From Nereocystis luetkeana (lineage: Eukaryota > Sar > Phaeophyceae > Laminariales > Laminariaceae), in assembly GCA_031213475.1 (NCBI GenBank), contig JARUPZ010000002.1, positions 3,658,001-3,722,000 on the forward strand: DNA of 64,000 nucleotides, given 5' to 3'. The position numbers were made by a program, and so were the translations under genes. This document shows, piece by piece, positions 1 to 64,000 of the stretch (its first letter is position 1; every line of letters starts with the position of its first letter). Below the pieces are notes generated by a model. That model had not been told where the DNA came from. It saw nothing but the letters and a program-made list of their open reading frames with translations, and ran no database searches.

Positions 1-2127
1 CGGTTTGTGACGCCGCCATTCGGTATCTTCTCTTTGGCAGTCCGTCCGTCGTCCCCGACGATTTCCTCCTACACCTGGCGCCTCAGAAACCCCCCGTTGT
101 CCGAAGTGCTCTCCTTAGCCAAAAAATGATGATTTTACACAGATGACGACGGTGTCCTCCTGCTCGTGCGGAAATTGACGCCCCCCGCTCTGGCTTGCAC
201 CGACAAGCCTGGCGGACGTGCCGCTCGCCTTTTGGACGACGAGCCTATGCAAAACTACGTCCCGCTGCATATGCGTCCATGGATTATGCAAGCCTGCCAT
301 ACAAACGCCTCCTGCCACCTCGGCGTCGCTCAAACGCTCTCGATGCTCGAACGTTTTTATTGGTGGATTGGCATGAGCATCTGCACGCGGTGGTCGCTTC
401 ATCGTTGCCTTCAATGCCAGGCGCGCAAGTCTTCCAGACAAGCGATACGTCGGCCCATTCTCTCCCTGCCGCTACCATCCGGCTCTGGTGTCGCGGTGAG
501 CGTCGACTAATTCGGTCCCCTTCCCGTCACACCTCGAGGCAACTGCTACATTCTTCTCTTCACGGATAGGTTCAACCGGCGCGCAGACATGTGTGCCGTC
601 TCAGCTGCGGAATTCACGGCTGATGGCACCGCCGACATCTTAGTCAATAAGTACATACCTCTTTGGGGGTATCCGGTCAGCCTCCTCTCCGACAATAGAC
701 TGCATTTGTGCTCCAAGCTGTCATATGCCGTGAACAAACTTCTGGGAATGCGAAAAATCGCCACCAGCCCCTATCATCCCAGCGGCAACGGCGGCGTCGA
801 GCGCGTCAACCACACCATGGCTCAAATGAACCGATGGTCTGCAACAAACGACAGGACGACCGGGACATACATTTGCCGCACGTCGAGTTTACTTACAACA
901 CTCCCGCCAGTGCCACCGCTGGGTTGGCTCCCAATGAAGTGCACATGAACCGCCTCCCCCGCCTTCCCCTCACCATCTTCGGACAACACTACGCCCGAGG
1001 CCACCAAAGCCTCGCCCTCGACCAACTGGAATACTGCGACCTCGCCGCCGACCGCCAACGGCGTGCGTATGCGCTGGTGCGGGAACAACACGCTACCACA
1101 GTCTCTCTCGTGGAGCGCCGTAACTCAGCGCTCTCAGACGCCTTCAAACAACGCCCTACCTACACCATCGGTAACTGGGTATGGGTCTACAACACCGCTT
1201 CCACCATTCGCCGGGGCGCGAAGTATGGCACCGACGACAAGGTTCTCAAGGCGAAGCTATCGCTCAACCGGACAGACCCATTCAAGATATTAGCTGTCGG
1301 CCCCGCGCCTTCCGACTCGATGGCGGACGGTCGCCCTTTGCCCACCAAATTGCTATACTTGGACCTTCCGAATGACATGCCGGGCGCCGACGCCCGCTGT
1401 CGCGTGTCGGTAGCCCGCTGCAAACTTTGTACCAACCCACATGACACAACCGACCTTCCCCGATACCTCCCCGCTGGAATAACGCAAAACGTCCTCAACA
1501 ACCATACCACTAAGTCCCCCCCGTTCCACGTCACCGCCGACGACATTTCCGTGCCCATGGAGCGTTTGGAGGTCGACAAGATTTCCAGCCACCGGTCAGT
1601 ACGAGGCCGGGCCGGAATCATCGCCGTTCTCTACGAAACACACTGGAAAGGCCTCCTCCGGCCGTTTTGGGAACGCGAATCGGACCTCCTTCACTCTCGT
1701 CAACACATCCTCGACTACTGGGCCGGCGCGCCCCTGCAACTTCGACAGGCTAACAGGGCGCACCGCTGTATGCGCGGGGGTGCCGCTCAACGCGAGCTCG
1801 CCCGCGGCAAGGGCGCCCGTTTTCTGCCTCCTGGTTACAGCTACGTCGACCAGCAAACGTGGACTCGCCGGTTCAGCGGCACCACCTTGCCTATCAGTGC
1901 TCACTTTTGGTAGAAGGGTCAAGATCATTTTTGGTGGCTCGCAAAAATTTCCGCTCGCACTTCAACACCTGGACAGTACATCGTGAGCTTCTTGGACGAC
2001 CCCGGACCGGTCAAGCTCGCGCTATCTTCTGCTCGGTATACTACGGCCGATAGAGCCGTTCGCGGCTCGTGGTGTCTCCAAGCGCACCAAGGCAGGAAGC
2101 TCCCTCATGCGTGGTATTGTGCGTAAC
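1..2127 (+). mobile_element. Ty3/gypsy retrotransposon remnant (integrase with chromodomain-like end)
   Basis: This is the integrase end of a long terminal repeat retrotransposon; protease, reverse transcriptase and RNase H would lie left of the window. Frame 1 is open from 133 and shows the integrase HHCC zinc finger at about 292-415 (two His, then C-L-Q-C). The DDE core follows: first Asp just before an in-frame TAA at 508-510, second Asp in LLSDNR near 695, and the Glu in GGVERVNH near 800. Around 830 the reading passes to frame 3, a frameshift, and continues to 2127 through another in-frame TAG at 1911-1913. About 1550-1720 resembles a chromodomain (LEVDKI, then HWKGL, then HILDYWAG), typical of chromoviruses that read histone marks to choose insertion sites. 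Two stops and a frameshift make this copy inactive. Confidence 0.9.
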
Positions 2128-4400
2128 GGAGACGAGTCCCGCGGAGCCAAATTTGCTAGTTCTGCCGACTTGAATACGTCCCCGTAACCAATTTTTGTTT
2201 TCGCGTGCGTGTCTTCCGTAGTTGCCGGGGCTTGGTGTGGTATCGTGTCAATGTGTGGTTTATTTGTTTCTTGTGCTGTAGGTGTACTGTTTGTTTGACT
2301 TTTCTCGAACTCCCCAGCCGATTACCTGTTTCACGGCAGCTGGCTGCTGCGTTCTTGCGCCGATTGGGCTAACGGCTGGATTACCTTCTGCCTCCTTACC
2401 ATTCGGTCATGCGTCTCTTGCGTTTCGTGTCTACGATTGTTTTCGCCCCCTCTTCGAGAGCGGCGGCAACGTTCGTTCGCGTTTCGATTCGTTTCGATTT
2501 CTTCAGTCGCACCAGTCTTTCTTGTTGTTTTTCTTGTATCCCCGTGGCCCCTCTTCGGTTTTCCCGAGGACATGTTCGTGAGCCTTTTATGCGCATCGTA
2601 CGGGTTGCCCTAGGTTAAGGTCTGACCACACTGGCCGTTCATGCGTTCCCCCTCCGCCTCCTCAGTATCCCCAAGCAGGCAGAGGTGATAGGTTTCGTTC
2701 GTAAGCGACCGTTTGCATTCCGCCCTCTCCCGCGCAATATTGAAGAGTGTTAACTAGTATAGATTGGGCATTAGACGATTGGTTAACCTTTTTCCGATAC
2801 CCCAACGGACTTAGACCTTAACTATAGGCCGTAACGATGTATGCTCATTGTATGTTTTGTGTTTTAGTGCGCCCAGTATCGGCGAAATCTCGCACGCGTC
2901 CTTTCTGCCCTCTTCTATGGGATCGGGTCTTGACTGTCTTGGGTTTTCTCATTGCGATATTTCCTGTTTTCCGACACTGTTCTCACTATTCGAGTGAGCT
3001 CCGTCCCGCCAGCACTTGTTCCGTTGCGTTACCCCCCGTCCGTTTTAATTCTCGACGCACTCCGTGCCTTTGCAGTGGGTAGTGTAACGGTTAATTTTTT
3101 GTTGTTTCTGCTTGTGTCTCGCTCTCAGGTTAGCTTAAGTCGCTCCTGGCTACGCGAGCCACACCGCTTTCTCGAGTTTAAGTCCTCGACTGAGCGTCCG
3201 GGTAGTCATAGCTTGTTTTGCCTGCCTTCGTGTATCGGTACTTCCAGATTAGTTGTTATCTGAATTCACAGTGTCCACGGGTGATCGGCCACAGCCTTGC
3301 AAGTTAGAGGTGTGGGAGTGGATTGTGAAGTGCCGCATCTTCGATACATTCAACGAAATCTCCGGATTGTTTTTGTTCATGCCTGAGTTTTCAATAAATC
3401 TGCATATACGACCCTTCAGGGTGGGCTAGTGATATGGTATCCCCTTTCCCATGTTGCGACGTTATGGTGTGTAGCAATCGTCCCGTCCTCATACCTGGCA
3501 GGGGTTATCGCCTGCTTTTCTGATGAGCGCCTCGCCCTTCGTTCAGAACACATCTGGCGAGGCAAACCGCAACAATACAAGAGTTTATACCATCGTCAAG
3601 CATCTCGTGTGAGTGACCAGAACAGAGTCAAAGGCACCAACCTGTTATTAATAGCAGTAATCGGTCCCTAGGACCATACTGTCTTACACACAAGAGTATG
3701 TTTTTACCTCTCCTAAAGCACGGTACTTCTGTAGTAGCGGCTACTAAATTGGTACCAAGTATCACCGTGTCGAAGCAAGGGATCAAACTTTGGCATTCCC
3801 ATTCCTTTGCGTGCGGCGGACCCAGATAGGCAGCTTCAGAGTATGGTTCCGAACCCACTTTTTGTTGTTTACGCATTTTATCTAGATGTGGGGGCAGCTG
3901 CCACTAATAGTTGTTACTCCATTGTCTTCTGTGCGAGACCGATTATAAAAGACACTCGTTATCCTACTAGGGTTCGTGGGCATCTGTATATATATCACCA
4001 TCTCCTCGGTGCGCAGCTTATGCTGTACGATACACTTCAAATAAGCTCCACTGAAATGTTCGTATCTGTGGGTAAACTGTTTGACGTCACACTGCAGTAG
4101 GTCTAACACATATCTTTACGCCTCTCGAAAATATGAAATTACGCACAAAATCAAAGACTGCAATTACATCCATTCGTTCTTCGGGCACACGTGTTACTCA
4201 ATAATAATAGTCAATATTATATGCGTACAAGTTCTCTCTTCGGAGTGGCATGAGCGTAGCGTGTAAGAAGAATCTTGTCGAAATACGTATTCGGTTATTA
4301 ATGGGTAGCTTTGAGCTATTCCACCAATTGTAGTTATATGTGCTGCAATTGGGGCAATAGCTCAAATGTATCGGTTAACAACCAATTTATGTACAAAGTA
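2128..4400 (+). other. Noncoding 3' region of the Ty3/gypsy copy, probable LTR
   Basis: No convincing gene. The stretch to about 3420 is pyrimidine-rich, with a polyadenylation-type AATAAA at 3392-3397. Its position just after the integrase makes it the likely 3' untranslated region plus 3' LTR, but the 5' LTR is outside the window, so the boundaries cannot be set. 3420-4400 holds only short unrelated open frames and AT-richer sequence. Confidence 0.4.
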
Positions 4401-4409
4401 TTAGGATAA

Positions 4410-4468
4410 GGAAAATAGGAGTGGAACATGCAGATGAGGGTGACGCAAGAATTCCACTCCTATTTTCC
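4410..4468. repeat. 17-bp perfect inverted repeat upstream of the LINE
   Basis: GGAAAATAGGAGTGGAA at 4410-4426 is the exact reverse complement of 4452-4468, with a 25-base loop. It sits about 100 bp before the recognisable LINE coding sequence. It could be a stem-loop in the 5' region of the element or a small unrelated foldback; nothing decides between these. Confidence 0.7.
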
Positions 4469-4569
4469 ACCGCCTAATGGATAGGGAAGAAGTGGAAGGG
4501 ACAGAATAGCAAGAATAGGGGGCGGGGGGCGGGGGGTTCCTAGTCAAAGAATATATGTGTGACATGATA

Positions 4570-7500
4570 TAGGTGATCAAAGACTCTAAATTCGACGAAA
4601 ACATATGGAGTAAGAAACCAGGGGAGCGGGGAGCGAAAGATTACTTCTTAGGAAACATCTATATGCCCCCAGAGTCGAAAAAAACGATAAAAGATAAACA
4701 AAGGAAATTCGGAGAAGTAGCAGTAGATGTACAGAAGAAGTATAAGAGGCAAGGAGAAGTAGTAATATTAATAGTGGGATATTTTAATTCAAGAATTGGG
4801 AAGGCACGCAAACTGAACGAGAACTTTAGACAATGTGGGGAAAGTAACAAATAGTAGGAATGGGGAAGAGGTGTTGAAGTTCCTCAAATACAACGAGATG
4901 CAGACGTTGAACGACAAAGTAAAAAAGGCAGAACCGGAATGGACTAGACAGTGCATACAAAAGGGGGAAACATGTATCCTTGACTTTATAGTAGTAGAAA
5001 ATGGAAGTGGGAAGGAAACATAACTACATGTAAGCGCAACGGACGCAGGAAGTAAGTACGGATCACTGTCTACTATGAACAGACAGTCGACAGACAAGAG
5101 TTATCAAACAAAGACGAGGTAGGAAATTACACAGATAGACGGAGAATAGATAACCTAGAAGTAAAACAGAAACGGGAAGAGTTCCAAGAAGAGATTGACA
5201 GAAATGCAGAGCAATTTTCCGAGCTATTGGAAAGTATAGGTACAACAAGGAACGATATAGAGAGGGATGATGCAGGAGCTAGGGCAATAGAAGTATGGGA
5301 GAAGTTGGTCAAGACCACAGCAAGTACAGTATAATAATTAGGGAAAAGTTGATAGTATGCAACAGAGCAGTAAAATGGTGGGATGAAGAAGTGAAAGAGG
5401 CTACAACATTAAGGAGAAAGGCACACGCAAGGTATACATCGAGTAAAACTACGACAGGATGGATGGGAGGAATATGATATAGCTAGCAAGAAAGTAAAAG
5501 AGATGGTAGAAGAGAAGAAGAAGAAAGGGATATGGAAAGACGTAGTAAACGAAACGAATGAAGACTTTGAGAGCGGGATGAAGCAGTTGTGGGTAGGGAT
5601 AAAAGGGATACTGGGCAAACCAGCAGGAGAGGCAGACACGGGAATAGCTACCTTAATAGGACAGAACAGTAAAATGGATAGTAATTCGAAGGGAAAAAGG
5701 GGAGTACTAGTAGAGCACTACTGCCGTGAGCTAGGAACACCCACAGCCAACGCAGAATTCGAGCAGTAAATCAACGCGTGGGCAGAGGCGAACGTAGATG
5801 TATCATAAAGGGAAGACCGTGGTTCGGAAGGTTTACAGAGAGAGTTTACGAGGGGAGAGGTAAAGAAATGTGTAGCTAAACTTACGCATAGAAAGGCAGC
5901 ACAGGGGCAGGCCAAACAGTGAATTAATTTATAAAGTACGGGGGAGAAGGAATGCTTCCCATGCTGATTATGTTGTGTAACTGGATATGGAAGAACGAGT
6001 ACGCACCCAGGAGGTGGAAAGAAGGAGTAGTAGTAAAATTATTCAAGAAAGGAGATAAGGCTGCCCCGGGGAACTATAGAGGGATAACGCTACTAAGCAC
6101 AGTAGGCAAAACATTTTGCAAGATTTTGAACGATAGCATGGGAACGATGATGGAGAAGGAAGACAAAATAAGCGAAGGGCAAGCAGGGTTTAGGCCAAAC
6201 CGTAACTGCGTAGACTATGTGTACACCTTAGGTAAGATAATCCAAGGTAGAACAGACGCGGGACTACCAACGTACTCTTTCTTTCTAGACGTACAGAAGG
6301 CTTACGACACAGTATGGAGAAATGGATAATAATAATGGAAAAAACTATGGGAAATAGGAATCAGAGGAAATATGTGGAGAATGATGAAATAGATGACCGA
6401 AGGTACGAGGCTGAGATGCTGGACGGGGAAATATCAGAAACACCCGAAGGATTACACGAACAAAAATGGAGAAGGCGCTAGAATACACTAGGAAATTGAG
6501 GGTAACGGCGAACGTCAAGAAAATTTAATGCGCAGTATTACGGGGGACCATAGTTAATAGGACCTATGGTATACATAAAAAACTATATACTTGAACATTT
6601 TTACTAACAATATTTGGTCCTATTAACTATGGTCCCCCGTAATAGTAGTTGTTCGTAACGAAGATCAGGTGAGCCCGATAAATTTCGATTGGAAGTGGAG
6701 AGAAGATGGATTGCCGATCGTAGACCAGTATGCGTACCTTGGCGTAGAAAAGACTGCTCTTGGGATACACGTATAGCAAAAGTAATAGGAAAGGGGAAAA
6801 CACACATAGGCAAGATGGATGCGATCCTAACAAACTCGCACCTTGACACCAGGATTAAGAGATGTATCCTGATGAATGTGATAGTACCAAGGCTAGAAAA
6901 TGCAGAAGAAGTATGGGAAGGGAATGCGAAACTCGTATAACAGTTGGAAACAGTACAGATGACAGCAGCTAAAAAAATCCTAAGATGCTTGCTCAAGTAC
7001 GACCAGTAATACATTATTAACAGCAGAACTGGGAACGCACCCGCCCAAGACAAACAGGGATAATATAATATGAGAAAGTTGAAATGGCAACATAAACTAA
7101 GGAACACGCCAAAAAAGAGGTTGCCGGCCATAGCTGATAGAGCTGTATGGGAGAAAGTAACAAAAGGGCGAGCTGGAATAAGGTGGGATAGCGTATTTGA
7201 GAAAGTATGGAAGGATATAGGGGGAAACCAAGAAGAGGTGATGTCCGCCAGGAAGTTTGGGAAGTACAAGGCAGAAGTAGAGGAAAGCAGAGAAAGAAGG
7301 GAAAGGCTATAGCGCTACAAAGCAAGGTGGGATCGGAAAAATACCTAGAGATACACGGGGGACTGAGGGAAGGGATGGGAATGAAAACGTATCTGCACGG
7401 CTCAATGGACTTCGCGAAATCGCTGAAACTGCGCTTTCGTGTAGGTGACCAGGACCTGCCAGAAAGAAGAAAGAGGTATACCAGTAGCCGGGAGGAGGGG

Positions 7501-7917
7501 GAAACAGATGCGCAGATGTGCCCGTGTGGCAAAGCAATAGAGAGTAGGACTCACATAGTAGTAGGAGAAAGTGAAATATACAAGGAGGAACGGGATGTGC
7601 TAGAAGAGGAGATGAGGGAATTAGACGAATGTGACATGGAGGAGTTCGACACACTAGATAGCAGCGAGAAAACGATCGCTATCCTAGGAGATAGATAGTG
7701 GCCACAGGCGGCCAAACAGAAAGGGGATAAGATTAGCAAAACGTTTATATATAAAATATGGAAACAACGTAATGAGCGCCCAATTGTTGGAGGTGTCTCT
7801 ATTAGGAGTAGAAACGGTGCTCCGTCTCTAAAGGGATGCGTGGTCAATGGTCAAATGACTATAAGGCAAGCAACAACTAACTGAGTACGCCCTCCCTTCC
7901 CCCCCCCCCCCCCCCCG
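4570..7917 (+). mobile_element. Degraded LINE (endonuclease, reverse transcriptase, C-terminal zinc motif)
   Basis: A non-LTR retrotransposon in several broken frames. 4573-5023 is the apurinic-type endonuclease end; the family's GDFN catalytic motif reads GYFNSRIG, so the key Asp is lost. 5952-6330 is the reverse transcriptase fingers and palm start, with NYRGITLLS, EGQAGFRPNRNC and motif A FFLDVQKAYDTVW. After about 6330 the frame breaks, and DGEIS runs straight into ETPEGL near 6420-6450, so motif B and the FADD/YADD catalytic motif are deleted. A MITE splits it at 6538-6642. 6689-7700 carries the thumb and C-terminal region, including a CPCGK...H-type zinc motif near 7520-7560. The 3' end reads GTACGCCCTCCC followed by about 17 C, not poly(A). 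Related 3' ends occur at 26.2, 27.6 and 57.7 kb. Confidence 0.9.
6538..6642. mobile_element. MITE-1 (TTACGGGGG family), inserted in the LINE
   Basis: A 105-bp element with terminal inverted repeats of about 30 bp starting TTACGGGGGACCATAG. It is flanked on both sides by TA (6536-6537 and 6643-6644). It interrupts the LINE between the codons for NVKK and VVVRNED, so it arrived after the LINE. TA duplications and short inverted repeats suit a Tc1/mariner-type (IS630 superfamily) non-autonomous element; no transposase is present. Confidence 0.9.
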
Positions 7918-10540
7918 AGGACAGGGCGTGCTAGCAACGCCCAAGCGTGGGAAGGCAAGCATCGACTACGACGAAGAGGACCATGAGCTCGAGAAGAAGG
8001 TCGGGATCTCCTACAAATATCATATATTATGAGGCGGTTTTGCCCCATTTAACCCTCGACTACTGCACACACGCAGTAGGACGCAGACGCCATCGGCAAA
8101 AACAAAAACAAAAACAAAAAATATATACCAGGTATATGACACCATACATACGCGGATTCCAATGTGTCTTCCAGGGTCGTGCAACGACGTGTGAATACCT
8201 AACTTGAAATATATAGTTACGCTGTACAGCGTTTACAATACGACAGCGCAGTGGAAAAACAGAACAAGAGCTGGGGGTCGGTGTTTGGCAAGGTACCGTA
8301 TGTGTAACTACGATGCAGACGCGGCGCAGATCCAGGAGATACATAGGTTGAGAGGAATTATTGTGTTGGGATATGTTTTGCGGTGTTCCCGGCGGGCACA
8401 TACCTTGGTGGAGCATTACGCGGCATCTTCCAGGGAGTACACGCCTCCCGGTGTATTACAGTAGCTGTTGGCGTCCACCTAACACCACATACCTCCCTGC
8501 TTTTACTTCATGCAATGACGCCCTCCGTCTACCTACGCAAGAACAGCCGTCAACGCCACAAAGGAACGCCCAACACTGACAGTTCTGAAACGAGTTTTAG
8601 CTAATACCACTACAATATCTACCTGTGGCATGTACGCGGATTCCGATTCGGTTCGCGCTGGATGTCATGCTCCACCCAGACCTCAGTCAGTTAGCTCCGA
8701 TGGCTTAGCGCTATAGGGTTGCGGGCGCACCACTCCTCAACGGCCCAGCGCTCCTAAAACGACCTCCTCTGCGATCGACAGCCCTCTGGGAATCCCACAT
8801 GCATGTTCTCGATATAATAATTGACACGAATGAAAAAAACCGAGGGAGCGAGTGCGGTGGGGTGCAGTTTCCGGACGGCGCTAATATCTCGGCGTGGAGT
8901 TCCACCAGAGACTGGATGATTCAAGGGTTTGGGGAGGACAATGTGTGACCTCTGGTACGTATGGGCAACGGACGGTGGGCGGGCTTGACGGCTAAGGGTA
9001 CAGTCAAACTGGCTCCAGGGGTGCAAGCTGGCAGCCCAAAGCCTATTTTGTTCGGGCGCCATAACGCTGCCCCATCTGGGGTGAGTGCCTTCACGCAACT
9101 ACTAGAGGTGTGCCCCAACACCGAGGTTGGGGACCTGGGCGCTCGGTGTTTGTATCCCCTCCCGTTCGCCACTACTGTATGTCCTGGTTTGGCTGTGGTC
9201 GTACAACACCGCAGCGCTCGTGGGCACGCCCGCGTGATTATCGTACAGCAGCAGTCCTCGAAGCGTTCGCGACCTAGATTCCGATGGCGACCCAGACTGC
9301 TGATATGATGCTACTGGTGCGAAGTAAATACACGGGATGAAAGCCTTACAAAATACAGGTTTCGGCAAACTACCCCCCAAGATCCATGATATATAATATT
9401 GATGTACTGCTGTAGTCGTACCGTACATCATCAGTATGCTGCGCAGTCATATGTCCCGACCACCGCTGATTACGCCATGAGACAGCTGTTGAGGAGGCTT
9501 GCGTTCGTCGGTGCCTCTCGATACTATGGGTGCAGGACCGGCGTCGGTTGGCGTACCTCTTGCCACGTGCACGCTTTGGCACGACGATGTGCAATGCTAC
9601 TCGTTTCGTTTTTTTTGCGTGAGTCACCGTTTTTTTTTTCGTGGGATACCGACTCTTCTCACATTACATCTATCTGGCGCCAGGGCCTATTATGTCTGAT
9701 AGGTAGACGTCGCACAACGATTAAAAAATTTGACAATTTTGACGAGTGAAGTTCACAGCAGTTCACAGTTTTGATTGGCAGAAAGATGGACTTTATAGCA
9801 GCGCCGGCTGCATAGAGCAACTAACAACTATTGATAGAAGTCCTAAAGGCAATTGAATGGCGGTTGACAATCGATTGGCAGCTAGCTGTGATCGACAGTT
9901 AGTTGAATTTAATACGTAGCAGCGATGATGGCTTGCTGGTGAATGGGCCAACTAGAAATTAAATGCGAAAAAGCAGTTATTACTGCGTTGCGTATGGTAT
10001 CCATTTTTTTCTCAATTATTATTGCAATCCTGAACTGTGAATTTGAATTGACAGTTACTTGACACTTGACAGCCGACTGTCACAATCGAAGTTTGTAGCA
10101 GTGATGGCGCGGCATAGACAAACAAGGATATATATATATATGTATGATATACTGCTGCCGGAGGTAATGGATCAATTTGTCCGTGCTGGGAAAGATTGCT
10201 CCGAAAAAAACTCTACACCAAGCAGATTTCCCTGTAGTAGTACCCAAGCCCTCTTTGACTGAATGAAAAAGGAGAGCCCCCATCCAGGGTGCTGGGTGCT
10301 GAGCCATCGGTTGCAAGGCAGAGACAGCGATCCGAGTGATAATCGAGGCGGTTGGGTTCGATCATTTCCGCGTTGGCTGTTTCGAACTCACCGCCGATGC
10401 AAGATCCAAAGCCTTGGAGGAAATCCTCCACGAAACTATAGTCTCTAATCTGTCTGCCAGGCCGGGAACGTGGAACGAGTATGTATGCCGTGATGAAGGG
10501 TTCTTTCGCGCTGTACAGTAAAACTTACGACGAAACGTAC
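7918..10540. other. Intergenic, no supported gene
   Basis: Only short overlapping open frames without recognisable domains. One TACCAGGTA motif lies at 8126 and a (A5C)n-like tract at about 8098-8120. Composition shifts to AT-rich around 9720-10060. I see nothing else. Confidence 0.5.
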
Positions 10541-10545
10541 GACTA

Positions 10546-10650
10546 TTACGGGGGGCCATAGTTAACAGGACCAAATGTTGTTATTAAAAATGGTTAAATA
10601 TATAGGTTTTTATGTATACCATAGGTCCTGTTAACTAGGTTCCCCCGTAA
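10546..10650. mobile_element. MITE-1 copy
   Basis: Full-length 105-bp copy of the TTACGGGGG family, flanked by TA at 10544-10545 and 10651-10652. Long terminal inverted repeats enclose an AT-rich middle. The right repeat has lost one base relative to the other copies (AACTAGGTTCCC). Confidence 0.92.
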
Positions 10651-10652
10651 TA

Positions 10653-13060
10653 GCAGCATTCGAGGGTCTCTGCTGACAGCACACGCTGGCGTGATGAGCT
10701 CTCAAAGTCATTCCGGGTCACCGAATGCTACGGACGAGATTATGAAATATATACCGATAATATCATGCGTCTTCAGACCACGGCGTTCAACATACATACT
10801 GGGTTTGAGAGAATGGAACGCACCCGCCTCGACATCTCTTCGACAACCCCACCAAACCCAAATAATCCGCCTGTCGACGCCGCGGAGAATTCGAGCCCAC
10901 TCCAGCGTGCCGCGGACAATGCCCAAGATCATCCGCCAGTTTCCGCGATGGAAAGCAACCATGTTTCCGGCAGGGCGATCACGCGCATGCGGAGGAATTC
11001 CACGTGGAGCAGGGCTTCCCGTGAATATGTGTGATCGCGCAACGGCTGGTAAATATATTCTTGACGGTGGTGTTGAGCTTCTGTTAGTGTTCGTAGCGTT
11101 ACAGAGCTGATTCCGGGACTGTTTAGAGCATGGTGGCAGAGCGTGGAGGAAAGAAGGGGAGAGAGGAGTGTGCAAGACTTAGTGCAGTTGTTGACGAAAA
11201 GGGCAGGCAGACCGTTATGGGCAATGGCGATTGCCTCAGGAGGGGAAATACTTTTTCGCCATATCCAGGAAGCCTCTCCGGAAATATTTAGCGGCCGTCG
11301 TGATGGTTGCGTAGGGTTCGGGCTACCAGTGCCAGGAGCTGAGGCGGAGATCGCGTTCCTGCGGGCCAATCATGTGGGAAAGGTGTCATTTGCTGTCACT
11401 GTTCGACCACTCACTGTTAGCACACACATAGACGGGCAAAACCTTGTTTCTCCGGCGGTGCCATCAGTCAGTGGAGATGATTGTCTATATATAGGTGTTA
11501 CGATAGTGTGTAGTGCATAAAAGGACTCGATCTTACTTCCGGCGGCATAGCTTGGAATGTTGCGACCGCCCAGTCTTCGGCTACAATACGTGTGCACAAT
11601 GTACATACATGCTGAAAGCAGAAACACATACATACCTGGTAGACTGTACAGGAGTGTGACGAATATGTTCTATGCATATCTATCGCCAAGGCAGTTAGCG
11701 AGAATAGGAAGATAGTGGCTCATCATCAGAAGATTTCGTTGACGTAGAGTGTGGAGCTTATGGGAGAGGAGAGCTCGCCAAAGGGGGCGATATTTAGGGG
11801 GCCGATTGGTGGCAAATAAATGCTACCCCGGGAAAATAGACAAGGCATGAATGGGGTGCCTGAAGAACGACCTGCATGAAATCAGCATCAAGAAGTCGGA
11901 GCACGGTCCTTAAGGTGGCTCCAACAGCACAGATACCGAGTAAATGATGAGACCCAGGCGGAAAGTTTTATACATGAGAGATACGCCATGCACAGAATAC
12001 AACGTCATCACAGCTAAAAATGACGGAAATCTGGAAAATGCTCACACCACTGCGGGCTACCGGCGGTCGGGAAAGGGCGAGGGGGGATGAGCTATAACCA
12101 GGAAGCCGGTCAACTGTATAATGGTTGTTGTATAGTGGTTGCTGGCAAGAAAGTTACCGCTATGCCTGATTCGTTTGGTGTTATATATGTTATGATATTT
12201 CGACATTTGGGCATCAATGACATCGCTTGTTACGGACCCTGTGTGCTGTATTACATACGCGTTATATAATGTACAGTGACGGATGTTTTTCGCTGTCGAT
12301 TTTTTTGTATCCCCCTTTTTTTATACCTCCCGGAGCGATTACCCTGGTTTGCGATCGCAGACTAGGCTACGGTGATGCGCTCGATGAAACAGCAACAACA
12401 ACTCCAACCTCTTGGCACATAGGCGACGGCTACCGTTGCATGCTCTCCTATTCAGGTGCCAGAATACGTACCGGCATGACCTTCCAAGGTTGGCCGCTTC
12501 TACTCACTGATAGATTTACCGCCTTGAGACAACCCGCTGGACAACCCCTCCCTGCCGTTTTGCAAAGGCTGTGCCTCTGTCAGCGCCACTAACTTTATCA
12601 TGAACGCGTACACTCTCCGCTTCACGGGACTATCTATGTCAATCGCCGCGCAAATGCGTATGTGCATACCAGGTATATGCTGGGACATAAACACACGTGG
12701 ACTGGTTGGATGGTGGAAAGCTATTACGGAGATGGTCAAGAGTATCGATCGTGTTGGGGGCGGATGTGGCGCAACAACGGTGCCACCGTCGGTAGTGATG
12801 GGCTCGTCGGTGTTTAGCGAGAGAGGACGTTGAGACAGCGGACCCGTTCTACGATGATAGAGGTAGCACAATTCCGCTATTTTGTTTCTGAAAGACGGGG
12901 TTCCTTGAACCCAAATCGTCGGAATGTCAATCTTGATTTCGAACGAAAATGTTTTGTAGACTCAGGCCATGGGATCACTCGCCGCGATGCGATTTGGTTT
13001 TTGCTGAAATCAGTTTTCGGGTGAGGTATGGAGCTCCTTAAGTAAGGAGCCTCAGAAAAA
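10653..13060. other. Intergenic, no supported gene
   Basis: The best open frame is 11143-11520 on the plus strand (125 codons), with a competing 146-codon frame on the minus strand over the same bases. Neither shows a domain I recognise, and the overlap suggests chance. TACCAGGTA occurs at 12667. No RNA gene seen. Confidence 0.4.
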
Positions 13061-13179
13061 TTAGGGTGAACCTCTATCGTAGAACGCCTCAGCGGCAAGT
13101 ACGCACATTGTCTGAGTTGTTCCTACCATGTGCTTTGAAGACGCCCCATATGCCCAGTGACTTACCAGGGCAGTGCTAT

Positions 13180-13755
13180 GAAAGCTCATGACAGGTTCCA
13201 TCGCATTAGCCATGGCACCGCCCTGGCAGTCCACATGGATGCACTGCCATGAATTTCTAACGCATCGCCATGGACTGCCATGGAACTTCATGTCGATAGC
13301 TATCATGACGCTTAACGAAGTTGTCGTTCTTCTGTTATGCGGCACAGCCATAAGCTTTCAGGACCTCCCAATGCCGGCCATGGCAGTGTCATAGGCTTCC
13401 ATGGCGCTGCCAAGGGCCTGGATGTCTCTGCCATAGCCCCGACATTTTGGCTTTAACGGGTCGACATGACACTAACTTGGATTTTCATGGGTCTTCATGG
13501 CACTGCCATGGGGTACCCACGGGAGTATCACATCACCGGAACGAATGTGTCATGACAGTGCCCTGGGCACTACCACTAGCTGCCATCGCAAAGTTTTATA
13601 GATCATGCCTATGCCATGAAAGCTTTCGTGGCAATGTCACGATAATCCATGGTGGTGCCATGAAAGCCCATGGCTCTGCCATGAACTCCTATGGTGCGAT
13701 ATCCATGGTGGTGCCATGAAAGCCCATGGCTCTGCCATGAAATCCTATGGTGCGT
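13180..13755. repeat. CCATGG-rich degenerate palindromic repeat tract
   Basis: Some 575 bp in which CCATGG, TGCCATGA, GGCACTGCC and similar near-palindromic words recur every 10-25 bases. It ends in a clear direct duplication of about 54 bp: the unit starting CCATGGTGGTGCCATGAAAG occurs at about 13648 and again at about 13702. No coding signal is preserved through it. It looks like an expanding minisatellite built on self-complementary words. Confidence 0.75.
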
Positions 13756-13769
13756 CGTGGGTCCATCGA

Positions 13770-14105
13770 CCTGCTCTAGGAGAGTAACACTATCTGTCTG
13801 CGGGATCCTCTCCTCGTTCCAAATATCGTGTTGGCAAGGCAGTACTAATATTGTGTCTTGTGCACGCCCATCCGTCCCTCTGAGTGGCCGGCCACGCCGT
13901 AGAAAGCAGCTCGATACCAGTGCACTGTCAAGGCACCACCAGGGGGGGCTACTAGTGTCACATTTCCTTCTGGGGTGTGGCCGGCCACCGAGAAAAACGG
14001 ATAAGCGTGCAGAAGGGACAACATGAGCACTTCCTGGCCAACGCAATATTTGGGACGAGGAGACTATCCTAAAGACAGGTGATGTTTCTCTGCCAGAGCG
14101 GGTGG
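13770..14105. repeat. Imperfect long inverted repeat (foldback element)
   Basis: The left arm from about 13770 is an imperfect reverse complement of the right arm to about 14105. Matching blocks include TCTCCTCGTTCCAAATAT at about 13810 against the complement of 14043-14062, and GGCCGGCCAC on both arms (about 13887 and 13979). The arms meet near 13935-13945 with almost no spacer. The arms have diverged, so it is old. It could be a foldback MITE or two inverted copies of an older repeat; no transposase is visible. Confidence 0.7.
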
Positions 14106-16365
14106 GTGACTTCATCGACGCGAGACATGGCGCGACTTGATCCACAGAACAGGTATAAAAAAACGTCGTCGTCGTGGACGATAATGCGAACACTGCCTTT
14201 TATTGTGAGGATGGCCACAAGTAAGTGTCTTCGAGTAGGCCGAGGTTTGAACGAAGCGTTGTCGGAAGGCAAGGACGACTGGAATGGAAAGAGGAAGCAG
14301 GAGCCAGCGTCGGCCTTGAAAGCTGGGAAGACGCCAAGAAATTCGATGAAAACTCCTATCAAATTGTGGGATGACCGGTCGTGACCGACCCAGAGTGTGG
14401 AGGGCGGCCATAATGCCGCGCAAGTCGAAAGGCAGCTCCACATGAAGCCGAAGAGGTTCGCCCGTTGGTCTGTCTGGAGATCTGCAAGCAGCTATGCAAG
14501 GGAGAGAGCCTCCGGCAAAGGAGGAGTGTCTAGCTGAGGTGGGTGCTCGTGAGGTGGCTGCGCGAGCTACAGTATATAGTGGTGGGTGGTTTCGGCTTTC
14601 GTGAAGGGATTTTGAGCAGCTGATACTCGTAGGAAACGTTTTTTCGTAGGGGGGAGAAGAGGTTATGTGTCAGGAAGGCCTCCGACAGTGCCAAGCTTTC
14701 TGAGACGCTATGATGCTGGAGCGGCGGGGTCTGCGCAGTGGATAATGCGCTGGCCACCCGAAATCGTCCACCCATGTTTGCCTCTATTCTCTCGTTCTGC
14801 CAAGTCGGCAAATTCCCCAGACAAGTGCTGGCATGCTCAGCCTCGATAGAGCACTTTCAGATCCCTCCGTGCAGCTTGTGGGGTTGAATTCACCTCCTAT
14901 AGCGCAAGCGTTTATAAGAACTTCGCAACAAGGGCGTAGTTTCCTTCCCCATAACATAGAGGGGGGGGGGCAATGGCCATCGCCTCAGCCACCGCCAAAG
15001 GGCGCGCTAAAAATGAGAGGGGGGAGGCATATGCCACGGTGAACTACCTTCCTCCGACAGAGGCGTGTCCACCAGACGTTCTGGTCAACTACAGGCCGCG
15101 GAACAAACGAAAAAGAGTAAGAGAGCATGGGGCTTACGACATTGCTTGGGACCTCATTGGAGGAAAACACGAAATGCAGGTGTGTGTGTGCAGAAGTCGC
15201 TGTAACGGTAGGGACCTCATTCAAAAAAAAAACAAAAAACATCGTATTGGCTCAACCTCGTCACTCTATCTCGGTACACGCGACTTATACATGAGCATCA
15301 GTAGTGCTTGTCCGAGACCGCAGACTAGTCAAAGGTCAGGGAAGATACCCAATATAAAACGTCACATGTGCTTACCTGGCGACACAAGAGCATATATATT
15401 GGGCCATCACCCGGGGTTTTTCGCCAAAACCAAGTCAAGTTTACCTCTGTTTTACGTGCATAGGCAGCGCGGACGCCTTGTGCAGTGGGGTTGCAGGGAA
15501 GAGCAGCTCAGCGAAACGGTCCTCCTCCTTCGCACGAAGAATCGACGGTGTTGACGCCTCAAACCGAATCGGAGCTAGGAGATGACGCAGACTTGTGCTT
15601 GGAGAGTGTAAGGAACCGAGGACCATGAGCCTTTTCGGTGTTGTCCTTCACAACAAGAAACAAACTGACCACATCTCCAGCGCCCTGCCGTCGAGCCGTC
15701 GGAATCGAGTTCTTACTGGTCTCCATTGCATTCGTTCGATCTAAGGGAGGAATTTGGGGAATCAACCAAGACTTCTTCCCCGTACTTGACTCCCCACGAT
15801 TTGCGCCAAGCCAATTCAATTTATCTTGAACCAATATTTCTCTTACACCGATAGCTGAGGCCGATACACCATGACCCCCACTTCAAGACTGTTAGCACGG
15901 CTCACGCCAACATACTGGGTCGGTCTCATGTAATAAGTTCTTCGAGTTTCGCGAAACAAGAGGCTTCCGAAAGATTCGAACAGCGTGCATACTACTGTAG
16001 TACACGGAATGAACTATGCTTCGTCTTGGGCTTCGTTTCGCTAGGAAATACTCCGCGCATGCCACACAACAGGTATACGTATATGCGTGAACAGAGAGCA
16101 AACGCAACAAAGAGTTTCTTCCATGCCTTGCTTGCAGACAACCAGCTTTCGCCACTCGCCTCTTGTATTACTAACCAAATCGACTGGTTCTCATTTCAAC
16201 GGCCTTGCTAGCCAAGAGCCTCGGCACGTGAATCGTGACGGTCAACGAGGCATTTCCGCAAGGGCTCCTCCATGAAACAAAAACAAGTTCTTGGAGCAGG
16301 AGATAGACGTCATTCGAGTATCCCACTGCAAACGTGCTCGACATAACAACGGCCGTACGCCCATC
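14106..16365. other. Intergenic, no supported gene
   Basis: Short overlapping frames on both strands. The open frame 14079-14384 has a Lys-rich end but no domain. Nothing else supportable; this is the 3' side of the acetyltransferase gene on the minus strand. Confidence 0.4.
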
Positions 16366-16369
16366 GCAT

Positions 16370-19300
16370 TCACCATCCAGCAATGCTCGGTGCCACGATA
16401 AAACCAGAGCCGGGCCAAGCGTGCTCGTATTTTCCCTTGGCCATGAGGATGGTGGCTCGAAACGTGGTCAGCCTTTGCGCCAGGGCCCACGATATCAACC
16501 CCGGGAACTCTACGGGGCAGTGAAACCTGCAGGCAGGTACATGTAGATGGGATGGGGAAGGGAAGTGGAGTAAGATTGTGCGCAAGCCATTGCCCTTACC
16601 TTCGCGACTAAACCTCGCCGAAGCGTCTGTTCGATGTTTTGTGCACTCGTTGAACAATCGGCGCATGTACAGTAGGCCAGCCCATGGCTGCATTACAGAC
16701 TACAGCCCATGCATGGCTACACAGAAGCGCTCTCATACGGCCCACCCACGATGCAAGCACTACACACTGGTACCACGATGTACTACTGCGTACCTTGGGC
16801 AAGGCAGTTTACCCTGCTGGTGCAGCCGTGAACTCTCTTCGTACATGGCGCAGAAGACGTCCTGCGATACCGCTACCTGGTGCCCCGAAATGAAGAAGCC
16901 TGTGTTTCGAGCGCCGCCAGCGCCGCCGCCCCCGCCCCGAACCAACGCGCACAAAATAGAACAACGATCAGCGAAAACGTGGGCAGATGATAAAATAACG
17001 CGCACGACGTATTCGTCGACCGCCACAAGGAGACTGGGGCAACATTCACAACCTTCACCGAGACCCGTGTCTATGATAGAGGTAGAGCTTTCTGGCCAAG
17101 GCAAACCTGACCGACGAGGCAACCCCGTAATAATTTCAGTTCAGCATAGGCCTGCCAATACGAAGGTGCCCAATAAGAACATAATGCTCACGTTTTGAAG
17201 AACGTTAAGAAAATTGGGTTAAGAAAGACGGCTCAGTGGTGAACTGTACACTAAATCCTATATAATAGCCTATGCTCAAGGTTGTTTGAAGATGGTGCCC
17301 CAATAAGAATCTCAGGTTTGCCAAGATTAGGCGTTTCTTGTTGGCGGGCCCGTACTGTACTGCACCGGACATGAACATACATCCAACTATTATCCAAAGT
17401 AATTTGTCCGCAATTGTTCCGAAAACGGGGGTGCGGTTCTAGAGGGGTTGACTGAAGAATCACCCAAAATAAGGCATGCCTTATCGTTGGAATGCCATCA
17501 TTATGTTTTGCTACAGCACCTGGTATGTGTTTGGTTGCATCTCTTAGTCCATGAGATTGGGCATCTTACTTCATGTGTTGTCAGCGTTTGGGTGAGATGG
17601 CGAGCTCCTACAGCCTCAGAAAAGTTAGGCGCTATACACCCCAGCCTATCTCTCGCCCCTATATAAGCCTCCGTTCATCTCGGATCGTAACGATGGGACG
17701 TATTCACAATCAGGCCGCAACACCCACATAACCAACAGGAACCCCGTCTTGGGTCAGACTAGCGAGTCTACTTCGCGAGCGTGCCTTGGGAGAAGTCGTG
17801 ATGTCGACCCTCAAGGTAAATACCATGTACCTGGTATACGTCACTACCGGCCGAGAGGGATCTACGGTTGGGGCCGGTAGCGCAGCCTAGAGAGGGAGGC
17901 CACACTTTGCCTCTGGGTATACTTCAGGGGTTGAACCCATTAATAGTACCTGTGCTGTAGCCGACCACCTTTCCGTCAGCGTCTCTAGCCACCAGCCTGT
18001 TTCAGTGGCGGATGTGGGAAGTGGGTGGCACACGTGAGTGAGAAGCCGGCGACCGGCGTGTATACCTGTGGTCTGTGGTGGCCACTACAGCATGGGGACA
18101 CCATGATGGCGATAAGCCACACCGCCGTGGCTCCCTAGTAGTGGCTACCTAGTGGTCACCAAACTGTTTCTCGCATATTGGTGTGTGACATTTTGTTGGT
18201 ACCGAGTGCTCTTCTATAACAAACGGCATCAGGTGCCCACACACGATAGGTACCCTATGAATACGCGCACCCATGCCAACTCCTGCATGAACGGGCGCCC
18301 TTGACAGAGCGTTCTTGATTGCGAGAGACTCTCTCGTCTTACCCCCTCTCAGGAATGGCAACTACAGTGCTGTCGATCTACCGAGTACTCCGGTCTCGTA
18401 AGGACTTCCCAATACATTTGTATCGGGTGCTTGCCAGCTCACATTGCAAACGGGATGCCGGCCGCCAATAACCCGGTGATGTCCGCCTGCCTGTCCCACC
18501 CGCTGTATTTCCCGTGCGCCGCAAGGAACAAGTCTGCGCATTCCGGCACGTCTTCCGCGGTCATAGCCGTCAAAGAGAGGCCATCCGTGTCGGTAGCAGT
18601 AGACGAGGATTCCGAAGCCGGCAGGAATCCACCCATGCACTGGCACGTATGTTTTACCTGTTTACAATGACCGCCGTGGGGGGGCGAGGGGGTAGAACCG
18701 GAGGTACTCAGCCGGCGTTGTATCGCTACATTGTCCACGTCAATTTGGGGTACTTTCCGCGCAGATTGTCACAACTAGAACATGCTCTCGGTTCGGAGTA
18801 GATCGATCGCGCGTACACACCAATCGAAGGTGGCCAGGCTACGTGCGCAAAATTACCCCTTTGTGCGACGGCGCGGACACGCGCAGCCGTGGGAGTTTTG
18901 TGGCTTCGGTACCGGACAACCGGGAAAACCGGCGGACTACGAAGTACTTCTACACCGATCGCATTACATGATGGGCGCGCATGTTTGACCAGGTAACAAG
19001 TACAATTATGGCACCTGCCCGTATCAGGAGACAAAATTACGATCAGATGGAAGCACACACGAGAGACAAACACGACCACTGTACGCTCAAGTAGCGATGC
19101 CAAAGCTCCCCCTTGCACCTCAAAGCCGAGCTTGGCGTAGAGGGAGAACGAACGAGAGTTCGACGCGATCTGCATCAAAACCTGCCGCGACGCAAGAGGC
19201 ACGAGACCACAAAACGTGCGGGGAAGACGGCGAGCGAGAGAGACAGAGAAGAGCACAACGGTGAGGATAGCGCCCGGCGTCGCCGTCCGCCAGTTCACTC

Positions 19301-19590
19301 CGCAAAAACAAACATCGCGGCTGGAACCCCCCAAGCTTGCTTCCTGTTCAAGAACGTCGAGGGCATCAAGGGTTGTATTGACCTCATGTCTCACCAAGGT
19401 AGAGAAGCCGCGCTTCTCTGCGTAGGCGCAAGCCGCCACGAAGGTCATCTTTCCCGCGCCAGGAGCTAAGGACGAAACAGGGCCCAAGCTAGCCACCTTT
19501 GAACCTTTGGCGTGCACGTCGACGAATGAAACGCCGACAATCTCGCCGTCGCCATTGGTGGCCGCGTAACCCTCGTACGACTTGCAAATC
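16370..19590 (-). CDS. Two-domain GNAT family N-acetyltransferase (multi-exon, partly resolved)
   Basis: A predicted acetyl-CoA-dependent N-acetyltransferase with tandem GNAT folds; substrate unknown. Recognised exons, in transcript order: 19590-19395 (GEIVGVSFVD strand and PGAGK in the acetyl-CoA loop position); 19181-19119 (QIASNSRSFSLYAKLGF, the classic GNAT motif B); 18639-18443 (CMGGFLP, then MTAEDVPECADLF opening the second domain, ending at a GTGAGC donor); 16899-16813 (GFFISGHQVAVSQDVFCAMY); and 16526-16370 (ILMAKGKYEH, ending PSIAGW then TGA). The first two joins are phase-consistent. The middle piece between 18443 and 16899, a linker before 18639, and one between 16813 and 16526 were not found, and the phases there do not match, so small exons are missing or the gene is damaged. 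The acceptor before 18639 is pyrimidine-poor. The family match is from memory of bacterial and algal homologues. Confidence 0.72.
17149..17350 (+). mobile_element. MITE-3 (GGCCYGCC family), intronic
   Basis: About 200 bp with imperfect terminal inverted repeats: left GGCCTGCCAATACGAA, right end complementary to GGCCCGCCAACAAGAAA. An inverted second copy lies at 24118-24319 and matches along its length, including GGTGCCCAATAAGAAC. No coding capacity and no clear target duplication. Confidence 0.75.
17398..17450. mobile_element. Partial MITE-2 (piggyBac-like) copy
   Basis: Only the right end is recognisable, ending in GCGGTTCTAGAGGGGTTGA. Compare the family end GCGGTTCTAAAGGGGTTAA. The left end is not visible. 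Confidence 0.5.
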
Positions 19591-19686
19591 CTGCAACGAT
19601 AAATGATCATGTCGCAGGATCAACGAGAAGGGTGAGCAGGAAGCATACGTCTGCACACAGGATGGGTAGGACAAAAGTGCAGAAAT

Positions 19687-19762
19687 GTGTACGCGGTGGT
19701 CATGGAGATGGAGGCGTTTTACGTGTGTACGCGGTGGTCATGGAGATGGAGGCGTTTTACGC
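19687..19762. repeat. 38-bp direct tandem duplication
   Basis: GTGTACGCGGTGGTCATGG and the bases after it, to GGCGTTTTACG, occur twice head to tail with no visible mismatch. The perfect identity suggests a recent duplication in noncoding sequence. Confidence 0.85.
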
Positions 19763-20124
19763 AGATACGCGCCCGTTCGAATAAAGCCGTTTTTTTTTTT
19801 TGTTCAGCTCGGCAGTGTTCGACAGCATCGCTCTCTCTAGCTTTGGAAGCTGAAACAACTTCATCGATACACGAAGCCCGTCGGTTAAATGTTGTCGGTC
19901 GCCTGGTCCGTCAACTTTGTACGCCGACGGCGTCCACGGGAGCTCTTCATCAATGATAGCGTCGGCGTAACTTGCTTGACGTCTCTGCTCGTAGACTGAC
20001 CCCGATAAGACCGTTGCGGAGACCACAGGGTCTCCAAATTCCTCTTGAACCACCTCTATCGCGGCGTTGATGGAAGCATTGAAGTCCTGGAACGCCTTCG
20101 AAACTGTGTGCGTGACCCCCGCGA
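19757..20124 (-). CDS. Candidate upstream exon, possibly 5' part of the acetyltransferase gene
   Basis: A minus-strand frame after a plausible acceptor (ACCCAG at 20125-20130) reads IAGVTHTVSKAFQDFN and continues about 100 codons with protein-like composition (EVVQEEFGDP, SYADAIIDEELPW) before low-complexity Lys. AFQDFN resembles the first helix of many GNAT proteins, and the location, directly upstream of the acetyltransferase exons on the same strand, fits. The donor joining it to 19590 was not found. It could instead be a separate gene or chance. Confidence 0.35.
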
Positions 20125-22112
20125 TCTGGGTGTCCTGGTATTCTCGCGTAGAAGGATGATGCCATTGGGGACAGCGGGAGTGGGGGGGGGGGGGGGGGGG
20201 GGGGTCTAAATGAATGTTCCGGCGAGGAGAGAGAAGAGGTTACGGCGGCTGTGAATGTCCGGTCGTGCCGATAATAGCTCATGTCTCAAATGTCTCAAAT
20301 TGTTTTAAGCTTCGCCATGTTATGACCGTTCAGTTCTCGCAGCAGTTAGACAGACGCCTCCGCCTTGGCTCCCGAACGAAAGGCACACTGCAAAAATACC
20401 TGCTACTCGTATACCAGGTATCATGGTATCGCCAGGTGTCGAGGGTTCTACCGTACACTCAGAATCCGTAACCTCGCAGTACGAGGACGTAGGGCTCCAT
20501 CTGATCGGTATGTCTGCCGTTGGATCTAAAACCGCTGGCATGACGTATAAACGTCTGCCGCGTCTCCCGAAAGACAAGATATAGCATACCTGGTACGTAC
20601 TCTCTGCGTGAGTCCGACCACGAGTGGCTTCAACAACAAGCGACAACATTGCTCATCAGCGCGGAACACTCTAAATAAATTCTACATAAGAGCCGCAGTT
20701 CCGTTTTGGGGATGAACCATTCAAATTTCAAGTAGTTTGTCCCCCGAACGGGACTGCGCTTCTAAAGGGGTTAACAAGAACCTATGCTCAACGTTGACAC
20801 GTTGATACACAGTCAGCGCACAGTAAAGCCGCGATTCTTTGTAGCCAAGATAAGAGATAGATGCTGGTATACTCGTACCTCGTATACAACAGCACTACCA
20901 GGTACGAGTACGAATTTGCGGGCATTTAGCGGGCATATTATACACGACGAATTTGCGGGCACTAGTGGGCACTTCCGCGCACAACCTGGACGACATGACA
21001 AAAAGCGGTACCTGGTAGACAGCCCCGCGAATGCTGCGCTAATCACGTTACCCCCTGAGGTACTGCTACCAGTCGCTGCACGGTCAAGACATAGGACACA
21101 GGTCCATAATTTCCTCCCGTTACACGCGCATCATAGAATAGACTCGAGAGAACGCACCGTGACAGTCTTGGGGTCGAGGAACGTGAGTTGCAGGTCTTGC
21201 GACATTTATTTTCCACCCAGCAAACACAGCAGAGCTACTACTGTAGACACAGAGAAGGAGCCCAGGGATTCAGGCTTCGCACTGCACTTCCAGCTCAGTG
21301 TGTCCAAGAGTGTTGCGATGACAGGTGCTGCTATGCGTAGTGGTAGGGACGACCAACGACGGAAGACGCTGTGGTTCGTCATTGATGTGTCTTTGCCTGG
21401 ACGGAAGCGGCGCAATTATTGTGGCTTCCGCTTTCGGACATAAAACATGCAGACAAGGGGTTCGGGGATGCGAATGTGCCTGTGTGTGTTTGCGCTCAGG
21501 CCCAACCAGCAGTCGAAGCCGGTCGAGGAATTGGGGGCTGGGCCTGAGCCATGTTCAGCGTCAACAGACGAGGCGGAAGAGTAGGACGAGAGAGATGTGG
21601 AGAGCGCACTAGAGCACCTCTGGGGTGGCAGTTCTGGAGGCGAAAGGCGTTGCTACTGGTGCTATGCGCGGGGGAGAGCTTGCCTCACTCTCTGGCGTTC
21701 GGATTTTTCACTCTTCCTCGCGGCGTCGATGTGGCCTTGTCCAGCAGGCCTCGCCTTCCCAGCCGGGGAGGCCACAAGGGTGAGCATGGATTTACGTCCG
21801 TGCTTGGTGCATGTTTTCCTCTGTGCACGAAAAAAAATGGTCATTCAATCCGCGCGATTCCCCTCACTGCGTACGCTGCTGCTGTGCAAGGGTGACACGT
21901 TGTACTTGCCGCCGTAGCTATAAATAGCAGTACGACCCCTGCAGTGTTGTGCTGCAGTACGTAGTTGCCTCTCTCCTGCTCTCTGTTTTCTTCCTTTGTC
22001 TCTCTCTATCTCCCTCTCCCGGTCTTCGTTGTCATCCCAGCTCGCCGTTCCACAGCCTTCAGCACATATCATGTTTTCCATACCCCTTCCTGACCTCCGC
22101 CAATCCGCATAA
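20125..22112. other. Intergenic, repeats only
   Basis: Contains a run of about 24 G at about 20180-20203, four TACCWGGTA motifs (20412, 20587, 20896, 21009), TACTCGTA/TACGAGTA words, and a MITE-2 copy with a damaged left end at about 20690-20770 followed by TTAA at 20771. No coding exon is supported. Confidence 0.5.
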
Positions 22113-22276
22113 AAACTTGCGCTGTTCCCCCAGCAGCCGTGCGAGTTGTCGCAGGCTATCGAACAAACGCAAGAAGTCGAGGCAAGCGGACTCTGTTGCT
22201 GGCCGAGTTCATCGAGGATGAGTACGCACGGCTCGTTCGCCGGATGGCCCGGCTGGAGAGGATCGTGTCCGATCAG
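22113..22276 (+). CDS. Candidate exon (helical, charged), possible 5' part of the DUF1995-like gene
   Basis: A frame open from 22113 ends LVRRMARLERIVSDQ at a donor (CAG then GTGGGA, 22276/22277). The last 30 codons look like a real amphipathic helix. Near 22146-22200 a different frame (ELSQAIEQTQEVEA) looks equally coding, so either a small intron or a frameshift lies inside, and the exon start is not fixed. It joins in phase 0 to 23117-23332, giving a continuous helix-like sequence. I do not recognise a family. Confidence 0.4.
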
Positions 22277-22642
22277 GTGGGATAATAAGCAGTATCACCA
22301 TAAAACAAAACAAAGCGTCGACTCACATAGTAAAGTTGCCGGTTTATTGCCGTGTTCTACGAACGACACGCTTACAAGAACTGCACATACTTGCGCAGCA
22401 GCAGTTGCAGTCTACGAACCACTGCTGTACTGGTACGAGGTTACCTGGTCGTACCTGGTACGAGTACGTGTTTATTGTGCATCATGTTCAAAAGTAAGGT
22501 GCAGTTGAACCCGTCATAAAAACCCGCCGTCTGACAGCGGAGTTCTGTACGCTGTAACAACTGCCAGTGTATATAGTAGCGTGTAGCGCCATCATGGCGC
22601 AGTTTCCTAGGTACCCTCGGGTACTACTATCGCATCACGCTA

Positions 22643-22748
22643 TTTACGGGGGGCCATAGTTAACAGGACCAAATATTGTTAGTAAAAATGGTTAAACATC
22701 TAGGTTTTCATGTATACCATAGGTCCTGTTAACTATGGTCCCCCGTAA
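22643..22748. mobile_element. MITE-1 copy
   Basis: 106-bp copy of the TTACGGGGG family with one extra T at its left end. It lies between two candidate exons, so probably in an intron. Terminal inverted repeats are nearly perfect. Confidence 0.9.
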
Positions 22749-23116
22749 TACTGCAATAGGCGACACAGCAAAACTTTGGGATGTCTGCATAATATGCGAT
22801 GCAGCATCGAAGCCGAGGAGCCGGCTACCAGAGGCAAACCTTGTGTTCCTGGTACGAAAGAATTAATGAATTGTTGATGTTGATGTTGATGTTGACGTTG
22901 ACGTTGACGTTGAAGTGCCGGGCGAATGTCGTTCATGTTCTGGCGTTCTGACGCCACAACAGCCGTAGAGTAGCAGTACGTAGGCGTTTCTGTGAATCTC
23001 GTAGAAGGGGCAGAATGGTCTGCTGGATGTTTGAGCCACAACACGTTTGATCCAGAGCTTGCTTGCCTGTTCCCACGCTGTCTGTCGTATGCATATGTAA
23101 ATGTTGATATTAATAG

Positions 23117-23332
23117 AACACGGAGGTGGAAGCGATGAGGTCGTCCATGGAGCACATGAGGATGATTATTCAGATCCAGGCCCAGATTGACTCCTGTTTG
23201 GTCGACGGGGGCGAGGAAGGGTTGCTGTCGACCAATCTAGGCGGAGGGGCGGGTGGGGCGGCGGGCGAGCCCAACCCGCGCCTGGTGCGGCAGGCGATCA
23301 AGCTCCTGCGGATGCGTTATAGGGTGCTTCAG
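23117..23332 (+). CDS. Candidate exon (coiled-coil-like), unknown protein
   Basis: 72 codons in phase 0 after a TTAATAG acceptor, with a GTGAAC donor after CAG at 23332. It reads MRSSMEHMRMIIQIQAQID, then an acidic Gly-rich linker (VDGGEEG, GGGAGGAAG) and a basic helix (LVRQAIKLLRMRYRVLQ). It would join in phase 0 to the acidic exon at 25754. The function is unknown, and its membership in the DUF1995-like gene is a guess. Confidence 0.45.
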
Positions 23333-25753
23333 GTGAACGCACGGTATTGATTGCACTTGTGATCCTCACGTATTGGCAACCTGCTTACCCGTCAAGTTAT
23401 TTGGTTACATGAGGCAATGCAGTCGTTTGACCAGGGAACAAACAAACATGCACGCAATTTATTCGTGATGAGCAAATAGCAGGCGTGCCGTGATCACACG
23501 GGATGACGGAGTTAATTTTGCCACCGAAGAAGACAGGTGCGGTCGGCACTGAACGCCTCCCGCTCGATCACAAGCAAACATGGAGCTGTTTGCAAAGAGC
23601 GGGCGCGCGCCGAAACCATGTCATTTTCGCGCTTGCCCTCGCGAATTGGGCCTTGAAAACGTCTAAGGAACCATAGATTCGTAGGTTCGCCTTGTGCTTT
23701 GCAGCAGTGTTGGTGTTGGTTTTATTGTCTGCTTATGGTTGTTGTTGTTGTCACGTTAACTATTTATTTCCCATAATCTTGAGTCGTGGGCACAAAAAAT
23801 GTGATGAAGCCATGCGTGGGAAGATTCTAAAAACCTTTTTAACTAAATCTAAACTGGGTTGGGGAAGCACGACGCTTTTCCCACCTACCGGTACGTGGTA
23901 ACAAACACGATACGCACAAGGCGCACGACAAACATGAAATGACATCAATGTGCAAGCCGAACCATTAATATCATGGCCGGGGGTACCCACTCCACTTCAG
24001 CGCAGAGCTCCCCCTGTTCCCACCGTTCCCACAGCTAACCAGCTCGTAGCTACTGACTGCAGCGGTTGCTGACTGGAGCGCTGCCTCCGCCGAACGAAAA
24101 GCACGGTCTACAGAATGGTCCCGCCAACAAGAAACGCCTAATCTGGGCAAACCTGAGATTCTTATTGGGGCACCATCTTCAAACAACCATGAGCGTAGGC
24201 TATTATATAGGATTTAGTGTACAGTTCACCGCTGAGCCGTTTTTCTTAACCCATTTTTCTTAGCGCTCCCCAAAAAGTGAGCATTATGTTCTCATTGGGC
24301 ACTTTCTTGTCGGCGGGCCTATACTGTATGTAGTACGATATAGTCGCGAGCACAGAGACGGGCGTGTCCACTGTCTGGAGTGCTGTAAGTAGTGGCAACC
24401 CACCGACCTGCGAAGAAAAAAAGAGCAATCGAACCAAGAACCGCCATAAGAGTAAATCAACGATCGCCGCGTCTCCCGGACTGTCTGAGAAATGTATGCT
24501 ATTTAAGCACGTCCGTCGAGATTGCGGGGTTGTTCCCCATGTATTGGGTGTAAAACACACGCTACAAAAACCAGTGTCGTGTCTAAAACAGGGATTACTA
24601 GTTTCTCATAAAAATGCCCAGAAGAACAACACGGTATTTGCTGCTCTCGTGATGGTTGGTGTACGCACCGGTAGCGCGTCTCCTTGTGCCGTCCTGCTGC
24701 CGTTTTCCATGGCCGCCTCAGCGGCTCAGCCCACTCGGTCCGCTCCTTCGCACGTGCTCTCGTTGCCGCTCCCTTCTGGTCGGTTCCTCTTCTGCCCTCC
24801 CCCCCCAAAAACAAATCAAAGTGTTTCTCGCAACTTTCGGTACTGATCTGCAAGCAAGAACAAAAACTCGCCATTTGGTGAGTTTAATCCATGTCTTTCC
24901 CGTTCGTCGACGGTCAGCCTCCCTCCTCCTGCGCCGTCGTCTCCATCCTCCTGACGGCGCGGTTCTCTCTATGCAAGCCTGGACCGTGCCTTGGTTTGGC
25001 TCGTGGTGGCGCCTGCTTCCGTGCACGGGCATCCCGATTGTGCGTTGCTGCTGCCCAGAATATAGACGCGAGAATCGAGGCGCTCGTGCCTGGCGCACCA
25101 CGTACGAGTCACCCAGGCCTCGCGGCCGCACGCAGCAGCGAGAAGGTATCGCTCCTTGAGGGTGAGTCCGGCCTTGTATATTCCTCGGTGCTGATAGTGT
25201 TATACGTGTCCCTGTCGACAGCAGATACATGAAACTTTCTCGTGCCCGGTTGATGATGTTCAAACGACGGGCGGTTTCGAGCTACCGGTACGTGCCACCT
25301 CGTGTTGTTGTCAGTTTGTACAAAGGTTTCCTGGTGGAACCGGGGCGAGTACCCTGCTGTAGGCGTTTCTGCCCAGAACGTTGGGAGTGCGCCCAGAGAT
25401 GACCCCGACTGCCACCGCACCCTTGCCGCGCGCGCCGACCGCGCCTACCGCGCCGAGCGCCGAGCGCCCGATCCAGTCGCTCCTCTTCCTCGGCGCATGA
25501 CCCTTGGGGCGGGCCGCGAAAGGTAAACACCCGAGGTCCTCCCCCGCCCAGTCCCCCTCCCGGAACAATAATGCCAACACCAGCAACACAAACACCGCCA
25601 CACCCAACAGCAACTGCCGCTGCTACAAGAGCAGCCGCCACAACAAGAGTAATGACAACCGCAATCAACAACCTGCCTGTTGTAGAAAGTGTATCCCGTC
25701 AAACTAAGCATCTCTGCTCAACCCGTCGCCGATTCGCACGCTTGACACAACAG
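23333..25753. other. Noncoding between candidate exons (probable intron or intergenic)
   Basis: Holds the inverted MITE-3 copy (24118-24319). Open frames around 24656-25232 with good donors at about 24879 and 25150 could include a first exon of the next gene (for example the frame starting MSFPFVDG at 24891), but no join was convincing and no transit peptide motif was clear. Confidence 0.35.
24118..24319 (-). mobile_element. MITE-3 copy, inverted relative to 17.1 kb
   Basis: Matches the 17149-17350 element in reverse orientation, including both GGCCYGCC-type ends and the internal AACATAATGCTCAC word. The two copies lie 7 kb apart. Confidence 0.75.
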
Positions 25754-28700
25754 GCGTGGGAGTTCGAAGGAGACGACGGCGAAGACACGGGGCTAGCGGA
25801 AGACAACGACCACGACGGCGAGGACGAAGACGCCGCCGCCGACGCCTTAGCGAGCGAGTTTCGCGCCGTGCGCGGCCTCAGGGGACTGTCCACCCCGCCC
25901 CCGCTGCCGCCGCTACCCCCCGACGAGCCGAGCCCGCGCAACAGCGGCGGCGGCGGCGAGAGCGTCATGGGGCGACGCGACGGGCGCTACGAAGACGAGG
26001 AGGAGTACGCGTACAGCATGTACGACCCGCTTGACAGCCGAGCAGCGGCGGCGGAGGGGGGAAGGGGAGGCGTAGGGGGGGAGGGGGGGCACAACTTGGG
26101 GTTCGGGTCGAGTTTTGGTCGGCAGCAGCCGCCGAAGACGAACCAGGACGCGGCCGACGCGGCGGGGACCGGCGTGGTGGCCGCACTAATGGAGGTGTGA
26201 CGGCGGGGGTCTAGTGTACTCATGTCATGCATGGCCGTAGTGGTCTGACGATAGCGTACTCATTTGTGGGTCGCCTTAAGTCATTTGACCGTTGACCGTG
26301 CATCCCTTCGAGACGGAGCGTGGGGGGAGGGGGCGAGGTGAAGAGAGGTAGGGAGACAGGTAGGATGTTGCGCTGGAGTTGGGTGGAGGGCGGGGAAGAT
26401 AGCGTATTTATCTGTCGGGAGGTTGATCTGGTGTACGTTTATCGTTTGATGGCTTTGCTCGCTGCGAGCGTGGTCCTTTGGACACGAGTCCGTCCTACAA
26501 CTGCGGCGGTCCCGCTTGAGGTGGCCGCCGGGCCGGTCAGGCATGGTGCGGGCTGGATGGTTTCCTAGGCGTGCTTGACTTGACTTTCGGTTAAGAGTGC
26601 TACAGAGCCCCGAGCCCTTCCCTGTGTTGCTCCTGCCCGTCTAATCGACTGGGTTCCCTCGCTTAGTCTCGTCTTGCCTCTCGCTGCGCTTCGCGCCCCC
26701 CCCCCCCCGTCGAGAAAACGCCAGCCTTACAAACGCCATCCTTGAAATTATCCACATCATTTTAATTGCTACTCGTGTCATACGTTTTGTTGCTTATGCC
26801 TCAGACGCCCCCTCTCACACACACGCCAGCGGCGGGCCGCTCTTTTCGGCCCCTTGGCTCACCTCATCTCGCCTTGCCTCGAATCGCGGACAGGGCCGTC
26901 GGCGGCTGATCGTGGAGGTGGACGACATCCAGCTCCGATACAACTCCCCGCAGTTCTGCCACGAGGCTATGGCGGAGTTTGTGGAGCTGCTGGTCCTGCC
27001 GCTCACCACGGCCCTCGAGAACCTCAACGTGAGTTGACCCTTACGGCTGCTGCCGTCGGCATCCTCGACTCCGTCGGGCGGTGTGCCGAAGCGCACCCAA
27101 GCAACAGCTGCCGCTCCGTCCGGCTGAGCGCGGGTTGCTTGAGCAGTGCTGTGCGACGGCTGACGGGATAGGGGTAGAGGCAGGCTGTCATGCCACACGC
27201 GACGATTGACAAGTTTCTTCTGGTTAACCATCCATCCGTCCAATAGTTCAAGCATCCATCCATCCACCCATGCATCCACCCACCCATGCATTAGCATACA
27301 CGACCGCGTACATACAGCCCGCCCCGCTTTCCCATTCCATCGCTTCTCGTGCTGCACTTGGCACGTACAAATGCAAACCACGTCGACGCAGGGGCTTAGA
27401 CGGCAAGACGCGCCCACCACTAACCGCTATAGCCTCCCCACCCTCCCCTCTGTCGGTCGTGCCTCCTCAGGCCGAGCAAAACCGATGCAAAATCGTAATC
27501 CAGGGAGCGCACAACGTGGCTCTGGCTAAGGAGGTACGACGTGTATTCAGCGACGCTGCTTGTTCGCACGTATTTGTTGTTGGTTCGATGCCTCGAGTGC
27601 GAGCGTACTAATTTGTTGCTTGCCTTAGTCATTTGGCCGTTGACCACACATCCCTTTCGAGACGGAGCACCGTTCCTACTCCTACTAGAGACGCCTCCAG
27701 CATGTGGCGGCTCGTTACATTGTTTCCATACAATACATGGAAACTTTTTGCTAATCGCGGGGGGGGGGGTGTACTCGATGTCATACATGGCCGTAGTGCG
27801 GGAGGGTGTATTCGATAGTATGCATGGCCGTAGTCGTATGACCATAGACCCTCGCATCCCTGCAATGCCGGGACGGAGCACGTCGGGTTTTCACCGACCA
27901 GGCAGACATCGCTTGCACCAAGCGCGAAGCGCCGTGAGGTTTCCGGCGAGTCCCCTAAAGGGTGATCTGCATCCTACGAAGAACCGCTTGTGAGGCGAAC
28001 TTGCACATAGATTACAGCTTCAATGAGTTGATTGAATTTCCGGTGAGGTCTCTTCCAGAGACAGCAATGGGAGTACTATGTAACTGCCTCTTGAGAGTCT
28101 TGCCATGAACACACTACGTGATACGATACGATCATTCCCCTTATGCGGAGTAATGGTTCTCCACCCTGCACAACTGTTCTAGCTCAACCACCTGCTGTGA
28201 CCGACCGCCAATAAAACAAAATACCGACCGCCAACAATAGGCGTGTCTTACAGTGCCGGTGCAAATCGACGTCAGGCAGTGTCGTTGTCAACCGACGCCA
28301 ACCGAACCTATACAAAATATAGGGGGGGCGGCTCTACGGGGGGGGGGGGGGGGGGGGGGGGCGGGGGGGGGGGGTACTCGATATATTGCATGGGCGCAGT
28401 CGTATGGCCGTTGCCTAAGGCGGGGGGGGCGGGGGGGAGCTACTAGCCCGCGCTCCCCTGTTATCCAGCTAGATTTCCGTCCAATGCGGCCTGCGGTTGG
28501 TCCGCGACCCGTTAAGGCCGTGTGAGCTAGGGCAGACGCGTCGGGTAGCACGAGAGAATAGTGCCGCTCGTGTGCCCCCCCCGCCGCTAAAGGCGGAACG
28601 TGCCGCGGTTGATGTATCACTCTGTTCTACCGTAAGTAATGCGTTCTGTAGATTCGGATTGATGTTCAAACGCCTTCCGCTGTTCTCGAGCAGAGTGGTA

Positions 28701-31700
28701 CGAGCATGCCGTTTTTTTGCGCGAGACCGCCTCGGCAGGAAGAACCCTGAGGCGGTACGCGTTTCGCGTGTGCCTCTCCGTGCGCTCGAATATATACTTC
28801 CCGCGGGAAGGCGTGCACCGCTCTCGTCGGTGTTTTGCCTCGATTGCGAAAAATCCTGGCGCCAATGCCTTCGGCCTGGCCTTGTCTTGGGCTGCCTTGC
28901 CACGAGAGGGCGCAGGCGACGCGGGATAGCCTGACGCCTATCGAAGCCACGCGCATCGACAGACACAGGCAACCGCTAACCGAGCCTGGAGGGCCAGAGG
29001 GTTCTCATTGTGTTTCTCCCCCAGCTTGCATGAATCCACCCCCAATTACATAGTTACCGCGGTTAGCGATTTTCTTTCTTTTTTCCGTCTGCCCTCATGT
29101 AGACTACGGTTTTCCTTTTGTGGTTCGTTTACCGCGGTAGCTTTTTTCCAAGTTATGCCTCATTAGTTTTTTGAATTTCGTCTTCTGCACTGTATTCTCT
29201 GTCCATCTTTCAGGCGATGGTGCTGGACGCTCCCGACTCTCTGCAGGTGGTGTCGCTGGAGGATGCCAAAGTTTCTAAAAAGGACAGAGTCGTGGTGAGA
29301 CAAATGTTTTTCATGGAAGGTCGCTTGTCTCGTCGCTTCCGGTGTTGTCCTTGCAGATCGCGTGGGCCATGGTGGCGGAATTGGCACGCTGTCGAATCGA
29401 TCAGGCTGGGTCGGTGCCTTAGCTTCGACGCCCACTACGCCCCCTGCTGTGGCGCGGTCAGGTTATATTTTCTGTGACACGATGAGCGGAGTGCTGTTCG
29501 TTTGCCGCGGTACGTGTTCACCCAGCGCACGCGATCAGGCTTCGACTTCCATGTAGGCTTTCTCTCCTCGAAGGATATGCTAGTCGGTACAGGATATGTG
29601 TCGTTTTATGTGTACATAGCAGCGATAAAAGAAAAAATCGTGGCGATGACGGGGCACTAAACCGCCCCACTCCCCGCCGCGCGCGCACGCCTCATGTAGT
29701 CTTGCAATCGGCACTCAATGCTCGCAGAGAGCGACTTCCCTTCCGTTGAAATAGAATCATGTCGGTCTCGTGAGTTCCACGCCGCTTACGGAATACGTTG
29801 CCCGCGTGTTTTTCGCTGTTTCGCTCGGCCTTTCCCCTTTACTCGCCCCCTTCGTCGGCCCTACCACCGCCGCCACCATCATCATCACCACCGCCATAAC
29901 CACCACCAACACCACCGCCACCACCAACACCAACACCACTAACACCACCCCACCGCTACTACCATCACCATAACAACCCACCACTACCACCCACCACCAC
30001 CCCATCACCATCACCACCATCACCATCACCACCACCGCCACCGCCACCATCATCATCACTACCACCACCACCACCACCACCACCACCACCACCGCCACCA
30101 CCAACACCACTAACACCACCCCACCGCTACTACCTTCACCATAACAACCCACCACTACCACCAACCAACACCCCTACCACCACCGCCATCACCACCACCA
30201 CCACCACCGTCACCACCACCGTCACCACCACCACCTCCTGTCCCGCCACCGCGACCGCCTCCACCGCCACCACGGCATCTATCAGGCTCTAGTTGCGCCC
30301 GAAAACTGGGCGGGGAAGAAGGGCAAGCACTTGAAGCGCGTCTTGGCGGAGGCGCACGATTCGGCGATAATCCTCATCAACCCTACCGACGCCGACAAAT
30401 TCTTGAGAGTGAGAATTGAAAGAAGAAAAAAAAACACACACACACACACGGCAGAACTCTACTGCTCGTCATTGGCACCCCGAACGACGGTCTTGGGGTG
30501 GTTGGGTTGGTGTTGCGGTTGGGGGTTGGGTTGGGTTAGGTAAGGTCAGGTTAGGTTAGGTTAGGTTAGGCTAGGCTTGGCTAGGTTGGCTCGGGGTAAG
30601 TTGGGCTGGGTTGGGTTCGACTCGGCTGGGTTGGGTTGAGCTGCGCAAACTGTCACCGGGCGGTGGTGCCGTTCGTCGGTTTTTTCGCCCGATACGTTTT
30701 CGTTGTTGTCCGGCCTCTGGTCTTCCAACCATGCGAGACGCCGCACCCTGCGCACGCTATTGGTACACAGCCCAAACCTCTTCCTGACCCGCCCCACCCC
30801 CCGATACCCCCCCCCCCCTCCAACCCACCCACCCACCCACCCACCCACCTACACAGCCTGCAGACTTTAACACGTTCGAGCTTGTTTACAACCTCCGCCC
30901 GATGCGAGTGAACTACCTCCAACCGCTGCCACCACGTCAACACCCCCCCCCTCCGTACCGGGAAGATGGGGGACAAATCTCAGTCGGTCTGGAGCCCACC
31001 GGCGAAGCCCTCCTTTTGGAACGCCTGGGGGAGTCGTTGTTGGCGGAGGAGAAGGCGCTAGCCGCTGCCGCCGCTGCCGCCGCCGCTCCATCCTCCGAAG
31101 AACCTACCGGGAGCGAGTCGGGCGGTGCCGATACCGGTGCTGGTATCGCTGCCGTGGCTGAGGAAGGAATGGCGGCTGCCTCCCCTCCCGGCAGTGATCG
31201 AGGCGGTGACAGCTCGGCTTTCGATGGGGGCCCTGCGGTGGGGGCGGCGGCGGCGGAGATGGGGGTGAGGGCGGCGGAGCGAGCGCTGGCGCGCGCGGCG
31301 CTGGGCTTGGGGGGCGCCGCGACCAGCAGCCGGGAGCAGGACTGGGGAGGTTTGGACATCGGGTACCGAGATAGGGAGTGGACGGAGAGGGAGGATGAGA
31401 GGTTGTCAGATGAGGCTGCGGAGGCCGCTATGGTGGCTTGGAGGGTGGTGGAGAGGGAAGGGGCTCGGCCGGGCGAGGAGGTGGGGGCTCGGGACGCACG
31501 AGAAGAGGGGCTGGAGTGGGAGAGGGAGCGATGGGGGCAGGGGGAGGTGGGGGAGTGGAGAGACGGGGACGAGGCGGCGGAGATGTCGGCGCTGGCGGTA
31601 ACTCTTCGGCAGTACCCAGAGTGAGGCGATGAAGGCTGCTTGGGCGGGTGGGCTGCGACTGGCAGCCGTTGATGAGATAGAACGCGACAGAAAGAGAAGA

Positions 31701-32329
31701 GGGGTTGAAGGGGGGGGGGGGCAGAGAGAGAAAGAGCATGTGTCCACTTTCTTCCTCGAGATGCGCCCTTCCGCTTGCGTGCGGCCGACTGGGTCGCCGT
31801 TATCGTACAAAAGTAAAAGTCTTTGCGGCGAAGGAAGCCTCTTTTTTTCCGGATGAAAGTCATCGTTCCCGAAGAAAGGATCATCGATCGATTTTTTTTT
31901 CTTCTGGCACCGCTCGCGGAGGGTATATCTGCAAGCGGGGGTTTTCCTTGCGGGAGTGGGCGAGGGGGGGGGGGGGGGGGGGGGGGGTCCGTCTCTGGCG
32001 CAACGACGGTGCAGGGATTTCCCGACAGGGCTTGCACATCTTGGCTTTTCTCTTGCAACCCTGGAACCTGCAACCCAGTGCCTTCCCCGCTTTTTTGCCA
32101 CGCCTTGTTCGCACCCCGTCCGATATCCCCGATCCCCTTATCCCACATCCTTCCCCCCCTCCCTATCCTCGATGCCGTATCCCCTGTGTCCCTCAGCGCC
32201 TGGAAGGCGTTTGTGGACCTGCACGACGGGGTGGGGTTTCGCCTCTGCGGCACCTGGGACTTGGAGCCACCCCAGTCGGCGGTGAAGACGGTGGTAATGG
32301 ATCACATCCTGCGCATCGTGATGGACTGA
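25754..32329 (+). CDS. DUF1995-like protein, probably plastid (multi-exon, 5' end unresolved)
   Basis: Seven exons join without a frame error: 25754-26194, 26894-27028, 27471-27533, 29214-29294, 30286-30408, 30857-31620 and 32197-32329 (TGA), 579 residues. The first exon is acidic and low-complexity. The fold is read from RLIVEVDDIQL, CKIVIQGAHNVAL, KKDRVVALVAPENW (across a junction), AIILINPTDAD, FELVYNLRPMRVNY and YPDAWKAFVDL. This order of alternating strands ending in an Arg-Tyr-Pro-x-x-Trp segment resembles the DUF1995 family of plants, algae and cyanobacteria, whose plant members assist photosystem assembly. An insert of about 220 Ala/Glu/Arg-rich residues splits the last block. The start codon and any transit peptide were not found. 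Introns carry LINE tails, a CCA tract and long G runs. Confidence 0.7.
26211..26325 (-). mobile_element. LINE 3'-end fragments (two tails)
   Basis: Two short 3' ends on the minus strand in an intron of the DUF1995-like gene. One is the GCATGGCCGTAGT type (26215-26250). The other matches the 7.8-kb LINE end (GTCATTTGACCGTTGACC, then CGAGACGGAGC) at about 26255-26315. Confidence 0.7.
27600..27905 (-). mobile_element. LINE 3'-end fragments with poly(C) ends
   Basis: Minus-strand 3' ends. 27605-27765 encodes the last residues of the same LINE as at 7.7 kb (IWKQCNEPP, then SRNGAPSRKGCVVNG). It abuts the C-run (G on the plus strand) at about 27760-27769. Two related shorter tails follow to 27905, each with GCATGGCCGTAGTCGTATG-type sequence. 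All lie in the intron between the exons at 27533 and 29214. Confidence 0.8.
28320..28442. repeat. Poly(G) tracts within LINE-tail debris
   Basis: A run of more than 20 G, a single C and another G run (about 28339-28373), then a LINE-tail word (GTACTCGATATATTGCATGG) and further G8-type runs to 28440. On the minus strand this is a LINE 3' end running into poly(C). Potential quadruplex or i-motif sequence in an intron. Confidence 0.7.
29862..30245. repeat. CCA/CAT trinucleotide tract
   Basis: Nearly 400 bp of CCACCA with CAT, CGCCAC and CAACACC variants, inside the intron between exons ending 29294 and starting 30286. It creates long spurious open frames on the minus strand. A simple-sequence expansion. 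Confidence 0.9.
30530..30650. repeat. GGTTA/GGCTA pentamer tract
   Basis: GGTTAGGTTAGGTTAGGTTA and degenerate derivatives (GGCTAGGCTT, GGGTTGGGTT) over about 120 bp within an intron. It resembles the TTAGG telomere-like word but is short, degenerate and interstitial. Confidence 0.8.
31962..31987. repeat. Poly(G) run in the last intron of the DUF1995-like gene
   Basis: About 26 consecutive G. A second run of about 20 G lies at 32407-32427, just past the stop codon. Similar runs recur at 20.2, 28.3, 39.6, 42.4, 55.5 and 58.6 kb. Confidence 0.85.
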
Positions 32330-35300
32330 GTAAGCGCCAGCCAGTCCTTCTATTGCGAGCGAGTAGCGGGAAGACGGGGGGAGGGAAGAGGGGGGGAGGG
32401 AAGAAGGGGGGGGGGGGGGGGGGGGGGCGTTGGAGGGGGTGACTCAAGCGAGCAGCGGAAGAAGGGAGGGCGGGGGTTGGGGGGATGAACTGCGGAAGGA
32501 AGGGGGGGTAAGCAACCGCGTCGGAACATGCGAAGAAGAAAGGGGCGGCCGACCATGCGTGTCATGCACATCTATCTACCCGGAACCGGATCCCTTCGTT
32601 TTTTCGTTCTTGTTTTCCAGCCTGTTGGCTGCTTTACGGTGTGGTTACGGTGTTTCTACTCTTGTCTTGATTTTTGCGCCGCCGTGCGAACGGTAGGGGG
32701 GGGGGCTGGCTGGTGCAGGTTGGCAACCAACGCGCGAAAGCTGGGACTGGTTTATTTTGTTTTGTTCCTTCGCAGTTGCTCGCGGGCCGCGGACCGCCCC
32801 CCCCTCCCTCGACCCCTGCCTCCGCCGGCTTACACGAAGTACTGGCTGACTATTTTCCTTCCCGTACGCAGCGCGTCTCTGCTTTGTGTGTGGTGCTTTC
32901 TGTTGTCGGCCTCTCTCGTGAGATCTGTCTTTTAAAAAAAATGAAAATATATATATAAAATAAACTTCTGAATGCCTCGGCCGGGGTGGTGATTCCGTTC
33001 CCATTAGCGCACGGTATGTTAGGACGGGTCTATCTTTTTTTGGCTTTTCCGTTGTCGCCAATGGCCTTGACGTAGTTATGAAGTCTTAGTTTTTTGTTGA
33101 AGTTTGCCGTGTACGTACGTGTATGCTGTTTTTCGACCAGTTGGCATTACAACAACAATCAAAATACTACAATAGCACATCGGACTATTATAGGTATGAT
33201 AGCAGTTTCCTTTGTGTCGTAGGAGACCGCGCTTTTTGGTCGGACGCGTCAAGAATTTCTCTTTCGGCCTAGACATACACCAGTTTTAGTGTGGGGGCGG
33301 TCAGTCAAGGGATCAAACCAAGGTCTCCAGTATACGTATAGTATACGAGGCAGTTGTCTGGGAGCGACAGAGTGGGGTTTCCTCGTACAACACGGCGTAC
33401 TGCGGCAAGGCGTTCTTTTTATATTTCACGTGTGGTATCAGTAGTTGAAGCGGCACATACCAGCGCACCTGCTAGCGAGGGAGGTCGACGAAAAAGGTAC
33501 AGTCTAAAATGAAGGCGGTTTCACGAACGGACCAATCGGCGCCCGAGGGACAGCGAAAGCCGAGGACTTTCGAATGACAAGACTTTTTTTTTTCTTGGGC
33601 CCAGTGAAGGCGGCGTTATCAAAGGCTTACGGTTTCTACTATTAAGAATACGAGTGGAATATCAATATACTCTTGTCTGCGAGCTGAAGCCCGACTGAAA
33701 AATTGTCGGACCACAACAGCAGTGCCCACGGTATGATAAGTGTCCCTTCAGTATTGTCTTGGTGTCCATCCGGCGCCACGCATAAGAGTCATACCATACC
33801 TCGTGTGCATCAAGCACGCGGCAGCAGCGTGATTACAGTGGTAATTATTTATTTCCCGAATTCGGGGAGACGAAATCGATGGCAGTAGAGTTATCAACTC
33901 CGTATAACGGGTAAATTCCGGGAACATTCTTCGTACATGTACGTATGTATATAGCAGTTTTTTCCCCGTTGCAGTCGGCGCCGACTCTGCTCACGCCCGG
34001 CACCTTAACCCGACGCCGACCTAATCCCACCAACGCTTGAGCCCTCCGGATTAACCTTAGGGTTATATATTGCTTGGCTTGTAGAGCAAGGCAGCGAGAA
34101 GGCTGGGAAACGCTAACAACGGTTTTACTCGGTACCTGGTAGTTTTTTTAGAAATATGTGACGAGGCTGCTGACGATGACGAGGATGGCGATGCTGATGA
34201 AGATGATGGTGAACCACGTACGTACGTAGGTGATGGTAGATTGGCGGCGAGGTGTACTTATGTAGGTAGCGATGATGATTATTTTTGTTATGTTGATGGC
34301 GGAGCATTACGTACAATGGTACGTTCATAAAGTATGTGCTCGCACTCATCATCTAGATTGTCGAAGTGACCAACAACAACAAATGAAGACCCAAACAACT
34401 GTTCATAAGAGACGAACCCTAGCGCGACCGCAGCCGGCGAACGCTGCCTAGACTCGGTCATGTATCGTCGATATGCACATATTTACCCGACCGACAGATT
34501 ATTATCAGCATAAGGAAGGGTAGATAGGCGTTACTAGTAATAGCAACGGCAGATAATTTTCCCAGTTGTCGGGGTCTCTATATTACGTCGTGGGTAAAAT
34601 GGTTTGCTTGTCTCCATCCACCTTTGGCATTTCGCACCTGCCAGGCATTACGCTTCTCGAAAAAAAAAGTAGTTTCGACGCTTTTTACGATAATCCCCGG
34701 CGGCTGACCCCCGTACGGCCAGGAAGGAGTGCCGATAGCCAGCAAGCAGACGCCTCTGCCTGGGTTAAACTCCACCTTCTGGGTTAAGTGCGTTGTGTGT
34801 TGAGCCAGACAAACAAACTGACTGAACAACCCGCTTGATAACCGTTTTTTGTACCGGGTGTCTGTCTGGTTCAAGCCACCTCGCTCGTCCAACCGCGTTC
34901 AATCGACTTTGAAAGAGGTAGGTGCACTGGGGGGGGCAGTTATCCTTTCGGGCAAGTCTTCCAAGACCAGAGTAGTATAGATAGTGTGGAACGTATCACC
35001 ACTCACTTCACAGCAAAAGGTGGGGAGGGGGGGCTGTGAGCTCCTAGATCTGAGTTGGCTACTATTAATAACAGGAACAAAAAAGAAAAGAAGGGCGGAG
35101 ATAATAAATGGGATGGGAATAAGAATAAAGGGAGTAGTCCACACAAGGTCCTTCAGATATGCAAAACTATGCTAGCGTGCCCAAGAAAACTCGCACGCTC
35201 CAGATTGCCCGCTAGCCTCTCGTGTAAGGTAAAAATATACCGGTACGCCGGTACGATATATATATACCTGGTATATATAAAAATATTTACATATATATTA

Positions 35301-35491
35301 TATATATACCAGGTACACACCTCAAGTATTAGTAGAATATCCTATCAACGACAAACGAACCGAGATCGTCGGTAAAACGGGATGCATAATAAATGGGCGG
35401 GGCCCTGGAATGGTAAAGCGCCACCAATTTTTTCGTTCATTTTTCCGTGCCACCGTAATAATAACCAATTGAAGAGCGGCAGCAACCAAAC

Positions 35492-35692
35492 TGCAATCAA
35501 TCAATCAATCAATCGATCAATCAATCAAGCGAATTAATCAACAAATCACAATCGATCAAGCAATCAACCAATAAATCAACGGGAATCAAAGCACACACCC
35601 TTATATACCTACAGAGACCACTATTCATATCATTCATCATCCATCACCCGCTGTTATCAATCAATCAATCAATCAATCAAACAAATCAAGCG
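35492..35692. repeat. AATC tetranucleotide repeat
   Basis: AATCAATCAATCAATCAATC-type arrays at about 35495-35600 and again at 35657-35690, with interruptions. Noncoding. Confidence 0.9.
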
Positions 35693-35837
35693 AGGCAAGT
35701 GTCACAGCACCAAAAGAAACGTCAGAGTCCGTTCGTCGCTTGCGAATGGAGACTGTCGACGATACGGGGAACACTTTCAGCCTGCTCCGTCCAGGCATCA
35801 CCACTGTCACTAATCACGAGAGCTACTACTACACCCT

Positions 35838-36010
35838 GCGTCACAGGCGTCAACTACCCCGTCACAGCCGTCAACTGACACGTCACAACCGTCGATTATC
35901 CCGTCACATGCGTCAATTAGCCTGTCACAGGCGTCAACTACCGCATCACAGAAATCGACCACCGCGTCACAGCCGTCGAAACCGCGTCACGGCACTCGAC
36001 TACCGGTCAC
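35838..36010. repeat. 24-bp minisatellite (CGTCACAGCCGTCAACTACC)
   Basis: About seven degenerate head-to-tail units of roughly 24 bp, each with CGTCAC followed by CGTCAA or CGTCGA. In one frame it would read as RH-x-RQL repeats, but nothing supports expression. Related CGTCAC words dominate 61.5-62.3 kb. Confidence 0.8.
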
Positions 36011-38318
36011 ACCAACTTGCAGCAGCGCGTCTCGCATGTCAGGCGCACCGCTGCCCGCTATAAAAGGCATTCATCAGATAGATGTAATGTACACGATATG
36101 TACCATAATATGTGTTGTTCGCATGAATGCATGCTCCCTTCATGCACGTATGATGCGCGCATGGAAGACAAGCTATACCTACCTACGCACGGTGAGCGTG
36201 GCGCAGCAGCTAATATACCCTGTACAAGACTCGGTTGTTGTTGCACAGCACACAACCTCCCCTCCCTCGACCCCCCCCCCCACCCGAAGTGGTTTCGCTC
36301 ACTTTACTTTTCCATCGCGCGTCTGTTTGCATCTGTCCTCTGCCCCCCCTCATTCATTGCACAGTAGGGACCACACTCACGTAAGGAAGAAAAAAAACTG
36401 GTACTGACTGACTACACAAGCCGATTTCATGATACAAACAACACTCCTACGCCAAGCAAAGCAACCAACAAGACAAGACCGCACGGTAAAAAAACAAAAA
36501 AACAAGAAAAAAAAACAAAAAAAGTGTACATTCAACACTTGCTACTACACACCAGGTACGCAAACTGCCCGTCAAGTGCGCACTACCGCAACGACAGCAC
36601 GCACACAACGAACGCTGAATGTTCGTTCGGCGTCACATGGCTTTGGCCTGGGTGTCCCTCAGGCAACACAGGCAGAGAAGCGCCTCCACATACCGCCCGA
36701 CAGTTGGGCTCTCCCCTCTCCCCTAAGTTCGCCAGCCGCTACACCTGTCCGACGGCTTTTGGCGCCTGCAGCACTACATCCACAAGTGGGCCAAGGACAG
36801 ATCACCCGCCCACCCACCCATCCACGTACTATCCACCCCCCTCCATGCAAGCATCTACCCATCCCTCCATCCAGTCATCTACCCTTCCCCCCATCATCTA
36901 TATGTGTAATCATGCTGTACAACAGACAGCAACGAGTGGGAGGGGGGAAGATGAAAACAGCAAACACCACTAGTTTGTCTGTTGGGCGTATTTCAAGAAT
37001 ACTCTTCGGACCGCAAAGCGTCCTTGTCCATGAGAAAGCACACGCAGCTCCCCCCCCCCCCCCCTACGGCAACCCTTAACGGTGGCGCTGCAAATGGCAG
37101 GCTTGAGACACCACCGTGCCGTATCCTATCCTCCCTACACCTGGCTTGGAACGACGCTGATTTGGAACGACCGCGCACGGCGGTCCATTCCAGGCCGGAA
37201 CGCGTACGCCTGCCCCTGGCTCTAGAAAACCTGCTCTAGAAAACAATGTACATGGACGGTGAAGTGATACAGGGGTTGTCGTCGGCCTAGCATGATATAC
37301 ACCCCCTCTCACGCACACCACAAGAGCATCTCGTTTTTGCGACGACAAACTGAATCGTATCTCGCCTGGCCAAATAGAGAGGGAAGGGCGGGACTTAAGT
37401 TATCTATATCCCTTACAAGCCGGTTTCCTCCACCATGGGCACGGCTATGAAAGCCATCCGCTCCAGACACAACCCTTTGCGCTATATAGGTACCACGCCA
37501 CGCCGCGCCACGCCACGCCATGCGCGCGAGTGGCTAAGCAGCGAGCTACACGCCGCCGCGCCGGACCCTCTGCTCTACACAAGCCTCCCCCCCCCCCCCC
37601 CCCCCCCGCCCCGCCCCGCACGAATGCCTTCCCGGACACTGTGAATTTGACGTCGTGCGACAAGCACCACGTCAGTCGCCACAGAACGAAACATCAAGAT
37701 GGAAAAAAAACACCACAACAAGAAACTACAAACTGGCCCCGCCAGCCAGAAAGCGCAGGGGAGGGATAGTTGATCGGATGGTCGCATCATCCCCCCCACC
37801 GCCCCCGCCCCCGTGCCCCTATCCCCCTTTCCTCTTGTCTTTCACGGAAACGTCCCGCAGAAATCTGCACCCTTCCGAGATAAACTGTCCAACTCCGTTT
37901 TTTTTATGTACAACATCTCCAATAAGGTAGCACCCATTTCCGCCTTGTTTCACTGATGAAACAAGTACATCATGCCCAATCACGACAATCCGACTCTCTC
38001 GATCAAGCCCACCAATCAGATCACTCCTATCAAGCGAATCAGACGAATCAGGTCAGGCTCATCAGCCACAACAACGCCGGCCTCAAGCCGACCAAAGATA
38101 TCACCAAGACAACAAAAGTGCCGCAATCGATCAAGCCAAGTCACGTAGACCGTACAAACCAAAGCCGCCATCAATGGAGCTGGCATCAATCAACCAGCCA
38201 ATCAAATGCCTTCGACAAGGCCTTCATCGTCAACCAGCCGACACAAGAACAGTCATCAAATGTCAAACCATCGTCAACCCATCAAGCCAACCAAGCCCAC
38301 TGATCAAGCCGACCAAAA

Positions 38319-41300
38319 TCACGCCGACAGATGGTCCCCTCCAGTAACGCTAGCCACCGCTGCCACCGTCGCCGCCGCCACCGACGCCCCCACGCCTCCC
38401 CCCTCCTCCAGCTGCCCCGTCCCCACGGCCTGCCGACGCCTCCTCGGCGGCGAAACCCTAGCTTCCTCCCCAGCCTCAACGCCAACACGTGGCGCCGGCG
38501 ACACCGGCGACCCAGCACACACAGCTTCGACCATACGCTGACGCCTGCGCTGCTGCTCCTGCTGCTGCTGCTGCCGCTCCAACTTCTGCTCATGTTTCTT
38601 GGGGTTTTGAGAGGTGACCTTGGCTCGCGTCATGACGGCGCGAAGCCAGGGGTGGGAGAGCATCTGGTGCGCGGAGGGTCTGTCTTCCGGGTCTTTAGCG
38701 AGAAGGCGGCGCACCAGGTCCTTGCCCTCCGGAGAGACGTGGCGGATGCCCGGGGACTGATTTGAGGGAGAGGGGGGGGAGAGACAGAGCGAGGGCGGTT
38801 GCACGGAGACTGATTGAGGGCGAGGGCGAGGGAGGGTTACTATCGCCCATTTGCAGCAACACGCGCGCCGTAAGACTTGGAAGGATGGAATACCCCCCCG
38901 ACAGGCATGCCTGTCGGCTATTGAAAGTAGGCGGGTCGACAGAAGTGCCGCGTGGCATCGTCTCCTTATGCGATTTTTTTTTTTTGTTTCTCCACAAATT
39001 CCTAAAAAAATTTCACGTACTCTTCAAAAACACTAAACATGCCACGTACTCGTACCAGGTATTACATAAATACGAAACAAAACAACCACTCCTCTTGGTG
39101 TCGGAAACCAGCCACGCCACCAATTACTAGCGACATTTTCAACACAGCAACTTGAACCCCCCCCCCTTAACCTGGCGTAAAAAAAATGGTAAATATCAAT
39201 AGGAACACCTCTCACCCTGAGGTCCGGTTCTTGCTCGGAGAGCCTGCGCGCCACCTCTGCTTCTGAGAGGTTAACGCTGGCACCAAAGGGGTGTCTCCCG
39301 GTGAGGATAACCCACATCACCACGCCCAAAGCCCACATGTCCACCTTTTCGTCAACCGCCTGCCGAGTAAGCACTTCCGGGGCACTGCAGCGAGACATCA
39401 AAACGGGGAGGCGGTGCAAGGGGGGAGAGGTGAGAGGCGGTGCGATCCTCCTAGGGACACACATTTATTTAGCAATGCTTAGAAAGATGAAGATACGTCA
39501 GCTGTGCGATGAAAAATTCGGTCGAAACTTATCATGCATTTTATCAAGCCTGTTACCTGATACCGTATGTATTAGTCAACAACCGCCGTGAGGCAATATT
39601 TCAGAATCGTCACAATACGTTTGGCCTTGAAACCCTGGGGGGGGGGGGGGGGGGATGCAAAAACAAACATCTCGGTGTTTGGTTACGTGCAAGTCGTAAC
39701 CCTGTTTTTATACGACGAGAGATATATTGCGACAAGCCAACAAAAACGCGCTGCAAATTTACGCATGTATGTACGTACGCATCCTCCCTCATGCACAACA
39801 CAGTAGCGTATCACGTCACACCTGTACGCGACGGTGTAGTCTCGAGCGGTGCAGATCTGTCGGTGCTGCATGAAGGCTGACCCGAAGTCCGCAAGGCGCA
39901 CCTCGGGGACGCGATCGTCATCGCCCACAGCTGGACAAAAAAAAAAAAAAAAAAAAAAGAGAGAAGGAACAACAACAGTAGCGGGCGAAGGAAGGGAAGG
40001 GTGAGATGTATGCTTAACACCATTTCGCATAGCAGTCTCGTTTTGGGGACAAACCAGTCGAATTCTAAGTCTGTCTCCAAAGCGGGACTGCGGTCCTAAA
40101 AGGGATAGTAGCACATCGTATTAATAGTACGTGTATCCAACCCAGGAAACATGTTCCCGATCCCCCACAGATTATACGGCTCCCGCCCTGGATCGTGAGC
40201 TAGATCATACAGATCATACAGATCATACAGATCATATGTCTGCCCTGAAACATCTAAATGATCAACCCTTTTAGGGCTGCAGTCCCGGTTGGGGAACAAA
40301 TTACTTAGAATTTGACTGGTCCGTCCCCAAATTGAGACTGCAGTCCTACAAGGGTCAAGTACGGGAGGCGACCAAACCGGCAGCAGACCAGCCCACCATC
40401 ACTATTACGGGGGACCATAGTTAACAGGACCTACGGTACATAAAAAACCTATATATTTCCCTACTTTTACTAACAATATTTGGTCCTACTTGTTATGGTC
40501 CCCCCCGCAATACCAACACCTACCGCGCGTATGATGTGACACGCTAGCGATGGCACAACCGCGGTCCATCTCGACGAGATGCTGTTCCCAAGGTCGCCAT
40601 TTCGGTTCGTTTGCGCTACGCCTCCTCTGGTTATGAAAACCGTCGGCTCTGAAACTCGCCACAGACGGCGTGTCGTCTTGCATGCTATATATAATAATAC
40701 CTGGTACAGTATTAATAATGTTAATAACGCCTCCCCTGGATACGGAAAACGTCGGCTCTGAAATTCGTCACAAGAGGGTGTGTTGTCTTGCGTGCTATAT
40801 ACAATACAGTATGATTAATGTTACGAAGCAACGCCTCCCCTGGCTATGGAAAACGTCGGCTCTAAAATTCGTCACAGAAGGTGTGCTGCCTTACTCGTAC
40901 ATGTTACAGTGGGATATTAAAGCTATAATGAACCAACAACGCACAACATGCAACAATAAAAAAACATACTGGTACACGACGCGCGATAAATGAACAACAA
41001 CCGCACACCCGTCAGCACACCTACATCGTCACCCTCCAATCAACCACGATAATCAGAAACAGCATCAACACGGCAGGCAATCAGAGAACTAAGGGCATAA
41101 TGACCCCACATTGAAACAAGATTGGGAAACTCCCGCAGGAAGGTCTATCTCGCTCTCCTCCCTCTTCCCCTCTCCCCCCCCTCTCCTCTCACCGAGCATG
41201 ATGTTCTCGGGTTTCTGTCGTAGTAGCCGCAGCACCAGTAGCAGTAGCAGCAGCAGAAACAGCAGTGCCATTCGGCAACACAAGAATCACCACCGCGCAA

Positions 41301-44300
41301 CAAGCGTGACAAAAACGAGCCGACAACGTCAGCGATAACATCGCGGGCATCCGTGTGGTAGGGATGGGGGAGGGGGGGAAAAGAAAACCGAGAGGGCGGT
41401 ACAGGCAGACGAAAAAAGGAACGAAGCGTACGATTAATCCAACAGGACAACATGGTGCAAATATTAGCTTGAAACACACCAACACTCCAATGCTCCGGCC
41501 TGAACCAGGTCACCACAGCGCAATTCCCCCTCAAACAGCCTTGCCTAATATTTGGGCGCCTAGATCTGAAAAAAAATGTCTTATTACGGGGGACCTTAAT
41601 AAATACCAGGTATGGCCTACGGTATACCTGGTACACAAAAACCTATACATTCACCTATTTTCTTTAAACAATATTAGGTCCCATTTACTATGTTCCCCCG
41701 TAATAGGATCTCAAGCGAATCAATCTACGCTTTGACGGCGAACGAACAACTAGTCTTCCAACAAAAAATAGGCGCAACCGACGATATGCTTGTGAGGCTT
41801 TCATCTGTGGACATGCCAAATTCGGAAACAGACAAGAAGGCGCACGTACCAGGTCGAAGTGCACGATTCCTTTACGATGGAGGAAGCCTACCGCCTCCGC
41901 CACCTCCGCCATGATTCGCGCCGCCTGGCCTTCCGAGTAACGCCCCTGCGGAACGAATCAAAACCCAAAAAATTTACGTGAGTTGACCAATAGAAACCGC
42001 CGCCGGCGTTGGGGTATGACGCGAGGCGAAACACGCCGCATCGACCAGCACATCTAGACAACATATCCGGGCTGGATGGAGACTAGACCCATGCCGGCGA
42101 AAAATCTGAAGAAAAATCTGACAAAAAAAAAATTACAAACTATAAAGCGGGCTCGTCGCCGTGTTGCCGAGACAAAAAGCAGCAAAAGAGCGAGAGAGAG
42201 AAACATTAAAACAGGAACGGAATCGGATCACTTTCACGTGTTGCACGTCACGTGAGGCTGGTCGCTTAAGAAAAAAAAAGAAAAGAGAAAAACCAAAACC
42301 GAAACAAAGTATATAGAACAAGAAAACAACACACAGCCGAAATAATTTCAAAATAAATAAAAACCTAAGAAAAGAAGAGAAAAAACATGCAAGCAAGAAA
42401 AAGAGTGTGTGGGGGGGGGCGGGGGGGGGGGGGGGGGGGATCGAGCGAGCGAAAGAAACAAAATAACTAGGAACAAAAAAAAACTAAACAGAGCCAAGAC
42501 CAAAAGGTAGAAAGAAAGAAAATAAAAAATAAAAAATAAAAAAATGAGAAAACCCTACGTACGTACCTTGTCGGCCAAGCGGTGGTACAGCTCTCCACCC
42601 TGACACATCTCCATGACGATGTAGAACGAGTCCTGGTCTTCGAAGAACGCCTGCATCGTGACAATGTTCGGATGTGCCCCCGCGACTTTGAGCATGTTGA
42701 CTTCCTCCATCACCTGAAAGCCGATAAGGTCAAAGCCGACACGGTAGACGATAGACGGTACAACAAGGTAGGTACGGTCAGGGAAGGGCACAGGAGTATT
42801 TTTGTGGTTGAAGTGTGGTTGAAGAGGCAAGGGCGTGGGGCGGGGGGGCGGGGGGGGGCGCGTACTGCTGTATGCACTGCTGTTCTGTGTGCAGAAAGCA
42901 ACGAGGGGAAAGGGCGTGCCGATTGTTCAGCCACACGTACGCACACACATCCAGGTAACGGAGATACCAGGTGGAACATATAATACATGCCGGGTATGAT
43001 AAATAAATGAATATCTACAAAGGTTGTTGTCATATGTCATGATATTTATAATTGATAAGATGCCCCGCGCCGAGTAGAGTACAGATAACAGGATGACGTA
43101 CGCTGAATAATCGGTCGTGCCGTGCCCAACCAACCACCACAACGTGGGCCGCCGCAATCACTACTGCTACTGCTGCTTCTGTGCTGTTGTACTGCTGCTG
43201 TTGCCATCACCACGTAGGCCGGTAAAAGTGACACTTCTATCGAAATATCATGATCTGCGCAAAAATGCACGTGCCGTTGTGGGTGTGTTCCTCACGTTAT
43301 AACCCTTTTAGGACTGGAGTTCCCATTTTGGGGACACTTCGCTGAAATTTCAAGTAGTTTATCCCCAAAAGGGGACTGCGGTTCTTAAGTGTCCGTGCAG
43401 ATTATGCAATCTTAAGAGATGCAAGCTCTGTGGTCACAGGTGAGAGATACTATTAAATACATCGTATTAATAGTGCAATAAACAGTACCTGGTCGACAGC
43501 GCTGCGGTATACATCTGTACAATGAGCAAACGATTTTTGATGTACGTGTCCCGCACAGACTGGAATACCGGATATAAATAGCATTGCACTACTATTATAT
43601 ACCTGGATGCACGTATATCTGGTAACATAGAACATGCTATTGATATTACTACTCTATGGATCGGTACCCTGACTGCAGAATATATCGCTGACACCCACGC
43701 AGATGCTGATAAAAAAATTAAGTGGTCGTTCCTCTTCAACCACGAAATCAACCCTGTCTCTATACTGCTGTATTCTGTATAGTGCCTACACGATGCCTAC
43801 GACCATGATGTTTTGAATACCATATAAAGCTACTGACTGCTGTAGTCCATACAGACAACAGCAGTACCTCGAACCTCATTTTAGATACCAGGTATATTTT
43901 AAATATATTTTAAATACCCGCCAGTTGAATTTTAAATGCTTTAAACGTCCGCCATATGCCGGGGAAAACCCCGATAAAAAACCCCGCGAAAGTAGCGAGT
44001 GCCAGGTACGTACGTATAATGTGAAGAACACACACACACACGTATAGCCCAAAACCATCCTCCATCTCCTGAAGCCGAGGGAACGCCGACTTTTTAGTGC
44101 AGTGCCCTCCAGCTCTGCACCAACAACACCCGCAGACACACTTGTTCTATACCTGGTAATATATTACACTAACCCTTTTAGAACCGCAGTCTCGCTTTGG
44201 GGACAAACCACTCAAATTTCAAGCAGTTCGTCCCCAAAACGGGACTGCGGTTCTAAAGGGGTTAATAGTCTTCGGTTGTTTGGTCTACTACTCAGGGATC

Positions 44301-47300
44301 GGCACGATGGCTTCAGGCCGCCGAAATCCACAGCAGGAGATGAGGGAATTTACGCGCCATCCAGGGCGGTTGTCTTCCCCCATCGATACCTGGGCGGGGG
44401 CAGCACAGAGGTGCTTCCGGTTCAAGAGGGCAGCACTACACACACAATCTCTGCTAACGCCAGCACCACCAAACAAAGGGCAAAGCCCTCGCAGTATATT
44501 AGAGTTGCACCCCGTCTGACTGAGAACCGGGTACCCGGTGGCGGGTACCCGGAACCGTCGGAACCGGAACCGTCCCGGTCAAACTCACGGAACCGCGGGT
44601 ATTTTTACCCCGGGTACCCGTCAAGTGCTCTATAGACTGGGGTATACGTTGATTTACACTCCAGCGGCTGTGCCTCTAGACTCTCGCCTCTGCAGACTAC
44701 AGACCGAGAATAGAGAATACCCCTGTTAATATCTGCCTTGCCTACCACGCCGCCGCTCCATTTCTACAAGGGGGGCAAAAAGTGTATGTTAACCGGGTAC
44801 CCGTGTCCGCCTTACCACGCCGCCGCTCAAACTCTAAAAGGGGAGCAAACAGTGTATGGTAACCCGGGTACTCGGGTACCCGGGTACCCAGATACCCGTG
44901 TCGGCCTCATCCGCCGCCGCTCAAACGCTAAAAGGGGAGCAAAAAGTGTATTGTAACCCGGGTACCCGGGTACCCGTGTCTTCCGGGACCCGGGTACCCG
45001 GTTCCGGTTCCGCCTCAACCGCCCCCCACCCGGTCGGGTACCCGGTTCCAAATTTTGAGGCCGGGGTGCAACTCTACAGCATATATCGTCACATAAGTGC
45101 GGCATTCCGGTCGACTGCTGCGCTAACTATTTCAATCAGCACGAGGGACTTTCACTTTCAGACCATGCCCAAAAAAAATCGTTCGGCGTCGGCGAAGAAG
45201 TCGACCAGGACAACGGGTGTGCCGCAGGGGAAGGAAGCCTGCAACGGTGGGAGGGTCAAGGGCTCGAACGCCGCACGGCGGGCTGCGGTCTCGATGTGCC
45301 ATCTGGTGCGCATGTCTGTCTGCAGTCTCGGATGCGGGGCGGAAGCGTCAGGATTATATCGGGTAACCTCTCAACCATTGTTCAACCCTTCTTCGCACAT
45401 GGAAACACTCGTCGTATGCGCACCCCGTCGACCACGCCCGAACGCCACACCACCCTTCCGCATGTATGCCAACGATGGCAAACCCTAAACCATCCTTCTG
45501 TACCGTATTTCCCATTATTTGTTCAAATTAAAAAGGATCGGGCACCCACCCCCGAGGGCAAAGACCCCGATAACGGCGAAAGAGTCTGGTAGATTGCCTG
45601 GACGAGACAGCACTGGAGGGGGAGTCAGCGACGGGGTGGATGCCAGCGAAGATAGGTCACAGCACGGCGTCGACGGGCCCGAGGGGAGCGACCAGGAGGG
45701 AGGGGGGAAAAGATAAGCAGAGGGCGGAGGGAAACAATGGCCCGGGCCCGATGGGCAAAAGCACGCGTCGCTGCGTGTTCAGCTTACCGACGAACAGGCA
45801 CACGCGGCAGAGCTGGGAAGGGTCCGGCTAAGCACCCGTCGGGTGCCGTTGTTACCGAGGTGGGTCGGCCGACGAAAACCTTATCTTAGTCCGGAAGTCG
45901 AGGGCGACGCGGAGAGCCTGCACATGCGGCGATCGACCTCCGCGAAGACGACACAGGTGAGAGCGACCTTTCTATTTAACAGCAATCAATTGTACCGCTG
46001 TGTGCCGCGCGAGAGTTCAACAGCTGCCCTGCGTGCCGCGAACGCGACTGGCTGATGATATTTCTCTAACAAATTCGATCCACAATAGTTTTCGCATGAG
46101 TCACGTCACACTACCAGACAGACACGCGGTAGTTTCGCGTGGCAAAACGTCTCTGCAGGATTTCCTCACGCCGGTGCATGCACGGGGACCGACGGCGGGG
46201 GGGGTCAGCAGCGGTTGGTTGGGCCTGACTGAGAAAGCTGTGTTCAACCCTTACGCCCCCCGATCACGTCGTGGGCGTGGCGGAGCGCAGACCAGGTCTG
46301 TGAGTCGCTCGTGCACCCGTCGCGACCCCGGAGGGAGTCATTTGGACAACGCCATATCGGCTACAAAACCATCAAGGTCGCGGCTCGCGAGAGGGGCTGA
46401 AAAGCGCTTTGTTCCAGGCGGACTTGGCGGCAACGTTTTTCAAGGCGCGTGCGTTCGAGTCTCGGCTGTCAGCCTCGGTGAAGAAGGGAATGGGAGAAAC
46501 CATGTCGATCGAAAAAAAAAAAAAAAAAATGAGGGAGGTGAAGGTCGCGAGGTGTTGGGAGACAACGAGGACCACCTTGAAACCTTTCAAGCGACAAAGC
46601 CCAGGTTAACGGAAAAGTTCAGACGTCCTCCATTTCCCGTTTTTCGCTTGGATATGTAATATTTACGAACGAGCTGGCTGGATTGTTTCAATCCCTACTA
46701 GGCGACAGTGTGCAGTCTGGAGCCCGAAAAAAACAATTTAGCCAAGCTCGTTCGTTAAGTTCATTCACATCCGGACAGGATAACAGGAAATAGAGGACGT
46801 TTTGAAAAAAATCGCCACCCGAGCTTTGTCGCTGAAAGGTTTCAATGTGGTCCTCGTTGTCTCCGCAACACCTCGCGACCTTGACCTCCCTCATTACTTT
46901 TTTTTCCGGTCGACATGGGTTCTCCCATTCCCCTTCTTCAACAAGGCCGACAGCCGAGACTCATACGTGAGCGCCTTAAAGAACGCGGCCGCCAAGTCCG
47001 CCTGGAACACAGCGCTTTTCAGCACCTCTCGCGTGGATTCGCCAGCCGCGACCTTGATGGTTTTGTAGACGAATCGCGTCGTCCAAACAACTCTCGACAC
47101 GGCCACGACGTAATTGCGGAGCGTAGCTGTTGAACACAGCTCTATCAGGCCCAACCCCTGCCCACCCCCGCCGTCCGTCCCCGTGCCTGTACCGGCGTAA
47201 GGAGGGAGACCCTGCAGAGACGTTCTGCCACGCGAAACCAACGCGTGTCTGGAAGTGTAACGTGACTCATGCAAAAATGACTGTGGAGAGGATTTTGTCA

Positions 47301-50300
47301 GAGACATCATCAGCCAGTCGCGTTCGCGGTACGCAGACAGCTCTTGCACTCTCGCGCGGTACACCGCAGTACGCTTAACCCCTTCAGAACTCCATTCCCG
47401 TTTTGGGGACAAACCATTATATTTCCAAGTAGTTTGCCCCCAATTGTCCCCAAAAGGAGACTGCAGTCCTAAAAGGGATAACCAGAATGGTCGCTCTCAC
47501 CCGTGTCGTCCTCGCGGAGGTCGATCGCCGCATGTGCAGGCTTTCCGCGTCGCCCTCGACTTCCGGACGTAGAGAAGGTCTTCGTCGACCGACGCACCTC
47601 GGTAACAACGGCACCCAACGGGTGCTTAGCCGGACCCTTCCCAGCTCTGCCGCGTGTGCCTGTTTGTCGGGAAGCTAAACACGCAACAACGCGTGCTTTT
47701 TGCCCGGCGTGCCCTGGTCATTGGTTTCTCCCGCCCCCTGCTGATGTTCCCGCCTCCCCCCTCTTGGACACCCGAGGGCGAAAAGGTCCGCGTGGGATCA
47801 CGGTGCCATTGTGGAGCAGGGTCGTTGCACTATATATTCCTATTCAGATTGTGCCGCGTGTGCGTACGTAATGACGACCACACGACTCCACCCGCGACAT
47901 ACCATTGGAAAACATATCCAAATATCGAGAGTCGCTGAAAACATTGTGACCCTTGCAGCAGCAGAGTGCGTACGTAGAGCACACCAGTCGAATGTCGTAC
48001 GTATGATGCCTTGTACACCCGGTACGACATCAGCAGTATTAATAGTATTAATAGTACCAGTTTAGATGTACGAGATGTTTATGATTTGAGCGAGAAGCAG
48101 CAGTTTGTGGCATACCAGTGTCAGGTAATCGTCATTAATCGTCATGCCTCATGTCACGCCGACGAGTATACCAGTGTCATATGGGGAATGACTCAGCGAA
48201 GCGGATACTAAATACAACTACTGTATTAGTTTTTTCATGAATGAACACAAGCCCAGAAATCATATCGCCCTTACTTGACGTGGCAGTCAGCGACATTTGG
48301 TCCACCTGTCAGGACGTATAAAACCACTGGCAATTGCTTTGATCTCAAGAACTCAGGCAATCTCAGGGCTGACTATAAAAAAATATTACAGTAAATACCG
48401 TACGTCAGTGATCGAGAACACCTACATAAACGGGGGTAGGGGTGGGTGTGATTACCTATTTACCCTGGTTATCATTTGAGCTACAACTCTGTCGCACGTA
48501 CAGCAGTAGTATTAACAGCACCAGTGTGGATTGAAGTGCTTCTACGAAAGAGCGAAACGATAAAAATTTTAAAGAACAAACAACAGCTGTCAAGATTTCG
48601 TCGAAACTATCATCCCTGCAAGCAAGCTGCGTGATATTTCGATCGCGTACGAATTACGATATATATACGACCTCATGCTTCATGCTGCTCTGACAGAACT
48701 GGGCGTAGGGAAGCTATATACCTGGTATGAGAATAGCTGGCCAAATATATCACACAAATCTGATGCATTTCGAGCTTTCGCTTGCGCCGCGGGTCGTCTG
48801 TCATTTCCAACAAGCGGGTTCTAAGTTCCAACGTACACGCAACCCCACATATGCAGAACACAGCAGAGAGCAGATAGCAGAGAGCAGAGGAGAGCACTGA
48901 GGTCACGGGTTGAACACACACCCCCAAAGTTGACATTATTTATCGATTAATCGCCGCACCATCAACCAGCTGGCATGGACCAGCCAACGAACGACCAACG
49001 ACCAACGAGACTTATCTTGACCAAAGCAGAAGGGTTCGTTCGCACCTCTCCTATTAATATTATATTGATTGTTCGTGATGAAAAAAAACGACCGCGGTAC
49101 CTGGCACTATGTACATACAGCAACTTTTTTTTTTTTTTTTGCTCATCCCCTTTATCATCTTCGCACATCTTCTTCTTCTCTCTCTTTCCAACTCGTAACT
49201 CAGATCCGGGGTCACCTATTAATAGCAGGCTCTTCTACCCCCTTCCCGCTACGGTACGTGCCTTCATTTTTATCGCGGGAAGATTTTAGCCTTTTCTTCC
49301 CTCGTCGACTCGCATCGAATTGTGCCTACCCACGCTGCAAGGCGCTCTCAACAATTGAATCCTTTTTTATTTTTATTTTTGCAAATAAAGTCAAAGTCCG
49401 ACCCACCTGGGGCTCGAACCCAGGACTCAAACACAAGTAGAATTCGAGGTTAACCACTTGAACCACCGGGGCGACCGGCTGCTGGAGTTTATTTATCACA
49501 TCAACCGCTTTGTTAAGACTGCAATCCGGAGTTGAGGGTAAACTACTTGAAATTAGAGTGGTTCACCCCAAAAGCGAGACGACAGTCCTAGACGGTAGAA
49601 ACCGTTTTTTAACCCGCCGACGTCCAGCATACCCACTTTCAGTGCAGGTTGCCTCGGGTATATTTACCCCCCAAGATGTCAGGAGGCAGCATAAAAGCAG
49701 CAGTGTGCAAAGTACTAGTACCTACGCAGTGGACGGCGCTTTCACCCTTCATGCCTTCGCGCCCAGGCAGCACACCGTGAAAGCCAACGTCTCTTTGTTT
49801 CTTGCGTGATACTGGTATGTCAGGTTCGGTTATTATTAAAAGTGGAAGGCTCTTCGCAAAATTGCAGCCGGCTCATGTGTTTCATGTTGAACTCATGTGA
49901 AGGCATGTTGAAGGTCAATCGGCCCGTCAACCCTTTGGGCATCGGTCCACAACAGTAGTATATACCGATCGTAATAAGTGCGGGGGTTTAACATAAAAAT
50001 AAAAATACCCTGGGTATTGACAGTCGATGCTCTGGTACGGAGCAGCGGTTTGCGGGGAGGTCGGCAGGTCTGCCTGCTGCCTCGGCACATGGGATGTGCC
50101 AGGTAATATGCTTCTTACATCGCCCATGGTTCATCCCCCCTCTTGATAACAGACCGCCGATGCTAAACGAGTACGTACCTGGTACGAGTACGAGTACTAT
50201 GTACTGGTACGAGTAATAAGTCGCCTACCGTTTGTGTTGCTGCACCCAGTGAAAACAGTGGCACCATCATCACCAAAAATAAAATAACGACGGCTCGTTT

Positions 50301-51543
50301 TTTGTACGTACACGTACCTACCTACCTAGACAAAAAAAAAAAAAAGTGTTCTCGAAAAACCATGGGAGGGCCAATTTTCTATATCGTACCAAAAATAGAG
50401 TAGGCATACTGGAAATCATATCGAACAACGTACATGTCATGTATGATGCACGGATACGAGGTACCTGGTATGGTACACCGCTGTAGATTGTTCTTTTCTC
50501 TCTGTTGTTCCTGCCTCCCCCTCCCTCCCTCCTCCTCCTTCCTCCCTCTTCCTCACCTGCGAGCGGCTAGTCTCCGAGCGCAGCATCCTTTTCACCGCGA
50601 CCGGCTGTCCCGTCAGGCGGTGCGTGGCCGTCGACACGGTGCTCCGATTTCCTCGCCCCACCGGCTGCCCGTTGTTGTCGAAATCGTAAACGTCCGTGAT
50701 CCGCGCCGGCCCCTCCGGCTGCTGCTGCTGCTGCTGCTGCTGCTGCGGAGTCCCCGCCACCCCAAGGGACGCAGTCGCCGCTACCATCGTAGAGGTAGAG
50801 CCACCATCCAGCTTCATAGCTCGGAAGCTCTCCAGGTTTTTCTGCGCCCGGAAGTCATCTGCCTCAGAAGGACGGCACCGGTGGCCGATGCTGCCGCTGC
50901 TGCTGCTGCTGCTGATGCTGTTGTGGTCGGCGGCGCCGAGAGCACCACGTGCTACGGTAGCCCGGAAAGCACGGTGCTCGTGGCTGGGAGGAGACAACTG
51001 CCGCCTCTGCTGCTGCTGCTGCTCCTGCTGGGACGGCACGGGAGGGGTGGGCTGCTGAACGTGGCACCAGGCGGTATCATTTGACCTTCCGCCCAGAAGT
51101 CCACCCGATCCGCGACGGCCACCGCCCGTCTTATCGTGCCCCCACTCGTTCTCTCCTGAGTCGGGCGTCGCCGCGAACACTGCGAGGGCCGCCGCCGCGG
51201 CCGCGCCCCGACCTCCCGCCAAAAATTGTCCGCCCTCGCCCGTGCCAGCGCCAGCGCCGCCGGCACCGCTCGCGCCACCACGGCCACCTCCCAAGCCAAC
51301 CTCCAGCGCATCCCTTCCTCGGGCTGTCACGCACTTTGCCGCGCCGGAGGTGTAGCAGGCGCTCAACCCATCGGACGTGAGGGATCGCGATCTGCCACGA
51401 GTACCGCCAGCTGCTGGGCCGGAGGGAGATACTACGCGGAAGCCTCTGGTCATGCCATCGAGGCTATTGACGCGGGCGCGCCTGACGATGCCGCTGGCGG
51501 CCGTGGAGGCCCCTGCAAGGACAGCGGCTGCCGCTGAGCTCAT
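38319..51543 (-). CDS. CAMK-like serine/threonine protein kinase, 7 exons, 655 residues
   Basis: Exons: 51543-50557, 42713-42567, 41945-41850, 41214-41193, 39930-39822, 39384-39216 and 38756-38319 (TGA). Every join keeps phase (0,0,0,1,2,0), and the sum is exactly 656 codons. Residues 1-280 are Ser/Gly/Gln-rich with a run of nine Gln. The kinase domain spans about 282-548: GRGNRSTV loop (from 296), Lys318 in VAVK, helix-C Glu333, hinge VMEMCQGGE, catalytic loop HFDLKPEN (Asp409, Asn414), ADFG (Asp432), APE (455-457), DMWALGVVMW, and a final HPWL. HRD is replaced by HFD, so this is a non-RD kinase, though all catalytic residues are present. The C-terminal tail is Gln/Arg-rich then Ala/Gly-rich; no EF hands or calmodulin site was recognised. 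Its 7.8-kb first intron is packed with repeats. The start is the first Met of the open exon; an upstream exon cannot be excluded. Confidence 0.9.
40028..40108. mobile_element. MITE-2 copy (piggyBac-like), degraded
   Basis: Carries the family core CAGTCTCGTTTTGGGGACAA and the complementary right end CGGGACTGCGGTCCTAAAAG. Terminal TTAA is not preserved on the left. Intronic to the kinase. Confidence 0.75.
40203..40240. repeat. 10-bp tandem repeat GATCATACAG
   Basis: Four consecutive units of GATCATACAG (the last ends GATCATATG) in a kinase intron, between two MITE-2 copies. Confidence 0.85.
40266..40352. mobile_element. MITE-2 copy
   Basis: Starts CCCTTTTAGGGCTGCAGTCC and ends with the complementary CTGCAGTCCTACAAGGG. 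It is flanked by TCAA on both sides, a mutated form of the TTAA usual for the family. Confidence 0.8.
40405..40510. mobile_element. MITE-1 copy in a kinase intron
   Basis: 106 bp in the opposite orientation to the 10.5-kb copy, flanked by TA (40403-40404 and 40511-40512). The right end is mutated (CCCCCCGCAA). Confidence 0.9.
40619..40920. repeat. Three tandem units of about 105 bp
   Basis: Units start CGCCTCCTCTGG or CGCCTCCCCTGG at about 40619, 40729 and 40832 and share GTCGGCTCT, TTCGTCACA and GTGCTATATA. Unit 1 contains TACCTGGTA where unit 2 has only TA (AATACAGTA). Intronic to the kinase. Confidence 0.85.
41584..41703. mobile_element. MITE-1 copy carrying two extra 7-bp insertions
   Basis: 120 bp, flanked by TA, instead of the usual 105-106. 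The excess is explained by two 7-bp insertions, each turning a TA of the family sequence into TACCAGGTA (41604) or TACCTGGTA (41625). Removing them restores an alignment of the right length. Intronic to the kinase, between the 22-nt exon and exon 3. Confidence 0.9.
42405..42560. repeat. Poly(G) run and A-rich tract beside kinase exon 2
   Basis: Two adjoining runs of 9 and about 19 G at 42411-42439, followed by an A-rich stretch (AAATAAAAAATAAAAAA) up to the exon's donor. On the transcript strand this is T-rich then C-rich intron sequence. Confidence 0.8.
43301..43392. mobile_element. MITE-2 copy
   Basis: Left end ACCCTTTTAGGACTGGAG, right end GGGACTGCGGTTCTTAAG, with the conserved middle TGAAATTTCAAGTAGTTT. 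Located in the first intron of the kinase gene. Confidence 0.8.
44173..44261. mobile_element. MITE-2 copy, well preserved
   Basis: 89 bp with terminal repeats CCCTTTTAGAACCGCAGTC and its near-perfect complement at the right end, flanked by CTAA on the left and TTAA on the right. TTAA duplication and CCC-starting ends are piggyBac hallmarks. Intronic to the kinase. Confidence 0.88.
44500..45076 (+). mobile_element. hAT-like non-autonomous element, 577 bp
   Basis: Terminal inverted repeats TAGAGTTGCACCCCG (15 bp) are flanked by CAGTATAT (44492-44499) and CAGCATAT (45077-45084), an 8-bp duplication with one mismatch, as hAT elements make. Inside are about three tandem units of 70-95 bp (GCCGCCGCTCAAAC, then AAAGGGGAGCAAA) and many GGGTACCCGG palindromes. 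No transposase. A 578-bp inverted relative sits at 60005-60582. Both lie in introns of minus-strand genes. Confidence 0.85.
45165..45488 (+). CDS. Small basic ORF of unknown origin
   Basis: 107 codons from ATG, starting MPKKNRSASAKKSTRTTG, very basic at first, with a Cys-containing middle (MCHLVRMSVCSLGCGAE). It lies inside the first intron of the kinase, on the opposite strand, just before the long inverted repeat. It may be a relic of a mobile element; I recognise no family. Confidence 0.25.
   Translation: MPKKNRSASAKKSTRTTGVPQGKEACNGGRVKGSNAARRAAVSMCHLVRMSVCSLGCGAEASGLYRVTSQPLFNPSSHMETLVVCAPRRPRPNATPPFRMYANDGKP
45680..47795. repeat. Long inverted repeat, arms of about 1 kb
   Basis: Left arm about 45680-46690, right arm about 46735-47795, spacer about 45 bp. 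Matching words include CACACGCGGCAGAGCTGGGA (about 45800) with its complement at about 47638, GAAGTCGAGGGCGACGCGGA with its complement at about 47555, and AGGTCGCGAGGTGTTG with its complement near 46870. Similarity is high along the arms with scattered small indels. Degraded coding frames run outward-in in both arms (FQADLAA-FFKA) without a known domain. A CRVC...CPAC pattern near 47660-47720 faintly recalls a piggyBac C-terminal zinc region. A MITE-2 copy interrupts only the right arm. Confidence 0.85.
47379..47477. mobile_element. MITE-2 copy inside one arm of the inverted repeat
   Basis: Flanked by TTAA at 47375-47378 and a mutated ATAA on the other side. The matching place in the left arm (about 45980-45990, CTATTTAACAGC) is an empty TTAA site, so this insertion post-dates the arms' duplication. 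Confidence 0.85.
49126..49475 (-). mobile_element. SINE-1 copy (tRNA-derived, poly(A))
   Basis: About 350 bp on the minus strand. The head has a polymerase III A box (TGGTTCAAGTGG) and B box (GGTTCGAGCCCCAGG). The body contains TTGACTTTATTTGCAAA and TCTTCTCGCGATAAAA, and the 3' end is poly(A) (T15 at 49126-49140). This copy has TATTAATA at 49217 where the other copies have TA. Confidence 0.88.
49508..49592. mobile_element. Degraded MITE-2 copy
   Basis: Recognisable by AACTACTTGAAATTAGAGTGG and the complementary CAAAAGCGAGACGACAGTCC, but the ends have decayed. Confidence 0.55.
50717..50746 (-). repeat. CAG trinucleotide repeat in kinase exon 1
   Basis: CTG repeats on the plus strand encode a run of nine Gln (CAG) in the kinase's N-terminal region. 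A second Gln-rich stretch lies at about 51010-51033. Likely length-polymorphic. Confidence 0.9.
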
Positions 51544-53092
51544 GTGTTCCTTCCCCTACGAGGCCTATGGGAGGTTCGGTTTTGGATTCAGGCGGGGAGG
51601 GCAGGTGGTGGACCGTGGTTGCTCGGTGTTTGTCGCGTGGGGTCGGATATCAGCAGCTCTTTTTTTTCGCGCGGAAAGTGATGGGAATGATTGAAGGTCT
51701 CTTGCGTGGCCTGTGGGAAAAAATGGGGAAAAAGCGCGAGATTTTTGGGTGAGCCGCGACGGTGACGGCTGACTGCTAGAGCTGGCTAAACACAGTAGTG
51801 CGGCATGCTCACCATACCACATTGTTCGTGGCGCACCAAGAGGTTGTTGCAATCGCTTGCAGTTGGCTTCAATTCGCGAAGTTGAGTTTTCTCTCACCTT
51901 CTATCGCTATGATGCCTTGCTTGAAAATGAGAGAAATACTTCAAAGAACAGAACAAGGGGAGACAGAATTCCGCGACAACTAGAGCAACACAGGATGAGA
52001 CTCACTCGGTAACGATGCAATGAAGTATCAGCCCTTCGATGGTGATATGTGTCCAAGCCTTTCCGCAAGTTACGTGTATTCTCCGTGATGTGTTCCAGCT
52101 TGTGCTCCGGCGCGTGCACCCGAGCGAGCCGAGAGCAAGATGTTTATGGTAGTGAGGCATGTTTTGAAAGGGCCACAAACAATAATTTCCCCGGGACGGA
52201 ATCATATCTTTCTTTTATTATATCGATCTTCGTAAAAGTGTCAAAAACGTTGGACGGCTGGACGGCATGGCGGGCAAATCATAGCTGGAAGAACGTATTT
52301 TGCTCCCTGATGCTCTGCTGCTCTGCTGCATACCTTGCGTGGCCTATGGCCTATGGCAGTCTGTACGAGCGGTGGTCAAGCGGGCATTGCACGGCAGTCG
52401 GGCCATATGCCTACGTGGTCGGAGTTTTGAATTCCAATGTTTTCCCTTCTTCTTCAGAATCTGTAGAGCTGTTTTTTTACCGTTCGTTTTGCTTCCTGTG
52501 GGCGTTTCGATTGGAATGGTTGATCTTTCTCTGATTTCCTGTTTACTTGCATCTATCCGCGTCGTCAGTCCCCATCTATATCAAGAAAATAAAACGAACG
52601 CACGAACCAAACGAACGAAAATTTCCTCGAAACTCATCCCTGCGAAAAGCTTCGTGTGATAATAATCCGATCGTCGTGTTTTTTTTTTTCTGCCCCGGAC
52701 ACTGCGGAGTAGAGCGAGAGGAGAAACCCCTGTGTCCACACTTACTTACTTATTTCTCAAGTTTTCGTGTATACCGGTTCGAACCCGGTTCGTTTCTTCC
52801 ACCTTTCTTTCTTTGTCGGGCCTGTCTGTGTGACCGTCATTATAGTGTGGTTTATACTCCAAGGATGTAGGCACCTGACTGAGTCTATTTAGTAAATATC
52901 TACCCCGACTCAGGTAAAACCCCTCACATTATTAGTCTCCCCACAGCTTTTGGTTCAGTACACGAGTCACCCTACCCCCGTCTGGGCGTTGTCGTGTTGT
53001 TTGTGTGGTGTTCAGAGATTTTTTTTCAGAGCCGTCTAAAAATTATTATACTATTAATTAATACTGGTATATACTACCAGGTAAAAGCCGAG

Positions 53093-53316
53093 CGGTCGCC
53101 CCGGTGGTTCAAGTGGTTAATCGAATTCTACTTGTTTGAGAGTCCTAGGTTCGAGCCCCACAGGTGGGGTCGGACATTTGACTTTATTTGCAAAAATAAA
53201 AATAAAAAGGATTCAATTGTTGAGAGCGCCTTCCAGCGTGGGTATTAATAGTATAGGCACAATTCGATGCGAGTCGACGAGGGAAGAAAAGGCTGAAATC
53301 TTCTCGCGATAAAAAT
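53093..53316 (+). mobile_element. SINE-1 copy, 3' truncated
   Basis: Starts CGGTCGCCCCGGTGGTTC, has the A box TGGTTCAAGTGG and a B box region GGTTCGAGCCCC, then the family body to GATAAAAATGAAGGCAC. It stops short of the poly(A) end. At 53243 it has TATTAATAGTATA where other copies read TA. Confidence 0.85.
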
Positions 53317-53645
53317 GAAGGCACTATACTACTACTCGTAGGGGTCTCGCTCTGCTCTGCGGCAAGAAAAAAAAATCAGCGTGAATTCCAAACCAATATA
53401 TCATCACATACATCATCACAATTTAATGTTATAAGACAACACGCACACAACACCTGCGGCGGGCGGCGTTTTCTACGCACAAACCGTGGTGGTTGTACCC
53501 GCTCGAAAGAAACACAGTTGGCCGTAAAATACTACCAGGTACTGTTGTACAGCCTACAGGATATATCCTACAGCCTACAGGAAGGATATTACTCCTTGTT
53601 GTGCCTGGTGCACCTGGTTGCGTGGGTTGTTCCAGCAGTATATAC

Positions 53646-53990
53646 GGTGGTTCAAGTGGTTAACCTCGAATTCTACTTGTTCGAGTCCTGGGTTCGAGCC
53701 CCAGGTGGGTCGGACTTTGACTTTATTTGCAAAAAAAAAAAAAAAAAAAAGGATTCAATTGTTGAGAGTGCCTTGCAGCGTGGGTATAGGCACAATTCGA
53801 TGCGAGTCGACGAGGGAAGAAAAGGCTGAAATCTTCTCGCGATAAAAATGAAGGCACGTACCGTAACGGGAAGGGGGGGAAAGAGCCTGCTATGTGACCC
53901 CGGATCTGAGTTATACGAGTTGGAAGGAGAGAGAGAAGAAGATGTGCGAAGATAATGAATGGGATGAGAAAAAAAAAAAAAAAAAAAAAA
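53646..53990 (+). mobile_element. SINE-1 copy, full length with poly(A)
   Basis: A box at about 53649, B box GGTTCGAGCCCCAGG at about 53692, an internal A-run, and a terminal A20 at about 53970-53990. About 345 bp. At two TA sites it reads TATA (GGGTATAGGCAC and GAGTTATACGAG) where the 55.3-kb copy has TA. Confidence 0.9.
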
Positions 53991-54353
53991 CGTCGTACGT
54001 ATGCTCGTACCACTTTTGTTTGGTTTCACTTTCTTTCTTCGAAAAAATGCGCGGGGGGACGAAAAAAATGGGAATAAGAATCGAATACAACAACAATGCG
54101 CGTTGTTACCAGTTGCCAGCAAACGTCAAAAGGTTTGGCGTGGGGGGTGGCGTGTACATACCTATACCAGTATAGCCGCATGACTGCAGTGTAATGATAC
54201 TGCCTTGAGTGAGTTTGAAAGCCCGGTAATTACCTGGGGTTCAGGCACTGGGGGATCGTATTTGTAGTACTTGGAAGGCGCCTCTTACGTGGAAAACCGG
54301 GCTTTCCGGAGAGGCACGAGCTTGGTCTCAGTCTCCACCGTGTGAGGGTCTTA

Positions 54354-54458
54354 TTACGGGGGGCCATAGTTAACAGGACCAAATATTGTTAGTAAAATTG
54401 TTTAAACATACAGGTTTTTATGTTTACCATAGGTCCTGTTAACTATGGTCCCCCGTAA
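54354..54458. mobile_element. MITE-1 copy
   Basis: 105 bp, near-perfect terminal inverted repeats, flanked by TA on both sides. It sits at the outer edge of the tRNA-like foldback. Confidence 0.93.
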
Positions 54459-54474
54459 TAGTCCGTTGGGCTAA

Positions 54475-55270
54475 AGGTAAAAGCGCCTACCCAATCTAAG
54501 CCTTATAACACTCTCCCCCCCTGGAACGGACCGGATTTTACGGGTCGACGCGCCACCACACGCGGTTCCAATTTCTGGGGATCCAGAAGCATTTTTCAGA
54601 TCCTTGACAGGAGGGAAACTCACTTTTCTTCAAAAAGCGATTTCATCGTGGGCGTGCGATTCGAACTCACGACCAACGACCCATGTTCTGCCGTCGTCGC
54701 CATTTGTGAAGGTCTTAACCCCTTTAGAACCGCGGTTCCGTTTTGGGGACAAACCACTCAAATTTCAAGTAGTTTGTCCCCCAAACGGGACTGCGGTTCT
54801 AAAAAGGTTAATAGTCATAGTCCGTTGGGCTAAAGGTAAAAGGTTAACCAATCGCCCATCTATATACCCAATCTGAGGCTCAAAACAACCGTGCACGAAA
54901 GGAGAGTAAAGCTGCTCTTCTTCTATCCCGAAGCAAACAGCACACACGTGAGTACCAACGAGTACCGACATAACATCGGCAAACCTGTCCAGGGATACAA
55001 AGTGTCCCGACCTCTGACCTTAATAAAGAAATGGCGTCGTCGGCAGGACATGGTTCGTTGGCGGTGAGTTCGAATCTCACGTCCAACATGACTTTCGCCA
55101 CTTAATTAAAGAAGAGTGAATTTCCTCACGTCAAGAATCTGAAAAAATACTTCTGATTCCCCGAAAATTGGGACCACACGGGTTTGGTCGCACGTCGACC
55201 CGTATATCCGATCCGTTCCAGGGGGGGGGGGCTGTTATATGGCTTAGATTGGGTAGTAGTAGGCGATGTT
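54475..55270. repeat. Foldback of a tRNA-like repeat (SINE-2) around a MITE-2
   Basis: The left arm (about 54475-54715) is the reverse complement of the right arm (about 55020-55270). Both hold ATGGCG(A/T)CG(A/T)CGGCAG (A-box-like) and GTGAGTTCGAATC (B box), GATCTGAAAAA-type sequence, and end in TTGGGTAGGCGC/TAGATTGGGTAG. The spacer carries a well-preserved MITE-2 at 54719-54807 flanked by TTAA on both sides. Confidence 0.8.
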
Positions 55271-55922
55271 GAGAGCGCCTTGCAGCGTGGGTAGGCACAA
55301 TTCGATGCGAGTCGACGAGGGAAAAAAAGGCTGAAATCTTCTCGCGATAAAAAAGAAGGCACGTACCGTAGCGGGAAGGGGGGAGAAGAGCCTGCTAGGT
55401 GACCCCGGATCTGAGTTACGAGTGGGAAGGAGAGAGAGAAGAAGATGTGCGAAGATAACGAATGGGATGAGCAAAATAAAAAAATAAAAAAGGGGGGGGG
55501 GGGGGGCTGTTATATGGCTTAGATTGGGTAGTAGGCGATCGGGTAAACCTTTTACCAATAATAGCTCAACGAACCAAGACCCTAACAAATGGCGTCGAAC
55601 CTTACCACCTGCGAGCGAGAAGCAAAAAAAGAGAGCTTTTGAAACAAGAGCCTGCTGCACAAAATCGGAGCGGTCCAAAATCGCCGTCAACTCCCGCACC
55701 AACAAGCCACAGGGGAAAAAAATGTCACTCTGTCTCTATATACAAGTATTTTCTTTACAATAATACTTCAAACAAAAGGTTGTTCATATCTAGGGACCGT
55801 AGCGGGAAGGGGGGAGAAGAGCCTGCTATGTGACCCCGGATCTGACATATTAGTTGGAAGGAGAGAGAGAAGAAGATGTGCGAAGATAATAAATGGGATG
55901 AGAAAAAAAAAAAAAAAAAAGG
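55264..55922 (+). mobile_element. SINE-1 3' fragments (two)
   Basis: 55264-55488 begins at TTGAGAGCGCCTTGCAGCG, and 55797-55922 begins at GTAGCGGGAAGGGGGGAG. Both continue to the family's GATGTGCGAAGATAA(C/T)(G/A)AATGGG end and an A-rich tail. Neither has the tRNA-like head, typical of 5'-truncated retrocopies. A SINE-2-like piece and a G-run lie between them. Confidence 0.8.
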
Positions 55923-57228
55923 GGCAGTGTTATACTGAAGAGGAGATAAACCTGTGGCGGATGTACTATTAATATATACAACCTTGGGAAGAGCAATCGG
56001 ATTCGTATCTAAGACGTCACTCTCCTACTAAGGGCCCATCTTATTGAGGATTTTTATTACATTTTTCCAATATGTTTTTATTTCTTTATTTCAGTTTAGT
56101 TTGCATCTGATTGGCCGAAGAGTGAATCACCAAGCAGGCATGCACCCTGAGTAAGGTCAAAATTAAAAAAAACGAATCGGAGCGTTGGGATTTCAGTACC
56201 GATAGATAGGATTACTTCATCATTTCGAGTTTTTCGCTTGGTGTTAGTATACCCCCTTCCCTCTCTAGCTCTCGAACATGTCAATCGTGTGGCGTTTTGT
56301 TTTGTTTTTTCGCGCTCCCCTGGGTCGACACTACATATTGTACCTGGTATGTGTATACAGTAATAAATACCATCTACACAGAGAGACAGACGCGAAAATA
56401 GAAAATAGAAACGCCTCCTCACATCGCAGAAATTGCGTTTTGAGTTACAAAACAAAGTGAAATAAGAACGGGACGGAAGAACCCATCGCAGCGCAAAGTC
56501 CGTCCGGAAACGATAAAATGACAGCAGTATTGTCGGGAGGCAGACGGAATAAAAAATACATGATACTCCCAAAAGCATCCGCTCGAAAGGTTCTGCCCGA
56601 TCCCACCTTTTTCAGCGGTGCAATACGTACAAGATACAGTAAATCCAACACGAAAATAGAATACCTGGTAGGCTCCACTTGATACTATTTTTTTTCTTGT
56701 ATTGGTCATCTGGCCATCTGACAAACCTGCAGCGAAAACGTGAAATGTTCCATAACAAATACAATAGTGACGACGAACCCTCGAAGAAAACAGTCGCCAA
56801 CATCGTACATTTTACACCTGGTACATTGTACGCACAAAAGTCCATACGGTGTTGAAACACGTTGTATTTTGTTCTGGCGCAACCTCGAGACGTCGTAGCA
56901 GGAAAAAAAAAAAAAAAAAAAAAAAACGCCCAGAAAACGGGGGAACATGAGAAAGAGAGAAAAGAGATATCGTGCGGGTCATCACCTCCTGCAATGGCAG
57001 CAACGACGTAGCTCCCACATGCTCTAAAATCACCAACAACAACAACAACAGATTATTCGGTTGGCTTGGCTCTATCAAAAGCTCCGCCCAACACCAGCAT
57101 CAACCAGCACGCACTAAAGTTCTCCCGCCCCCCCGCGCCCCCCCCCCCCTCCTCTTCCCATTCCTGAAAAACCCAAATGAACAACAGCGGTGACGAAAGA
57201 GGCCGGCCCGGCGACACCAACCAACACA

Positions 57229-60200
57229 TCAGTACCGAAACACTACCCCAAGCTCGCTCCCCGCGCCGAGCGACTCGTACGCCGCCTGGGCCCCTTCCAG
57301 GCTAGGCGACGACGTCGTCAAGAACTCAGACGGGCGAAGCTCTCGCACGAGGGCCCACGCCGCGGCAAAACGTCGGTCTTTGTCCCAGCGATCCGTCATT
57401 CCCGCCTGCAGCCTGCTTACCTGCGGCCGGGGAGCGTGCGGGTCGGTGGCGGGGTTATAGGCTAAAGCGCGGGGTGAGGTGCGGGGAGGGGGTACTGAGG
57501 TTTTGCATGGCCGTAGTCGCATGACCATAGACCCTCGCATCCGTACATACCGCGACGGACCACGTCGGGTTTTCACCGACCAAGAGCTCGCGAGGGAGGG
57601 GTGGGGGGGTGTACTCAATAGGAGAGATGTACTCGATATCATGCATGGCCGTAGTCGTATGGTGGGAGGGGGTAGTGGGGCGGGTATGGGGGGATAGAGA
57701 GGGGGGGGCGGGGGGGCGCACTCATTTGGTGCTTGCCTTAGTCGTTTGACCATCGATAACGCACCCCTTTCGAGCCGGAGCACCGTTCCTACTCCTAATA
57801 GAGACACCTCCAACAATTGGGCGCTCATTACGTTGTTTCCATATATTACATATAATTTTTTGCTAGTCTCATCCCCTTCCTGTTTGGCCGCCTGTGGCCA
57901 CCATCTATCTCCTGGGATATCAATCGTTTTCTCTCGCTGCTATCTAGTGTATCGAACTCCTCCACGTCACATTCGTCTATTTCCCCCACCTCCTCTTCTA
58001 ACACATCCCGTTCCTCCTTGTATATCTCACGTTCTCCTACTATGTGAGTCCTACTCTCTATTGCTTTGCCACACGGGCACATCTGTGCATCTATTTCCTC
58101 CTCCTCCCGGCTACTGGTATACCTCTTTCTTCTTTCTGGCAGGTCCTGGTCACCTACACGAAAGCGCAGTTTCAGCGTTTTCGCGAAGTCCATTGGGCCG
58201 TGCAGACACGTTTTCATTCCTATTCCTTCCCTCAATCCCCCGTATATCTCTAGGTGTTTTTCCGATCCCACCTTGTTTCGTAGCGCTAATCTTTCCCTTA
58301 TTTCTATCCTTTCTTCTACTTTTGCCTTGTACTTCCCAAACTTCCCGGCGAACATCACCTCTTCTTGGTTTCCCCCTGTATCCTTCCATACTTTCTCAAC
58401 TACGCTATCTCACCATATTCCAGCTCGCCCTTTCGTTACTTTCTCCTATACAGATCTATCAACTATGGCAGGCAACCTCTTCTTTGGCATGTTCCTTACT
58501 TTATATTGTCATTTCAACTTTCCCATATCTCTATTTGTCTTGAGTGGGTGGGTGGGTGGGTGGGTGGGGGGGGGGGGGGGGGGGGGAAGGGGCAACGAAA
58601 GGAGGTTCATCAGCGGAACGACCCACCTCGTGCTTCTGAGCGGAGGAAGAAAGAAGGTCTTCCGTTGGGAGGGGTGTTTTTCCGCACACTCGGTCCCCGT
58701 GCGACACGCGAAATCGGTCCGGTCAAGGTCGGTCTACTATAACTCTTGAACATAATAACACTGATACCATGGTGGGGTGTTAAGTTTCTTTGAGCGGGTT
58801 GGTACATATTCGTGAGGTACTACGTAGTCATATGTTTTGTTTCAATGCATTGGCCATATGATGGGGTGCAAGACGTTATTCCAACAGACAAATGGAGCGA
58901 GTCTTGCCGTGTGGGGCCATATACCCAGGCTGCGGTCCAACCAACATCGATGCTGGGGCTTGTGATATTGCGGTCCAACAACAACAGCACCTACAACCCA
59001 CCACAATATGACAAGCCATTCGTTGGAAAGCGGAAGTCGCCTTAAGTCCTGGAAGTTACAGCATGACAGGGTTCAGGTGTTCATCATTCCCGTCTCCACG
59101 CTCCTGCCCCCCCCCCCCCCCCTCTCTGCCTGGTCGGTGAAAACCCGACGTGCTCCGTCCCGGCACTGTAGGGATGCGAGGGTCTATGGTCAAACGACTA
59201 CGCCCATGCACGATAATGAGTACCCCCCCCCCCCCCCCCCCCACCTCTCCCCGCCGTAAACATCCCTCAATAGTGCCTCCCCTGTTCGGCAAGACTTGCC
59301 TGCGACGTCTGCAGGGTGAGATGACTCCTGTGGAATGACATGCCGAGGTTAAGCTTGGCGGCCCCACCGCCGTACCACGATCCCAAGACGACACGACCGC
59401 CGTACCCTGTCAAATCGAGCGCCGACTTGCGAACACGAGCAAAGCGTGAAAATAAAAAGAACGGCGCCGGACCAGTCGGACGCCGGTGAAGAGACGGAAG
59501 GAAGAGGTCGAGAAAGAGGGAGTGAAAAAGGAGGGGGCGGGGGGGGGGGGGAGGCGACAGGGGGGGAGACAGACAGACAGACAGACAGACAGAGATACGA
59601 ACAAACAGACAGACAGACAAGACAGACAAGGCAAACAAGACAGACACAGACAAGACAGACAAGACAGACAAGACAAACACAGACAAACAGACACAGAGAT
59701 AGAAAGAGGGGGTGATAAAAAGGTTATCCGTCGTGCAACAACCCGTGCGAAACGCCTTCCACCTACGGACACCCTTACGTGCAGCAGCCCACGCACCAAA
59801 CAGCTTGCACGTTAGAGGTACCAGCAGCCGGCCGGCCCTATCTCTGGTCGATTGCAGAGTGCTGTTCGTCTGCACGTGACCCCCCTCTCCTCGTACTTGT
59901 CTTCTCGGCGCCAATCACACACTCAACCAAAGGAAAAATAATTTCGGTTGCGTGGTCGCTCAATAGATATGCGCGGCGAAAGCTGGACGGCTCTCGCTCT
60001 ACAATAGAGTTGCGCCCCGGCCTCAAAATTTGGAACCGGGTATCCGACCGGGTGGGGAGGGGTCGAGGCGGAACCGGAACCGGGTACCCGGGTACCTGGG
60101 TTACCATACACTATTTGCTCCCCTTTTAGGGTGTGAGCGGGGGCGGGTGAGGCGGATACGGGTATCTGGGTACCCGTGTACCCGAGTACCCGGGTTACCA

Positions 60201-63200
60201 TACTCTAATCGCTCCCCTTTTTGCGTTAGAGCGGCGGCGCGGTAAGGCGGACACGGGTACCCGGGTATCCGGGTTACCATACACTAGTTGCTCCCTTGTA
60301 GCTTTGGAGCGGAGGCGTGGTAGGCAAGGCAGGTATCAATGGGGCATTCGCTATTCTCGGTCTGTAGGCTGCAGGGGCGAGAGGCGAGAGTCTAGAGGCA
60401 CAGCCGCTGGAGTGTAAATCAGCGTATACCCCCGTCTTGTGGCCTCAGTATAGCACAATTGACAGGTACCCGGGTACCCGGGTAACCCGGAGTACAAATA
60501 CCCGCGGTTCCGTGAGTTGGACCGGGACGGTTCCGGTTCCGACGCGGGTACCCGGTTCTCAGTCAGACGGGGTGCAACTCTACTCCAAGTTCCCGGAGGT
60601 GTTTTAGTCTAAGGAGGCGGGGGCGGAGGCGGAGGCAGGACGAAGACAGGGGGGGAGACGGCCATTTCTGACGCCGCCATTGCCAGTGCAATGGGCACGA
60701 TCGATGACGACAAACCGACTTCCAAGAAAGAGCTCTTGGGCGGTCGATGTGGGGAGAGGGGTGTAAGTACGACACTCTGTCCCCCTCTCCCACACTAGCA
60801 ACGCCTCTTCGGCGTGGCATGGCCTCCTCAAACGCCTCCGGTGTTCCGGTGAACCCCCCCGCGCCCCCCTCCCCCGCGCACTCCCGCTTCCCATACACGA
60901 ACGAACTAAAACCTTGCAGCAGCCGGTGTAATTGCGAGTTGTCTCACCTGCAGGCCCCTGGGGTTGCCGGTGACCTCAAGGGATATGTCAAACGGTGCCA
61001 ATCCCGCCGCTTCACTCGGTGTAACCGCCGCCGTAGCTCCCAGCCTGTGCCCACCCCGACCCAAAAAATACACAAGACACACCAACAAAGGGAGAAGGCG
61101 GGAGAATCGATCTAACATGGAGATGAAGGCAAAGGAAGGTTTCAGAAAAGGAAAGAGGTCGCGTCAGCAGGGCCACGAAATAAGCGGTACCGCCTCCACA
61201 TCCCCCCCCCCCACACACACACACAGCGGTAGTACCAACGCGCATCTACCAGCGCCAACACGGCTCTACCAAGCCCCTCGACCAACCCCGAACTCAAAAC
61301 GCTCTGGACGGATCTCCCCGATCCCCAAGGATACGTGTACAACATCGCACATCAGCGGCCGACGCCATGCTATAACTCCTAAATTACACACCAGGTATGG
61401 GCACTGTAACTGCACTGATATTCGAGGAGATGCGCCCGCCGTCCGCCCCGTGACAAGGAAAAAGTTGTTTGCCCACGCGGTCACCGCTCAACGTCACGCC
61501 CTGACATGTCACCTCACGCCACGCCACGACACGTCACTTCACGTCATATTGCGTCAAATTGCTTGACGCCACGTCCCCCTGACGTCACCGCACGATATGC
61601 CGTGTCCATTTCATGTCACTTCACGTCACTGTTTTGTCACCACATGACACGTTAGATGTCCCGTCAAGTCGCGCCACGTCAATGTCATGTCATGCCATGC
61701 CATGCCGTGTCACTTCATTTTATGTCATATGCCACAATAATTGTGCGCCATACCACTTCACGTCACTTCATTTCACGTACCGTATCCTCACCACGTCAAC
61801 ACATGCCTCGTGGCGCATCACGTCCCGCCACTTCACGTCACCATATGCCATGCCACGCCATGTCACGTCACCTCGCATGACGTCATGGCACGTCAAATCA
61901 CCTCACGTCACTCCGAACCACTCTACTCGCCTCCAATTCAGTCCACCCCACATCACTCCATGCTACGTCACTTGACATGACCGCATGCCACACCATGCCA
62001 CATCGCTTCACTTTACGCCAAGTCACATCATTTCACGTGACACCAGGTCGCGGCATGTCACGTCATGTCACGTCATGTCACGTCACGTCACGTGGCGTCA
62101 CGTCACACCAACGTCACTTCACTCAAGACCACCCCACCTCATTTCGCGCAACGCCACTTCGTGCCTCGTCACTTGACGTCACCGCATGACACTTCTTAAC
62201 AGGTCAACGCCAGTTCACTTAACATCGCCGAATTCCCTGCCACGTGGCGCCACGTCACGCCCCGTCACGCCCCGTCACATGGCGGCACAAGGCACCGCGC
62301 CAAATTACGTCACCTCAAGTAACACCTTGGGCACAACCCTATCCCCTCCCACGCATCAGCACACCAGATAAAAAGCATACCAGGTACAATACCATGCGTA
62401 CGAAGGGCATATACACGAAGTACCACGGATATACTTTCATCAGCAGAACAAACACACACACACATCACATCGTGACACGTTCGTTCAAACAGGCACCACC
62501 GACTACCGAGCAGCGTCGACTGTCTGTCTACCGTGTAACCCAAAATGACATCCATAAAATGACCGGCAGGTCTTGCGGAACGCGTCAAAGCCAATGCAAG
62601 CCTACAGTATAACAAGATTCAGTCCAAGGTGGCCATCAGTGCAGGGGTCATACCGCCGTCTGCAAACTACCTTCATAGAAGATCATTTCTCACCGTTCGG
62701 ACACCCTGAGCCTGTCGGGAAGCATGTCTACCGCCGCCACTGATCCCCCTCCAACCACTCCGTGCGTCTTGGCCAAGATGGCGACCGCCAACAGCCTAAC
62801 CAAGGCAGGACGAGGCGGAAGCGCGGACAGGCAGAGAGCGGGGTGGGGAGAAACGGCCGTTCGCCTCTCTCCCTTTCGTGTGCGCCTCCGTTCATCTCAT
62901 AAAACGTTGCGCCTCCCACGACCGCGAAAATAATACGAAAGTCACGCTGTACCCTCACTCCATGCACCGCAAACAGCAAACACAAACAAACACACAAAGG
63001 AAGGAGGGAAAAGAGAAAACAACACAAGACACGCGAACGAAAAAAAACACAACCAAGAACGAACGAACGAGCGAACGAACAAACGAACAAGCGGGAGTCT
63101 GGAACAGAAAAAAAAAAAACGAAAAAAGCCGACTGCAAAAAAAGAAGAGCAAAAGACGAAAAACGAATAAAGAAAATCGAAAAAACAAAAAACAAAAAAC

Positions 63201-63424
63201 GAAAACATATAAACACAAACGAAAATCAAAAAGCAAAAATCGACAAAACGAAAAAAGGAGAGATGGCGGGCGCTGCATGGTACTTGGGAGGCAGGGGGCA
63301 CTGACCCAATCATCCCCTGCCCGAAGACGGCGACGCTCTCCCCGATCCTGGGGTGCACGTCGTGTACGAGCGAAAGCGCTGTCTCCACGGCGGGGAGGTA
63401 AACCGCGTCTTCGGGGTCGATGCC
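57229..63424 (-). CDS. Medium-chain (zinc-type) alcohol dehydrogenase family, C-terminal 211 residues
   Basis: A predicted NAD(P)-dependent oxidoreductase; substrate unknown. Exons: 63424-63306, 62795-62694, 61044-60948, 59425-59300 and 57420-57229 (TGA). Splice phases (2,2,0,0) agree at every join. The sequence reads VYLPAVETALSLVHD, then the Rossmann signature GQGMIG split by an intron, AAVD at the end of the second strand (an acidic residue suggests NAD preference), FDISLEVTGNP, GYGGRVVLGSWYGGG, LTLQTSQ joined to VSRL, and a C-terminus ending GVVFRY. This order is diagnostic of the MDR superfamily. The catalytic GroES-like half must lie right of the window. The 59300/57420 intron starts with GC. 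Introns contain a LINE end, a hAT-like element, satellite and poly(C). Confidence 0.85.
57485..57690 (-). mobile_element. LINE 3'-tail fragments with poly(C)
   Basis: Two or three minus-strand tails (GCATGGCCGTAGTCGTATG-type) that each pass into GTAC and then C-runs (G on the plus strand), arranged in series before the larger LINE copy at 57716. They lie in the dehydrogenase's last intron. Confidence 0.75.
57716..58540 (-). mobile_element. LINE copy, 5' truncated
   Basis: The last 270 or so codons of the same LINE as at 4.6-7.9 kb, mostly open on the minus strand (FGKYKAKVEER, LRFRVGDQDLPERRKRY, CPCGKAIESRTH). 5' truncation is normal for LINE insertions. It ends on the minus strand in GAGTGCG followed by C7-G-C8, another poly(C)-type tail. 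Confidence 0.9.
58543..58586. repeat. GGGT/poly(G) tract
   Basis: GGGTGGGTGGGTGGGTGGG followed by about 19 G, adjacent to the 5' end of the truncated LINE copy. Confidence 0.9.
59130..59243 (+). mobile_element. LINE 3'-tail fragment, plus strand, with C19 tail
   Basis: CGGTGAAAACCCGACGTGC, GGGATGCGAGGGTCTATGG and ATGCACGATAATGAGTAC run directly into about 19 C. Same family as the tails at 27.8 and 57.5 kb but in the opposite orientation. Confidence 0.8.
59566..59700. repeat. ACAG tetranucleotide / ACAGA microsatellite
   Basis: GACAGACAGACAGACAGACA and interrupted relatives over about 135 bp in the intron between the exons at 60948 and 59425. Confidence 0.9.
60005..60582 (-). mobile_element. 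hAT-like non-autonomous element, 578 bp
   Basis: Inverted relative of the 44.5-kb element. It has the same TAGAGTTGCRCCCCG ends, internal GGGTACCCGG palindromes and tandem AAAGGGGAGCAA-type units, and nearly identical length. The flanking octamers (CTCTACAA and CTCCAAGT) match poorly, so the duplication has decayed. Confidence 0.8.
61490..62310. repeat. CGTCA-word satellite, about 800 bp
   Basis: CACGTCAC, CATGTCAC, CACGCCAC and CCATGCC words recur continuously, with one cluster of CATGTCACGTCATGTCACGT at about 62056-62090. The period is not fixed (5-10 bp), so it looks like a degenerate pentamer/decamer array. It lies in the intron between the exons at 62694 and 61044. Confidence 0.85.
62970..63260. 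repeat. A-rich CGAAC/AAAAC tract
   Basis: Simple sequence of AAACAAAC, GAACGAACGAACGAGC and AAAAAACGAAAAA over about 290 bp, between two dehydrogenase exons. It produces long chance frames on both strands. Confidence 0.8.
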
Positions 63425-63821
63425 CTAAAATAAAAAGAAACAACAACAAAAGAAACAAAAAACACCAAAAAAAAGACCGCCGCGGAGCGCGAAAAAAATA
63501 CCGGCGGCATGGGTCAATCAGTCCGAGCGGTTGTCTTCTTCGCCATCGCAGTAACCCTTTGGAAACCCCGAGACCCCGAAGTTGCGACCGAAAAGAAAAT
63601 ACCCGAGGTACGAGTTTGGTTCATCAACCATCCACGACTATTGATAGTAGCTAAATAGCTCCCAGAAGTGCGGGGGTGCAGGGACCACGCCGCGCCCGTG
63701 TGTGTATATGTGTGTTCTTCGCATTGGGCCGGTCTGTCTTTTCCCGTCCACATCCAGCACAACCGGTGTCCGTGCCGGTTCTTCAACCCTAGACACGAGG
63801 TACACGTTAAGTGGTCACAAA

Positions 63822-64000
63822 AACTACGGAACCATAATTGATACCTGGTAGGACCTATGGTATACATAAAAACCTATATATTTCACCATTGGGGGACCAT
63901 AGTTAATAGGACCAAATATTGTTAGTAATGGTTAATTACGGGGGGCCATAGTTAATAGGACCAAATACTGTTAGTAAAAATGGTTAAATATATAGGTTTA
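63822..64000. mobile_element. Cluster of three partial MITE-1 copies, cut by the window edge
   Basis: A partial copy (about 63825-63889) with TACCTGGTA at 63842 in place of TA is followed by the head of a second copy (GGGGGACCATAGTTAATAGG, 63890-63934) and the head of a third (from 63936 to the window end). The order suggests serial insertion or rearrangement of the same element. Confidence 0.8.

Follow-up and report, generated by a model that had tools for sequence, protein, structure and literature searches.

Palindromic 7-bp insertions at TA dinucleotides in the genome of Nereocystis luetkeana are probably excision scars of a cut-and-paste DNA transposon lineage

The closest described counterparts of the motif reported here, TACCWGGTA, are the excision footprints of Tc1/mariner transposons. 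Mos1-like mariner elements also target TA, and their ends begin with CCAGG, the same five letters that the source of the motif would require. Sleeping Beauty produces 3-nt 3' overhangs and leaves footprints of the form TACAGTA or TACTGTA (PMC7827188, PMC4378557), and in Sleeping Beauty and mariner elements alike the transposase makes its cut three nucleotides in from the element's end (PMC7827188). Among the brown algae, Ectocarpus contains numerous Mariner-Tc1 elements together with their MITEs; the words "footprint" and "excision" are absent from the main text of that report (PMC12477816). Our literature searches found TACCWGGTA as a word in no paper, and neither an excision footprint with a TA target or from a brown alga nor a case of conservative transposition; the related footprint papers concern known transposon tools.

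The window, a stretch of 64,000 nt from the brown alga Nereocystis luetkeana, contains 27 exact copies of TACCWGGTA (shuffled sequences: mean 0.40, maximum 3), in close agreement with the 26 copies against about 0.5 expected of the original prediction. One form of these sites, referred to below as scars, is TACCAGGTA (8126..8134, 12667..12675, 35307..35315, 43886..43894, 53075..53083, 53533..53541, and 62378..62386); the other is TACCTGGTA (11633..11641, 17828..17836, 20587..20595, 21009..21017, 34133..34141, 35265..35273, 44150..44158, 48719..48727, 50462..50470, 56341..56349, and 56662..56670). Several scars abut other TA-bounded words: TACCAGGTA at 20412..20420 adjoins a TACTCGTA word at 20404, TACCAGGTA at 20896..20904 and TACCTGGTA at 22452..22460 have a TA in common with TACGAGTA at 20903 and 22459, respectively, TACCAGGTA at 39053..39061 has one in common with TACTCGTA at 39047, and TACCTGGTA at 50176..50184 is stacked with TACGAGTA words at 50183, 50189, and 50208. 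The remaining four scars lie in repeats treated below.

The excess extends to the entire 465-Mb assembly, where the motif occurs 182,395 times (about 392 per Mb) and a reversed-pattern control only 1,744 times, which confirms the observation as such. By an estimate that takes the TA density from a 264-kb sample (the window and 20 ten-kb stretches placed by us, 10 of them on contig C1), approximately 0.7% of all TA dinucleotides carry a scar. Among the TA-N5-TA words of this sample, TACCWGGTA is found 83 times (centre A, 43; centre T, 40) versus 2.4 expected, and the runner-up 8 times versus 0.5. The concern that most motifs might belong to one longer repeat is not borne out, because the contexts are diverse: the most frequent 6-mer following 275 oriented scars, that of the repeat family MITE-1, occurs 12 times, a count inflated by the deliberate retrieval of MITE-1 copies.

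Comparison of repeat copies identifies the plain TA as the counterpart of the scar. A MITE-1 copy on the forward strand (41582..41705) carries two scars, TACCAGGTA at the left hot site of the family (41604..41612) and TACCTGGTA at a second site (41625..41633), and another copy carries TACCTGGTA at 63842..63850; both sites are plain TA in the forward-strand copy at 6536..6644, and the claim that other aligned copies have TA at these three points holds. For the TACCTGGTA scar at 40698..40706, the original prediction correctly placed the motif in the leading unit of a tandem repeat (approximately 110 bp), but at this point the second unit lacks 10 bp (the 7-bp unit and 3 more) and not 7 bp. Of 19,021 matches to the MITE-1 core, 391 are scarred.

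A strict paralogue test, which compared about 0.35 Mb, was applied to the 83 scar sites of the sample; sites with low-complexity flanks were skipped. Three of the six sites with any paralogue had one that was exactly 7 bp shorter and showed the plain TA. Among 935 control TA-N5-TA words, 101 had a paralogue and four a 7-bp-shorter one; in every one of these four cases a scar was located at a distance of 7 bp. Some TA-bounded words of other lengths have plain-TA paralogues as well, for example 7 of 656 words with a single inner base and 4 of 526 with six. An earlier test based on loose alignment did not separate the two groups, with empty calls for 5 of 16 scars as against 64 of 216 controls, and was abandoned because its gap costs were judged too lenient. 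The second MITE-1 site at 41625 is plain TA in five matches of the strict test. In another repeat family that carries a double scar, the five best other copies are 13–16 bp shorter (e.g., 291 versus 305 bp at 93% identity), with lower-ranking copies ranging from 19 bp fewer to 7 bp more. These comparisons support the conclusion that TACCWGGTA is the derived state, produced by the addition of 7 bp at a TA, and that it is present in many unrelated contexts. Plain TA in the paralogues stands opposite TA...TA in the scars, as is characteristic of Tc1/mariner insertion; none of the sites compared was filled, and the TA would have been duplicated when an element entered.

The surroundings of the scars are symmetric. 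The dinucleotide WA at positions −7/−6 is present in 71 of 154 scar flanks versus 3,648 of 27,582 flanks of other TAs, and on both sides in 15 of 71 scars versus 318 of 13,942 other TAs; scars therefore favour TAs with mirrored WA flanks. In MITE-1, a hand count over the first 100 matches listed of each kind placed 85 of 100 scars, versus 44 of 97 plain sites, on the side with TA at +6/+7. Scars also stack: double scars occur 15,917 times in the genome and triple scars 1,689 times (2 and 0 in the control), which corresponds to about 9% and 11% of the preceding step.

The central base is not random in oriented contexts (the four centre classes of 50 triple scars, for instance, comprise 15, 22, 7, and 6), suggesting either biased repair or the origin of some copies by duplication. 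The latter would be expected if a few original scars had given rise to most of the others through repeat amplification and through tandem slippage of the 7-bp unit. In line with such a spread, the two centres are identical in 40 of 59 listed double scars (29.5 expected; 14 are AT and 5 TA), T is the centre of 65 of the 100 MITE-1 scars among the matches listed (A in 35), and some scars are common to paralogues: those at L033:9046 and L040:8154 have five and seven scarred matches, respectively, in the strict test. Since some scars were inherited with their repeat, the genome-wide count of 182,395 is not a tally of independent events. Nevertheless, 77 of the 83 scar sites had no paralogue in the strict test (a number that includes the sites skipped for low complexity and refers to the 0.35 Mb compared), the contexts are diverse, and slippage can create neither single scars in unrelated contexts nor stacks of mixed A/T centres, which makes amplification unlikely as the main route.

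We consider it probable that TACCWGGTA marks former excisions of cut-and-paste DNA transposons from a TA-targeting lineage, which would act in the manner of Sleeping Beauty but with a 5-nt stagger. The element would enter at TA, preferring the context (W)A-N5-TA-N5-T(W). Upon excision, staggered cuts by the transposase, 5 nt apart at each end, would leave the two flanks with the same overhang, either CCAGG or CCTGG; these overhangs would pair via four G:C pairs around one central A:A or T:T mismatch and be ligated directly, and mismatch repair would set the centre to A or T, converting TA to TACC(A/T)GGTA. Identical overhangs of this kind would explain both the palindrome and the A/T centre, and the 5-nt stagger takes the place of the closure via 3-nt CCA overhangs in the original prediction. 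If sticky-end closure competes with repair from the sister copy, jumping would be mostly conservative, so that scars build up over time while resident copies stay few.

In form, with bases between two TAs, the scar fits a Tc1/mariner footprint. It shares with those of Sleeping Beauty and Tc1 (PMC4378557) the TA target, presumably the retention of terminal bases between two TAs, and, in our reading, identical overhangs able to anneal around one central mismatch, with a centre of A or T. It differs in that five bases would be kept instead of three, in the hundreds of natural scars per Mb, in the double and triple scars, and in that no transposase or resident element was found in the sequence searched. 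The Mos1-like mariners likewise differ, mariner transposases cutting three and not five nucleotides inside the element (PMC7827188), and no match to the Transposase_1 profile was obtained here.

The search for the source element covered several kinds of evidence. In the 264-kb sample, no pair of inverted CCWGG ends lay at TAs up to 3 kb apart, and up to 0.35 Mb of the 465-Mb genome (the sample plus 30 overlapping 3-kb loci) contained no resident CCWGG-ended element; a low-copy element may reside elsewhere in the genome. Paralogue-based insertions of 20–6,000 bp yielded no CCWGG element; they comprised MITE-1, a second MITE, a 1,088-bp element with CGAG ends, and a few more. Neither one-sided TACCWGG extensions nor one-sided tandem scars led to a source. 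Nine of ten one-sided tandem scars that were read (two of the nine being paralogues) proved to be a TA with one base changed, which points to point decay and indicates that filled sites are rare among them. With the DDE_3 and Transposase_1 profiles, coarse searches made exon by exon scored 30 and 3 candidates, respectively, none of them a match; with the latter profile the control genomes gave no signal either.

The DDE_1 domain of pogo/Tigger transposases has 28 matches in the genome, two of which, on contigs C35 and C18, were inspected for flanking ends. The former showed no inverted repeat or ends in 2.5 kb of flank; the latter was considered because TACCTGGCCAGGTA lies 3.4 kb away, but the two stretches read contained no CCTGGCCAGG partner end. 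An origin from PIF/Harbinger elements is not supported, because instead of a 3-bp TNA duplication only TA is common to both sides of the 27 window sites and the next letters vary. In a viral collection, nine stretches contain the double scar, each of them once, which we attribute to chance, and a scan of prokaryote genomes with a 170-aa protein fragment of the window confirmed nothing.

The original reading of the motif as a footprint of a TA-targeting element is supported in part: the 7-bp insertion at TA, the unrelated contexts, and the symmetric target preference are as such scars would show them, but its CCWGG-ended element and Tc1/mariner transposase were not encountered in these searches. 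Extremely common scars combined with a resident element that was not found would also be expected if a transposase-bound end fragment or templated end joining inserted the 7 bp CCWGGTA directly into TA. The near absence of TACCWGGCCWGGTA, the sole two-ended variant counted and the one predicted by fill-in and blunt joining of both ends, agrees with the excision model and with such an insertion alike; with 27 copies of mixed centres, it gives no clue to the terminal sequence of the element. However, a palindrome with an A/T centre and a mirrored target preference would follow from two identical transposon ends, and no mechanism is known to us by which an invariant palindrome of 5 bp would be written straight into TA. 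We therefore regard direct insertion as improbable.

The scars also decay. One-base variants of the motif, summed over the word table of the 264-kb sample, number 104 versus about 55 expected, and a scar followed by CCWGG has 18,415 forward matches versus 15,917 complete double scars, which corresponds to a change of about 6.8% per base. Such decay is one of several points against reading the motif as a protein-binding or chromatin site that selection has conserved and spread. The original prediction had named a conserved protein-binding site, together with the lack of an element with matching ends, among the outcomes contrary to its reading. No such element was found in the sequence searched, and the palindrome and the symmetric flanks could also result from a dimeric DNA-binding protein; but in MITE-1 and other repeats the motif has been added where further copies have plain TA, and it forms stacked arrays with mixed A/T centres and occupies many unrelated contexts, which renders a binding site very improbable. 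Equally improbable is a programmed elimination of TA-bounded germline segments in the sequenced tissue, for which the TA-bounded excision with very uniform junctions in ciliates would be a precedent, since the scars decay like old fixed sequence and brown algae are not known to keep separate germline and somatic nuclei.

DNA transposons are usually tallied by their remaining copies. If TACCWGGTA is indeed an excision scar, the record of jumps kept by the scars alone would exceed that of any resident family by far, and the ratio of excisions to copies, the target preference, and the repair bias could be measured from a single genome. Being short, easily scored, and datable by their decay, scars could be used as markers in comparisons of brown-algal strains and species; because a 7-bp insertion shifts reading frames, they would at this density also be a notable source of mutations. 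We tentatively suggest that TA transposons of very low copy number, whose 5-nt ends are self-complementary, might have jumped conservatively over a long time, leaving some 10^5 near-identical 7-bp scars (about 0.7% of TAs) and hardly any resident copies, and that several sister types ending in TTAA, CCGG, CTAG, or CGAG, likewise palindromic or nearly so, might have done the same. Scars would themselves be preferred targets, which would account for their stacking, and the genome would be a ledger of jumps vastly outnumbering the jumpers.

Further enriched TA words suggest that several scar types coexist. The foremost is TATTAATA, a second type of TA insertion, which is located in the window at 49217..49224 and has plain TA in four matching places; TACGAGTA, TACCGGTA, and TACTAGTA are further candidates. 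The 1,088-bp element mentioned above is a TA-flanked insertion at positions 1134–2221 of locus L032 with inverted ends CGAGCTGGGCCGGGCAAG; it is missing from a paralogue in L031 and has no open reading frame of at least 90 aa wholly within it. It resembles the presumed source of the scars in its TA target, inverted ends, and host genome but differs in its end sequence and in its would-be scar of 4 bp. The first four letters of its ends are those of the enriched word TACGAGTA/TACTCGTA.

TACCWGGTA (W = A or T) is an insertion at TA. At the same point in aligned copies of MITE-1, a very abundant repeat of about 106 bp with the ends TTACGGGGGACCATAGTTAA (in the window at 6536–6644, 22645–22747, and 54352–54460), either TA or TACCWGGTA is found across the genome, with both A and T as centre; 20 of the copies in this alignment were chosen for similarity to a scarred copy, which biases the scarred proportion there. 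A less biased proportion is provided by the 19,021 genomic matches to the MITE-1 core with 0–28 inserted bases (both strands, both MITE-1 ends counted), of which 391 (ca. 2%) carry exact TACCWGGTA. In a strict paralogue test, which demanded ungapped flanks and skipped low-complexity flanks, related copies were found for 6 of 83 scar sites and 101 of 935 control TA-N5-TA words; plain TA was seen, albeit in small numbers, for three of the 6 scar sites but only four of the 101 controls. All four controls (41618 in the window; 9123, 6496, and 2953 in the fetched stretches L031, L039, and L050) are each 7 bp away from a scar and reveal the same insertion in a shifted register. An earlier, looser test gave no separation (plain TA for 5/16 scars and 64/216 controls), and the strict test is trusted over it because ungapped flanks were demanded. 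A few plain-TA paralogues exist also for TA-bounded words of other lengths, as ordinary indels would produce. In one double-scar family, the five best other copies are 13–16 bp shorter across the scar, and lower-ranking ones vary widely. The 7-bp gain at TA claimed in the original prediction is thus borne out by the MITE-1 alleles and the strict test.

The enrichment reported there (26 window copies against about 0.5 expected) also holds, with 27 copies in the window versus a mean of 0.40 and a maximum of 3 in 100 shuffles. Across the assembly (465,085,209 bases, 1,987 contigs), the motif occurs 182,395 times versus 1,744 times for the reversed control pattern. A 264-kb sample, comprising the window and 20 hand-picked stretches of 10 kb (10 on contig C1, one each on ten further contigs), contains 83 scar sites (centre A in 43, T in 40). 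There, TACCAGGTA was observed 83 times versus 2.4 expected (both strands, trinucleotide model), words with C or G at the centre 7 times each versus 2.4, and no other TA-N5-TA word showed comparable enrichment.

Insertion was selective with respect to flanking sequence. When flanks that are themselves scars are dropped, W followed by A at −7/−6 occurs in 71 of 154 scar flanks versus 3,648 of 27,582 flanks of other TAs, and on both flanks in 15/71 scars versus 318/13,942 of all TAs, and T is disfavoured at −1 (12/154 versus 5,266/27,582 flanks). MITE-1 provides a natural test, because its two ends share a common core followed by either TA or AA at +6/+7. The TA side was hit in 85 of 100 listed scars (contigs C1–C8) versus 44 of 97 listed plain sites (all on C1; 100 less three that were not plain TA), a contrast weaker than its p-value implies if MITE-1 scars are partly inherited.

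Scars are frequently stacked. Doubles (TACCWGGTACCWGGTA) number 15,917 genome-wide (control, 2), or 8.7% of singles, and triples 1,689 (control, 0), or 10.6% of doubles. Arithmetic on the stack and flank counts puts the rate of hits at the TA ends of scars at about six times that of the average TA, which agrees with the target preference. Within stacks, the choice of one centre letter is not independent of the next: 40 of 59 listed doubles (two overlapping pairs included) have the same centre, 14 are AT, and 5 are TA (p ~0.006), and the centre classes of 50 listed triples are 15/22/7/6 (p ~0.004). This dependence may reflect biased mismatch repair or duplication of some units. Nor is the choice between A and T random, as the centre, read in MITE-1 orientation, is T in 65 of 100 listed scars. 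Among the listed doubles, the order AT is commoner than TA.

Excision would leave identical 5-nt overhangs, CCAGG (or CCTGG), that pair at four of five positions, and the central A:A or T:T mismatch would be converted to A or T. Sleeping Beauty, described as leaving 3-nt 3' overhangs and the footprints TACAGTA or TACTGTA (PMC7827188, PMC4378557), is a precedent for such a scar, although the stagger here would be longer than its 3 nt. Efficient sticky-end closure would yield precise scars; TACCWGGCCWGGTA, the expected product of fill-in at both ends followed by blunt joining, has only 27 copies in the genome, with mixed centres. One-base scar variants (104 versus about 55 expected, summed over the trinucleotide-model table for the 264 kb) correspond to roughly 7% change per base. 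An independent estimate of about 6.8% comes from incomplete doubles: of 18,415 forward genomic matches to a scar followed by CCWGG, 15,917 are complete. Among ten one-sided places read from the first 100 of these matches, all on C1, nine end in a TA with one base changed (two of them an inverted pair of paralogues) and one in GT, which means that few such sites hold a resident element. The low number of residents beside many scars would be explained by sticky-end closure, the gap then not being refilled from a sister copy.

The search for an IS630/mariner transposase came back empty, with no match to DDE_3 or Transposase_1 in the genome. The pogo-type DDE_1 has 28 matches; the flanks of one such gene over 2.5 kb, and of another in two stretches, had no suitable ends. 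Sequence examined directly amounted to less than 0.1% of the genome. Five DDE_1 matches of equal score and span, with three TAG codons each (C2:7920664, C809, C872, C1099, and C1378; four on small contigs), are recent copies or duplicate contigs.

Other TA-bounded words are also enriched in the masked 264 kb (both strands): TATTAATA (80 observed versus 3.0 expected), TACTAGTA (28 versus 3.7), TACCGGTA (30 versus 8.0), TACGAGTA (41 versus 8.4), and TACAGTA (84 versus 34.2), together with TATATATA and words of the TACTAC type, which resemble simple repeats. TATTAATA, present at 43 places in the 264 kb (49217 and 53243 in the window), represents another type of TA scar, in which TTAA separates the two TAs, judging from its enrichment and its insertion relative to TA at 49217, where four matching places have plain TA; the same comparison yielded none for the other enriched words. 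A resident, TA-flanked insertion of 1,088 bp in stretch L032 (1134–2221), whose ends at TA read CGAGCTGG (inverted ends, CGAGCTGGGCCGGGCAAG), is absent from a paralogue in L031 and begins with letters that agree with the enriched word TACGAGTA/TACTCGTA. The scars in this genome may stem from several TA elements whose ends are self-complementary. At 50176–50215 and 20404–20420 in the window, stacks combine TACCWGGTA and words of the type TACGAGTA/TACTCGTA, which gives the impression that two elements left nested scars at one TA.

Among open-licence PMC papers, we found no earlier report of such scars, neither of the motif as a word nor of excision footprints in brown algae. For Ectocarpus, a paper on its transposons (PMC12477816) reports almost 12,000 Mariner-Tc1 copies in 17 families; neither "footprint" nor "excision" occurs in its main text. 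A single protein points to a brown alga as host: a sulfotransferase fragment in stretch L044 matches an ENA protein at 99% and one of Laminaria digitata at 63%, with weaker named matches in Ectocarpus. A 170-aa protein fragment in the window (57849–58358) is similar to 534 proteins, the best 120 of which are almost all from ENA contigs; one is labelled Hyphomonas oceanitis SCH89, probably an algal contamination of the bacterial record.
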